Assembly (NCBI GenBank): GCA_963924555.1
Contig: OZ004595.1
Span: 4,458,599-4,522,598 of the forward strand
Length of the DNA: 64,000 bases
Reading direction: 5' to 3'
DNA from: Crambe crambe
Lineage: Eukaryota; Porifera; Demospongiae; Poecilosclerida; Crambeidae
Shown here piece by piece: positions 1 through 64,000 of this stretch (position 1 is its first letter; each line of letters begins with the position of its first letter). The translations under genes were made by a program, and so were the position numbers. The notes beneath the pieces were generated by a model that was not told where the DNA came from, searched no databases, and saw only the letters and a list, made by a program, of their open reading frames with translations.

Positions 1-13
1 CCTTCATATATAG

Positions 14-86
14 GGTTGTATTTGCTGTGGGCATTTCTTCCTGATGAATACCTTCATTTGATTGGTTTTTCATATTTCCCACAAAA
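14..86 (+). pseudogene. PIGP: PIGP exon 2, isolated third copy
   Basis: These 73 bases are nearly identical to exon 2 of the two PIGP genes at 22808-22880 and 53376-53448, with an intact acceptor (ATATAG) and donor (GTGAGC). They encode LWAFLPDEYLHL and end in FPQK, the hydrophobic segment of the PIG-P subunit of the GPI-GlcNAc transferase. The sequence after the donor matches the other copies for only about 14 bases before an unrelated repeat begins at about 101. No exon 3 or 4 (YWAV..., PPLYDIPIEQVNEVMF...) occurs before receptor A. Exon 1, if present, lies left of the window. Most likely a truncated duplicate. Confidence 0.8.
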
Positions 87-100
87 GTGAGCTGGAGGCA

Positions 101-510
101 CACCCACCACGGCCACGTCCTGGCCTTACCACTAAAATTTTGCTTCCTACGGGCCTGAAAGCTCGCGCGATCTAGCAAGAGAGCCTGCAAGAAAGCCCTT
201 AAATAGCAAGAACAGAAACTACAAAGTCACAAGTAGCTGAAAGAGAGAGCCAAGCTATAGCTATGACCACCATAAAAGCTCGCTCTCTTAAAAATAACTA
301 TAATAGCATTAACAAAAACAACAACAACAAACAAACAAAAAAAAACAATAAAAAACTATGATGTGATGATAATGACAGTGCATGCAAAAAAATAAGATCA
401 GTATAACTCCTATAATTATTTATATACCTACAAAAATAAATCAGTGATAACCAAATGATAATAAGTTTATTACGTGCCAAGGCATCCAGTTTTTAAAAGA
501 CTAACTTGTT
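101..510 (-). repeat. Interspersed repeat Z, copy 1
   Basis: This stretch is the reverse complement of 57395 to about 57800. Shared tracts include the terminal AACAAGTTAGTCTTTTAAAA, the GGATGCC...GGCACGTA block, the ATTTATATACCT block and the CTTGGCTCTCTTTCAGCT block. It interrupts the intron after the lone PIGP exon; the second copy sits in a kinase intron of receptor F. No coding capacity is recognised and the class is unknown. Confidence 0.7.
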
Positions 511-748
511 AAGTAGCCAAAATTGCTATAAAATTATTCTGTCAAGAACAGATTGTAAATCTGAAAAGCTCTATCTCAAACCCTCCCCATATCAACCACT
601 TAGAAGGAAGGAATTGGCTTTCAAAATGGTTTGGGTTTCCCTCATACGTACCATGTCTCTTACATGTCAACTATCTCCCCCACAGACCTGAAACACTGGA
701 TGCTCTACTGAAATGAAATGATGGAAATATATGGAAGAATAGGACCAC

Positions 749-1555
749 TAAAGTCTATTCGCGTTCACCTCGACCTTTTTATATCCGTGATAACTTGCTC
801 AATTCTTGACCAATTTCAAAATTTCAAACACCAGCAGCTAGCTAATTATCCGAGATTTATGATGATACTTTTTATAAAGACTCAATCCTTACCAGTAAGA
901 AGTTAGCTGTATGTCCCATAAGCAAAGTATGGAGCTGCCATTCACCACAAGGAATGTAGTGCGCGCGCATTGCGCGCGATAGAGCAACAACAATGGCTGC
1001 CAGGTGCTACTGAATCTCGAGTAAGTTAGCTAGCTTAGTAACGCAAGTAACTGCTGGTTAAAACTAAGAAATATGAATTATAGAATAGTTCAGCTAACTA
1101 GAAAACTGAATCACAGAATCTTTTAGCTAACTAAATCGATAGAATCAATGAGAAGTCACATTTTCAAGTTTAACTACAATATTCGAATCACTGCTAATCT
1201 TCCCGGCAGTTTAGCTTATACAGAACATTCATTGCTAAACCCTCCAGGAGTTGCTGGGATCAGGAAAGGAAGGAGCAGGCTTGAGATGTCAGCTGAACCA
1301 CCCTACCTCTCTGGGGATTGTCCAGTAGAAGAACAAGGCAGAAGTCCAGGGAGAGTCATGGCAGGCATGAGAGAAAGTCAACGCAAAAACGAGAAAAGAA
1401 ACGAGAAAATAACTTGATAACACGTGGCTTGGCTCCAATTACCCGCGCATACTTATAGCCATAACTATGTGGCTAATTGGATTAATACGCATTCTTACGT
1501 AAGCTTACTACACCACAGCTACTTCCGGGGTCGAGGTGAACGCGAATAGACTTTA
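749..1555. mobile_element. Inverted-repeat-bounded segment, possible non-autonomous DNA transposon
   Basis: A 27-bp perfect inverted repeat (core TCTATTCGCGTTCACCTCGA) lies at 749-775 and 1529-1555, enclosing about 750 bases with no recognisable protein. I could not define a target-site duplication, so element status is tentative. Both short open frames inside lack recognisable domains. Confidence 0.45.
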
Positions 1556-1582
1556 ACTAGGATATTTGACGTCCCACAATCT

Positions 1583-1601
1583 CCCCCCCCCCCCCCCCCC
1601 C
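1583..1601. repeat. Poly-C tract
   Basis: A homopolymer run of 19 C. Similar C/G runs occur at about 46458 and 46822. Length may be unreliable in sequencing or assembly. Confidence 0.9.
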
Positions 1602-1724
1602 AATATCCAGCAAGGTCATCAAGATGCAATTTGACTCATCCAGCTCTTTTTTGACCAGATAACTAGTCATCCCTACATCACCTTCGATAGTGCCTACTAT
1701 CAAAAGGCTTTAGAAATCATTCAA

Positions 1725-1895
1725 GCCTTAATTACAGTTGGAACATGCACATTATGCACTTGCAAGGTGCTACTTTGCATGACACAAACACATACGTACC
1801 ATCGTACGTATATAGGTACATTTTAGGAGTGTAGACCTATAACAATTTCAACCTGAGAATCAGCTCATTTGTTCCACTCACTCGCTGAAATTGAT
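1725..1895 (+). repeat. Decayed fragment of repeat X
   Basis: Resembles the right part of the repeat found in PIGP intron 1 at 47485-48040 and 51897-52554: a GGAACATGCAC...ATGCAC motif, a GCTACT..GCA.GACAC motif, TACGTACGTA-like bases, then GTGTAGACCTATA and a decayed TGAGAATCAGCTC end. It is the only copy noticed outside the 47-53 kb cluster. Confidence 0.55.
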
Positions 1896-2174
1896 AACTT
1901 AACAAGATTGCTAAATCAATAGTTGCATGTGGAACACTCATGCATCCAATATGTATAAAATATTTGAATTTGTTCTGTTAATGTCACATTCAGATTGATA
2001 AACGTTTTCTTAATAACAGTAACTATTTTAATAACTTAGCAAGATTGCTAAGTCAACTGTGCATGCTATCATGCCTAAGTAATGTAATTTAGTCTCTGAG
2101 CCATTTATAAATCACATAGTGAGTTATCCATGTAATCAATACCTCACACATCTAGTAAGGGATTAACGACTCAC

Positions 2175-4571
2175 GGGTACATGAAAGGTCCTCTTCTCCT
2201 GGTGCTCTGTAGTACCCCTCCACACAAGGACATACTGCCAACCCAGGTTCCACACCCACACTGTTCTCAGGACAGTCACGACACTCACCATAAGTCATTG
2301 ACAAGTAAGTACCAGCCACACAAGCTGTAAATAACACAGTTTCATATTATTCATGATAAATTGTCCTATGCAGTCTAACCTTCAGTACATGATGTTCTAT
2401 TCTCTGTTGCCCGGAATCCTTGGTTACACTGACAACCTGACACAACACTCCATGTCCCTCCTGGACTACAGGTCAGAATTGGTGCTGCTCCACTCTCTGT
2501 ACCAGCATTTGCTACACACTGTCTTGTCACTCTGAGTGGTTCTCGACTTGGTGTTGTAATTGGAGGGGAAAGGGTCTCTGGTCGAATCATAAGTCCTACA
2601 ATTTCTTGGGGGCAGACATTGTAGAATATTATGATACGAGTAACTGTTAAACATGTGTCTTCATCTCTAATGGCAAGGTAGAATCCACTTGCATTAGTTG
2701 CAAAGTTGAGATACCTGTTCTGATTCTGTAGATTGTTATCATTTGGGACTACTCTACTTATTAGCACATAGTTACTGGTATTCCTGGCTGCAACACTGTT
2801 AATAGTAGATGTCTCATATCCATACCATGAGGAGATCCTTGAGCAGCCCTCAACACAACCTTCCTGCTCAAATTCTACTTGTATACTGACTTGAGGCAAA
2901 CGAGTCCCATCAACTGTTGTTCTGTTGATGAATTGTGTAATCAGCCAGTTATCCTGGACACCATCTCTAAAACCACATGCAGTCACTACCTGTCGGCAAG
3001 CATTGTCAGCACTCTGGAACCACTGCAAATATAAAACACATTAGAAGGGGTGTATACAATCGGTGGACTGGACTACTGGACTGGACTACTGGACTGGACT
3101 ACTGGACTGTGGCTCATACGAAATTATAGAAGTGTAGCTGTGTACATTAGTACACTAGAAGTGCATAATCATCCTGCATACCTCTGAATGACACTTGTTG
3201 TCTTGCACAAAAAATGGTAAGGCCATAGAATCTACTACGTAGATGATGGTATATGTTTGCTGCTTGTAAGAACTAGCATAAAATAAATAAATTTGCTACC
3301 AGTTGGAAATTTATAGTCAAGCTCTACCCTCCCCTCCAGTCCAGTGGTCCAGTCAGACACCCAGATACAGGTGGTGTCACTGGTGCATGGTAGCTTTGAA
3401 CCTGTGTGTACTTCCTAGGATAGTTTTGTTCGGGGAGGGAGGGAAGTGGAATGGAGGGGAGGGTAGAATTTGACTAAATTTGGATAGCTTTTACAAGCGG
3501 CAAACATACCTTCATCTTGTAGCTATAGATTGTATGGCCTTACCATTTTTTGCGCAAGACAACAAGAATCATTTAGTCTGCACATGCTCAGATGTAGGAG
3601 TGCAATTATAAACTACTGCAATTAGGCATGTGAACTGATGAGGGAAGATGTAATATTAGTAATTGCAGTAATTACTGGTAGCTACACTAGTAATTTGTTT
3701 ACCACTAGAAGTGCATATCATCCTGCATACCTCTGAATGATACTTGTTGTCTTGCACAAAAAATGGTAAGGCCATAGCTACAATCTATAGCTACAAGATG
3801 AAGGTATGTTTGCCACTTGTAAAAGCTACATATTCAAATTTAGTCAAAATCTACCCTCCACTCCATTCCACTTCCCTCCCTCCCCGTACAAAACTATCCT
3901 AGGAAGTATGTATATACATACAGGTTCAAAGCTACCATGCACCAGTGATACCACCTGTATCTGGGTGTCTGACTGGACCACTGGACTGGAGGGGAGGGTA
4001 GAGCTTGACTATAAATTTCCAACTAGTAGCAAATTTATTTGCTAGTTCTTACATGTATACAAGCAGCAAACATAATATACTTTCATCTAGTAGATTCTAT
4101 GGCCTTACCATTTTTTGTGCAAGACAATAAGTGTCATTCAGAGGTATGCAGGATATGCACTTCTAGTGGTAAACAAACGCAGCTACACTTCTATAATTTT
4201 GCATGTGCCAGGTGAAAGGGCAGTCCAGTAGTCCAGTCCAGTAGTCCAGTCCACCGATTGTATACACCCCATTAGAAGTAAAATTCTAGCAAATCCACTT
4301 CACTTACAGTAGCTCCTCTGCCTTGTGACTGAATACCATCAACATCCACCTGCTGCCATGCAGCACCAGTTTGTGATGATAGTAAACGGATGTAGTTGAA
4401 AGAATCCATCAGTATCCTTGCATTGACAGGGTATACTGGAGGAGGAACTCCTGGCACGCTGGGTAAAAAATTTGTACAGAATGAGTCACCATCTCCAGGA
4501 GCCTGAGCAATTATCATTGATGGCAGAGCAGTCAGACATATGAAAAAAACACCACTATACATTATGCCCAC
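2175..4571 (-). CDS. Eph-ectodomain receptor A, 5' exons only (partial)
   Basis: Three exons are supported: 4308-4571 (Met, hydrophobic signal peptide ending near IAQAPGDG, start of the ligand-binding domain), 2380-3022 (rest of the Eph-type ligand-binding domain including [13 protein letters not shown], ending in an IFYNVCP motif like the VYYKKCP end of Eph domains, then a Cys-rich part with TCSPGGTWSV and CQCNQGF), and 2175-2324 (EGF-like/GCC2-GCC3 type, [21 protein letters not shown]). Splice sites match those of receptors B, C, E and F, and the reading frame is open. No FN3, transmembrane or kinase exon is found in the 2174 bases downstream, where a stray PIGP exon and repeats occur instead. 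It is probably a truncated copy, although exons beyond the window edge cannot be excluded. The start could be the Met at 4571 or the one at 4562. Confidence 0.8.
3048..4269. mobile_element. 1.2-kb foldback DNA element in intron 1 of receptor A
   Basis: The element starts GGGTGTATACAATCGGTGGA and ends with its reverse complement. The 9-bp sequence CATTAGAAG flanks both sides (3039-3047 and 4270-4278). The same intron in receptors C and D reads through the uninterrupted target (CACACTAGAAGT), giving an empty-site comparison. The arms contain GGACTGGACTACT minisatellite units and long internal inverted repeats, so most of the element can fold on itself. No protein is encoded. The 9-bp duplication suggests mobilisation by a MULE-type transposase. 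Confidence 0.8.
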
Positions 4572-4578
4572 AGCTATT

Positions 4579-5424
4579 GCAGTCTACAATTAACTAATCA
4601 AGGCAGCTCAGATTCTATTGCTCATATGTACAGATTTGGCAATAAATGGGTGTGGTAGCTAATGAATATGATTACCAGGCTATTTGTATTCACATGCATA
4701 GCTGTACTTGATATAGCTAGCTACGTATATAGCTATCAGCCAGATAGTTACAGCAGGCCGATCAGAGTTCTTAATAAGATTCATGCATGCATGGCTTTGA
4801 GTTTTGAAAGAGTTCTTAATAAGATTCATAGCTAGGTGCTGATAAATTAATTCTTATCAAATACATGTATAATAGCTAGCTAATACTATTACCCTTAGTT
4901 ACCGGGCTATTTTTAAAAATACTATGAAACTATAAATTCATTTCTTAAAAATATTAAGCTCTTTTTCCTCAGGCAGATAAACTTTATCCGATAAAAATCC
5001 ATCCAGTAGAAGCAGAGATACGTAACATTTTACAATTGAAATTGTACAGGAAAATTTTACTTTCTTTTAATTAAGAAAACGGCACCTTTCCAAAGTAGGT
5101 TAAAGGTCATTATGGCTAATAGTACTGCAATCTTTTGCTCGTATCTTAGGATCTACTAGATGGATTTTCTTCAAACAAAGTTCATATGGAAGAGTAAGAA
5201 AATGACTATAGAACTAAGGGTAAATTTTAAAAAAATAGGCCATGTAGTCTGGATAACACCAGACTAGTAGGAACTGTTGTACAATTGTTGTCCTAGAGTC
5301 TGTCTCTATTTTGAATGTACACAACATTAACAAAGTTAGGAACTTCAGTAGACCTACCCTCCCCATATAAAACGTGTTTTTTAATTGCTCATTTCAAATT
5401 TACTGTATTACGGCTTTGCTATAT
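4579..5424. other. Intergenic spacer upstream of receptor A
   Basis: AT-rich sequence with short GCTAGCTA-type runs and a repeated AGTTCTTAATAAGATTCAT motif (about 4767 and 4811). It should contain the promoter of receptor A, but no element can be assigned. No coding exon recognised. Confidence 0.5.
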
Positions 5425-5433
5425 TTTAGAATT

Positions 5434-5515
5434 CGCAGTGGCTATTGTTCCGGCAACCGGACGGTGCAATCCTATGCTATAGATCCGGCAATCCAAATGC
5501 GCATGCGCAAACACG
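5434..5515 (+). repeat. MULE left terminal inverted repeat
   Basis: 82 bp, matching the reverse complement of 12328-12409 with one visible mismatch (AATCCAAATG versus AATCCAGATG). It contains the GCGCATGCGC palindrome at its inner end. The target duplication TTTAGAATT lies immediately outside. Confidence 0.93.
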
Positions 5516-5567
5516 GCTCGAAGGATGCTCCTTCGAAGTCTAGAGGGAATTGTTGCGAGAGTAAAGG

Positions 5568-5948
5568 ATGGCTCTTTTTCGCCCCAAGGATGAGCTGCTA
5601 CTTTCCGACCAGACTACCCTTCTTGACGACTGCAATACCCATGTTAGCTCCAAGATTGCTACCTCTACCAACTGGCTCAAGATCTGGGACACAGCCATTG
5701 ACTTTGGCCAAAGAGGTACCAAGGCAATACAGTCACTATTCAAAGAAATGACCAGACCTGTGTTTGGTAGCATCCCATGCAGCCTATGCGATCAGTTAAT
5801 TCCAGAGTCTACCCCTTATTTTGATCACTACGTGAATGAACACATCCAAGGACAAGAGATGACCAAGGAAGATATTGAAAAGACCCTTACATCACCTTCC
5901 CTGGACCTTGCACCTATCATCACACTGTTTTCCACAATGCCCACCTGA
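5568..5948 (+). CDS. Small C2H2-like zinc-finger protein carried by the MULE
   Basis: A 126-aa open frame starts just inside the left inverted repeat and runs opposite to the transposase. The only recognisable feature is a CSLC...H....H arrangement near residues 72-93 (C-x2-C, then two His spaced by four), suggesting one C2H2/BED-like finger. No signal peptide or membrane segment. Its position next to the terminal repeat suggests an accessory protein of the transposon or a captured host fragment. Family not recognised. Bases 5949-6277 up to the transposase 3' end hold no further gene. Confidence 0.6.
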   Translation: MALFRPKDELLLSDQTTLLDDCNTHVSSKIATSTNWLKIWDTAIDFGQRGTKAIQSLFKEMTRPVFGSIPCSLCDQLIPESTPYFDHYVNEHIQGQEMTKEDIEKTLTSPSLDLAPIITLFSTMPT

Positions 5949-6277
5949 CGGGGGCAGTTTTCTCATTTTTATTTGACTCCTACCCCTGTGGCTTATTCAA
6001 ACATGAATTATTATTAGAGGTGTAGAAGACAAAGGTGTTTTATATGTATCTATGTGCTTTGCAGTCGGGAATTGGTAAGACCAGATTCAACTTTTGACTA
6101 CTCAACCCTACAATACAGTCCTATTTCTAACCATACAAATTCACTCAGTATAATTGTTTTAATGCCCCTTGTATCGGTGCGTGTATGCTGTCATTTCAGA
6201 TGCTTGGGCATAGCAGCTTTCAGCACTGATCATTATGATTAAGTTTTCACCTCTCTAACAAAGTGATCATAATTTTA

Positions 6278-9200
6278 AAATACTGTATCATCATCATGAC
6301 AATCAGCATAACAATTACGACAAAACCACACTTTAGACTTGGGGGGTTGTTTGAGATTCAAACACTGAAAATGAAACCAACATAAACAGCCATCACAAAC
6401 AATAGAAGATTGTGTTTCATCTTTGATTGGGCATGTGCACCTTCCACAGTAGTACACAGGATTACCCCTGAGAGCCTCTACAACATCTTCAACAGCCAAC
6501 CAGGCATCTTGACTGTAATACTTTCTGGTGCTATCCAAGCATACGTTTTCATCTAAACATGATGCAGTGATTTTCTCTGGCCTAACTTCTACTTCATCCT
6601 CCTCAATAATCTTTCCATCAATGGCACCTGCAGCTACACTTGAATCGACAAACCAGGAAAGTATCACTGTAAAACAAAGATAGTGTGCATGATAATTTTT
6701 GTAAACTGAGAAAAAAATTCCTCACTCCATACCTATACAGACCACTTGGCAGATCACACGACTTACACATGTTGTGTGGTTGCTGCCATTGCATATAGGG
6801 CAAGAAAAGTACTAGCCATGCTGATGGTGAGAAGGATACTAATTCTGCTTACTAACAATTTTCTCTTTCTTTAGGTGATTTTTTTAAAAATGGCACTGGT
6901 TTTCCACTAGTCCTCATCTCTTTACGAGGTAGACCAATTACAGTTTTATCAGCTTCCCCTCTTCTTCATTTTGGGAGGCATTATGATTCTGCCTAATATT
7001 GAAGAGCATCAGTTTAATTATTCCCCAAAGAGTTTACATAAGCCCATACCAGGAATCTGATTATGTGAAGCCTGGTTCTTGCTAGTAGACTGACCCCCAG
7101 CAGAGTCACTGGTAGGATCTGGAACAGAAGGACACCCATCTAGAAGCTGGTCATTAGAAGATGCTGCACATTATTAATAGATAGTACATACATGTGTTTA
7201 CAATACACATGTATGTAATTACTCCCAAAAGAGTTTACATAAGCCCATACCAGGAATTTGATTATGTGAAGCCTGGTTCTTGCTAGTAGACTGACCCCCA
7301 GCAGAGTCACTGGTAGGATCTGGAACAGAAGGACACCCATCTAGAAGCTGGTCATTAGAAGATACTGCACATTATTAATAGATACTTGACATGCTTGTGC
7401 TTGCAGTAGTGCAGTTTACATACAACTGCTGGTTATTAGTCATAAGTACACAACCTCAATACCACAATTTACATGAAAGTTGGTTCTTAGAAAATTGGTT
7501 TCTGGTAGAATGACCTCCAGCAGAATCACTAGTGGGAGATAGACTTGGAACTGGAAGGTGATCAGTATCAGAAGATGCTGTACCAATTTAATTAATAAGT
7601 CAGATAATAGCTGTTTAAGGGAGTTGCTACCCATTGCTCATTAGATAATTTTCAGATAACTTCTGTAAGCTTTACCTTGACCCTAGTTTTTGGTGCCAAA
7701 ATAAATAAGCTTTAAACCCCTCACAAAATTTTATTTCATATATCATACTTTATAAGTTCAGGCTCTCTGGAAGGGGGAGGGGGAAGGCCTGGTTGCCACT
7801 GTCTACATGTACTGAGTGACCCATGACACAGGAAGTTTAGTAGCACATGCACAGACAGTGACAACCAGGCTCTCCCTTTCCCTCTGAGTGTCACATTATG
7901 AGATTGAGTCAGTATTCAGTAACAGTATATACACAATAACAGAATATTGGGTTTTATAAGGAAGGCAATGAGGGGGCCTAGAACTTTCTTTAGCACCAAA
8001 ATCAGAAGTTATCAGAGAGTGCGGTAGCACTCTCTAAGTAGGGATGGCAGGTCAAAGTCCATAGGACAGTATAAACTAAAAACTCTTCTTTCTCTTCTAC
8101 CCTTACTCTACAGGTTCTCAGAAGGCTACAGTGAATTATTATATCTACAAAGAAGAGAGGAGAATGTTCAAAAGCCAAAAATTCATTCGCTAACATAAGA
8201 AAAAAACGAGTTCTAAAATTGACTTTTCGTTCTTTTTCTTTATAATCAGAGAGTGCGGTAGCACTCTCTAAGTAGGGATGGCAGGTCAAAGTCCATAGGA
8301 CAGTATAAACTAAAAACTCTTCTTTCTCTTCTACCCTTACTCTACAGGTTCTCAGAAGGCTACAGTGAATTATTATATCTACAAAGAAGAGAGGAGAATG
8401 TTCAAAAGCCAAAAATTCATTCGCCAACATAAGAAAAAAACGAGTTCTGAAATTGACTTTTCGTTCTTTTTCTTTATAATAATAATAATAAGATCGACGT
8501 ACCGACTTACTGGCTATCTAGTCATCAAAATTCTGCTTTGGCCATCTGTTAGAGCGGCACCTAGAGGCTGATCTTTTGCTATTAGTTTTGACTAAGGCTC
8601 TACTTCACTATTCGATAGCACTCGGAACACAGCTGCTAATCTTTCTACGCCATTTTGAAGGGGGCGGGGCTTATGGGCGGAGCCACGTAAGCTTAAGTTT
8701 AGCTATAGCCAAGGTCTTCATTCATTATCTGATGATGTTCCAGTCACTCCTTGCTGAATTACAGTACAGATGCTCATCCTATAGTAGCATTATAGCCAGT
8801 ACTTGGCTGTAGTGTAGTCAGCTCACTTCACCATGCCGTGTACATGTCATTTACATTGCTGTTGCTGTAAAGTTTTATATCAACAAAACTTAAATAGCTA
8901 AACAAATTCTTCAACCAGAGACACTGTATGTACCTACAAAAGAGGTTTATGTAGAGCTGGCTTCGTATAGTACTGTACTGTAGCCTCCCTCATTCAACTT
9001 CAAGCACTAAGAAAAAGGATAGAAACAAGTGAGCGTAAAAAATTTCTTCAAATAAAAAGGTTAAGTAGGGATAGCCTAAAATCTAGCTGGGCTATCTATA
9101 ATGTGCTGCAGCCTCGTATGAAAAAAATCTTCGCGATATTACCTCATAAAAGGGGTGGGGCAATTAATAGCAGTTCTCCTCATATAACACCTGCACAGGA

Positions 9201-12200
9201 TGTGGCCATTTGATGGCATCCACTATTATGATCACTACACCAAATGCATAAACTCCCCATACTCCTCCCTCAAGCAAGACATACGTACCATCTCAATAAT
9301 TATTTCAGTGATCACATATGTAACAATTAGCTAATGCTGTTCACTTTTTAAAATGTTCACTCCTTTCAGTACTCCATTACACTGCAGATGATCATCCTTC
9401 AAACTCTCCTCCCTGAACAGAATGAAATACTGATCATTAAATAAATTTAGTTCAATCAAGGAAGCCTTTAGTGTCTATCAATTTTCATAATCACAAAGAA
9501 AAAGAATGCAAACAAGTGAATGCAAAAAATTTCTTCGAAATAAAAATGTGAAGTAGGGATGTTATTATAACTGCAGCTTCATTATGAAAACCAAGTACTG
9601 CAGCATCGAAGCAGCATGGCCCAAAAATCTAGCTGGAATATGTATTATAACTGCATGCAAGAGAGTGAACTTAGTGAAGTGACCCTTACCCATCATCAAG
9701 TACGAGATACTATTCCTACTTCACTCCCTTGGCCCTTGATCATGGGAGTGAAGTAGGAATAGTATCTTGTACTTGATGATGGGTAAGGGTCACTTCACTA
9801 AGTTCACTCTCTTGCATGCAGTTATAATACATATTCCAGCTAGATTTTTGGGCCATGCTGCTTCGATGCTGCAGTACTTGGTTTTCATAATGAAGCTACA
9901 GTTATAATAACATCCCTACTTCACATTTTTATTTCGAAGAAATTTTTTGCATTCATAACTATATATAGTTGCCTGAAAATCTCATAAATATTAATGACCA
10001 ATGTGTATCAGAAACAACAGTATGTATTAAAGATACCATTGAACACTTGGCAATGCATTATCACCTGATATGGTAATGGAACTAAGAACAACCCTTCCAC
10101 CACTGGCCCACTCATCCTTTAGTCGCTTCAGAAGTCCAAATCTCTCATTAAATTGGTCCATACCACCCTCTGAAGCTAGGGAAGCAAGTTTTTGGGTAAC
10201 TTTAGTAGCCTTATGAAATTTCTGATGTTGAGACAACACACTTCTAGCACGATCAGAACCAATGCTGACAACCTGAAATTAGGTTAGGAATCATACTATG
10301 GGACTGCACTGTAACAACAAACCTGAAAGGAATCTGGATGCGAATCATGTATTTTCTGATCGTAGGTAGATTTCATATGATCCAAAGTCCACCTATCAGC
10401 AATAATGTTGTCAACAAACAAAGGGAGGCCTTTTCTTTCCCTGACAGCAAACACATGTCGGCAAGGTAAATGCATAGTGCTCCAAAAGGAGCATTGACAA
10501 CTTTCAGTTTTAACTTTTAGTAAGCCTTGGGACGAGGTAACAAAACACTCTTCACTAAAGTCCTGAATAACATTTATCTTCTTTCTGAGGACTAATTGTT
10601 GATACGAATCCCAAAGCATAAGGCGTAAGAATTGATGAATAGTCGATCACAATTGGATCCTGCAAGTCTACTCTCTTTTTTATCATAGCCATGAGAGTAT
10701 TGTGATCACGCTCATTACGAAGAGAAGAAAGCACAGCACAAAATTGCTCAAAAAATTTAAGAAGACTATTATACCTAATAGGATGATAAATACATGTAAT
10801 TATTATAGTTTATTAAATATTATACATCATGTACCTGTTACAAACACTTTTGATTTTTCCATTAATATTCTCCAGCCTATTATTTGTAGTTTCACCAAGT
10901 GAAAAGTTTACACCTTTAAAACACTCAACCCATTCAAGACGAATTGGATGCCAGTTATTATAATAGGAAATAACAGTTGAAAGACCTGATTGTAAAAGTT
11001 CTTGATAATTTTCATCATACTCATTCTCAGATTTTGAATAAACCAATTTAGTGAATAGTTCCAAAGCATGATCCCTTTCACCGGGCCTGATTCCAAGTTT
11101 ATCACATGTCACCTCTTGGCGAAAAGATCGAAGAGTATGAAACAAGCACAAGTGTAAAACAGCATCTGGAAATTCTTTTCGGAATACACTTCTTTCATTA
11201 AAATCTTTATCACTCATAATCACCCTTGTCTCCTTCCATTTAGGATTATGTAGTTTAAATGCCTGCACCATTTTCGATAGCGCTGCCTCTGTCTCAAGCT
11301 GTGTAAGGAAAACTAAAATGATCTCTCCTTGTCCATTTCCATCAATTGACATCAGAAGATAAACTGGCATCCGTAGGTCATTAAGTTTATATGTAGCATC
11401 TACAAGTAGCAGTTCTGGGTAAGCTGAAAAGACTGTTTTCATAATACCATCCTGAAACATGATACCCATGAGGGTGTTGTCTGAATCGGTAAAAACTTCC
11501 ACTGTTGAACCTATTATATCACAATAGTATCATAAAAATTTTAAAACTTTCTCTAATAAATCACCTTCAATTCTTTGTAATGTAGAAATAACATTCTCCA
11601 AACTGTTGTCATCGGATTTGTTCAACCCAGTTTGAATATTGCTTAAATCTTTTAGAGTAATAATTTTCCCAGTACATTTGCTAAGATGTTGTTGCAACAA
11701 CTTCTTAACAACTTCTTATTCACTTTCATTTTCATAAATACTTCAGCCTTACTTATATCTTCTGCATTCAACTTTCGCTGACGGGGAAGATGTTGATAAA
11801 TAGCCTTTATGAACACATTACAGTCAGAGCGTAGTTTTACAGAACTACAAAAACTTACAGTGGTAATATTATGATTGTGTTCCTCATTCAATCCAGACAC
11901 TACTAAATGCTGACCATCCTCACTCAATGAAAACTTGATAGCAGCTTTGCAGTCTTGTTTTAATGATCTATACAAAAGAGCCTTCCTTTCAAAGCAAAAT
12001 GGCTATACCACATCCAAATATTCATACCTCTGAACGGGTCTTTTACCAGTTCTTTTGTCAATGTATTTTTTTCCACCAAACACACAAGAAAAGGTAACAG
12101 AATAGTAGACGAGATCTTTTTTAGCTTTCTCTACCCTGAGGGGAACTCTTTTACCGGCAGCTTCGAGAGTCCTGGAGTCACTACGATATAGCTGAACACT

Positions 12201-12287
12201 ACGGTCCTTCTCATATGTAGCAATTTTCTCTTTTAATGCGTCGAATCTCGCAAACTTCTCACCAACAGAAAAACTACAAACTTCCAT
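6278..12287 (-). CDS. MULE transposase with SWIM and PHD zinc fingers (multi-exon, possibly inactive)
   Basis: Minus-strand exons are visible at about 12003-12287 (N-terminal region, Met at 12287), 11652-11975, 10813-11502, 10296-10619 and 10027-10239. The 10813-11502 exon holds the MULE core, with VDATYK and MSDKDF as likely catalytic Asp positions and a CLFHTLRSF motif. The 10296-10619 exon holds a SWIM finger, CQC...PCRH. After an interval full of repeats come tandem linker exons (about 7030-7580), a TVIGLPRKEMR...PVPF linker (about 6880-6960) and a last exon at 6278-6672 with ILSWFVD and a PHD finger (YCGRC, CDGCLCWFHFQC, WFCRNC), then a stop. Joining all exons into one gene is inference from order, strand and the ILSWFV-plus-PHD context. 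Exact splice junctions in the linker and the integrity of the core were not established. Confidence 0.7.
7030..7580 (-). repeat. Tandemly duplicated linker exon within the MULE gene
   Basis: Units at about 7030-7165 and 7225-7365 are nearly identical, and a diverged third is at about 7455-7580. On the minus strand each begins after an AG acceptor, encodes an S/D/Q-rich peptide (SSNDQLLDGCPSV...DSAGGQSTSKN) and ends before GTATGG. These look like duplicated exons of a low-complexity linker between the SWIM and PHD parts of the transposase. Confidence 0.6.
7998..8480 (-). repeat. Two tandem copies of a 240-bp repeat ending in a palindrome
   Basis: Two almost identical units (about 7998-8243 and 8245-8480) begin CAGAGAGTGCGGTAGCACTC, whose AGAGAGTGC...GCACTCTCT arms can form a hairpin. 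The same unit occurs twice in opposite orientation at 51365-51826. The same palindrome ends unrelated segments near 29391 and 31700. The 142-aa open frame spanning both units is just the repeat read twice. Confidence 0.75.
8480..9135 (-). repeat. Composite repeat with ATA-rich end (copy of 50280-50718 type)
   Basis: Reverse complement of the segments at 50280-50718 and 50994-51368: ATAATAATAA run, AAGATCGACGTACC, AATTCTGCTTTGGCCATCTG, GCGGCACCTAGAGGCTGATC, and the GGGGCGGGGCTTATGGGCGG block. It continues into the half palindrome AAAAAATTTCTTC...GGTTAAGTAGGGATAGC at 9035-9080. Non-coding repeat of unknown class lying within the MULE. 9136-9517 holds nothing recognised. Confidence 0.6.
9518..9955. 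repeat. Long perfect hairpin element (about 215-bp arms)
   Basis: The arms read GAATGCAAAAAATTTCTTCG...AAGTAGGGATGTTATTATAA...AGCTAGATTTTTGGGCC...CTTACCCATCATCAAGTAC and mirror around about 9737, with very few mismatches. Near-perfect arms indicate a recent foldback insertion or active conversion. It is related in outer sequence to the palindromes at 50008-50273 and 50719-50993. Confidence 0.85.
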
Positions 12288-12327
12288 AACGAAGTTTCCC
12301 TCTAGCTCTCAAGGTTCAAGGTTCTCA

Positions 12328-12409
12328 CGTGTTTGCGCATGCGCATCTGGATTGCCGGATCTATAGCATAGGATTGCACCGTCCGGTTGCCGGAACAATA
12401 GCCACTGCG
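12328..12409 (-). repeat. MULE right terminal inverted repeat
   Basis: 82 bp, partner of 5434-5515. Followed directly by the 9-bp duplication TTTAGAATT at 12410-12418. The transposase start codon at 12287 lies 40 bp inside this repeat, which therefore probably includes its promoter. Confidence 0.93.
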
Positions 12410-12418
12410 TTTAGAATT

Positions 12419-13189
12419 TGTGGCATTAAGTCTGAAATTTATGCTGCCAAGCTTTGCAGTGGACAGTGATTGATGTTCAAAGTCATGTACAGGATCTGGG
12501 AGCTTTGCTGTTATTAAGGAACAGACTGCAGCATTACTCCACAGCCAGAACTGATTTATGTTGTTCAGAGATTGATTCAGAATTCAAGCATTTTTCATCA
12601 CTTTTATTTTACATTAAAATATGTACTATGGGGGTGAGGGGGGTTAGGCTATTCACCTGAGGCAGCACAGATTCAAATTTAGTGGGAAAGGGTTGAGGTC
12701 ATGAACTTTGACCCATCAGTTATATAAATTGAATGCCTTATCCTTCTTGCGTGCCTTCTTTTCCGCTTGATACAAGAAGTTATCCAAGGTACCAGGATCA
12801 GTTTTTGATGCAGGTTCCAAAAAATATGGTTTCATGACCTGTTCAAGTGTTATATCATAAGAAAATCGAAATTTAAATATGTTTTTGAACATCAAATCTA
12901 AATTTAGCACTCTATCTAAAAGAAACTGTCACAGTTAGATTCTCTAGAATATTAGGATTCTGTTGATATGTTTTTTTCCTGGATTTCTTTGGATCTGGAC
13001 CTTCGCAGCCAGGTTATATCTTGGTCACTTTTGGTGCCGTCCTGCAGTATTATTTTTACGTATAAAAAATTGACCCCGCCCACCATAGCATCCGGTATCA
13101 CTACTAATAGTGTAGTAGATTCGCTTCTAGCTAATATTTGACTATTCTACTTTAGTAGCTACAGGTAGCTATAGGTAGCTGTTATAGTA
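12419..13189. other. Spacer with no recognised gene
   Basis: A short minus-strand open frame (12716-12910; TLEQVMKPYFLEPASKTDPG, then Lys-rich) could be a decayed exon but matches nothing I recognise. The rest is AT-rich, with no repeat boundary identified. Confidence 0.4.
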
Positions 13190-13360
13190 TTCAAGTATCA
13201 TCATAGCATTGACTGTAACTGCCTCTAGCTACATGACTAAAATTCCTTCTTATTGATAAAACAAGACATAGACAGTATAATTTCTGTCGCCAAAGTTGGG
13301 GATCTCACACTATATATAAGGTAACTGAGTCAGGGGTCCAAGATATTCATCACTGGGTAG
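13190..13360 (-). pseudogene. Decayed FN3 exon of an Eph-like receptor
   Basis: This aligns by eye to the FN3 exons at 29714-29902, 38047-38235 and 60679-60867: shared runs CTTCTT.TTGATA, ACAAGACATAGACAGT, CCAAAGTT..GGG and AAGGTAACTGAGTCAG. Multiple substitutions and small gaps have destroyed the frame, and no clear splice sites remain. It lies downstream of receptor B, which itself lacks FN3. The LTR element at 13387 separates it from bases at 18262-18320 that match the intron upstream of receptor E's FN3 exon (38340-38395). Confidence 0.75.
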
Positions 13361-13386
13361 CTGAACTGAACAAAGATTTGATTGAT

Positions 13387-13693
13387 TATCAGGAACTCTC
13401 ATCAACAAACCGCCACAAGTAGCGAGAAGATGCAGCTTTTAAAATGTTATTATAGTAAATGTTAAATCTCTTACAAAAACAAACAGAACTACTCTGATCT
13501 CTCCCTGACCAGCTAGCTATCTCACTACTTCCAGAATCCAATAATCCACACATACAGAAAGTTCTAGACACACACCAAAGAGTCCACACATTTGCACAAC
13601 ATAAAATTCACATGACACACAGAAGTAACAATTAAACACAAACATAAGTGTTAATCCACAGTTCAGGTTACATGTCAGGGGTTTATCCTGACA
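13387..13693 (-). repeat. 3' LTR of the gypsy-type element
   Basis: 307 bp, closely matching 17976-18261. Ends ...CATGTCAGGGGTTTATCCTG then ACA. The adjacent purine tract at 13694-13706 marks this as the downstream LTR on the minus strand. It is about 20 bp longer than the other LTR owing to small gaps. Confidence 0.9.
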
Positions 13694-15328
13694 TCTCCCC
13701 CTCCTTCAAGTCGGCAATAGTGGGGGGAGAATTTTCTCGAGAGAGTCCATCTGCATTTCCATTTTGTCTTCCTGGTTGGTGATTGATGGAGAAATCGAAT
13801 GGCTGGAGGTAAAGGCTCCACCTTGACAGTCGCCCATTACTGTCTCTCATCTTGTGTAAGTATTCTAATGATCTGTGATCAGTTTGTACTTGGAAATGTC
13901 TCCCTTCTAAGTAAACTCGGAAGGTTCGTATATATACCTTCCATAACTGCAAGACACTCCTTCTCGACAGCGTGTATCGTCTCTCCCTTGGTAGTAGTTT
14001 CCGTGATGCAAATGCCACTGGATGCTCCTCTCCTTGATCGTCCACTTGTGTTAACACTGATCCAATTCCCAGGTCTGACGCATCGGTTTGTAATACGAAT
14101 GGTATGGAGAAATCTGGGTTCCTCAGTAGCTATCGGTTCAGCTGTCAGTCGTTTCTTCAGCTCAACAAATGCTTTGTTTTGCTCCTCTTTCCATTCAACT
14201 TTGTTTGAAGCCGAGGCCTTCGTCAGGTCAGATAGAGGTGCTGCGATAGTGGAAAAATCCTTGATAAATCTTCTATAGTAGCCTGCAAGTCCAAGGAAGG
14301 CTCTGACCTCATTCTTTGTCTGAGGCCTCTTGAAATTTTGAACAGCTTTGATTTTGCAGATTTCAGGACGAACCTTGCCTTCACCTACAACATGTCCGAG
14401 ATAATTACAACAGTTCTTGGCAAATTGGCATTTCTTCTATTTGATTTTTAAGCCAGCTTTTCTCAAATTCTGAAAAACACACATGAGGTGTTGTACATGT
14501 TGCTCCCAGGTGTCACTGTGAATGATAACATCATTCAAGTATGCAGCTGCAAATTGGTGAACATCTTCCAGAACTTTGTCTATCAGACACTGGAAGGTTG
14601 AGGGTGCTCCCATTAATCCAAAGGGCATCGTTGTGAACTCATACTTCCCAAATGGGGTGATGAAAGCCGTCTTCTTTGACTTTCCTTCTCAACCGGTACT
14701 TGTCAATAACCTTTTGTGAGGTCTAGCGCCGTGATGTATTTGGCATTTCCCAGACGGTCGATCAATTCCTCTACTCTGGGTATGGGGTATGATCGGCTTT
14801 GGTAATGTGGTTCAACCTTCTGAAGTCAACACACAGTTGTTTGGAGCCATCCTTTTTGGGTACTAGGATGATTGGTGCAGCCCATTCGCTAGTTGATGGC
14901 ACAATGATTCCTTGTGTCAACATCTCTTTGATTTCTTCTCTCAAGGTGTCTCTTAGTGCTTGGGGAATCCTGTAAGGTGGCAGCCTGACTGGGCTTGCCT
15001 CTCCCGTGTCCACACTATGCTCAACAACATCTGTTCTTCCCGGTATGTCACTAATAACATCTGCAAACTCCTTTTTTAGCTTCTTGAGATCTCTCTGCTG
15101 GTTGGGAGAAAGTTGATTACTACTTGTCTTTTCTTCTTGGTTGTCATTCCAGGTCAATGGTTCAACATCCTCACACTCAGCTGCAAGTAATACTGCTGGG
15201 ACTGGCGAATTCCACTGTTTGAGGGCATTCACGTGGAAAGTTCGTTTCCTCTTCTTGTGATCTGTCATGTCTACCTCATAAGTGACATCTGACTTCTTCT
15301 GTAGGATAGGGTACGGCCCTATAGCCAC
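13683..15328 (-). pseudogene. pol: Reverse transcriptase and RNase H region of the LTR element (broken)
   Basis: Minus-strand frames in order: 14771-15328 (end of integrase tail, then the start of reverse transcriptase with IIVPSTSEWAAPIILVPKKDG and LCVDFRRLN), 14437-14628 (PFGLMGAPSTFQ and the palm motif) and 13683-14057 (RNase H, PVAFASRKLLPRERRYT, QTDHRSLEYL, ending in DGLSRE). The palm motif reads YLND where YLDD is expected. The frame is broken between 14629 and 14770, with stops elsewhere. In RNase H the usual acidic residue after RRYT is replaced by Arg. Reverse transcriptase and RNase H activity is therefore unlikely. Confidence 0.85.
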
Positions 15329-16582
15329 TCTGTCAGCAACTTGTTCTGCTTCCTGGGGAGGAAGACTAGCACCATATCTCCCTCTTTGAAATTTCGGGTG
15401 GTTGTTTTCCTGTCATGGTACTTCTTGTGTTGAGTTTTGGCTTTCTGTTCATTCTCTCTCATTGACTCTCGCACTCGTTCCATTCTTTCTCTGAGCAGCC
15501 TCAGGTATTCCACGACTGGTACTGGATACGTAGTATCTCCTTTCCAACGTTCTGCAAGTTCATCCAGCCGATCTCTCATTTCCTTGCCATAGACGAGTTC
15601 GTAGGGTGAATATCCGGTTGAAGCATGTTCTGTTCCTCTGTAGGCCCACATCAGGTATGGCAGGCATAGGTCCCAAACTTCTGTCTGACTTATCAACCAA
15701 CTTCCAATGTAGCATCAAATCTTTTGACCATGCCATCCGTCTCAGGGTGGTACGCACTAGTCCTGATGTGTTTGACTCCTGTCAGAGCGTGAAATTTTTC
15801 CATCAGCTTGGAGGTGAAATTGGAGCTGTTGTCAGTTAAGATTTCATATGGAATTCCTACTCTGGCAAATACTTCAATGAGAGTTCTTGCAACTGTCTCA
15901 CTGTCAACCATCTTTAATGGAAATGCTTCAGGCCATTTGGTTGCGTAATCCATGATGACTAACACGTACTTATTTCCTCTCTTTGTCCTTTTTAGAAGGC
16001 CAAAAACATCCATGGCTATTCTAAGGAAAGGTACATCAATCACCGGCAGTGGCTGGAGTGGTACCCTCTTACTCTTCACTGGGTTTGCTTTCTGGCATTT
16101 TGGACAAGATTTGCACACCTGGGCGACGTCCTTCCTGATTCCTGGCCAGTTGAATCTGGACAGGTGTTCAGTCGGCTGAGTGTTCTCTTCCTTCCAAAGT
16201 GTCCAGCAATTGGAGTAGAATGAGTCATCTTGAGGATTTCCTCACGACATACCTGTGGAAGAACAAAAAGTGGGTTAAGTGAGTGAACATCTGAGTCAGG
16301 GTCCTCTTTGTGTCGGATAAGCAGGCCATCTTTCCAGCAGTAGAGTCCTTTGCCATCGTCTGCCTGTCTCCTAGCGTCTTTCAAAGTAGGATCCTCTCTC
16401 TGCAAGGCAGCTAGCTTATCTTTGTCAATGGTCTCAGGTCGCTGCTTAGTAGCCTCTTTCACCCTAGTAAACTCCTGCCTCTTCTCTGCTCTGGTCAGTT
16501 TCTTTTTGTCTTTGGAAACCTGCATGAAAAGAGAAGGGTCCAGTTTGTAGAGATCACCCAGATTACTGTCAGCAATTTCCAC
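15319..16582 (-). pseudogene. pol: Integrase region of the LTR element, upstream of RT
   Basis: 16076-16582 contains the zinc-binding region start (HSTPIAGHFGRKRTLSRL). 15693-16118 contains CPKCQ, the catalytic core (IAMDVFG, MDYATKWPEAFP, LTDNSSNF) and HPETDG. 15319-15696 continues with the C-terminal part (YHDRKTT, VLVFLP) and runs into a region like the GPYPILQK chromo-type tail. Frames change between segments, so the polyprotein is broken. Its place between protease and reverse transcriptase defines the unusual element order. Confidence 0.85.
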
Positions 16583-17960
16583 ACTTTCTTGTTCAACATT
16601 TGAATGTTCAGCAGCTTCCGATAGATTCTGTCTTCATTCCCAAAAAGTGCATCAAGTTCAATTGAGTCCGACACCGCAACCGTCAAATCGTACTGCTTTC
16701 CCTCCACTTCAATCTTGGCTCTTAATTCCCATTGGTAATTGGACCAGGTTGTCACTCGTTGTCTTGAACAACCTCTTCCAGCCCAACGTATCCTTATCTG
16801 TCAACATCCTTGGGTGGACAAATGTACTGGTAGCTCCACTATCAAGCAGTAGTTTCTTAGAAGGTTTTCCATTCACCTTGCCCTCCATCTGCCATTGAGT
16901 TTGGTCCCCATTCTCTTGGTCTTGTCCTCCATAGTTGATAGTCTCAGCTGCTTCTGGACACCGTGCCTTGATGTGACCCCACTTCAGGCAGTTGAAACAC
17001 TTGGGCCCTCGCTCACGGTCCCATTTCTTTTCTCCGCTGCTCTCTCCATCTTTTGACATCTTCAACTTCTCCTTGGAACTTAGAATGTCCTTCAGATTTG
17101 AGATTTACATCATCTGCATGATTGCTTCTTCCTTGCCACTTGGTTCTGCCACTTCTTTCATCAGCTATCCAAGCACTTTCATGGGCACAGATGGACTTCA
17201 TTAGGTCGTCAAATGTCTTGTGTTGAAGCTCCCTCATCCTAACTTGTAGTCTTGTGGGCAGTTGTTGCAGTAACCTCTCCAGCAACATCAAGGTGTAAGC
17301 ATTCATACCTCTTGCTTGTAACCAGCGATCGAACTGGAGTTTCACCCAACGACCCCATTCTTTCGATCATAAGTATTAAATCGCAATCTGTACACATCTG
17401 CAGACACGCTGTAGGCCTCAAGCACCTGTGTCTTCACTGTTTCATACATTTGTTTCGCTTCGGCATCCAGCTTAGAATAGGCTAACAATCCCTTTCCTGA
17501 CAGCACAGTTACAAGCTGACTTGTCCATCTCTCCTTGGGCCATTTTTCTGATGTCGCAGTTGCCTCAAAACCCTCAAGGAATGAATATCATCACTTTCCT
17601 CAACAAATTTGTGCAACTTTGCACGAGGCATATTTGGGTCCTTCGGTTCCTCTGTTCTTCTCAAAAAACAATTTCATCAGCTTCTCCTGTCTTTGTTGCA
17701 TCTCTTGCTCCCATTCGTGGCGTCTTTCTTCTTCTCGTTCCAGTCGTCTAGCCTCTTCCTCTCGGTGTGTGTGTTTCTGCTTCCGAACGTCGACGTTCTT
17801 CTTCTTGCTCCAAGCGTCGAGCCTCCTCCTCTCAGCGCTTTTCTTCTTCCAAACGTCGTCTTTCATCCTGGACTTTCAGCATCTCCATAAACATCGCCAT
17901 CATCTCTGTTGACTCATATTGAGCTGTAGCCTTCAGTGTCCGTCTGGGTTCTTCGGTCAT
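16583..17960 (-). pseudogene. gag: Gag and protease region of the LTR element
   Basis: On the minus strand a Met at 17960 (MTEEPRRTLK) opens a gag-like region with a long charged coiled-coil (HREEEARRLEREEERRHEWE) at about 17600-17866. It continues through 17013-17345 (FDRWLQARG) to a CCHC knuckle (CFNCLKWGHIKARC) at about 16990 and the aspartic protease motif LLLDSGATSTF at about 16840. The frame is interrupted between segments. Gag is recognised by position and the knuckle rather than by family match. Confidence 0.8.
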
Positions 17961-17975
17961 CGTGCTGCCACCAAA

Positions 17976-18261
17976 TGTCAGGAACTCTCGTCAACAAACT
18001 GCCACAAATAGCGAGAAGATGCACCTTTTAAAATGTTATTATAGTAAATGTTAAATCTCTTACAAAAACAAACAGAACTAGCTACTCTGATCTCTCCCTG
18101 ACCAGCTAGTTATCCACACACACAGAAAGTTCTCGACACACACCAAAGAGTCCACACATTAGCACAACATAAAATTCACATGACACACAGAAGTAACAAT
18201 TAAACACAAACATAAGTGTTAATCCACAGTTCAGGTTACATGTCAGGGGTTTATCCTGACA
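17976..18261 (-). repeat. 5' LTR of the gypsy-type element
   Basis: 286 bp, bounded by TGTCAGGAACTC and TTTATCCTGACA. The neighbouring 17961-17973 contains the primer-binding site as CGTGCTGCCACCA on the plus strand, which ends in CCA like a tRNA 3' end. The tRNA species was not identified. Confidence 0.9.
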
Positions 18262-19905
18262 CTGATTTAGGCAAGTCTGTGTGAGCCTCACACTGTTGTA
18301 AGTTGGCTCTAGTAACCAAGTTAGTAATTTCAGATACTCCAACCATACTGATTCATCAGTATTTTTACTGAAATTTGACCAAAAATACTGAAGAATTTTC
18401 AAAAATACTGAAATTTAGATAAACTTACTATACACATTTTATATTAGTATTACTATGAAAATGGCTGAAATACTGAAATTCATGGTAAAATACTGAAAAT
18501 GCTTTATACTGAAATCAAAGTTCACTGGTTGGAGGCACTGTAATTTAGCTAGCTAGTTGATTATGCCTACTTGCTGTGTGGAAGGCTACTACACATATTA
18601 GCCTACGAAACTCAATACTAGCGCGCGCCAATTTTTGACCACATCCGTGTTGTCGAAGGAGCGGTTTCGGCCATTGGGTGGTTGCTAAGGAAAATTCATG
18701 TAGTGTCAAAATGGAAGAGCGATAATTTTAGCGAGGCAAATAAGCTGTTAGCGAAGGGATGTTTTAATTTTGTGGCGAATAAGAAACTACAGTTATAGTA
18801 AAAATTAGCCAGATAATGGAAGTAATAGGCAATTATACCGTATTTTTTACTCTTGGGCCCCTTTTTTGGCTCACTGGATATATTAAAAACCTGATAAAAT
18901 ACACCAAAATATCACCAATAAGTTATAGTGTGCTATAAAGTGCAAAATCACCTGCCTGATTGCGTTATAAGAGATACAATCACTGAAGGTATTCAAGGTG
19001 CATTCATTGGGCCCCTTTCCTGACTTACAACTTTGAGTGTTGCAGTCTTCTTCCATGCTAACAGCTACATCATAGGCTGTAGTGTGCTAATGTTTAGAAC
19101 ACTCCTTGCATTTGCTGCAAGTATAATAAGGAAACTTGAGGTGTGAAACAGACATTGCATGGATATATCAATGTTTCATATTACCCACCAATTGTAGTAG
19201 ACACACACGCCATGGCCCACGCACCAACAACATGGATGTTGTCATTTCTAAAGTACGGAATTTCCAATCCCCGTAAGGCTAATGCTGCCCTGCCATGTAT
19301 TACGTGTCACCGGACCCTCGCGCCTTCGGCACTGTCACGAAATATTTGGTCCAGGGAAATATTTTGTCCGGGGTGGATGAAAATTTTGCAATTTTTTGTC
19401 CGGCGCCATAAATTATCCTCTTGAGAACAAAGCCTCTCTTCATACAGCTGTGCTATCTTTTCCCTGATTGACCTCTTTACATGCATTAGCTATAATAGCT
19501 AGCTAAGTACTAACTAATAAGCTGTTTGTAAACATGAATTAGCTTGTTACTAATTCCCAGTATCAGAAATAATTATGCCTGATAAACAAATTTTTTGTCA
19601 GACATCAAGTGCCACTGTAATACTAGCCATTTCTTGCTGTAGTGTAGTTCACTAATTTGTTTTCCTTTCCCCCTTGCATCATTTATAACCCATATAACTC
19701 AACTGAAAGATTAGCAGATTCTTAATTGTGGCTGTCTGCTCACAAATATTAGCTACAGTATAATGATAAATACTGCTAAAGTTCTAGCTATATAATTAAT
19801 TCAAACACCTACTATATATCACTTCAAGAAGCTGTTATATAGAATGTATCTCAGACACACAGCTATAATTATAAACGAAGTATTTGATCATAAAACACTA
19901 TTATG
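18262..19905. other. Spacer between LTR element and receptor B
   Basis: 18262-18320 matches intron sequence upstream of receptor E's FN3 exon (TGGTTTAGGCAAGTCTG-like, GTGAGCCTCACAC.GTTG.AAGTTGG). 18410-18510 has repeated AAAATACTGAAA.TT motifs. 19270-19400 contains a CGTGTCACCGGACCCTCGCG block similar in part to 42070-42110 and 42420-42470. 19500-19905 resembles 36030-36500 and is the duplicated 3' flank of the tail exons of B and E. No gene recognised. Confidence 0.55.
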
Positions 19906-22430
19906 TTACTGTGCATGATCAATAACTTCATAGGTTCCAGTCATCTCGGATTCACCCTCTATGTTAGCTTGTGGATTACTCCTTGAGAACCCATACGATG
20001 GGTTTTCATTTAGGTCAAAACTTGCCTCCACTTGTGAGTGACTTTGTGGAGAGTACTGAATCCTTCTCTTATAGTGTATGGTAGTGGCCAACAGGAGCAG
20101 AATAATAGCAATCAATACCAGAACTATCAGCACTAAAACTATCACTCCAATTGCGGTTCCTGACAATGGAATACCTACAGTGACAACATAAACAATTATA
20201 ATAGCGAGTCTATGAGATAATATAGTTATTTTTTAGTATAACAAATCCACTGCTCCATAATTCTTCAAACATATTCTGCCATTCACATTTAACAATGTAA
20301 ATAGGCAACAGGTCAATATACATCATAATGGCACACTGCATGCACTGTACTGTATACAGTGCATACAGTGCATGCATAATATGTGACTTAGATAATGCAG
20401 TCAAAGTATAGTGTAATACAGATACTTCAAAAGATATCTTTGAAGTGACACAGGTGTAGGAATATTGTTAGGGTAGATGATCTGGAGGTCACCTCAGCTC
20501 TATTAACACTTGATAGTGATTAAGAATTTGATGATAACAAAAGTTCATATATGGTTGTATGTGTGTGAGTTGTTGATTGAAATGTTCTGTGTCAGTGTCC
20601 AAGCTAGAATGGAAATTTTATGTTTACAATTTATTTTGGTTGTTAGAGCTTACTTATTAGCTTTTATACTATTAATTTGTACAAGGTAATTAAATTTCTT
20701 GATTAATTTTCTTTGTTGAACATGACCATGAGTATAAATTAACATTGAAAATAGTTATTTCTTTCTTCTACTAATTTTCTGTTACCAGCTAGTGCAGAAC
20801 CTTTTGTCTCCTTACGAAGAACCCACAACAGTATGCACCGAGTTATCTAATGTGTCACCCTGAAAATGCAAGCCAAAGTAAAGTGCAATACGGATGCCCT
20901 AAAAGATATTTCTGAAGTAACACATGCAAGGTTATATACAGGTGTGATCATTAAGGTAATCACAATTAGTATACACAGAGTTATCTAGCTAATGATGTCT
21001 TAGGGTGGAAGGGAAGGAAACACTCTATACAGCAAAGTAATAATTACGACTTTAGCCAATCCTGCCCCCAATCACCTGTAATAGTATAGACTGTACATGT
21101 GGTATGTATTTGTGTTTGCTATTAAATTGTTTAGCACTCTAAAGTGTGACCTGCATAGTGGCAATTCAATTGTGTGTATAACAAATCTAAAAACTCGTTA
21201 AGTCTTGTTCATAATGCTTGACATCCATCTGATGAAGGGACTGACATGCATTTAATCTTACTCACGGGTGCATGGAAGGTCCTCCTCTCCTGGTGCTCTG
21301 TAGTAGCCCTCCACACAGGGACATACCACCAACCCAGGTTCCACACCCACACTGTTCTCAGGACAGCTACGACACTCACCATAAGTCATTGACAGGTAAG
21401 TACCAGCCACACAAGCTGTAAACAACACAGAGTTACAGAGTTTCATATTCACAATGATATATTGTCCTTAACAGTCTAACCTTCAGCACATGACTTTCCA
21501 TTCTCTGTTGCCAGGAACCCTTGGTTACACTGACAACCTGACACAACGCTCCATGTCCCTCCTGGGCTACAGGTCAGAATTGGTGCTGGTCCACTCTCAG
21601 TACCAGCATTAGCTACACACTGTCCTGTCACTCTGAGTGGCTCTTGACTTGGTGTTGTAATTGGAGGGGAAATGGTCTCTGGTCGAATCATAAGTCCTAC
21701 AGTTTCTTGGGGGCAGATATTGTAGAATACTATGACACGAGTAACTGTTAAACATGTGTCTTCATCTCTAATAGCAAAGTAGAATCCACTTTCATTAGTT
21801 GCAAAGTTGAGATATCTGGTCTGATTTTGTAGATTGCCATCATTTGGGACTAATCTACTTATTAGCACATAGTTACTGGTATTCCTGGCTGCAACACTGT
21901 TAATAGTAGATGTCTTATATCCATGCCATGAGGAGATCCTTGAGCAGCCCTCAATACAACCTTCCTGCTCAAATTCTATTTGTACACTGACTTGAGGCAA
22001 ATGAGTCCCATCAACTGTTGTTCTGTTGATGAACTGTGTAATCAGCCAGTTATCCTGGACACCATCTCTAAAACTACATGCAGTCACTTTCTGTCGGCAA
22101 GTATTGTCAGCACTCTGGAACCACTGCAAATATAAAACACACTAAAGTAAACTCTAGCAAATCCACTTCACTTACAGTGCTTTGTGAACTGCTATTATCA
22201 ACATCCACCTGCTGCCATACAGCACCACTTTGTGTCGATAGTAAACGGATATAGTTGAAAGAGTCCATCAGTGTTCTTGCATTGACAGGATGTACTGGAG
22301 GAGCAATTCCTGGCACACCAGGTAAAGTATTTGTACAGAATGAGTCACCATCTCCAGGAGCTTGAGCAATGACTACTGATAGCAGAGCAGTCAGACACAT
22401 GAAAAAAACACCTCTATCTACATCATACAT
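19906..22430 (-). CDS. Receptor B: short Eph-ectodomain protein without FN3 or kinase
   Basis: Four exons: 22176-22430, 21481-22123, 21266-21415 and 19906-20174. They total 1317 nt, giving a 438-aa protein. Order: signal peptide ([16 protein letters not shown]), Eph-type ligand-binding domain ([22 protein letters not shown]), Cys-rich part (TCSPGGTWSV), EGF-like module ([22 protein letters not shown]), a membrane segment (IGVIVLVLIVLVLIAIILLL) and a cytoplasmic tail of about 55 residues with NENPSYG and a C-terminal TYEVIDHAQ. The last two exons join in phase 1 and no FN3 exon lies between them. It probably binds a membrane ligand at the cell surface. NPSY and YEVI are the kinds of motif bound by PTB and SH2 domains when phosphorylated (inference). 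The gene is divergent from PIGP with 175 bp between start codons. Confidence 0.82.
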
Positions 22431-22605
22431 AGTAGCTAGCTGCTACAATATTATACGTACAATAATAACGTACACATACATGCGCGCGAACAAAATTAAT
22501 CGGCTTGCAGGTGTGGGGGCGGGGCTTGACATTCTGCGCGCGCACGTAGAACCAAATTTGATAATGCACGCGCGAACTTCAGTCATAACGACCCTGTACC
22601 TAGTA
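22431..22605. promoter_or_regulatory. Shared bidirectional promoter region of receptor B and PIGP
   Basis: Only 175 bp separate the two divergent start codons. The segment is rich in GCGC/CGCG blocks (GCGCGCGAAC, TGCGCGCGCACG, CACGCGCGAAC) and ends in ATAACGACCCTGTACC. That last block recurs directly before the second PIGP gene (47281-47300) and, as GACGACCCTGT, near receptor pseudogene D (about 35960). Initiator or TATA elements were not assigned. Confidence 0.6.
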
Positions 22606-23763
22606 ATGGCACTGGGACCAGCAGATAGAGGCCACTCTCCATTTCCCAGTCCAGAAAGAGCCTTTTATGGCTTTGCCTGTTATCTCAGTTCGTACCTCGT
22701 CGCTGGTGAGGCATTAGCTAGGCTAGCTGCGTGCAGAGTACTGAATGTAGCATTGTATGATATAAATTTTAGGTATTACAATAAATGTTTGCCTTCATAA
22801 TATATAGGGTTGTATTTGCTGTGGGCGTTTCTTCCCGATGAATACCTTCATTTGATTGGTTTTTCATATTTCCCACAAAAGTGAGCTGGAGGCTATACAG
22901 GCACTTTATTTTTCTGTTAAAGCTCAGCTCCCAGTCTACAAAACAAGATCATGAAAATTTAACCTTAGGCCCATCAACTTTTTGAAGGAGCTTGGCTATG
23001 GCTATGAAGTTAATTATCAGAATTATTATACTTTTACGCTTCTGTGTATTTTGTATATCATGTAATCATTTATGTGTTTTGTGATTGCATGCATGTGGAG
23101 ATGCACGCAGTATACTAATGTCAATATAGTACTCATGAGTGTTATTGTTTTTTAGGTACTGGGCAGTAGCTATCCCAACATACTGCTGTGTTGCATTTAT
23201 AACTGTGATCATCCTTTACTTTGGGTCAAATTTGTTACTAGTCCCAGACATTAATGATATCAGGAACTTGACAGGTTAGTGGTTAGTAATCTTTATGCTT
23301 ATTCTTTATCCTCTCTTCAGAAGTATTTCGTATTATAAAAAGTTCATGAGATAACTCCTAAATACCTTGAATGGTAAATAGAAAACCATTGACTGATCTC
23401 AGCTTCATGTCTATTTACAGCCTAATGGCCTAGATTCACTTTCGACTTTAAAAAATCAGTTCAAATCTTTTTCTAATTTTGTGGAATTTACCAATAGCAC
23501 TCAAATGTATCTAAGCCACAGAGTTGTAAATTTTGTACCCAGAGCACTATGGGTAACTTTACTGGAAAGGTGTTTATTTTGGTTTCATTGTACTTTCTAA
23601 TATTTATTTTCATTCTGTGACAGACTCGCACGCCCTTGCTCCTCCAGCCCAGCCCTATCAATCTTCCATCCCCCCACTCTACGACATACCCATAGAGCAA
23701 GTGAATGAAGTCATGTTTGGAGAACATAAGCTAAGAAATCAAGGTCCAGAAAATTTTTTTTAG
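22606..23763 (+). CDS. PIGP: PIG-P, subunit of the GPI-GlcNAc transferase (copy 1)
   Basis: Four exons: 22606-22705, 22808-22880, 23156-23274 and 23624-23763. They total 432 nt, giving 143 aa. The order of motifs follows the PIG-P family: PSPERAFYGFACYLSS at the N terminus (first membrane segment), LWAFLPDEYLHL...FPQKYWAVAIP, a second hydrophobic segment (FITVIILYFGSNLLL), and a cytosolic end with PPLYDIPIEQVNEVMF. PIG-P is a small two-helix membrane subunit of the ER enzyme that adds GlcNAc to phosphatidylinositol, the first step of GPI-anchor synthesis. All splice sites are canonical and the frame is open. The 3' end faces that of receptor C, 795 bp away. Confidence 0.9.
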
Positions 23764-23883
23764 AAGTCAGTGCATGTGGTTGACTACACCCATGACTATA
23801 TAACTCTGTATTTGCAAGGCTCTATAGCCAATGCTTTGACATGGATGGTTAATAAAAAATCATGCTGCCACAGTTGGCTCTTC

Positions 23884-23959
<76 letters not shown>

Positions 23960-24557
23960 TATTTCAAAGTCATAAAGATAACAGTGCCTAATGGCATAAT
24001 ATGTATGTTCCCTGGTCATGAAACTTCTTCTGCACTTTGATGATGTGTCTACATAGAGGCAGGGAATTTCTCTTTGTTATAATATGGGGCAACGTGTCAT
24101 CCCTACAACAGATGGATTCAAAATAAGTCATACAATAGCAGCTACTCCCCTATACTAATCAGGAATTGATGAGCAGCTTGTAATGGTACGTTCACATCCA
24201 GTGAGGAACAGGAAGCCAGTTTCTAGCAGCCAATATCGTGGACGAGCCACTCTGTAGTCATTTTAAATTATACAAATTAGGGATAATATTATCATTGCGA
24301 GCGAAGCAAGCCACTATGGGGTTGAATGAGAAGTTGCTATTATTTATATTGTAGCTATGTACATTCTTTTTCTTCCGTCCTTTGCAATAATTATGGTGAC
24401 ATCATTGGCTAAAGCTTCACTCCGCCACTATACTTTGCATTCAAAAAGAAAAAGAAGAAGAAGAAAGCATTAAAATTAATGGTTGAATTTTCTTGAAATT
24501 AGCTAATTAAAGGTATAAAAAATAAATACAACTACACAACAGCACACAGAGTCACAT
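23764..24557. other. Convergent spacer between PIGP and receptor C, duplicated at 54.3-55.1 kb
   Basis: Apart from an (ATT)n run at 23889-23953, this matches 54315-55127 throughout (for example TTCCCTGGTC.TGAAACTTCTTC, GGGGCAACGTGTCATCCCTAC, AGGAATTGATGAGCAGCTTG). It is part of the duplicated PIGP-receptor block. No gene recognised. Confidence 0.8.
23889..23953. repeat. (ATT)n microsatellite
   Basis: About 21 ATT units. The paralogous position at about 54465 has only a few units, so it expanded after duplication. Confidence 0.95.
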
Positions 24558-27500
24558 TTAACTGTTGCTGGAAAAGGCTGAAAACTCGAGGTATCCTGCT
24601 ACTCCTTCCAGTAATGAGTCTATTTCTTGCACAAGATCTTTAAAAAAGGGGCGTTTTTCAGGTGATGGATTCCAGCATTGAGTCATCAAGTTGTACCTTT
24701 CATATGAAAATTAATTAATTGTACCTATAGATACTCAAGATCCAAATTTTGAGGACTGGACATGATGTAGTAGCCATACAAGGCTCAAGATTTGTACTTA
24801 CATTATTATGCACAAACTATTATCAATGCAGTGTAAAACTCCTTCAGATTATAGCAAAAATCATTTTCTCTATAATAATTATAGGTAAATTAGTCATCAG
24901 CTTTATTGCAATTCAATAGGTCACAGCATTGCTTGTAGCTATGTAACAAAAAGTGCACATATGTACTCATAGTTGTCCACATACCTTCCCATAATTATAT
25001 CATGTGACGCAGTACCCACTAAGGTGATCAGAAAGCTCACCAATAATATGTAGCCAGCTAGCTACTATAAGGTTTATTATTGGGTTGGCAAATTAAGAAG
25101 CACTTTTTGTGTCATAGGTTTTCCACTCTAACTCCAAAAGCATAAGGTGTAAGGATTCTATATTTATAGCATAATAATTTATATGGAGGCTTTGAAAGTA
25201 TAGAATAATATCACTAGAAAAAAAGTTCAGGAGTGGGTTAGCAAAATATCTGAGAAATCTATCACAAACTCAAAAACTGTAGCTAAACTTACACTTTATG
25301 TGTGCATCCTGGATTGTTGGGTTTCTGGAGTCTTTCTCCACTTTGGAGGAGTTCTATGAGAGCTGAGGGATGAATAGTAGGGTAGGGGTTGTACCCAAGA
25401 CTAAACACTTCCCAACAGGTTACTCCAAATGACCACTGAGTAAACAATGCATGGAATAAAATAATATAGCCATGGTGGACACATGAGATTGTAGTTAATA
25501 TATGCTTTACCACATCTGTCTTCTCAGTAAAGATGCCATCAAGAAGACTTTCCAAGGCCATCCATTTCACTGGGAGTTTCACTGATGATTCCTTATCTCT
25601 TATCTCCTGTCTGAAGTAGTTACTGGAATATATAGATTCTGAGAGACCAAAGTCCCCCACTTTGATCACAAAATGGTCATCTATCCTACAAATAATAATA
25701 AGATACAAGTTCAAATATCTGCAACCACCAGAGCCTCAAAATTAAAATCACAGTCAATACAGTAGCTAACTTACACTTTGTGTATTTTTTGAGAACTAAT
25801 TCTATTCAGTACTGTAGCTAGCTAGTTCAAATTTCACTAGTAGCTAGAATATTATTACTAATTTTACTAATACACAATGACATTAACACATCACTAAGTA
25901 CCCTTGTACCCATGAGGCTAGTTAATTGTATGCAGCTTACATGCAGTTACGAGCAGCCAAATCTCTATGCACAATTTTTTCTGCTGCTAAATAACTCATT
26001 CCCTTAGCAATCTGGAAGCAGATTGAAAGAAGTTTTCTCTGGGAATCGTCAATCTTGAAAAGAATTTTTAAAATCATCACCACATAGCTAATAATAGTAT
26101 AACCCAACCATTTCAGTTTCAGCATCTCTGGGTAGAATGAGGTGAGATCTCTCTCTTTCAAGTAAGCCAGGAGACTGCCATTGGCCATAAAGGGCATAAC
26201 AATATACGGACTTTCTCCTACATCAGTGCACACTCCAATTAAATTCATCACATTTGGATGGTTGAACATCATCATCTTTTCACTCTCTATCATTAAATTT
26301 TCAATATCCTTGGTTGTATAGAGACCTATACGTATGATCATGAAAGTCTACAGACTTATATAGATATCCCTTGATTAGCTATATAGCTACCTTTCAATGT
26401 CTTGATAGCTACAACTTCTGTTGTACTTCTTTCTCGCCAACCTGTGAGGTTACCTTTGTATACCAGTCCAAATTCTCCTATAAAACAATGTTTATTGCTT
26501 GAACAGTGGTGCTAGGTGACCTTCCTCATATCCTTTTGTGTTATTGTGTATTTAATAGTGATGACCATGGGTGTTGTATTTCAAAAGAGGAGCAAGTCAC
26601 ACATGTACATATATGTTTGTATATCATATAATGTTATGGTTATGCATAGATTATAGCTACATATGTACATAGGAAGTTTACTTTCCATGCCCACAGCTGA
26701 GCTAGCTAGCTAGCCAAATTGAAGACATATAGAAGCCCCAGCATAGGGTAACTACTTGTCCCATAACTAACATCTCATTTCCCATATACCTTGTCCTACA
26801 GTATTGATGAGTTGAATAAATCGACCAGGTATGATTGCAGAAGAGTCAGAAAACTGTCTCTGTCTGGTGAATGGATTTTCAATCTTGCCATCTTTCATGA
26901 ATCATAGAATCATAATACCGTATACAGCAAATATTTCAAGTGGGGAAAAATTCACGGATTTCGCCTGAAATCTTCACTCACAAAATAAGTGAAATTGATA
27001 TCACTTACTGTCTAGTTTGTAGTAGCTATAGCTAGCTAGCTAGCTGCACAATCAATCTACGTACTCATAGTTATAGCAAAACGTTACTTGATACTATTAT
27101 AGCTACCAGATCCAAGAGGTCCCCTGTCAGTAACTGTGCCATCTTTGTCAATAAAAGTTGCAAACACAGAAGTGAGCCTATAAACTAACCAGCTAGCTAA
27201 TATTATGAAAAACCTGAAAGAAGTCTATTAGCTAGAGCACAACAAGAGCTAAAGGTAGCCATCATTATTTAACAGAAACGTGGTCATGCGAATATAATAT
27301 CAATAATGTCTTAGATGCAAATTTATTACTGCGAAATCTGATCCTCCCCACTTGAAATATTTGCTGTATTATGGTAATTATAAATTTAAAAACTTGCTTA
27401 CCAGGGTTACTCATAACAGAGTTCACTTCTGAAAGTTCTGTGCTATAATAGAAATATCAGATAGCATAATTATAGCCATAATGAATTAATGAGATGGCTA

Positions 27501-30500
27501 TAGCTAGCTTGAATCACTATAAGCCTATTGAATACTACACACTATGAAGTAGTCTGTATAATATAGTTTCATAGAAATGATCATACAATGTCTCATGAAT
27601 AATGATGAGTAAAGTTCTGTATACCATAACCTTAGTGCTTGACTTACATCACTTTTGATGGTTCTGTATCTCCTTTGTGTCCCTTTCCTGTCAGTATCAT
27701 CATCAGAAAGTCACCTGAATTTCGACACTGCCGAAAACTGAAAGCAAATGAAAAGCACTAAGTGCTAACCCTCAGCACACATTCAGACCATATAAGAGTG
27801 CTTAGTACCAATATAATTGTGTATATGTGTTTGCAGTAAGTAATGCTTGGCAGGAGTACAGAGCTGGAGAGCTTGACTTCTTTCCAGAATAAGGCCTATT
27901 CCAAAAAAAAAAGGCTCAATTTAAACACTGGAGAGTATCCTCTAGACATCGTTAAGGCTGAAATTGAAGTGTTCTAATCGCTACTGGCAGTGTGGTGGTG
28001 GATGTAACAGATGCGGAAAATATAGTATGGAGTGCCTTCTTTCCGGAATAAAGCCTATTTGCTCAATTTAAAGACTGCATGCATGGACAGTAGCTATTGT
28101 CTAGATATCTAAAATTGAAGTGTTCTGATTGCTACTGGCAGCATGGTGGTGGATGTAACAGATACACACACAGACACAGCTGAGTACTGTAACCCTCACA
28201 CATGCGCTGAGGGTTAATAAAGAAATCTGTTTAATTATGTTGTAGTTGCTACATACAGAACACTTACATGAGTACTGTAATAATTGCCCCTATTAATATC
28301 AAGAGGATGACAGCCGCCAGCGTTCCCACTACAGCACCAATGACAGATCCAGATCCAGATCCAGACCCAGTGGTGGAAACAAAGACAAGGGGCTTGCTAG
28401 CTACACTTGATACTCCATTCTTAGCAGTCACAAAGAACTGATAGTTGACACCAGGGGTTAGACCTGAGGCACACACACATACACTTAATACCAACATAGT
28501 ACCAGGTGGAAGTGTTGTACCATTCAAGGAAATTATTATGATCCCAGCTTGGAAAAATGCAGCAATGCTATAGATACAAGTGAAAGGAAAAAAAAATATG
28601 CTAAATAAAAACGCCATGTAGGGTTAGCCTGTACTTTAACAGTTTCTGTCAACTCAACAAAAATCAAAATAATGCTGCCTTCAATAATAATCCCTACATC
28701 ACTGCCTCCCACCAAGCTGCTTTAATTGTTCATATCAGTATAAAAGTGTTCTGCTTGGTTTAGGCAGTGATGTAGGGATTATTATTGAAGGCAGCATTAT
28801 TTTGATTTTTGTTGAGTTGACAGAAACTGTTAAAGTACAGGCTAACCCTACATGGCCTTTTTATTTAGCATAAATTTTTTTGTTTACTTTTTGTACAACC
28901 TAAAGGTTGAATATTGTTTTCAAATAAAAATAGCTGGTTGGCACGCGTGTACGTGCACGTGATAGTGACAGACGCGCGAGTGATTCATTTTAAAATGGCT
29001 GACATAGTTATGATGAAAAGTCGTTCGATATGAGTGATCATTTTGAAGGGAAACTGTGGATATAACGATGGTAAAAGCACATTGTGTGGTTATAACTGCA
29101 CAAGTTGATATGAATTTCATTGTCGTATGTGAAAGGATCATGGAGTTACAGCCGTCAAAGAAGATGATGATGATGATGAACGAATCATAAAAATTTTAGA
29201 TTTAGGCGGCAGCTGGTGCCAATCGTTGATGCTGTTCTGGAGGAGTTTGAGCGGTCAAACATCTTCTGCATTGTTTTTCAGATGTAAGAAGTTTAGTTGA
29301 GCCTGTAGCAAGAATAGAAGAGATACAGAGAGTCTAGTTTGTATTGTTCTAATGAGAGAAGCCACGCCCATTCCGTACTAACCCTACATAGAGAGTGCTA
29401 CCGCACTCTCTGATGAATCTTATTGCCCCTCATGAATTGAAAGGAAGCTTGAAACACATGAGGACAAATGAGAAACTTTGAAGAAAAAGTTCCAGAAATA
29501 TCATGTTTCAACCAACACATTCGGTATAAACATAAAAGGATCACCTTCATAGCAGCAATAAATGTGATGAAGTAAGTAACCAGAGTCAAAATCATTACTA
29601 ATGTAGGATCTATGTACACAGTGCTGAGACACTATAACCAAGCCAAAACCATTATTGAACAATGTATGCACATTGATATTGCATGGATATGTATTACTTC
29701 ACAGACAATGTACCTGTGATAGTTCCCATGGTAGTGTTGACTGTGACTACCTCTACACGACTAGAACTTCCTTCTTCTTGATAGAACAAGACATAGACAG
29801 TGTCATTCCTGCCACCAAAGTTCACTGGGGGGTCCCACACCAAGGTAACTGAGTCAGAAGTCCGTGACACTATTCGAACATTCGTCACTGGAGAAGGGGG
29901 TTCTGAGGAGAAAATAAAATTCAAATTCAGTATTAACTGTAGTAGGGCTATAGACTTCACAGAACAAATACTCTCGACTACAGAATGGAATCAGAATCAC
30001 TGAATCATGTCACATTACAGCACCTGCATGAGCACGAATTCCAGGGCCTACTTTTCTATGACACCTGCACAAAACTTTGCACACAGTCCTTATAACCCTC
30101 GTACTACAAGAATTAAGTCTTGTTTGCTGTTCATTAGTATAGTGCTTTATTGATGGTGGGAGGAGCATGCAACATGTGGAATGTGGCCTAGGCATGGCGC
30201 TTGCTGCTTTAAAGTAGTCTTTTCATTCTAGCTGTGCCTGTCAGTTGTGTTATCTTTTTGTTGTCATTTTCACTCTAGCAATGGTGCCAGTTAGTGACCT
30301 TTTACTTCCTTTTTTTATTGAGGGAAAGGGACTCTGGTCACATTAAAACTTATTCTACAGGAATGGTACAGACAACCAGAAGCCAACTGTGATGTCACAA
30401 GAAGTCAGTAATGTAGGCAGACAATATTGAGCTAGCTTGCAGTCTTGGGCTGCACTGAGCTGCAGAATTAACTTATCTGGATCCGATTTGAAAGGATGTC

Positions 30501-33500
30501 CTGAGTGCCATGGTAGAGTCATGCAGGGCCCAGCTAACCCTGGGAAATTGTGTCGGAAGTGCCTTCACAACTTCAATAAGTTTTCTAACTTGCAATGTGC
30601 TAGCAGGGAAGCTACGTATTGAAGATTTGAACTGCGGTATGTGCCATAGTGGTACAAATGTGACCAGACCCTTTCCCTCCCCAATAAAAAAAGGAGGTAA
30701 AAGGTCGGCTATGTGAGACTAGGTGCCAGTAGTGCTTGTCGTGGTTATAAATGGGAGTCAAGGAGAAAAGGACTGTCCTGGAAATAAAATAGTCAAACAC
30801 TATGTAGGTGGGCTAACTTATGTTTGGCTGCAGGAAAAGGCTTGCAAGATCAGACAGAAAGGTTACTGTCATCAGAAATCCAGAGGATAGCCAGGATCAA
30901 TAATTTTTCCCCATCTCAACCATTATAGAAGGACTCTCAGTCCTTATCAAGTGAAATTGCATCAATGATATAGGCACAGTTTTAGCAGGTCATATCATTT
31001 TTCTTTTCTGTACAATCCTTAAAGGCTTCAAATAAAACGTTAAACAGTCGAACTTCAGGGACCCATGCAGAAGTGTTGATTTCATGAGAATACGAAGTAT
31101 CCTGAAGATTCCTGCAAACTCAGCATAATGCCATATTGAATGGCTACCATTTTAGTGTGAGTTTGTAGCTTTATTCTAGAAAAGATGGTGTAAATGTGCA
31201 TTTATTCAAAGGTAGGAAAGGTGTACTCCTGAAGGTAATGATGGAAGCTGATGAAGTAGCTAATTATATCACCAGACTTCCTGAGGCTGAGAGTGTACCT
31301 AGTCCAAGCTAGCAGGCTGAAAGTACCAGTGTAGACAGAACTGGGAATTTGTATCATTCCTGCCAAATTTGTTTTGTCCTAGCGTTTTGAATTCTGGTGT
31401 GCTTAATCATGCTGGTTTGTTGTTGTTTTTTGTTTTGTTTTTGTTTTGTTTTTTGTTACTTCAATAATGTCATTTCGTTGCAAGATCCCAAGAAGACATT
31501 TCCCCCCATGGAAAGATTACTGCGACATTTGATCTCTCCTGAACCTAGTTTTATAGACTCAACAATTCGGTGAACAGCTGATGCATACTAACACATGCTG
31601 CTGACGCACATGCTGCTGACTGCAGGAGGTAAGTATTCTGGAGTTATGAAAGAAAATATTAAGTACTACTCCAAAGGATCATCCGTGTGATCCCTACTTA
31701 GAGAGTACTATTGTACTCTCTGATACTTGCTATGAGAACACGAAATTTGAAATTGCTTATAACATAATCACAATGCTATCAGGAATATTGGTGCTAGTTA
31801 CGGCTATTTGCTTGCTGGCCACAGTACCTGCAGCATTGCCAAGTGATGAGTTTCAACAACTCTGATGTGGTGCTAATCTTAAGTTTTAACAGTCGCAACA
31901 TTGGTAAAGTTAATTTCATTACAGCTAATGAAATCAGGATGTATGTTCTGAAATCCAAACCTTCGGGCCTATAGCCCTCAGGTTTTGGTGCAATTATGGG
32001 GAGGAGCATACAACATGTAGCTAACATGGCCTGAGCAGAGCATTATACTGCTGCACCTGTGGCAGATAAAAGCACAGTTTTCAATACCTGGGGCAGACAG
32101 TTTCAATACCTGGGGCAGATATAAATCACAGTTTTCAATAACTGGGGCAGATATAAATTACAGTTTTCAATAACTGGGGCAGATATAAATTACAGTTTTC
32201 AATAACTGGGGCAGATATAAATCACAGTTTTCAATAACTGGGGCAGATATAAATCATAGTTTTCAATACCTGGGGCCGGGGCACACACTTGCAGTGCAAT
32301 ATTAATACCAGACTAACCATTTTGAAGTACATAGCTGGCTTTGTTTATGATGACAGTAGCTAACAACATTGACATTACAATTTCTGAGAGTAGCTAGCAT
32401 AAATGACTCTAGCTGGCTTACAGTATACTGGCATTCTGCACTGGCATTCAGTGTGGAGCTAGCTGTCAGCTTTGGTTTTGCAGGGCACACCCCACCAATG
32501 TGACTAGGGCCGAGAATGTCTGCTGAACTGTGCTGTCATTTGTTGTCTGGCCAGCTAGCTTTTACATGGATATTATATCTAAGGTCTGAACTAATATGTT
32601 TGTACATGCCCTTAAAGAACAATCAGCTATGTTTTTATACACTGAGAATTAAAAAAAAAGTATTATTTGTCAAGAAAAAGTCCAGAACTACACTATAAAA
32701 ACAATGTGTAAAACCCATTTTTGGGTTGTCTGAATTGCAAATTGGAACTCAGAAAAGTGAGTGGGCGAGGTTTTAAAGTAGAGTCAGAGAGAGAAGCTAG
32801 TTTCTTGCCTCCTGGCACTATAAAGTTTCAACTAAAGCCCAGAGAAGAGCAACAAGGTACCGAAGGTAGGTTAAGTGTAGGTGCTAGAGCTTTGAATTTT
32901 GCACGGTATAGAGCCAAAGGGCCATAGAAAATGGATATCAACATAGCCGAACTGGTTTTTGCAAATCAGTCACAAATGTACAAAAAAAAAAAAAGAACAA
33001 AAAAACAACAACAAACAAACAAACAAACAAATAAAATAAACAAGGCAATGCCCCACACATTCATCTAGAAAGGGATTTTAACTCACTGGTACATGGAAGG
33101 TCCTCTTCTCCTGGTGCTCTGTAGTAGCCTTCCACACAGGGACATACTGCCAACCCAGGGAACACACCCACACTGTTCTCAGGACAGTCATGACACTCAC
33201 CATAAGTCATTGACAGGTAAGTACCAGTCATACAAGCTGTAAATAACACAGTGTTATAGAGTTTCATACTTCACAATGATATTGTCCTGAGCAATCTAAC
33301 CTTCAATACATGACGTTCCATTCTCTGTTGCCCGAAATCCTTGGTTACACTGACAACCTGACACAACACTCCACGTCCCTCCTGGGCTACAGGTCAGAAT
33401 TGGTGTTGCTCCACTCTCTGTACTAGCATTTCCTACACACTGTCCTGTCACTCTGAGTGGTTCTTGACTTGGTGTCGTAATTCGAGGGGAAATGATCTCT

Positions 33501-34255
33501 GGTCGAATCATAAATTCTACAGTTTCTTGGGGGCAGACATTGTAAAATACTATGACACGAGTAACTGCTAAACATGTGTCTTCATCTCTAATGGCAAGGT
33601 AGAATCCACTTCCATTAGTTGCAAAGTTGAGAAACCTGGTCTGATTCTGTGGAATGCCCTCATTTGGGACTAATCTATTTATTAGCACATAGTTACTGGT
33701 ATCCCTGGCTGTAGCATTGTTAATAGTAGATGTCTCATATCCATGCCATGAGGAGATCCTTGAGCAGCCCTCAACACAGCCTTCCTGCTCAAATTCTATT
33801 TGTATACTGACTTGAGGCAAACGAGTCCCATCGACTGTTGTTCTGTTGATGAACTGTGTAATCAGCCAGTTATCCTGGACACCATCTCTAAAACCACATG
33901 CAGTCACAACTTGTCGGCAAGCATTGTCAGCAGTCTGGAACCACTGCAAATATAAAACACACTAGAAGTAAAATTCTAGCAAATCCACTTCACTTACAGT
34001 AGCTCCTCTGCCTTGTGACTGAATACCATCAACATCCACCTGCTGCCATACAGCACCACTTTGTGTCGATAGTAAACGGATGTAGTTGTATGAGTCCATC
34101 AGTATCCTTGCATTGACAGGGTATACTGGAGGAGCAACTCCTGGCACGTTGGGTAAAGTTCCTGTACAGAATGAGTCACCATCTCCAGGAGCTTGAGCAA
34201 TGACCACTGATGGCAGAACAGTCAAACACATGAAAAAAACACCACTATACATCAT
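24558..34255 (-). CDS. Receptor C: Eph-ectodomain receptor tyrosine kinase with a kinase frameshift
   Basis: Exons: 33998-34255 signal peptide, 33301-33943 ligand-binding domain, 33087-33236 EGF-like, 29714-29902 and 28268-28463 FN3 plus membrane helix, 27648-27737, 27402-27442 and 26790-26891 juxtamembrane and glycine loop start ([11 protein letters not shown]), 26391-26477 (VVAIK), 26109-26325, 25941-26053 (HRDLAARN), 25511-25685 ([14 protein letters not shown]), 25293-25435 (WSFGVTCWE), 24558-24696 (QCWNPSPEKRPF, stop). The architecture is Eph-like outside with a MET/AXL-like kinase inside. Compared with F, exon 26109-26325 lacks one base in a CT run. Normal splicing then gives TGA at the junction; retention of the 55-nt intron 26054-26108 keeps the frame open. 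It is therefore a pseudogene, an intron-retaining gene, or carries a sequence error. An alternative in-frame Met lies at 34285. Confidence is high for family, moderate for function. Confidence 0.8.
27887..28165. repeat. Imperfect tandem duplication in an intron of receptor C
   Basis: Two units share TTTCC.GAATAA.GCCTATT, GCTCAATTTAAA, AAATTGAAGTGTTCT and GGTGGTGGATGTAACAGAT (about 27887-28013 and 28040-28165). Non-coding. Confidence 0.8.
28597..28874. repeat. Foldback element next to the FN3/TM exon of receptor C
   Basis: Arms of about 115 bp (28597-28714 and 28765-28874) are near-perfect inverted copies, with blocks GCCATGTAGGGTTAGCCTGT and TCAATAATAATCCCTACATC. The spacer is about 50 bp. 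It lies in the intron between the two FN3 exons. Confidence 0.85.
28875..29713. other. Intron sequence with palindromic repeat end
   Basis: Contains an ATG-poor stretch with (GAT)n at about 29162 and, at 29389-29416, the palindrome AGAGAGTGCTACCGCACTCTC following CCCTACA. This is the same end motif as the repeats at 7998 and 51560. 28597-29416 may therefore be one non-autonomous element. No exon recognised. Confidence 0.5.
29903..33086. other. Large intron of receptor C with repeats
   Basis: This 3.2-kb intron separates the EGF-like and FN3 exons. It includes a palindromic end motif at about 31690-31725 (CCTACTTAGAGAGTACTATT...), a 32-bp minisatellite at 32050-32285, and A-rich/CAAA-rich bases at 32975-33045. 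A short plus-strand frame at 30437-30622 with CPECHG and CRKC shows no further domain structure. No gene is supported. Confidence 0.55.
32050..32285. repeat. 32-bp minisatellite
   Basis: About seven units of CAGTTTTCAATAACTGGGGC plus AGATATAAATTA, with ACCTGGGG variants at both ends. Located in the large intron of receptor C. Spacer structure and divergence pattern exclude a CRISPR array. Confidence 0.92.
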
Positions 34256-34957
34256 ACTTGTAGCTATAGTGCAGTAGTTAGCCACATGCAGTAGTTAGCC
34301 ACTGCAGTAGTAAGCTAGCATGTCTATAGCTAGAGGAAAGTAGTATAATTATAATTAGTTCAGTAGTTACACTGTAAAAATGAAAGTGTGTACTGCACGC
34401 TGAATTATCCCAATACACACACTAAAAACAAAACAGTGTGTGCATGTATTGGGACAAAATGGTGTGCAGTAAACACTTTCATATTACAGTGTAGTCACTG
34501 AAAAGTACTAGGTAACTACAAGGCTATTATCAAGAATAGCTAGGCGGCCCAGACTTTATGGCTCATATTTTTAGTAGCCCGATGACATCTATCGAGCTAT
34601 CTGAAGAGAGTTTAGTGGCAATGGTGTGGCAGAATTAAGCTCTGCCATGTCGATGAACAATGATTGCATGGTGGAGGGGAAGGGAATACTCTGTAGCTAT
34701 ACAGCAAAGCTACGACTTTAGCCAACCCCGCCCACAATCGCCTGTAATAGCATAGACTGTGATATTTGTGTTAGCTATTAAATTGTTTAGCTAAACAGTA
34801 AGTCAACTGTACTTGAAGCACTCTAAATTGTGACCTGTATAGTGGCATTTATCCAAAATTGAATCGTGTGTATAACAACTTGCTAAGTCTTGCTTCAACT
34901 TCATAATGCTTTATATTCATCTGGTGAAGGGACAGACATGCTTTTCATCCTACTCAC
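34256..34957. other. Upstream region of receptor C and 3' flank of pseudogene D
   Basis: 34371-34492 holds a small foldback with ends ACACTGTAA.A.TGAAAGTGT and an inner AATACACACAC/GTGTGTGCATGTATT pair, a likely MITE. 34670-34960 matches 20990-21260 downstream of the EGF-like exon in receptor B (TACGACTTTAGCCAA.CC.GCCC, CACCTGTAATAG), showing that D and B share a duplicated flank. No gene recognised. Confidence 0.6.
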
Positions 34958-35870
34958 TGGTGCATGGAAGGTCCTCCTCTCTTGGTGCTTTGTAGTAGCC
35001 CTCCACACAGGGACATACCATGCACCAACCCAGGTCCTCAGGACAGCTGCGACACTCACCATAAGTCATTGATAGGTAATTACCAGCCATACAAGCTATA
35101 AATAACACAGAGTTAGCTACATATTCATGGTCTAACCTTCAGTGCATGATGTTCCATTCTCTGTTGCCTGGAACCTTCAGTTACATTAACAACCTGACAC
35201 AATGCTTCACGTCTCTCCTGGGCTACAGGTCAGACTTGGTACTCACTTTCACTAGTTACAAAGTTGAGATATCTGGTCTGATTCTGTAGATTGCCATCAT
35301 TTGGTGACTAATCTACTTATTAGCACATAGTTACTGGTATTCCTGGCTGCAACACTGTTAATAGTCTATAGACGTCTCATATCTGTGCCATGAGAAGATC
35401 CTTGAGCAGCCCTCAATACAACATTCCTGCTCAAATTCTACTTGTATACTGACTTGAGGCAAACGAGTCCCATCAACTTTTGTTCTGTTGATGAACTGTG
35501 TAATCAGCCAGCTATCCTGGACACCATCTCTAAAACCACATGCAGTCACGACCTATCGGCAAGCATTGTCAGCACTCTGGAACCACTGTGAATATAAAAC
35601 ACACTAGAAGTGAAATTCTAGCAAATCCACTTCACTTACAGTGTTACTATTATCAACAACCACCTGCTGCCACACAGCACCACATAGTGTTGATAGTAAA
35701 CAGATATAGTTGAAAGAGTCCATTAGTGTTCTTGCATTGACAGGGTATACTGGAGGAGCAATTCCTGGCACACCAGGTAAAGTATTTGTACAGCCTGAAT
35801 GAGTCACTGTCTCCAGGAGCTTGAGCAATGACCTATAGCAGAGCAGTCAGACACATGAAAAACATCATAG
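34958..35870 (-). pseudogene. Receptor pseudogene D (Eph-type ectodomain exons)
   Basis: Remnants follow the usual order: EGF-like exon at 34958-35098, ligand-binding domain at 35138-35590 and signal-peptide exon at 35634 to about 35870. The EGF-like exon has lost the block encoding the middle Cys stretch. The ligand-binding exon lacks about 190 bases around 35250 and has TAG in place of the Gln codon in the CRQVVTACG motif (about 35555). The signal exon has an altered start and a shifted frame at GCCTGAATGAG (about 35795). No membrane or kinase exon follows. It lies between C and E and is closest in flanks to B. Confidence 0.85.
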
Positions 35871-36506
35871 CTACTAGCAAGCCTATAGCTGCTACAGCAT
35901 CTCAGTTTACCACTTAATACGTACAATGGTACATGTATGTGCATGCACAGGAATTCGTTGTGACGACCCTGTGTTGTTAAAATTTTGTCATGTTCTGCAA
36001 AAATTCATGAAGATATTAATAAGTACTAACTAATAAGCTATAACAAATTATTGTAAACATGATGGTATAGCTTGTTACTAATTCCCAGCATCAAAAATAA
36101 TTATTTTCTCTGTCAGACATCAAGTGCCACTGTAATACTAAAAATCGGCCAGCCATTTCTTGCTGTAGTGTAGTTCACTATTTGCTTCCAATCTTTCTGC
36201 TGTGGAGCTGATGAATAGTTAGTGAATCATTAGCTATAACTTAACTGAAAAACTAGCAGATTTTTTAAATTGTGGTTGTCTGCTCACAAATAATTAGCTA
36301 CAGTATAATGAAATTGATGAACGCTCAAAATAGGGTAATGAACTCAAGCCCCTATACTATCACTTCAAGGAACTATAGTAGGTAACTGAATGTATTATTA
36401 TGTCAGACACACAGCTATAATTATAAGTGCTATAAAAAAAGTATTTGATCAACAAAATTACATATAGCTAATAATCATTATTATGAAAACAACAATTTTT
36501 ATTATG

Positions 36507-38777
36507 TTACTGTGCATGGTCAATCACTTCATAGGTTCCATCACCATCAGTCATCTCAGATTCACCCTCTATGTTAGCTTGTGGCTTACTCCTTGAGGAC
36601 CCATACGATGGGTTTTCATTCAGGTCAAAACTTACCCCCACCTGTGGCTGGGATCCATATGCAAGATTATCCTTCAAGTCAGAGCTTGCCTCCACTTGTG
36701 AGTGACTTTGTGGAGAGTGCTGAATCCTTCTCTTATAGTGTATGGTAGTGGTCAACAGGAGTAGAATAATAGCAATCAATACCAGAACTATCAGCACTAA
36801 AACTATCACTCCAATTGTGGTTCCTGACAATGGAATACCTACAGTGATAACATAGCTATATAATTATAGCTAAATGCATGTCTCTCAGATTAGAATATTT
36901 ACTTGGCATATACTTTTCAGTATAACAACATTCTTCAAACATTCTGAATCTATCACTCATAATAAACCTGAGTGTGGAAGCCACTGTGCAGTCAATATAC
37001 ACATAATGGGGCACTGTACACTATAAGTACCATGCAGTTATATCATGGAACTCAGATGGAATCCAAAACTGCTATAAATTTTGTACAATCACATGACTAA
37101 ATCACATCACAAAATATTTATTTACACATGTATGCATAACACATGCATGCCATGATCAACTGTTATGGTATTTTTAGTCCTGTTAACCATATTATTATAG
37201 CTATTATTTGTTTTCCACCTACAGCTGCCAACATTGTTGTCAGAAGTTTCTACATAGCTAACAACCTCTCTAAGAAGTTAGCTACTCCTCAAAAATGTGA
37301 CCACAAAAGTGTATGGTTACACAAATTCTAATAACCATGCATTGTTGTGCACATGTGACATCCATCGATGAGCATTATTTATTGAGATGATAGAAGAATT
37401 ATCTTTCCATAATAATTACAGTTTAAGGGTGAATCAGTTGAGAGAGATTGGTTGGCTAAATTGACAAAGAAATATTCAGTGGAGTGTGGGCAGATGCAAT
37501 TCCCTACTAGCTAGCTATATGTATCTACTTAGTACCTAGTGTTCCCGACTCATCAGTGGTGGTGGGGTTGGTAGGTGAAATAAAGAGAGGGGGGCTGCTT
37601 GCTACACCTGATACTCCATTCCTGGCGGTCACAAAGAACCGATAGTTGATACCAGGGGTTAGTCCTGAGGCACACATATACACAACCATCAAGTGGGTAA
37701 AAGAATGCATGATTATATAGTTTTAGCAATGTGAGAGCTAAGTGGACAATCAAACAGTGGCTTGCTACTATTAAATCCTTTATCCAGAGACATATATGCA
37801 TGCATGCATGAGAGACTTATAGACTTTAAGTTTGTGATTCTCAAGGGCTGTTTTTACAGTTTCAAACTAATAGTACGTGGTATGGTCTAAGTCAGTTAAA
37901 GCCCTTAGCCTCGGAGTTCCACTATTTTAGGACCTTTGAGCTGTGAGCTGTTGTCTATGATGAGCTGCATGTTGCCTATGCCTATGATGACCTTGAGGTC
38001 AGTCACTATAACAGCAACAGCTTCATGCAATAACCTATACTAATACCTGATATAGTTCCCATGGTAGTGTTGACAATGACTGCATTTATACGTCTAGAAC
38101 TTCCTTCTTTTTGATAGAACAAGACATAGACAGTGTCATTCCTGCCACCAAAGTTCACTGGGGGATCCCACACCAAGGTAACTGAGACAGAAGTCTGCAA
38201 CTCTATTTGAACATTCATTACTGGAGAAGGGGGTTCTAAGGAGGAAATTATAGTCATGATCATAAAATCACTCTTACAATAATCTCAGAGTGACATAATT
38301 GTCACATTGACAGCTAAAAGTAATCTACTCAAGAAGCTCAGATTGACTGATTTGGGTAAGTCTGGGTGAGCCTCACACCGTTGCAAGTTGGAAGCCGAGA
38401 AGTGTACCCGTGTAGAATTCAGTGCACAATTACACGTATGATCTGCTAAAGCGTGTAAGTATGCAATAATACGTCGGAGATACACGCTAAGCGCGCTTTA
38501 TCGTATAATTCCGCAAAAAAAAGGCGTAAAACGGCAATAATCTCGTGTAAAATAACGTCTACACGCGCCGTTTATCCCTTTGCCTACCAAAAGCGTGCAA
38601 TTTTGCACATTAGTCGTTTAAATGGGAAAACTCGCTTAAATAGATGTAAAATTGGAATTGGCGGCCTTATCTATCTCAAAAAATCTCTGAGAACAATAGA
38701 GCGGTGAAATCGGAACTTTGAAGTGATGAGTCATAAGTGGTTTTGCTTTGATCAAACTTTGATCTTTGCTTTCAACA

Positions 38778-38811
<34 letters not shown>

Positions 38812-41800
38812 AGAAGACACAGGAGGGCATGGTGAGTGTCTTGGGTGATGAGTGGATCCAGCTCGGGCTCTGTCTACTGAGAATAGAGATGAGAAGAGGC
38901 TGCAGGGGACTGGAGCACTATAGTGGGCGTGGCCTATCGGTTGCCAAGCATAATTAAGTGTGACTCTTAGCGTGACGACCCCTGCCCATTCGATTTTGAT
39001 TTCAAAATCTAAATGCTATTGCAGGCTAAGGGTTATTGTCACGATTTAGCGCGCTTTAGCGTGCAAATGCGCGATAAAGTCAACACAGGTAATTACATTA
39101 TCCGCAAGCAAAGTAGTTGCGGCACATCGCTCCACAAGTCTCCACAATCAAGCAAACACAAGTTGGTAAAGGATCACCCTTGTGTGCATGGCCTTGGCAT
39201 GGTGGGCAGCCATGTTGTTTTCGAATCAAGACCAACACCACAAGATCTTGCTTTTTGAAGCCCCAAGATCTAAAACTGTTCCATTTAGATTTAAAACTGT
39301 TTTCCCCTTTCTCACCTCAGCAAGTGGTCACAAGGCTGCTGGTTGATGATAAACTAGTTATCTCTTCTAGGTAGATCTAAAATAGTCTTTTTTTCCGATG
39401 CCTTTTAGGCATCCCAATACTGGCATGAATGTGCAGTGTTTCTGGAGTGGAGAGGCTTATAGCTAATTGTAGTATTGGTATATACACATCACAGCTTGAA
39501 GTGAATATTCATCGGTTTTCACTTTAATGACTTTCAATGTTACAGTGCCACAGGCTTAAAGAGTAGAACTTTTCATGTTTCTGTGTTCCAGAGTTTGTAT
39601 TTTCTAAGCTACAGGTCAGAGGGGTCTGAGGATATAAATCAGCTATCACTCTCACTACATTAAAGATATCAATGTTGAAAATGAAACCATATTGTTTATA
39701 AACAACTGCACGCTAAAACGGGTGTGGGATTCGCTCATAATTTCTATAATTCATTTAGTCAAGGCCTACAATCTTGAACATTTCTTCCACTAGCATTAGT
39801 ATCACCTTTACAGTTCTCTTCGCCATCCTAGCACAAGGTAAGTTTCCACAATATTCAGTAGAAGCTATTTTTTCTTCATATTTTTAGGTCCTAATGTGTT
39901 TAGATCATATTTTGTCCAAATATTGTAGTTAAGATTCATTATTTGAAAAGCATGTCCAGCTAGTGTAAATATGATCTAAACACATTAGGACCTAAAAATA
40001 TGAAGAAAAAACAGCTTCTACTGAATATTGTGGAAACTTACTATGGCAAAGAGAACTGTAGAGATGATACTAATGCTAGTGGAAGAAATGTTCAAGATTG
40101 TAGGCCTTGACTAAATGAATTATAGAAATTATGAGCTAAAAAAAGCGAATCCCACACCTGTTTTAGGTACCTTCATGTGCAGTTGTTTATAGCTAAACAA
40201 TACGGTTTCATTTTCAACATTGATATTTTTAAGTGATAGCTGATTTATATCCTTGCTGAGTTTCAGACCCCTCTGACCTGTAGCTTAGAAAATACAAACT
40301 CTGGAACACAGAAACATGAAAAATACAAAAGTTCTACTCTTTAAGCCTGTGGCACTGTAGCTATATGGCACAGAGTAAAAATAAAGTTGAAATTGAGATG
40401 CCTAAAATGGGGAAGCAAACAGGGCCGGATCCAGATATCCAATTATTCAAAATTATACTCAGCTAGCTAAAGCTAGCTCTGTAGATCGATCAAAACCAAA
40501 AAAGGACAGAAAAAACAACAACAAAATAAACAAAATTAATGCAATTTGTAATGTAAATCAAACTAGTAAGGGATTTAACTCACTTGTACATGGAAGGTCA
40601 TCCTCTCCTGGTGCTCTGTAGTAGCCCTCCATACAGGGACATACTACCAACCCAGGTTCCACACCCACACTGTTCTCAGGACAGTTACGACACTCACCAT
40701 AAACCATTGACAGGTAAGTACCAGCCATACAAGCTATAAACAACACAGCATTTCATACTCACAATATTATTGTCCTGAGCAATCTAACCTTCAGTACATA
40801 ATGTTCCATTCTCTGTTGCCCGGAATCCTTGGTTACACTGACAAACTGATACAACATTCCACATCCCTCCTGGGCTACAAGTCAGACTTGGTGCTGCTCC
40901 ACTCTCTGTACTAGCATTTCCTACACACTGTCCTGTCACTCTGAGTGGTTCTTGACTTGGTATTGTAATTGGAGGGGAAATGATCTCTGGTCGAATCATA
41001 AGTCCTACAGTTTCTTGGGGGCAGACATTGTAGAATACTATGACACGAGTAACTGTTAAACATGTGTCTTCATCTCTAATAGTAAGGTAGAATCCACTTT
41101 CATTAGTTGCAAAGTTGAGATACCTGGTCTGATTCTGTAGATTGCCATCATTTGGGACTAATCTACTTATTAGCACATAGTTACTGGTATTCCTGGCTGC
41201 AACACTGTTAATAGTAGACGTCTCATATCCGTGCCATGAGGAGATCCTTGAGCAGCCCTCAACACAACCTCGCTGCTCAAATTCTACTTGTATACTGGCT
41301 TGAGGCAAATAAGTCCCATCAACTCTTGTTCTGTTGATGAACTGTGTAATGAGCCAGTTATCTTGGACACCATCTCTGAAACCACATGCAGTCACTCTCT
41401 GTCGGCAAGCATTGTCAGCGCTCTGGAACCACTGCAAATATAAGGCCAAGCAAACTTGATTATTAGTTTCTCAACTCATTTCTTGTTAAACAGGATGCAG
41501 GCGGGCGGTTATTATTCATTATTGCATTATACTTCCTGTCTTGAAAAATTATTACAACAACGGCAGTAAGGAAAAAAATATCACTATAAAAGCAGTGAAA
41601 AGCATGTTGAGGCCAATCCACAAGTTCAGGTATACAGTTCCACAATAGATACAACATCCTCATCCCCAGCTAGATTTGACATGCTGGCCAAATAACTTGC
41701 AGACATCATCCAAGATCAGCTTCTCGTCCACAACACTGATTGGCCAGCAAACACCTTCTCCAAGCTAGACCCAGACATGTCTTATCATTGGGTGAGATCC

Positions 41801-42823
41801 ACCAATAGCTTTGCAAAGACCTCAGAGAAAGTTGGCCGTGTTTCAACAGGCTTCGATTGTTACTTGAAACGGTAAGGTTCATCAGGGATCACGATTCTGT
41901 AGCTAAATTCTGCAGGTAGCTAAGATGGCATACACTATCTCTAGCTTACACACAGCTGAGCAGAGAGCTAGAGATGCACACTGTGCATGCTGCGCCGCCA
42001 GACTATGTAAGCGCTCACATGACGAAATTATTAGGAAGTTCAGGAAAAGGATGCGGGCAGTGATGAGAAACTATAATCTGGTGTGAGGCGCGAGGGTCTG
42101 GTGACACATAATACTTGGACTTGTTTGGGGGCAGGAAGTGCTGGATGACGCTTCCAATTATTCATGTGTCACAGTGGGCAGAACCGCAGGAACATCTCTC
42201 CTAGATAGAAAAGCATCCAACTGCTCACACTTCAACCCCAATCTAACAGTCGGCAGCGTCTTTCAGTGTTGTTGCAGAGCATGTGGATTGCGAGCGCTTT
42301 TAAATGACATCATCCAGTGGCGCGTGATGTCATTTCACATCACTAAACGCCAGAATACATCACATAATGATAGTCGATTTCTTGCTAAAAGTAGATTTCT
42401 TGCTAAATGAACAAGTCCAAGTATTATGTGTCTCCAGACCCTCACACCTTCGGCGCTCGGGGCTGGCTGCGCCAGATTAGAGAAACTAATCAAGTTTGCT
42501 TGGCCTAAAACACACTAGAAGTAAAATTGTAGCAAATCCACTTCACTTACGGTAGTTCCTCTGCCTATTGAACTACTGCTATCAACATCCACCTGCTGCC
42601 ATACAGCACCACTCTGTGATGACAATAAACGGATGTAGTTGTATGAATCCATCAATATCCTTGCATTGACAGGGTTTACTGGAGGAGCAACTCCTGCCAC
42701 ATCAGGTAAAGTATTTAAACAAAATGAGTCACCATCTCCAGGAGCCTGAGCAATGACCACTGATGGCAGAGCAGTCAGACACAGGATAAGAACGTGATAA
42801 TACACACTGACACCACAATTCAT
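36507..42823 (-). CDS. Receptor E: Eph-ectodomain receptor with FN3 and kinase-less tail
   Basis: Six exons: 42551-42823 (signal peptide, [15 protein letters not shown]), 40789-41431 (ligand-binding domain, VIVFYNVCP), 40584-40733 (EGF-like), 38047-38235 and 37536-37664 (one split FN3: [19 protein letters not shown], then GLTPGINYRFF) and 36507-36838 (membrane helix IGVIVLVLIVLVLIAIILLL and tail). They total 1716 nt, giving 571 aa, with all junctions in frame. The tail repeats a motif, KDNLAYG then NENPSYG, and ends TYEVIDHAQ as in receptor B. No kinase exon follows; the stop at 36507 precedes pseudogene D. It is probably a cell-surface binding receptor signalling through recruited partners or acting as a decoy (inference). 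Introns carry a 1-kb insertion (41443-42506) and an 820-bp palindrome. Confidence 0.85.
38779..38806. repeat. Poly-T tract
   Basis: A run of about 27 T in the intron between the EGF-like and FN3 exons of receptor E, followed by AAAGAAGAAG. The surrounding intron 38400-39540 is otherwise unassigned. The region has several CGCG/GCGC-containing motifs but no exon recognised. Confidence 0.9.
39540..40360. repeat. Palindromic element with about 390-bp arms
   Basis: GTGCCACAGGCTTAAAGAGT...TAGGTCCTAATGTGTTTAGA on the left is mirrored by TCTAAACACATTAGGACCTA...CTTTAAGCCTGTGGCAC on the right, with a short centre at about 39935-39960. Only scattered mismatches were seen. It sits in an intron of receptor E. 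No coding capacity. Confidence 0.85.
41443..42506. mobile_element. 1.06-kb insertion with inverted ends in intron 1 of receptor E
   Basis: It begins AGGCCAAGCAAACTTGATTA and ends with the inverted form, CAAGTTTGCTTGGCCT. It interrupts the AAATATAAAACACACTAGAAG intron sequence that is continuous in C and D, so the empty site is known. No clear target duplication. The interior has two further inverted blocks (about 42090-42130 with 42410-42450). Conceptual plus-strand peptides at about 41700-41880 and 41970-42090 (ending MRAVMRNYNLV) are not recognised. Confidence 0.7.
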
Positions 42824-43674
42824 CTTGTCAGGATGATTCTGCAGCAGAATATTTAAAATAGCTAGTTAACTAGCTAAACAAGCAGAAACTAGTCATTGCA
42901 TGCACGACTGCTGCCTTCAGCACATTAAGCATATCTATTTAAATACCATGAATAAACGCTTGACACAGCCACTTTTAAGATCTTCTAGCTAGCTAGTAGC
43001 CTCGTACCCCGGTGTTACAGTGATATGTGTTTCCCAGTGGCGCGTGTTCCCCGAACGCATAACTCTAGGGATATCTGTTCGCCCACGCGAAATCAAACGT
43101 CACTCTCAAAAACCTGCAGTGATATGTGTTCCCCACGTGCTAATTTTCGTTTTGCTAGTAGCAAAGTGTGGCATGGAAGAAGAAAGATAGCTACTTGGGT
43201 TATATTGAGAAGCAAGAATATCTTCCTGATTTTAACAGCAATCAGATAAGGGCAAGCAAGAGAGTTATCAGCTGATAGGTGATCAGCTGCACTACATTCT
43301 GATGGTTCTACTTTCCAAACGCTTATACTTCGAGGAAGAAATGAAGTAGACAGGGTCTTTATGGAATGTCATTCGATGGCATAGAGTACTATTTGGTAAA
43401 AGGCTTGTTATTATTGGCCAAATTATAAGGTTAGAGTAGCTTTAGCTATAGCTACGTAGCTAGTGATAATTCAATCATCTACGGTGGCCGAGAAGGGTCA
43501 AGTCGAAGCGGCTGGCCGGCCGACAGGAAAAGCCGCGCGGCTTTCCATAAAATTTTGTATAAAATATAAGATTGTATAAAATATATGGGTAACTATCATT
43601 GCACTATTATCATAGGTAATGAAGAAACAAACTTTTGATTATACTTTGCTCAAAACATTCCATTTCTGCTATGT
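42824..43674. other. Upstream region of receptor E
   Basis: Contains the E promoter by position. 43020-43130 has GTGTTCCC direct repeats, and 43480-43550 is GC-rich (GGCCGGCCGACAGG). No exon recognised. Confidence 0.45.
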
Positions 43675-43680
43675 ATGGGG

Positions 43681-46149
43681 GATAGCACCATGAAGCCACG
43701 CAAGTCCACGACAGACATCCTTCAATATTTTAGACCTCTGGTGCCATGTTAATGAACAGTTTGGCTAAGGTATGTAAAAGTAGCAAAGAGAAATTAACTT
43801 GTGCCGTGTTAATGAACAGTTTGGTTAAGAAGTTAACTTAATCACAAGTACACTCACTCTCCCAAAAAGCTTGTCATAAAGACTTCCTTCCTCCATGAAT
43901 TCATATATCAAGGTAGGTGGTTTAAATAATATTTAAAGGAGCAGAAAAATGACCAGAATCCATATTCACTGGAGGCACACATACAAAAATTGGTACAGTC
44001 ACCGCACAAGAAAATTCAGTTCACTGGTGGTGCTTACTTGAAACTGGTGGCTGAACCAAGGAAATATTGCTAGTAATAAATGATGGGTGGATCGAAGAAG
44101 AAAGGGCAGATTTGATTCGCAGTTTGACTGAGGAAGGATTGACCGGTGGCTTGACCGAGGAAGGATTGACTGGTGGCTTGCCTGAGGAAGAATTGACTGG
44201 TGAAGAAGGATCGACTGGCAGCTTGACTGAGAAAGAATTGACTGGTGACTGATCTGATGAGGTATTTTCGTAAATTACACTCCATGAAGGCAATTCCTTT
44301 GCAATAAAATTTACTGAAGGGCGTCTTTTCACCTTAGCAACGATGCAATTGAACTACTACCACATGTACAGGTGTTGCTTTAGAGATCCCTTACCTCTCT
44401 TGGAATGGTTACAGAATCAGATGTGCCAAAAGCCGAATTCTGCTTCTATCTATGCTAACAATACCACCACCGATTTTTACACAGCTTGAATGGTGTGTAG
44501 GGTGTTGGAATAAAAACTATTGACTTGAACAGGTGATCAGTGACTTGTATCCATACTCCCTAACTCTATATGCAAGAATCCTAAAAGTCAAGACAATTTT
44601 AATGCTCAATTACAAACATACTTTTCTTTGTATTGGCCTGTTCCGTTCCTTTAACACTAGTACTCTTCATAGTAGTTTTTTCTGATATGGAAAGCATGCT
44701 GCTCGATATCACTATAATCACCAAATTTTTTTTACCATCATGATACTCTAAACCACCACTGCCACTGTTCCTCTTACTAGTCCTGGGCTTACCTATAGAG
44801 TATCAGTCATACTACTGTAAAATTTTTTTCGCTAGATAATAATCTGTGAGATGATCACAGAGTACGTGTACCAATGGTCAATAACTAACCCAATAGCCTC
44901 CTTTTCATTGTAATTAACTCTAATTTTCGAGCATGAGAACAAAAAAATAGATAAGAATGGAATTGAAACGCTCTCTGTGATGAGTTTAATTTTGATGCAC
45001 AAGTCCTCATAATCATTTAGCTCACCTTCAAATTTCAAATCTAAAAAATTAAGACAACAATTAACCTCCCCACAAAAACAAAAAACAAATTAGAAACATA
45101 CCAATTTCCACACGAACACTAATGACCTTTCCTCGTATCGTTTTAGAGTCATCTGTAACTTCACATTGATACAGTCCAGCTTTATTTACATAAATGAATG
45201 GAGTAGATAGAAACATAAGTGTCTTCCCTATCATTTTCCAGGAGTATGTACATTCTGGATGCACCAACGGCAAACAATAGAGTGTTACAGCTTTAGACCA
45301 GTTATTGACTACAACATCAACAGGACTTTCCCATTCTATGCCTAAATAAAGCAACCAGCTAGATATCACACTATAACACTATTAAGTCCCTTAGTATACC
45401 ACTTGTATCATTGGATTTGGATTCCCTGTTCTTTGCAACTACATATGCAAGTAGGTGACACTGATAATTAACGAGTGGAGAAAGTACGTCTACACCATCT
45501 AGGAATAAAAAGAAAAATACTCATCATCCCCATCAAGGAATCATCAAAACAACCAGGAAATTCATACCTTGACGAACACTACTAACTTCATAACCATCAA
45601 TTTCAGGCTGGTAAGTAGCCAAATCTCTTTTATTATCAACCGCTTTCTTCCAGTTTGTAAAGCCTGATTTACTTAAAACATCATCTTTATTTTGTGAAAT
45701 GGGAAGATCACGCATTTCTGCAACCATGCAACAGAAGCAAAGCACAGTGTCACTACAGTGCAACCATTTTGATGAACAAAAAGAACGCTTCTGATTTCCA
45801 ATTAGACGTTGAGGAAATCGTTGATTAGGGTGAGATGGAATCAGTGCACAGGAAGGGCTATCATCTGATGTCTTGCTTGGAGTAATATTACACTCTTCTT
45901 CTTCACTTACACTACTATTTAACTCTTTCTGCTCTTCCTCATGGCAATCTCTCTCTCTTCTTCATGACATTCCAGCTCTTCTTCATCTTGTGTCTGGTGA
46001 TATTCCAGCTCTACCTCTTCATTACTAGATTTCTTCAACCAACCCAGAAGTGAAGACTGTGCTGACATGTTTGTAACACTATTCACTGCATAAGACTGCT
46101 TGCAGACATGTGACACATTTTTGTCATAGTGATAACCATGATAACTCAT
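43681..46149 (-). pseudogene. Broken gene: TTF-like zinc finger, Ig-like domain, TKL/IRAK-like kinase remnant
   Basis: Minus-strand pieces in order. 45568-46149: Met, acidic/Glu-rich stretch, then a TTF-like zinc-finger region with SHPNQRFPQRLIGNQKRSF, LCFCC and SKSGFTNWKKA. About 45400-45500: DGVDVLSPLVNYQCHLLAYV. 45101-45341: an Ig-like domain (VTLYCLP...YSWKMIG, AGLYQCEVTDD, exactly the two-Cys spacing expected). 44832-45040: KFEGELNDYEDL. 44033-44332: Pro/Ser repeats (KPPVNPSSV). About 43858-43915: LIYEFMEEGSLYDKLLGE. 43681-43735: ILKDVCRGLAWLHGAIPHT. The last two are the hinge and helix-E region of a TKL/IRAK-like kinase. The glycine loop and catalytic loop are absent, and a 2-base GA expansion near 45950 breaks the first exon. 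Joining these pieces into one gene is inference. Confidence 0.55.
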
Positions 46150-47308
46150 TGAATTTTGTATTCAGCTGGTACCACATGAACATACTGTAGAGGGTTGCTT
46201 CCTCACACACTCTAAGCATTGATCCAGACATTTTTGAAAGGGGGTGGCTGAGATCTTGAAAAGGGGCCATGTGCATGGCCGAGCTGGACACCCAAGAAGG
46301 ATGTGATCATCCAGTATTTTAGGAGAGGAGGGCTGGGTGGGTGGCCTGTATCAGTCCCTACACTCTTACTTAGCTGCATTGGCTTGCACCATTTATAATC
46401 TGTGGTTTTATAATAATGGGCGTGGCATTGAAAAAATTTTTCTGCGCGATTATAGCCCCCCCCCCCCCCCCCCCCACTTAAAATAGTTTGTCTAATATAC
46501 ACCCCCTGCATGATGGTGTACAGCAGCTCTTTACAGAAGCAGTAAACAAATCGCTCTTAGTCTAGTTCTTGTCATGAAATCTGCTACTTGAAATCTGCTA
46601 CTGCATGAATATTATTACCTAAGGCCACTATTTGTTGATCATAAGTTTCTCATCAGATGGTTTTGCTCAGACTGATGAGGGCAAGCCATTATGTCATTAT
46701 TTTGATAGTTCTATTCAGTCATTTTCTTGGAAAAACCACAGGAGTCGATACAGTGATGCGGTATAGAAATATAGAAATTCAATTATAATGGCCAAATCCT
46801 GTAGGTAGAGTAAACTAATGCGGGGGGGGGGGGGGGGGGGGGGGGGGATGAGAAACTTGTAATCAACCAATAGTGGCCTAAGTAACCACAGTGTGAACCA
46901 CAGTGTACACCACAGACATGCTATCCAGTTCACCTGTCTGGATCCCAATAGCTTTTAAATTTGAGCACCCTCTACACATAAACCCTTCAGAGACTACACT
47001 GTCACTCTCATCCAAATCACAACAAAAAACAGGGGAGCACATGCTTGCATGGATTTCGGAGCAGATTCAAGGAGCCTTCTTTTCCACAACCATAGCAGAT
47101 GCACTGCAGCATAAACCGGATTATGATCCACGCTTACCGCCAGAATCTCGACTCTTCGCGCGCGCTCGGGGTGTGGCTGGCTAGCTAGCTCGACTATACT
47201 GTATATACTAATAATTATGTATGCGCGCGCACGAGCGAGCGAACTAACTTCAGGGGCGCGCGCAGGCGCTAGGCCCTATGGAATAACGACCCTGTACCAG
47301 ACCTAATA
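46150..47308. other. Spacer between the broken kinase gene and PIGP copy 2
   Basis: Includes poly-C (46458-46476) and poly-G (46821-46846) tracts. A plus-strand 93-aa frame (46903-47184) has no recognised domain. 47185-47308 is GC-rich like the PIGP copy 1 promoter (GCGCGCGCACGAGCGAGCGA) and ends with ATAACGACCCTGTACC as there. No receptor gene lies upstream of this PIGP, unlike copy 1. Confidence 0.6.
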
Positions 47309-50300
47309 ATGGCACTGGGACCAGCAGATAAAGGCCACTCTCCATTTCCCAGTCCAGAAAGAGCCTTCTATGGCTTTGCCTGTTATCTCAGTTCGTACCT
47401 TGTCGCTGGTGAGCCATTAGCTTGGCTAGCTACGTGCAGAGTACTGACCCTTAAAATTTAATGTAGCATAGCATGTTATAATTACTAGGGCAATGTTCAA
47501 CATTCAGTTGACAGCGAGCGAGCAAGCAAGTATTCTTCAACGATTTTCATTTGCTGTTGAGTATCTGTAGCAATGTGCAGCATTTGACAGTGAGCAAGTG
47601 AGCAATTAAAGTAGCTGATAGGCTTCAGTGCTTGATATTGCTAAGAGTCATGTAATGGTGGCAGGCAGCTGCATACATGCTTACCTCAAAGCACTTAGAT
47701 AAGCCTAGTACATACAAGCCGCTTAGATAAGCCTCTTGTGCCTGCTGCCCAAAAGGCTGTAGAGATGTTGAGATTTATGCCTTGCTGTTGAGTTATGTAA
47801 GTGGAGTGGCAGGCAGCTGCATGTATAGAAAGCTAAATACTTACCACAAAGCACTTAGATATGTCTAGTGCCTACAATCCACTTAGATAAGCCTAGCTAT
47901 CCACCACGCTATAAACAAAGCGATGTAGAAATCAATCAAGCAATTACAATTGGAGCATGCGCATAAATATACGCGCAGGGCGCTACTATTGCACGACACG
48001 TACGTACGTACGCCCGAGGCATTTTGGAGTGTAGACCTATATACTAGGGCAATGTTCAACATTCAGTTGACAGCGAGCGAGCGAGCAAGCAAGTTTTCTT
48101 TAGTGCTACAACTCTTTAGAAGATTTTGCTGTTTAGTTCATATGCATTAGATAAGCTACAACTACTACTTTAGCTTTAGACAGTGAGCAAGTGAGCATGA
48201 TAGGCTCCAGTGCTTGATATTGTGTCAGAGACAAGATTCATGTAAGTGGTGGTTCCAACCAGAAAACTCCACACATCAAAAGCTGTAAATACTTACCACA
48301 AAGCACTTATATAAGCCAAGCGCCTACAATTCACTTTGATACATTAGCTAATTTTGACAGTGAGCGAGCAAGCAAGTTAGTGCTACAACTGTTTTAGATT
48401 TGCTGTTGAGTTTATATGTAACAAAGTACTTAAATAAGCCAGGCTAGAGCCTCTACAACTACTACTATAGTAATGTGCAGCATTTGACAGTGAGCAAGTG
48501 AGCAGCTGATAGGCTCCAGTACTTACAAGCTTGATATTGCTGTCAGAGACAAGAGTCATGTAAGTTGTGGTTCCAACCAGGAAGCTCCATACATAGAAAG
48601 CTGTAAATACTTACCACAAGCACTTAGATAACAAGCGCCTACAATCCACTTAGATAAGCCTAGCGCCTCTTCCGATAAAAGGCTGTAGAAAACAATCTAG
48701 CTTGATTAATTGGAGCATGCGCATTATGCACGCGCACAGCGCTACTATTTCGGGACACGTACGTACGTACGCCTGCGGCATTTTGAAGTGTAGACCTAGA
48801 TATATACTAGAGATGCTCGTATAGCATTAGTTGGGCGAGCAAGCAGCCAGTGGTCATTTCAATGTGCTCCTTCCTCACTTATGATTATATAGCCCCAACA
48901 GTGACTTTCGATATCTAGCTATTCAGGTTGTTAACTGACTTGGTGCATTCCCAGTTAGCATTAGAGTGTCTTCTCTGAACCCAGGCTACCACTCCTGTTC
49001 AGACTCAGTAGCTAGTCCTCCTTCTAGCTCTGTCTCTTTCATTTCTTTCATGAGGTCTCGCTCTTCTTTGCTGGTCAGTTTCTAGAGGGTGTTCTGGGAC
49101 CCTCCTTCACTTGTTTTCTGGTTCTCTGGGTTCCATAATACTCGCTACAATAGTGTTTCAACTTCAAGCTTCATGATTGCTTATTATGACGTTGCTTAGT
49201 AGCTATTTCATGCGCATGCGTAAGCGCATGCGCATTTTGAGTGACGTACGCGTAACATATAAATATCGCAATTTTCCATTTTGACCAATTAGTGTGGGGC
49301 TTCGCTCGCTCGCCAACTAGAGATGCTCGTATAGCATTAGTTGGGCGAGCAAGCAGCCAGTGGTCATTTCAATGTGCTCCTCCCTCACTTATGATTATAT
49401 AGCCCCAACAGTGACTTTCGATATCTAGCTATTCAGGTTGTTAACTGACTTGGTGCATTCCCAGTTAGTATTAGAGTGTCTTCTCTGAACCCAGGCTACC
49501 ACTCCTGTTCAGACTCAGTAGCCCTCATATGCTCTAATCTGGCAGCTCTGTGTTCTGCTGACTCTGCTCTCCTTCTGGCTCTCATTTGCTCTGCTCTTGC
49601 AGCATTATCTTCTGCTGACTCTGTACATTCCCTCCTCCTGGCTCTATCTGTCGCATTTCTTTGCTAGTCTTGTTTTTCTCTGTTCCTTTGACTGTGTTCT
49701 CCTTCTAGCTCTGTCTCTTTCATTTCTTTCATGAGGTCTCGCTCTTCTTTGCTGGTCAGTTTCTAGAGGGTGTTCTGGGGCCCTCCTTCGCTTGTTTTCT
49801 GGTTCTCTGGGTTCCATAATACTCGCTACAATAGTGCTTCAACTTCAAGCTTAACGAAAACGATTGCTTATTATGACGTTGCTTAGTAGCTATTCGTGCG
49901 CATGCGTAGGCGCATGCGCATTTTGAGTGACGTACGTGTAACATATAAATATCGCAATTTTCCATTTTGACCAATTAGTGTGGGGCTTCGCTCGCTTCGC
50001 TCGCTCGCCAACAAGTGAGCGCAAAAAATTTCTTCTAAATAAAAAGGTTAAGTAGGGATAGCTTAAAATCTAGCTGGGCTATAATAATGTACTGCAGCCT
50101 CATATGAAAGCAATCCCTACATTTACATCCACTACTTATAGCTAGCTATGGCAGTTGTAAAAGTAGGGATTGTTTTCATATGAGGCTGCAGTACATTATT
50201 ATAGCCCAGCTAGATTTTAAGCTATCCCTACTTAACCTTTTTATTTAGAAGAAATTTTTTGCGCTCACTTGTTTCCATCCTTTTTTCTTATTGCTTGAAG

Positions 50301-53300
50301 TTGAATGTAAGTTTGTGTATGTAAAGAATTGAATGGCAGTAGTGACCGTCACTTCAATTGAGGCACTACAGCCAAGTACTGGCTATAATACTACTATAAG
50401 ATGAGCATCTGTACTGTAGGAGTGACTGGAACATCATCAGATAAGAATAAAATTAGCTACCTAAACGATTAAACTGAGAAGCTTACGTGGCTCCGCCCAT
50501 AAGCCCCGCCCCCTACCGACGTGCGCTTCAAAATGGCGTCGAAAGATTGGCTAGTGTTCCGAGTGCTCGAATAGTGAAGTAGAGCCTTAGTCAAAACTAA
50601 TAGCAAAAGATCAGCCTCTAGGTGCCGCTCTAACAGATGGCCAAAGCAGAATTTTGATGACTATAGCCAGTAAGCCGGTACGTCGATCTTATATTTATTA
50701 TCCTTATTATTATTATTACAAGTGAGCACAAAAAATTTCTTCTAAATAAAAAGGTTAAGTAGGGATAGCCTTAAATCTAGCTGGGCTATGTAATGTACTG
50801 CAGCTTAGCTCATATGAAAACAATCCCTACATTACATCCACTACATATAGCTAGCTATGGCAGTTGTAAAAGTAGGGATTATTTTCATACGAGCTAGGCT
50901 GCAGTACATTACATAGCCCAGCTAGATTTAAGGCTATCCCTACTTAACCTTTTTATTTAGAAGAAATTTTTTGTGCTCACTTGTTTCCATCCTTTTTCTT
51001 AATGCTTGCATTGACCGTCACTTCAACTGAGAAAGGAGTGACTGGAACATCATCAGATAAGAATAAATAACTAGCTAAACGATTAAACTGAAGACCTAAG
51101 CCTAACTAGCAGAGCTACTGAACAGTTTGAATTTTTCGTGGCTCCGCCCATAGGCCCGCCCCCTACCGACGTGCGCTTCAAAATGGCGTAGAAAGATTAG
51201 CTAGTGCCGAGTGCTATCGAATAGTGAAGTAGAGCCTTAGTCAAAACTAATAGCAAAAGATCAGCCTCTAGGTGCCGCTCTAACAGATGGCCAAAGCAGA
51301 ATTTTGATGACTATAGCCAGTAAGTCGGGGCGTTGATCTTATATTTATTATCCTTATTATTATTATAAAGAAAATGAACAAAAGTCAATTTTAGAACTCG
51401 TTTTTTTCTTATGTTAGCGAATGAATTTTTGATTTTTGAACACTCTCCTCTCTTCTTTGTAGAAGTAGTATCTCACTGTAGCCTTCTGAGAACCTGTAGA
51501 GCAAGGGTAGAAGAGAAAGAAGAGTTTTAGTTTATACAGTCCTATGACCTTTGACCTGCCATCCCTACTTAGAGAGTGCTAGCGCACTCTCTGATAAAGA
51601 AAAAGAACAAAAGTCAATTTTAGACATCGTTTTTTTCTTATGTTAGCGAATGAATTTTTGGTTTTGGAACATTCTCCTCTCTTCTTTGTAGATGTAATAA
51701 TTCACTGTAGCCTTCTGAGAACCTGTAGAGCAAGGGTAGAAGAGAAAGAAGAGTTTTTAGTTCATACAGTCTTATGACCTTTGACCCGCCATCCCTACTT
51801 AGAGAGTGCTAGCGCACTCTCTGATATATATATATTTAAAATTTCAATGAGTCATGACCTGAGAGTCAGCTCGCTCGCTGCGCTCGCTCGCTGCAACTAG
51901 GGCAATGTTCAACATTCAGTTGACAGCGAGCGAGCAAGCAAGTATTCTTCAACGATTTTCATTTGCTGTTGAGTATCTGTAGCAATGTGCAGCATTTGAT
52001 AGTGAGCAATTAAAGTAGCTGATAGGCTTCAGTGCTTGATATTGTTAAGAGTCATGTAAGTGGTGGCAGGCAGCTGCATACATGCTTACCTCAAAGCACT
52101 TAGATGAGCCTAGTGCCTACAAGCCGCTTAGATAAGCCTCTTGTCAGTCTTGTGCCTGCTGCCCAAAAGGCTGTAGAAATGTTGAGCTGATAGTTCATTT
52201 GTGCTTTGCTGTGTGTTATGTAGCTAAGTGGCAGGCAGCTGCATGCATAGAAAGCTAAGTACTTACCACAAAGCACTTGGATATGTCTAGTGCCTACAAT
52301 CCACTTAGATAAGCCTAGCCCTACTATCCACCATGCTATAATTATACAAAGCGATGTAGAAATCAATCAAGCAATTGCAACTGGAGCATGCGCATAAATG
52401 CACGCGCAGGGGCGCTACTATTGCACGACACATACGTACGTATGTACGCCTGGGGCATTTTGGAGTGTAGACCTAGATATATATATATATATATATTTAA
52501 AATTTCAATGAGTCATGACCTGAGAGTCAGCTCACTCGCTTCGCTCGCTCGCTGCAACTAGAGATGCTCGTATAGCATTAGTTGGGCGAGCAAGCAGCCA
52601 GTGGTCATTTCAATGTGCTCCTCCCTCACTTATGATTATATAGCCCCAACAGTGACTTTCGATATCTAGCTATTCAGGTTGTTAACTGACTTGGTGCATT
52701 CCCAGTTAACATTAGAGTGTCTTCTCTGAACCCAGGCTATCACTCCTGTTCAGACTCAGTAGCTAGTCTCTCAAATAATGAGCCCTCATATGCTCTAATC
52801 TGGCAGCTCTGTGTTCTGCTGACTCTGCTCTCCTTCTAGCTCTCATTTGCTCTGCTCTTGCAGCATTATCTTCTGCTGACTCTGTACATTCCCTCCTCCT
52901 GGCTCTATCTGTCGCATTTCTTTGCTAGTCTTGTTTTTCTCTTGACTCTGTTCTCCTTCTAGCTCTGTCTCTTTCATTTCCTTCATGAGGTCTCGCTCTT
53001 CTTTGCTGGTCAGTTTCTAGAGGGTGTTCTGGGGCCCTCCTTCGCTTGTTTTCTGGTTCTCTGGGTTCCATAATACTCGCTACAATAGTGTTTCAACTTC
53101 AAGCTTAAAGAAAATGATTGCTTATTATGACGTTGCTTAGTAGCTATTTCATGCGCATGCGTAAGCGCATGCGCATTTTGAGTGACGTACGTTACATATA
53201 AATATCGCGAATTTCCATTTTGACCAATTAGTGTGGGGCTTCGCTCGCTCGCCAATAATATATTTAAAATTTCAATGAGTCATGACCTGAGAGTCAGCTC

Positions 53301-54314
53301 GCTTGCTGCGCTCGCTCGCTGCAATTAGGTAATTAAATTTTAGGTACTATTATAAATGTTTGCCTTCATATATAGGGTTGTATTTGCTGTGGGCATTTCT
53401 TCCCGATGAATACCTTCATTTGATTGGTTTTTCATATTTCCCACAAAAGTGAGCTGGAGGCTATACAGGCACTTTATTTTTCTGTCAAAGCTCAGCTCCC
53501 AGTCTACAAGACAAGGTCCACATAATTTTCCTGTGAATAAGGTCATGGAAATTTAAACCTTAGGCCCATCAATTTTTTTGAAGGAGCTTAATTATCAGAA
53601 TTATTATACTTTTACGCTTCTGTGTATTTTGTATATCATGCAATCATTTATGTGTTTTGTGACTGCATGCATGTGGAGATGCACGCAGTATACTAATGTC
53701 AATATAGTACTTGTGAATGTTATTGTTTAGGTACTGGGCAGTGGCTATCCCAACGTACTGCTGTGTTGCATTTATAACTGTGATCATCCTTTACTTTGGG
53801 TCAAATTTGTTACTAGTCCCAGACACTAATGATATCAGGAACTTGACAGGTTAGTAATCTTTGTGCTCATCCTTTATCCTCTCTTCAGAAGTATTATGTA
53901 TTATAAAAAGTTCATGAGAGAACTCCTAAATACTTTGAATGGTGAATAGAAAACTTTCTCCATACCTACTAAAAAAATTAAAAATCAGCTTCGCATTGAC
54001 TGATCCTTCAGCTTCATGTCTATTTACAGCCTAATGGCCTAGATTCACTTTCGACTTTAAAAAATCAGTCAATTTATCAAGGCACTCAAATGTATCTAAG
54101 CCACAGAGTTGTAAATTTTCTACCCAGAGCACTATGGGTAACTTTACTTTATTTTGGTTTCATTGTACTTTCTAATATTTATTTTCATTCTGTGACAGAC
54201 TCGCACACCCTTGCTCCTCCAGCCCAGCCCAATCAATCTTCCATCCCCCCACTCTACGACATACCCATAGAGCAAGTGAATGAAGTCATGTTTGGAGAAC
54301 ATAAGAATCACTAG
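47309..54314 (+). CDS. PIGP: PIG-P, subunit of the GPI-GlcNAc transferase (copy 2)
   Basis: Four exons: 47309-47408, 53376-53448, 53731-53849 and 54199-54314. They total 408 nt, giving 135 aa. The protein is nearly the same as copy 1 up to VNEVMFGEHK, where a small insertion replaces the last 13 residues of copy 1 by NH and an earlier stop. Splice phases (1, 2, 1) and exon sizes of the first three exons are identical to copy 1. Intron 1 is 5967 bp instead of 102 bp and is almost wholly repeats. The gene converges with receptor F, 813 bp apart. Expression through such an intron is plausible but unproven. Confidence 0.87.
47485..48805 (+). repeat. Two adjacent copies of repeat X in PIGP intron 1
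   Basis: Copy starts at 47488 and 48046 share GGCAATGTTCAACATTCAGT then TGACAGCGAGCGAGC. The inner parts share AAGCACTTAGATA.GCCTAG-type and GGCAGGCAGCTGCAT phrases. Each ends with GCATGCGCAT, GCGCTACTATT, TACGTACGTACG and GTGTAGACCTA. Another copy is at 51897-52554. Internal phrases also repeat within a copy. No protein domain is recognised. Confidence 0.8.
48809..50009 (-). mobile_element. Two tandem copies of element Y with remnant Arg/Glu-rich coding repeat
   Basis: Each copy opens AGAGATGCTCGTATAGCATT then AGTTGGGCGAGC and closes GGCTTCGCTCGCTCGCCAA, so the ends are inverted. Copies: 48809-49317 (internally deleted) and 49319-50009. On the minus strand the interior encodes remnants such as HYCSEYYGTQRTRKQAKEG and charged repeats like RARRRAESAEHRAARLEHMR, resembling the Arg/Glu-rich repeats at the N termini of some sponge helicase-like transposon proteins. 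Stops interrupt the frame. A third copy is at 52557-53256, and 56738-57215 looks like a diverged relative. Confidence 0.65.
50008..51368 (+). repeat. Tandem pair of palindrome-plus-tail units
   Basis: Unit 1 is 50008-50718 and unit 2 is 50719-51368. Each starts with a hairpin (arms about 115 bp, CAAGTGAGC.CAAAAAATTTC...AAGTAGGGATAGC, mirrored; 50008-50273 and 50719-50993). Each continues with a shared tail including CGACGTGCGCTTCAAAATGG and AGATCAGCCTCTAGGTGCCG and ends in TTATTATTAT. The tail is the reverse complement of 8480-8830. Confidence 0.82.
51365..51826 (+). repeat. Tandem 235-bp repeat with palindromic end
   Basis: Two units (51365-51590 and 51595-51826) end with CCATCCCTACTTAGAGAGTG then CTAGCGCACTCTCTGATA, a strong 9-bp-arm hairpin. 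Same family as 7998-8480 in opposite orientation. Confidence 0.82.
51897..53330 (+). repeat. Repeat X copy interrupted or followed by element Y
   Basis: 51897-52554 is repeat X, with its end TCAATGAGTCATGACCTGAG then AGTCAGCTC.CTCGC.TCGCTCGCTCGCTGCAA. 52557-53256 is element Y. A second X-type end lies at 53258-53330. TA microsatellites occur at 51826 and 52472. This fills the right part of PIGP intron 1. Confidence 0.72.
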
Positions 54315-55127
54315 AACTAAGAAATCAAGGTCCAGAAAATTTTTTAGAAGTCAGTGGTTGACTAAACCCATAACTATATAGCTAACTCTGCATTTGCAAG
54401 GCTCTATAGACATAGACGGTTAATAAAAAATTAATGCTGTCACAGTGGGCTCTTCAGTGTAAATTATTATTATTAATTTATTTCAAAGTCATAAAGATAA
54501 CAATGCCTAATGTGTTATATTAGGCACGATATGGTAGCTATGTTCCCTGGTCCTGAAACTTCTTCTGCACTTTGATGATGTGGAATTTCACTTTATTATA
54601 ATATTATGGGGCAACGTGTCATCCCTACATAGATGGAGTCAAAATGAGTCATGCAATAGCAGCTACTCCCCTATACTAATCAGGAATTGATGAGCAGCTT
54701 GTAATGGAGAGTGTACGTTCATACAAGCACACATCCAGTGAGGAACAGGAAGCTAGTTTCTAGCACCCAATATCGTGGACAAGCCACTCTATAGTCATTT
54801 TAAATTATACAAATTAGGGATAATAATTATTATCATTGCGAGCGAAGCAAGCCACTATGGGGTTGAATGAGAAATTGCTATTATTTATAATTATTGTATG
54901 TACGTTCTTCCGGTTCCGTCCTTTGCATATGGTGACATCATCGGCTAAAGCTTCGCTCCACCACTATACTTTGCATTCCCTAGTAGTTAGCTATATAGTC
55001 CTATTCAAAGAGGAAAAAAAAGCAGCATTAAATGATTGAAAAAATTTTTTGCTTGCAATTAGCTAATGGAAAAAAATAAATAAATAAAACTACACAATAG
55101 CACACATCTATAGCATTAGAGTCACAT

Positions 55128-58100
55128 TTAACTGTTGCTGGAAAAGGCTGAAAACTCAAGGTATCCTGCCACTCCTTCCAGTAATTTGTCTATTTCTTGC
55201 ACAAGATCTTCAAAAAAGGGACGTTTTACAGGTGATGGATTCCAGCATTGAGTGATCAAGTTGTACCTTTCATATGAAAATTAATTAATTACACTTTCTG
55301 TACCTATACTCAAGCTCTCTGATCTTGCAAATTTTGAGGACTGTAGTAGCCATGCAAAGCTCAAGGTTTATACTCACATTATTATGCACAAACTATTATC
55401 AATGCAGCGTAAAACTTCCAGATTGCAGCAAGAATCATTTTCTCTACATCATTATAGCTAAGATTAGTCATCAGCTTTATTGCAATTCATTAGGTCACTC
55501 TCAGCCTCTACTGTAGCATTGCTTGTATGTCTAATTATAGCTTGAGTAGAGCCATATTATGAACTCATAGTTGTCCACATACCTTCCCCTATATCATGTG
55601 ACACAGTACCCACTAACTAAAGGTGATCAGAGAGCTCACCAATAATATGTAGCCAGCTACTAAGGTTTATTATTGGGTTGGCAAAGAAGCACTTTTTGTG
55701 TCATAGGTTTTCCACTCTAACCCCAAAAGCATAAGATGTATAGAAATTCTATATACATTTATGGTATTGAAAGTATTCACTAGAAGAAGTTCAGGAGTGG
55801 GTTAGCAAAATATTTGAGAAATCTATCACAAACTCAAAAATTGTAGCTATAACTTACACTTTATGTGTGCATCCTGGATTGTTGGGTTTCTGGAGTCTTT
55901 CTCCACTTTGGAGGAGTTCTATGAGAGCTGAGGGATGAATAGTAGGGTAGGGGCTGTATCCAAGACTAAACACTTCCCAACAAGTTATTCCAAATGACCA
56001 CTGAGTAGAAGACAATGCATGCAATAAAATATAGCCATGGTGGACACATGAGATCGTAGTAGATAATGCTTACCACATCTGTCTTCTCAGTAAAGATGCC
56101 ATCAAGAAGACTTTCCAATGCCATCCATTTCACTGGGAGTTTCACTGATGATCCCTTATCTCCTTTCTCCTGTCTGAAGTAGTTTCTGGAATATATATCT
56201 TCTGAGAGACCAAAGTCCCCCACTTTGATCACAAAATGGTCATCTATCCTACAAATAATAATTACTATCAACATAGTTATAAGATATAATTCGTTGGTCT
56301 ATCTGTTGACATTATATTTTTATTATATGATATCGCATCATATCAACATACGTATTTTAATTCAACATAATCTCGACATTTCGGCTAGAATACTCCAGCC
56401 TTCATCAGGAGAGGATGCTCATGCGCATGCGTGACTTCTGGCTATTTTCTGTATCTCAAATTTTGTTGTTGTTTTTTCCTCTGATGAAGGCTGGAGTGTT
56501 CTAGCTGAAATGTCGAGATTATGTTTAATTAAAATACGTATGTTGATATGATGCAATATCATAATAATAAGATATAAGTGCAAATATATATCTGCAACCA
56601 CCAGAGCCTTGAAATTAAAATCACAATCAATACTGTGGCTAACTTATACTTTATGTATTTTATGAGAACTAATTCTATTCAATACTGTAGCTTGCACTAG
56701 TGATTATTACTAACTTTACTAATACACAATGACATTACACACTAGCATAGCATTGTATGGGGCAAGCATGATGCGTACATCAGGCATTTGCTGTAGTCTG
56801 TCTCGCCTGCTCTCTGGAGATTCTACCTCACGTTTCTGTCGATCCCTGGCAGACGTTCAATGTAGTCTGGCTTCTGTAGCTTCTAGATTCTCCCTATCCA
56901 TTCTCTCTTGGTCCTTTCCAGAAGCTGTTCTTGACGTTGTTCAGCACGTTGAGCTTGATCCTGTTTGTGTCGTCTTCTTAGATGAACACACATTCCTCAG
57001 TTGTTTCTGCTGCTCGACAAGCCCTTTCACACTCTCTTCACCTTTGAAGCTGTACCTCTTCATCTTGTTCAGTAGCCCTGCGCATGCGTGAATTGTAGAT
57101 TTATTGCGCGTGCGTTTATTAGGATGTACGACGATAGATACATAGAAACACACATTTATATGGGCTCAAATGGCTGACTGACCAGTGTGGGACTCGTTCA
57201 TGCTCGCCCCAATAATATCACTAAGTACCCTTATACCCACAAGGCTAGTTAATTGTATGCAGCTTACATGCAGTTACGAGCAGCCAAGTCTCTATGCACA
57301 ATTTTTTCTCTTGCTAAATAACTCATTCCCTTAGCAATCTGGAAGCAGATCGAAAGAAGTCTTCTCTGGGAATCTTCAATCTTAAAAGAATTTTAACAAG
57401 TTAGTCTTTTAAAAGACTGGATGCCTCGGCACGTAGTAAACTCATTTGGTTATCACTGATTTATTTTTGCAGGTATATAAATAATTATAGGAGTTATAGC
57501 TACTGAAGATCCATGCACTGTTATTATCACATCAGTTTTTTGTATAGTATAGTATAGTTTGTATAGTATAGTATAGTTTGTATAGTATAGTATAGTATAG
57601 TATGTATCAGTATCAGTTTGTATCAGTTTGTATCAGTTTCAGTATAGTATAGTAATGTTGTTTTTTGTTAATGCTATTTTTTTAAGTGAGCAAGCTTTTA
57701 TGGTGGTCATAGCTATAGCTTGGCTCTCTTTCAGCTGCTTGTGACTTTATAGTTTCTGTTCTTGTTAGTTAAGGGCTTTCTTGCAGGTTCTCTCGCTATT
57801 ATATGGCTTTCATGTTAGTTTTCTTGCTTACTTTCTGTTATTATAACATGCCTGCTGATCTTGCAGCTTAATTGGCTCTCTTTCTGCTTTCTCACAACTC
57901 AGAGTCTTAACTTAACTTTGTAGCCTCTGTTATTCGCTATTTAAGGCTTACTCTTGCTGTTCAGATCACCATGAGGTTTGTACACTCTGGTCTCGCTGTT
58001 TGCTCTCAGACAGTCGCTAACTTGCCCAGTTACTTTCTCACTTATACATATGTGGCTTATAAGGTCAAGGTCATGGGCATGGGTATAACTATTAGCGTGT

Positions 58101-61100
58101 GCTACTAATAAGACGTACGTGCCTTCGGCATTGTGCCTCGGCATTGTGCCTCGGCACTCTGGTGCTGAGGCAAAAATCATCACAACATTAGCTATAGTCT
58201 AAACCCAACCATTTCACTTCCAGCATCTCTGGGTAGAGTGAGGTGAGATCTCTCTCTCTTCAAGTAAGCCAGGAGACTGCCATTGGCCATAAAGGGCATA
58301 ACAATATATGGACTTTCTCCTACATCAGTGCACACTCCGATTAAATTCATCACATTCGGATGGTTGAATATCATCATCTTTTCACTCTCAATCATTAAAT
58401 TCTCAATATCCTTAGGTGTATAGAGACCTATAATGATCATGAAAGTCTACAGACTTGTATAGCTATCCCTTGATTAGCTATATACCTTTTAATGTCTTGA
58501 TGGCTACAACTTCTGTTGTACTTCTTTCTCGCCAGCCTGTGAGGTTACCTTTGTATACCAGCCCAAATTCTCCTATAAAGACGAATAATGTTTATTGCTT
58601 GAACAGTGGGCTAGGTGACCTTCCTTGATTGTGTATTTAATAGTGATGACCATAAAAGGGTGTTGTATTTGAAAAGAGGAGCAAGTCACACATGTATGTA
58701 TATGTTTATACAGCATATGTTAATATGGTAATGCATACTATATTATTATAGCTCCATATGTACGTAGGAAGTTTACTTTCCATGCCCACAGCTGAGCTAG
58801 CTAGCCAAATTGAAGACATACAGAAGCCATACTTATCCAATAACAAACATCTCGTTTCCCATACCTTGTCCTATAGTATTGATGAGTTGAATAAATCGAC
58901 CAGGTATGATTGTAGAAGAGTCAGAAAACTGTCCCTGTCTGGTGAATGGATTTTCAATCTTGCCACCTTTCATGAATCATAGTATCACATTTCAAGTGGG
59001 GAAAAATTCATGGATTTCACTTGCATCCAGCAATCCTCGAAATTTTCACTTATGAATGAAATCGATATCGCTTACTGTGGAGGGGTCACCTAGTTTGTAG
59101 CAGCTAGCTAGCTGCACAATCGATCTAGCTATTATATAGCAAAAATGGTTTACTGCATTGCTTGAAACCAGCACTAACCTCCATTATTGAAGGGTTAGCC
59201 CATGACCACGTTAAATAATGATGGTTGTCTCTAGCTCTAGTTGTGCTCTTCTTTCAGTTTTTTGTACATAGCTTAGCTAGCTGGCTAGTTTTATAGGCTT
59301 CACTTCCATGTTTGCAGCTTTTATTGACAAAGACAGCACAGTTTCTGACAGAGGACCTCTTGGATCTGTCACAGACGATAATCCACAAATTTATTATTGC
59401 GAAATCTGTTGCCTATGCTAATCCTCAAATTTTTCCCATTTGAAATAATTATTTGCTGCATACTGTAATTATAGATTTAAAAACTTGCTTACCAGGGTTA
59501 CTCATATCAGAGCTCACTTTCGAAAATTCCGTGCTTTTATTTCTATAATAGAAATGTCAGATGTATAGCAGTTATATTATGGCAATAATGAATTAATGAG
59601 ATGGCTATAGCTAGCTTGAATCACTACAAGCCTCCTACACTACACTACTATAATATACTTTCATATAGAAATGATTATACAATGTCTTATGAATAATAAT
59701 GAGTAAAGTTCTATATACCATAACCTTAGTGCTTGACTTACGTCACTTCTGATGGTTCTGTATCTCCTTTGTGTCCCTTTCCTGTTAGTATTATCATCAG
59801 AAAGATGATCACTGATACAACAAAATCTCCTTTTAAACACAACTGGTTACCTTCAATACAAACCTCAAAGACCCCTTGGCCTAACAAACATTCAGCTACG
59901 AAACAGTATAAGGATTTCCCTAATAGCTAACTGGCCATCTTAGGCTGAGGGTGTTCTAAAAAGGCAGACATTAGTAGAATGAAATGTACTTATACTGATT
60001 TGAGGTCTCTAATATTAGTGATACTCACCTGAATTTCGACGCTGCCGAAGACTGAAAGAGAATAAATGAAATCTGTTTAATTATGTTGTAGTTACTACAT
60101 ATAGAATACTTACATGATGAATACTGCAATAATAATTGTCCCTATTAACAGCAAGATGATAACAGCCACCAGTGCTCCCAGTACAGCACCAATTATAGAT
60201 CCAGGCCCATCAGTGGAGTCGTCAGTAGGTGAAACAAAGACAGGGGGCTTGCCTGCTACACTTGATACTCCATTCATAGCAGTCACAAAGAACTGATAGT
60301 TGACACCAGGGGTTAGACCTGAAGCACACACATTGCACATTAAAATAACTTAAGTACCAAGTGAAAGTTAGCTTGGAAAAAATTCCCCCTCATTAAAAGT
60401 AATCTGAAAAACTATGCTAGGTAGCATTATTGACACACGAGGGCAATGAGAAAAAGTTTTAGAACTGTACAGAACACAAAAGGATTGCAGCTTTATGAGT
60501 AATAGAAATTTAACACAGCTACTGTCTATAATTGCACATACAATTGCATATCCACACCTGTGGACGATACACGTGAAGTCAAGAGTGCAAAATCATAATA
60601 ATACCAAGTGCCGAGACACTATAACCAAGTTGTATGTACATCAAACAATGTTATGTGCTTACACCTCAGATGATATACCTGAGATAGTTCCCATGGTAGT
60701 GTTGACTATGACTGCTTCTACACGTCTATTACTTCCTTCTTCTTGATAGGACAAGACATAGACAGTGTCATTCCTGCCACCAAAGTTCACTGGGGGGTCC
60801 CACACCAAGGTAACTGAGTCAGAGGTCCGAGACTCTATTCGAACATTTGTCACTGGAGAAGGGGGCTCTGAGAAAAAAAGTTATGGATGTAAGAACAAAA
60901 TACATAAAGGTACAATAATGCACCCTACATGTGTGCACAGCAAGAACACTATGTATTCCAAATGGCCATAATGTGTCATGAAGTGGCATCATTATTACAT
61001 GGTGTGTAAGTATGTGGATCACATGTGTAAACAGTTGAAATACGTACCCTAGCTATTATATGAGAGTACCTAACACCATTCACCTTTTCACTGCACTCAG

Positions 61101-63003
61101 TTCCACTTACTATTAAAAAGGCATCAAAATAATTGTATCACTGCAGCAGCCAGGTAACATAGAGAGAGGAGCTTATAGCTATTCATAAGAGATAGCTGCT
61201 CTCTACTAATACACACACATAGCTACTCCTACTATTGAGTACCCATTCCTGATTGCAATCACAAGCTGTTGTGCATACTTTTACTCTATCACTTCAAGAC
61301 TAAATGACTATGATGAGAACGATTAAACACAGGACTCAGTCTGCCATTCAACTGATAGCTGATAGCTCAGGGCAAGTATTTTTGTACCTGTAAAATATCA
61401 AGAGAATATCCCAACCAAAGATAAGTTAGGATTTTAAAATAGGTACAGACAGAAAACTTCAGAGATTATTGAAACTGAAAATGAAATGTTACACTGAGAC
61501 CACAAAATAGATTAGTTTGAAGCTAATAAACACCACCACTAGCACTTTAATGGTACAAGACCAGTTCCTCTTGCCAAGTGAGCATGTGTTGAAAACACAA
61601 GCACATACATGTCATATGACTCAGTGTTTGTATCCAAACATCCTGCATGACTTGGCCAGGCAATGAAGTTGCCCCATCAAGTGTCTATTGGAGTAGAGGG
61701 TACCATAGAGTCCAGTGTGTAGTCTCTAATCGAATAGGAGGAGTTCCCCCTTGTACATTAATGCTATTTAGCCATATCTCAATGAACCTTCCTGCACCTT
61801 TCTCATTGGCATGGCCTTATAAGGTCTAATCATAGCATTAACTCACGGGTGCATGGAAGGTCCTCCTCTCCTGGTGCTCTGTAGTAGCCCTCCACACAGG
61901 GACATACTGCCAACCCAGATTCCACACCCACACTGTTCTCAGGACAGTCACGACACTTACCATAAGCCATTGACAGGTAAGTACCAGCCATACAAGCTAT
62001 GAATAACACAGTTTCATATTCACAATGATATCATCTTAAGCAGTCTAACCTTCAGTACATGACGTTCCATTCTCTGTTGCCCGGAATCCTTGGTTACACT
62101 GACAACCTGACACAACACTCCACATCCCTCCTGGGCTACAGGTCAGACTTGGTGCTGCTCCACTCTCTGTACTAGCATTTCCTACACACTGTCCTGTCAC
62201 TCTGAGTGGCTCTTGACTTGGTGTTGTAATTGGAGGGGAAATGGTCTCTGGTCGAATCATAAGTCCTACAGTTTCTTGGGGGCAGATATTGTAGAATACT
62301 ATGACACGAGTAACTGCTATACATGTGTCTTCATCTCTAATAGCAAGGTAGAATCCACTTTCATTAGTTGCAAAGTTGAGATACCTGGTCTGATTCTGTA
62401 GATTGCCATCATTTGGGACTAATCTACTTATTAGCACATAGTTACTGGTATTCCTGGCTGCAACACTGTTAATAGTAGATGTCTCATATCTGTGCCATGA
62501 GGAGATCCCTGAGCAGCCCTTAACACAACCTTCCTGCTCAAATTCTACTTGTATACTGACTTGAGGCAAACGAGTCCCACCATCTATTGTTCTGTTGATG
62601 AACTGTGTAATCAGCCAGTTATCCTGGACACCATCTCTAAAACCACATGCAGTCACTGTCTGTCGGCAAGCATTGTCAGCACTCTGGAACCACTGCAAAT
62701 ATAAAACACACTAAGGTAAAATTCTAGCAAATCCACTTCACTTACAGTAGCTCCTCTGCCTTGTGACTGAATACCATCAACATCCACTTGCTGCCATACA
62801 GAGCCAGTTTGTGTCGATAGTAAACGGATGTAGTTAAAAGAGTCCATCAGTATCCTTGCATTGACAGGGTATACTGGAGGAGTAACTCCTGGTGTACCAA
62901 GTAAAGTATTTATACAGAACGAGTCACCATCTCCAGGAGCCTGAGCAATGACCACTGATGGCAGAGCAGTCAGACACATGAAAAAAATACCACTATACAT
63001 CAT
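55128..63003 (-). CDS. Receptor F: full Eph-ectodomain receptor tyrosine kinase, apparently intact
   Basis: Fifteen exons: 62746-63003, 62050-62692, 61847-61996, 60679-60867, 60114-60318, 60029-60051, 59742-59781, 59493-59533, 58865-58966, 58486-58572, 58210-58427, 57268-57380, 56074-56248, 55858-56000 and 55128-55266. They total 2526 nt, giving 841 aa. Order: signal peptide, Eph-type ligand-binding domain, Cys-rich and EGF-like modules, one FN3, membrane helix ([21 protein letters not shown]), juxtamembrane, kinase with G-QGEFG loop, [48 protein letters not shown]. All catalytic motifs are present. The kinase resembles the MET/AXL group more than Eph, which has IPIRWTAPEAI at the P+1 region. 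No SAM domain or PDZ motif follows. Three kinase introns carry transposon insertions. Convergent with PIGP copy 2. Confidence 0.87.
56329..56560. mobile_element. 232-bp MITE in a kinase intron of receptor F
   Basis: Terminal inverted repeats of about 85 bp begin GATATCGCATCATATCAACA and contain ATAATCTCGACATTTC. The paralogous intron in receptor C (25686-25940) lacks it. The target duplication is obscured by AT-rich flanks. Confidence 0.75.
56738..57215 (-). mobile_element. Element Y relative in a kinase intron of receptor F
   Basis: The left end TAGCATTGTATGGGGCAAGC and right end CATGCTCGCCCCAATAATAT form inverted termini like those of element Y. The minus-strand interior encodes charged fragments ([30 protein letters not shown]) and GCGCATGCG blocks, as in Y. 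Absent from the matching intron of receptor C. Confidence 0.65.
57395..58165 (+). repeat. Interspersed repeat Z, copy 2, with TATAG microsatellite
   Basis: It enlarges the intron that is 55 bp in receptor C to 829 bp. It starts AACAAGTTAGTCTTTTAAAA and ends with TGCCTCGGCA direct repeats. (GTATA)n-like bases lie at 57542-57660. The left 400 bp match the reverse complement of 101-510. Confidence 0.75.
61022..61846. other. Intron of receptor F between EGF-like and FN3 exons
   Basis: No repeats shared with the rest of the window and no exon recognised. The plus-strand 60-aa frame at 61647 appears spurious. Confidence 0.5.
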
Positions 63004-63480
63004 AGCTACTAACGATAAAGGAGGAAATGGATGTTATTAAACATACACAATAATGTGAGGCTTCCGCGCATAATAATACGGTGGCTCTATTATAGCCTAT
63101 ACTTATAGTACAGGCTTATGAGAAAGCACAATAAGTAGTAGTGGGCTCTAGCTATTTAAAGTGTCTTTTATCAGTTTGAAGCAAAAGAATCGATCCAGTG
63201 GAAGTTATTTGACTAGGAGGGTTGGATCCCAGAGTAAGGTATGGTTTTCCATGTATAATTGGCAGTTAGTTAGCTAGCCTTGTAATCACTAATACTAGTA
63301 GCTATGATGATGTTCTAATGTATGAAATGTACTAGAAACTCTCTGGACCCTTCTGTTGGTTTTTCTGTGGGTTTTCGTTATAAATAAGGCTAAAGTGTCA
63401 TTACCCCTCCTGATTAAACAAGCTCTTTATCTACCATATTTAGCAACAACTATAAACCTGTCGTTATAATATTGATAGCT
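63004..63480. other. Upstream region of receptor F
   Basis: AT-rich, presumed promoter region of receptor F and of the following plus-strand frame. No repeat, RNA gene or exon recognised. Confidence 0.45.
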
Positions 63481-63973
63481 ATGCCACGAAAGAAGGGATT
63501 TCAACACCGTGGAAAAGGAGATATGAATGCAGCGTCAAAAGCAGTCTGGTCAAGAAGATCAAGCACTAGCTCAACTTGCTTCTACTCTTGTCTTGCCCAG
63601 GGAGTGGAGCAATTGCAGCTCAGATGATATGGGAAATGCAAGTGGTAGTAGCTCTCAACCCCTACGGATTATATTTAGTCTTACCATTGATTCTCATCTC
63701 TCATGGTCACTATATTTGTATAATCGTAAACTTACACCAGCTATGTGTAGTGTTCTGTATTCCTCTCAAGACCCCCTTGAGAACTATTTCGGACAACAGA
63801 GGGCTCAGGGTGGTCGAAACGACAACCCTACTATACAACAGTGTGTCGATATTCCCTTAGGATACAGAAGTCACAAGCTCTTGACCCTGTTAGAGGAAAT
63901 TGTTATTCAAAGAGCCTCCCCAAATTGCTTCCCAAATGCAAGCGACTCATCAATAGTCACATTTTGTGTATAA
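63481..63973 (+). pseudogene. Fragment similar to the C-terminal part of P-element/THAP9-like transposase
   Basis: The frame at 63527-63973 (148 aa) contains SSQDPLENYFGQQRAQGG followed by RNDNPTIQQC. This resembles the QD-LE-FFG-R-RG...NPT motif near the C terminus of P-element/THAP9 transposases. An overlapping frame from the Met at 63481 (MPRKKGFQHRGKGD) shifts to it only by a frame change. No THAP domain or catalytic core is present here. It may be a remnant, or the last exon of a gene extending leftwards by splicing, but no exons were found upstream. Confidence 0.5.
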
Positions 63974-64000
63974 TTATGCATAACACTAACAATCATCTGA

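Follow-up and report, generated by a model that had tools for sequence, protein, structure and literature searches.

The window, a stretch of 64,000 nucleotides of Crambe crambe DNA, holds five readable copies and one dead copy (D) of a gene with a predicted Eph-type ectodomain, all six on the minus strand, as the sequence-only reading of this DNA had proposed. That reading also saw a common exon design in copies A, B, C, E and F, and we find it in all five: an exon of 643 nt, with TTTGCAG as acceptor and GTTAG as donor, and one of 150 nt with GTGAGT as donor. Of the outer limits, 2175 coincides with the 3' end of exon 3 of A and 63003 with the start codon of F. Transposon-like open reading frames, judged by eye, lie between the copies. 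All splice junctions given here are inferred from AG/GT, phase and conservation, and coordinates are window positions unless labelled as C18 positions in Mb. The copies are as follows.

Copy A, 2175..4562, minus strand: exon 1, 4308-4562 (signal-like start and start of the ligand-binding domain, LBD); 643-nt exon, 2380-3022; 150-nt exon, 2175-2324.
Copy B, 19906..22430, minus strand: exon 1, about 22176-22430; exon 2, 21481-22123; exon 3, 21266-21415; membrane/tail exon, 19906-20174.
Copy C, 24561..34255, minus strand: exon 1, 33998-34255; exon 2, 33301-33943; exon 3, 33087-33236.
Copy C, FN3, minus strand: FN3 half, about 29714-29902; FN3 half and transmembrane segment (TM), 28267-28461.
Copy C, FGFR/RET-like kinase exons, minus strand: 26791-26889, 26392-26475, 26109-26323 (1 nt short), 25943-26053, 25511-25684, 25295-25435 and 24561-24695.
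Copy D, 34952..35865, minus strand: dead copy; exons 1-3 survive as a remnant that has a gap inside it and contains frame shifts and stops.
Copy E, 36507..42823, minus strand: exon 1, 42551-42823; exon 2, 40789-41431; exon 3, 40584-40733.
Copy E, FN3 and tail, minus strand: FN3 halves, about 38046-38236 and 37571-37684; membrane/tail exon, 36507-36838.
Copy F, 55128..63003, minus strand: exon 1, 62746-63003; exon 2, 62050-62692; exon 3, 61847-61996.
Copy F, FN3, TM and juxtamembrane region (JM), minus strand: FN3 half, about 60679-60867; FN3 half and TM, about 60114-60318; 23-nt juxtamembrane micro-exon, 60029-60051.
Copy F, FGFR/RET-like kinase exons, minus strand: 58866-58964, 58487-58570, 58210-58425, 57270-57380, 56074-56247, 55860-56000 and 55131-55265.

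The predicted ectodomain of the array copies is plainly that of an Eph receptor: Ephrin_lbd (PF01404) scores above the Pfam cut-off in all five readable copies, with E-values from 1e-9 to 1e-11; the 27-bit cut-off of Ephrin_CRD is reached in three of them (B, E and F; 26.8 in C and 21.2 in A); and phmmer with the F ectodomain finds EphB2, EphA4 and EphA2 at 4.5e-34 to 1.2e-32, with alignments that extend through the cysteine-rich region of EphA2 and EphB2. Two titin chains outrank the Ephs in that search, titin matching the FN3 of F many times over. In C, E and F a single FN3 is divided between two exons, where an Eph receptor has two such domains; a pair of copies on the plus strand, at 4.25 and 4.26 Mb, show two FN3 first halves each. 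A search for ephrins with PF00812 gave no candidate but also no match in 14 controls. Human ephrin-B2 used as query matched one place (E = 1.24), which was rejected because its reading-frame neighbours look plexin-like (PSI-like and IPT-like exons, by eye). Neither search implies that ephrins are absent.

The putative kinase of C and F does not belong to the Eph class; by its best matches and its long D–E insert it is FGFR/RET-type. Among the best 60 of 822 rows found with the F kinase, an EGFR chain stands on top, the other 59 are FGFR1-3 and one RET, and none is an Eph (FGFR3, 225 bits; RET, 218 bits); the EGFR chain holds two kinase domains and also heads the list for the kinase of an Eph gene at 4.08 Mb, described below. 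By hand count on the gene models, the D-to-E helix landmarks are 34 residues apart in the F kinase vs. 21 in the 4.08-Mb Eph kinase, and the activation segment of F ([11 protein letters not shown]) is like the FGFR/RET type. No SAM domain was found in F and C, both of which end at [12 protein letters not shown] directly after the kinase. In its alpha-C exon the kinase of C has 1 nt fewer than that of F, which shifts the frame. The earlier description of C and F as copies with FN3 and kinase is thus right as to the presence of both, but the kinase is non-Eph-type and that of C is 1 nt short. A 40-nt exon was first read as juxtamembrane; its phase does not fit the next exon, and the 23-nt micro-exon fits in F. 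Five copies carry this foreign kinase (F, C and those at 4.53, 4.374 and 4.400 Mb), and LBD exon and kinase exons are both open in only two, F and the 4.53-Mb gene: the kinases of C and of the 4.374-Mb copy have indels, and the LBD exon of the 4.400-Mb copy is broken.

The remaining copies differ behind the ectodomain. B, in which a search for FN3 found none, goes directly to a membrane exon as had been read, and this exon is the membrane/tail exon that it has in common with E, where it carries the tyrosine motifs NLAYG, NPSYG and TYEVI. E does have FN3 and no kinase, but the presence of this exon makes it more than a copy that lost its kinase. The tail exon occurs at 14 places in the array, and elsewhere it also adjoins Ig-like exons. 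A is a truncated copy: no FN3 or tail match was found up to the next LBD fragment at C18:4444911, which agrees with the statement that A stops, but the stop itself looks like a break because the homology that A shares with L010, its nearest relative, runs out at window position 1584. D is indeed dead; a 216-aa query matches it at residues 1-74 and 180-216 only, with stops.

The array is larger than the window and extends far past the six copies first seen, with 21 full-length 643-nt exons at C18:4.08-4.54 Mb. Identity to the exon of F is 92.0-95.3% in 19 of the 20 others and 73% in the last (L029), and whole blocks are duplicated: the order A-B-C-D-E recurs at C18:4.378-4.440 Mb with 95-98% identity. 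These data support a lineage-specific tandem expansion of putative Eph-ectodomain genes; the family expansion read from the window stands in this respect, though the copies with a kinase carry one from a different receptor class. That the array is shuffled emerges more strongly than proposed, as closely similar ectodomains are found on differing cytoplasmic regions.

At 4.08 Mb the same ectodomain is followed by a juxtamembrane region, a kinase and a SAM that are genuinely of the Eph type: in the kinase search 43 Eph rows follow the EGFR chain before the first row of any other family, and the SAM downstream of the kinase scores above cut-off. It is the one Eph-type juxtamembrane/kinase gene found in the genome (150 of 336 candidates scored). 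The gene at 4.53 Mb, 0.45 Mb away, is by its sequence a mosaic, with a front like the Eph gene and a kinase part like F: in the LBD part it matches the Eph gene in 98.9% of 2108 ungapped columns, or in 95.8% of 2464 bp when gaps are counted, and over FN3-TM-JM in 98.0% of 1048, past which one 165-bp stretch aligns at 77% and nothing else aligns; it matches F in 99.2% of 4829 over the kinase part. Homology between Eph-kinase and foreign-kinase genes stops in the intron after the common juxtamembrane micro-exon, whose phase (phase 1) is compatible with both kinds of kinase. Over the 1-kb FN3-TM stretch F is 98.0% identical to the 4.53-Mb gene and 97.4% to the Eph gene; because F and the Eph gene are here equally close to the 4.53-Mb gene, we do not place the crossover within this stretch.

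Comparison of a tree of the 643-nt exons with one of the FN3 and kinase exons had been proposed as a check. In the LBD-exon tree the Eph-kinase copy has the 4.53-Mb copy as its sister (99/95), and the AU test rejects a grouping of all five foreign-kinase copies in a single clade (p-AU 4.75e-6; 5.6e-4 with the Eph copy added); a clade that unites F, C, L018 and L026 with the Eph copy, picked after the tree was seen, is not rejected (p-AU 0.149). The FN3 tree has 11 rows and one starred branch out of eight inner ones, and groups F, the Eph gene and the 4.53-Mb gene at 94/95. The count of state changes was made without A, L028 and L029.

We propose, with a probability of about 0.7, that the locus is a demosponge multigene array of Eph-type ectodomain receptors with different cytoplasmic outputs, exchanged by recombination or conversion together with duplication. 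The predicted ectodomain is an LBD, a cysteine-rich region and usually one FN3; the predicted outputs in the window are an FGFR/RET-like kinase without SAM (F; frame-shifted in C), a short membrane/tail exon with the NPSYG and TYEVI tyrosines (B and E) and none found (A); and a fourth, outside the window, is the one apparently genuine Eph juxtamembrane-kinase-SAM region. Outputs would have been swapped through phase-1 introns with the recognition part retained, probably by ectopic recombination or gene conversion, plus segmental duplication. The surface ligands would be the same or alike from copy to copy. F-type copies would signal via trans-phosphorylation with a non-Eph kinase; tail copies, themselves non-catalytic, would act as co-receptors or as docking subunits that others phosphorylate; and for A, secretion is the most that would be expected.

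It is possible, though rather unlikely, that the array is instead largely dying, a few working genes among many pseudogenes that are alike through recent duplication and gene conversion. The frame is broken in five of the 21 full-length 643-nt exons, several copies, D among them, survive as fragments, two of the five kinases have indels, and the transposon-like reading frames lie between the copies. The LBD exons, taken without L029 and the five frame-broken copies, are mildly constrained (median dN/dS 0.60; 9 of 105 pairs above 1), and some of the array may therefore be decaying. In three of ten listed 20-codon windows pN/pS is above 1 (1.37, 1.05 and 1.67), but no significance is attached to these values and we do not claim positive selection on the LBD. 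Against general decay, 16 of the 21 exons are open, 11 of the 14 tail places are free of stops, and kinase dN/dS is 0.23-0.37 in all ten pairs of the five copies, a calculation that omitted the first kinase exon and, in the alpha-C exon, everything from the indel onward, kept the frame-shifted kinases of C and the 4.374-Mb copy, and includes two pairs that differ by only 4 changes.

We regard as improbable an ordinary lineage-specific expansion of Eph receptors in which the kinase-less forms are simple truncations, as known from sponge transcripts. The ectodomain would fit, and Krishnan et al. 2019 (PMC6485061), whose survey included 24 sponges and gave 100 Eph-LBD sequences, 15 of them full-length, report lineage-specific duplications of sponge Ephs and name forms without kinase in the discussion. 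However, the kinase-bearing array copies have a non-Eph kinase, a single Eph-type juxtamembrane/kinase gene was found among the candidates scored, and the tail copies have a specific membrane/tail exon in common.

It also seems doubtful that the assembly has laid two haplotypes end to end in part, with the mosaics as mis-joins. The A-B-C-D-E block and its counterpart would suit this reading, and 95-98% identity is possible as haplotype divergence in an outbred animal; but the block at 4.38-4.44 Mb has two additional LBD copies, one at 4.409 and one at 4.417 Mb, A is without the FN3 and kinase present in its partner, and the Eph-kinase and 4.53-Mb genes are 0.45 Mb apart on C18 with back halves that do not align. 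That the kinase exons are separate genes merely following Eph-ectodomain genes is very improbable: although the LBD–kinase joins are predicted from the sequence, across introns of tens of nt to about 3 kb, LBD, FN3, TM and kinase lie in this order on one strand in five of five cases, and TM exon, micro-exon and first kinase exon are in phase in F and the 4.53-Mb gene.

The exchange of outputs that we favor would be a recent case of a cytoplasmic domain swap between receptor tyrosine kinase classes, in which a single gene has halves that match two different relatives at 98-99% identity and the homology shared by the gene kinds stops in one intron; both features make the acquisition of new ligand-output pairings by animal receptor kinases testable in a living sponge. 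Our results suggest that a single recognition module has been rewired to multiple outputs during evolution. More speculatively, and with low probability, the locus could serve combinatorial recognition: a fast-duplicating Eph-type module would have moved repeatedly between kinase, tyrosine docking tail and soluble form via phase-1 introns, with a docking-tail cassette common to Ig-domain receptors, and the same ligands would be read with different, possibly opposing responses, e.g. in self/non-self recognition between sponge individuals.

Work on sponge Ephs (PMC6485061; Arcas et al. 2020, PMC6993872) describes expansion and kinase-less forms from transcripts, and differing numbers of LBD and kinase clades in demosponges; a genomic tandem array and an exchange of kinase class are not described in the parts of these sources used here, and the word "tandem" occurs 0 times in PMC6485061. 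Like FGFR/RET and other receptor tyrosine kinases with a long D–E insert, a criterion taken from Yeung et al. 2021 (PMC8662651), F has a 34-residue insert and best matches to FGFR1-3 and RET; unlike them, the array has an Eph-type ectodomain. The F kinase is assigned to the FGFR/RET class by best matches and insert length. With Eph receptors the array shares LBD, cysteine-rich region, FN3 and TM in Eph order, and it differs from them in its FN3 number (one in C, E and F, none found in B vs. two) and in the F kinase, which is non-Eph with a long D–E insert and no SAM. Paired activating and inhibitory immune receptors combine closely similar ectodomains with different cytoplasmic outputs in one cluster. 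The array ectodomain is unrelated to theirs, and we take the array tail motifs not to match the strict ITIM pattern; the likeness, which does not imply an immune role, is one of layout, the array likewise placing similar ectodomains on different outputs within one cluster.

Our genome-wide comparison shows that the Eph-type copies share a predicted recognition part, that their predicted outputs differ and that the homology between them ends in an intron. The sequence-only reading had proposed a common exon design for window copies A, B, C, E and F; the 643-nt exon, which holds the Eph ligand-binding domain (LBD), and the 150-nt exon 3 are indeed found on the minus strand with conserved acceptors and donors in all five, and copy D is dead, as proposed: a remnant carrying stops. 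Exon 1 of the five copies has a hydrophobic start and precedes the 643-nt exon at a distance of 52–54 nt in B, C and F and of 1.1–1.3 kb in A and E; the short intron of C reads through in frame, which would leave an unspliced form open, a form for which we claim no use. Pfam places Ephrin_lbd in all five readable window copies, and phmmer matches the F ectodomain to EphB2, EphA4 and EphA2 chains (4.5e-34 to 1.2e-32); two titin chains outrank these owing to multiple matches to their FN3 repeats, and the LBD plus cysteine-rich region of F alone has EphB2 as its top phmmer match (5e-22), with EphA2 also found.

Across the 143 Mb (119 contigs) searched, Ephrin_lbd occurs at 31 places, 30 of them above cut-off, and the window LBD exon matches 42 places. 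The 21 full-length 643-nt exons extracted, F included, lie at 4.08, 4.24–4.26 and 4.33–4.54 Mb of contig OZ004595.1 (C18), of which the window covers 4458599–4522598; the reading frame is open in 16 and not open in five, and identity to F is 92.0–95.3% in 19 of the other 20 and 73% in locus L029. Eleven more, divergent places (28–37% identity) are on C11, at C18:2.67–2.69 Mb and at C18:3.6 Mb. FN3-like exons and a membrane exon lie downstream of two on C11 (L054, L055), and cysteine-rich exons and a membrane exon downstream of L056 (C18:3.67 Mb); no kinase was found downstream of these three in frames of at least 55 aa over 6.5–7.7 kb each, a threshold that could have hidden kinase exons of smaller size. 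Assigned from the way FN3, tail and kinase places are ordered and oriented in the genome, not from transcripts, the predicted cytoplasmic part is a membrane/tail exon, with stops in some, in 12 of the 21 full-length copies; an FGFR/RET-like kinase in five (C, F and those at 4.378, 4.400 and 4.534 Mb, the 4.378-Mb copy having its kinase at 4.374 Mb); and an Eph kinase in one (4.08 Mb). No cytoplasmic part was found for A and the 4.409-Mb copy, nor, from the listed FN3, tail and kinase places alone, for L029.

Judged by its best matches, the predicted kinase of F is not an Eph kinase. With its seven exons joined as query, the best 60 of 822 rows hold, after one EGFR chain, only FGFR1–3 chains and one RET chain (225 to 217 bits); the EGFR chain leads because it holds two kinase domains and scores twice. 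After the same chain, the C kinase stretch alone matches MET, FGFR and AXL, and the 4.08-Mb kinase, used as control, matches 43 Eph rows, EPHA3 first (297.5 bits), and then a designed SRC/ABL ancestor. The 4.08-Mb gene carries a SAM domain (SAM_2, 4e-17) and a juxtamembrane stretch, STYVDPQTY...EEFAKEI, that we take to be Eph-like; F stops a few residues past its kinase, without SAM. The D–E helix landmark spacing, counted by hand, is 34 residues in the F kinase versus 21 in the 4.08-Mb kinase, and Eph and EGFR are described as the two receptor families without the D–E insert by Yeung et al. (2021, PMC8662651). An Eph juxtamembrane plus N-lobe query found one gene, at 4.08 Mb (three rows, 88–94% identity), and no second one, other rows reaching at most 56% among the matches listed; with 150 of 336 candidates scored, a second, divergent Eph kinase may have escaped detection. 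Tyrosine kinase exons also form large tandem arrays on C5, C6, C8, C12, C16 and C17.

The Eph gene at 4.08 Mb and the mosaic gene at 4.53 Mb are alike as far as a juxtamembrane micro-exon, which in F is:

60029–60051, minus strand, 23-nt micro-exon ending in phase 1

From the 643-nt exon on, the two genes agree in 98.9% of 2108 ungapped columns (95.8% over 2464 bp gapped), and in FN3, transmembrane (TM) exon and micro-exon in 98.0% of 1048 columns; the alignment ends ~16 nt past the micro-exon, the exception being one 165-bp stretch (77%) with matches in window C and F as well. A phase 1-compatible acceptor stands at the start of both the Eph juxtamembrane exon and the first FGFR/RET-like kinase exon, and in the kinase part the 4.53-Mb gene and F agree in 99.2% of 4829 columns. 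Against a simple mosaic picture, the FN3–TM stretch of F shares 98.0% identity with that of the 4.53-Mb gene and 97.4% with that of the Eph gene; these identities fail to separate the two parents, so the mosaic crossover cannot be placed within that stretch, and F would then itself be a join of this kind. The 643-nt exon of F matches that of the Eph copy at 95.2% and that of the 4.53-Mb copy at 93.9% identity. Past the TM exon, the sequence is different in C and the 4.400-Mb gene, with a micro-exon-like stretch further on in C, and the 4.374-Mb gene is altered at the micro-exon position.

The LBD tree agrees with a putative exchange of cytoplasmic parts: the Eph and 4.53-Mb copies form a sister pair (99/95); further pairs join C to the 4.400-Mb kinase copy, E to 4.438 and B to 4.388; and the kinase, tail and Eph states of the 18 labelled rows require at least four changes, in a tree with nine of 18 inner branches unresolved. 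A single LBD clade of the five FGFR/RET-like kinase copies was rejected (p-AU 4.75e-6), as was one of these and the Eph copy (p-AU 5.6e-4); a clade uniting F, C, 4.400 and 4.534 with the Eph copy, chosen post hoc from the tree, was not (p-AU 0.149).

Part of the array is duplicated as a block: B matches the 4.388-Mb locus (97.8% over 3.4 kb), C the 4.400-Mb locus (95.1% over 2.2 kb, plus 98.4% over 6.2 kb further downstream), D with the tail of E the 4.421-Mb locus (95.7% over 2.4 kb) and E the 4.438-Mb locus (95.5% over 3.7 kb), the partner loci keeping the same order. The match of A to the 4.378-Mb kinase copy (97.7%) is confined to window 1584–3040, and A thus appears to be a copy cut ~0.6 kb beyond exon 3. 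The duplicated block could represent uncollapsed haplotypes, against which stand the extra copies in the partner block.

The F, 4.53-Mb and 4.400-Mb copies keep all seven kinase exons open. In one GA-rich stretch of the alpha-C exon, C is 1 nt short and the 4.374-Mb kinase 1 nt too long, and the 4.400-Mb 643-nt exon is frame-broken, so LBD exon and kinase are both open in two of the five copies with this kinase. Kinase dN/dS is 0.23–0.37 in all ten pairs of these five; the LBD median is 0.60 (105 pairs, 15 copies).

B and E terminate in one exon with a membrane helix and, near its end, NPSYG and TYEVI, plus NLAYG in E; NPxY and pYExI-type motifs can act as PTB and SH2 ligands. The tail query gave 19 rows: 16 at 14 array places, two at C18:1.80–1.81 Mb and one, partial, at C11:4.83 Mb. 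The exon is stop-free at 11 of the 14 array places; identity is 84–100% at 11 and 54–60% at three. At L048 (C18:1803001–1811000) a ~80% identical tail exon adjoins exons that look Ig-like (Ig_3 E = 8.6e-6, 26.6 bits, below the cut-off of 30), so the cassette may be common to several receptor families. L049 (C18:4363001–4371000) carries an exon 3 together with FN3 and tail exons; no LBD is listed between this set and the kinase-bearing 4.378-Mb gene, of which it could form an alternative 3' end.

Other minus-strand elements of the window, identified by eye, are ORFs resembling a MULE-type transposase between A and B (10296–12308), Ty3/Gypsy-like gag-pol fragments in several frames (13683–17366) and an ORF with a PHD-finger-like cysteine pattern (6275–6721); an Ig-like ORF between E and F (45061–45378, minus) scores below cut-off (Pfam Ig_3 E = 0.075). 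Elsewhere, three tandem silicatein-like exons (CGASYAFSAMAALEGANALATGKL) lie ~5 kb apart at C15:0.872–0.883 Mb (L039–L041); the active-site pattern CGASYAF occurs at three C15 places and its reversed control at none. In silicatein, a demosponge hallmark, Ser replaces the active-site Cys of cathepsin, and we read these exons as pointing to a demosponge host.

We propose that the copies would recognise surface ligands of one kind, with F-type receptors trans-phosphorylating through the non-Eph kinase, tail forms serving as phosphorylatable co-receptors or decoys, and unspliced A possibly being secreted. Ephrins were not detected in genome searches with an ephrin profile and an ephrin query. Searches of the open-licence literature, together with the accessible text of PMC6485061, PMC6993872, PMC8662651 and PMC8242945, turned up no description of an Eph ectodomain joined to a non-Eph kinase. 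The sponge Eph expansion with kinase-less forms, and the mismatch between LBD clades and kinase clades in demosponges, are both already described in PMC6485061.
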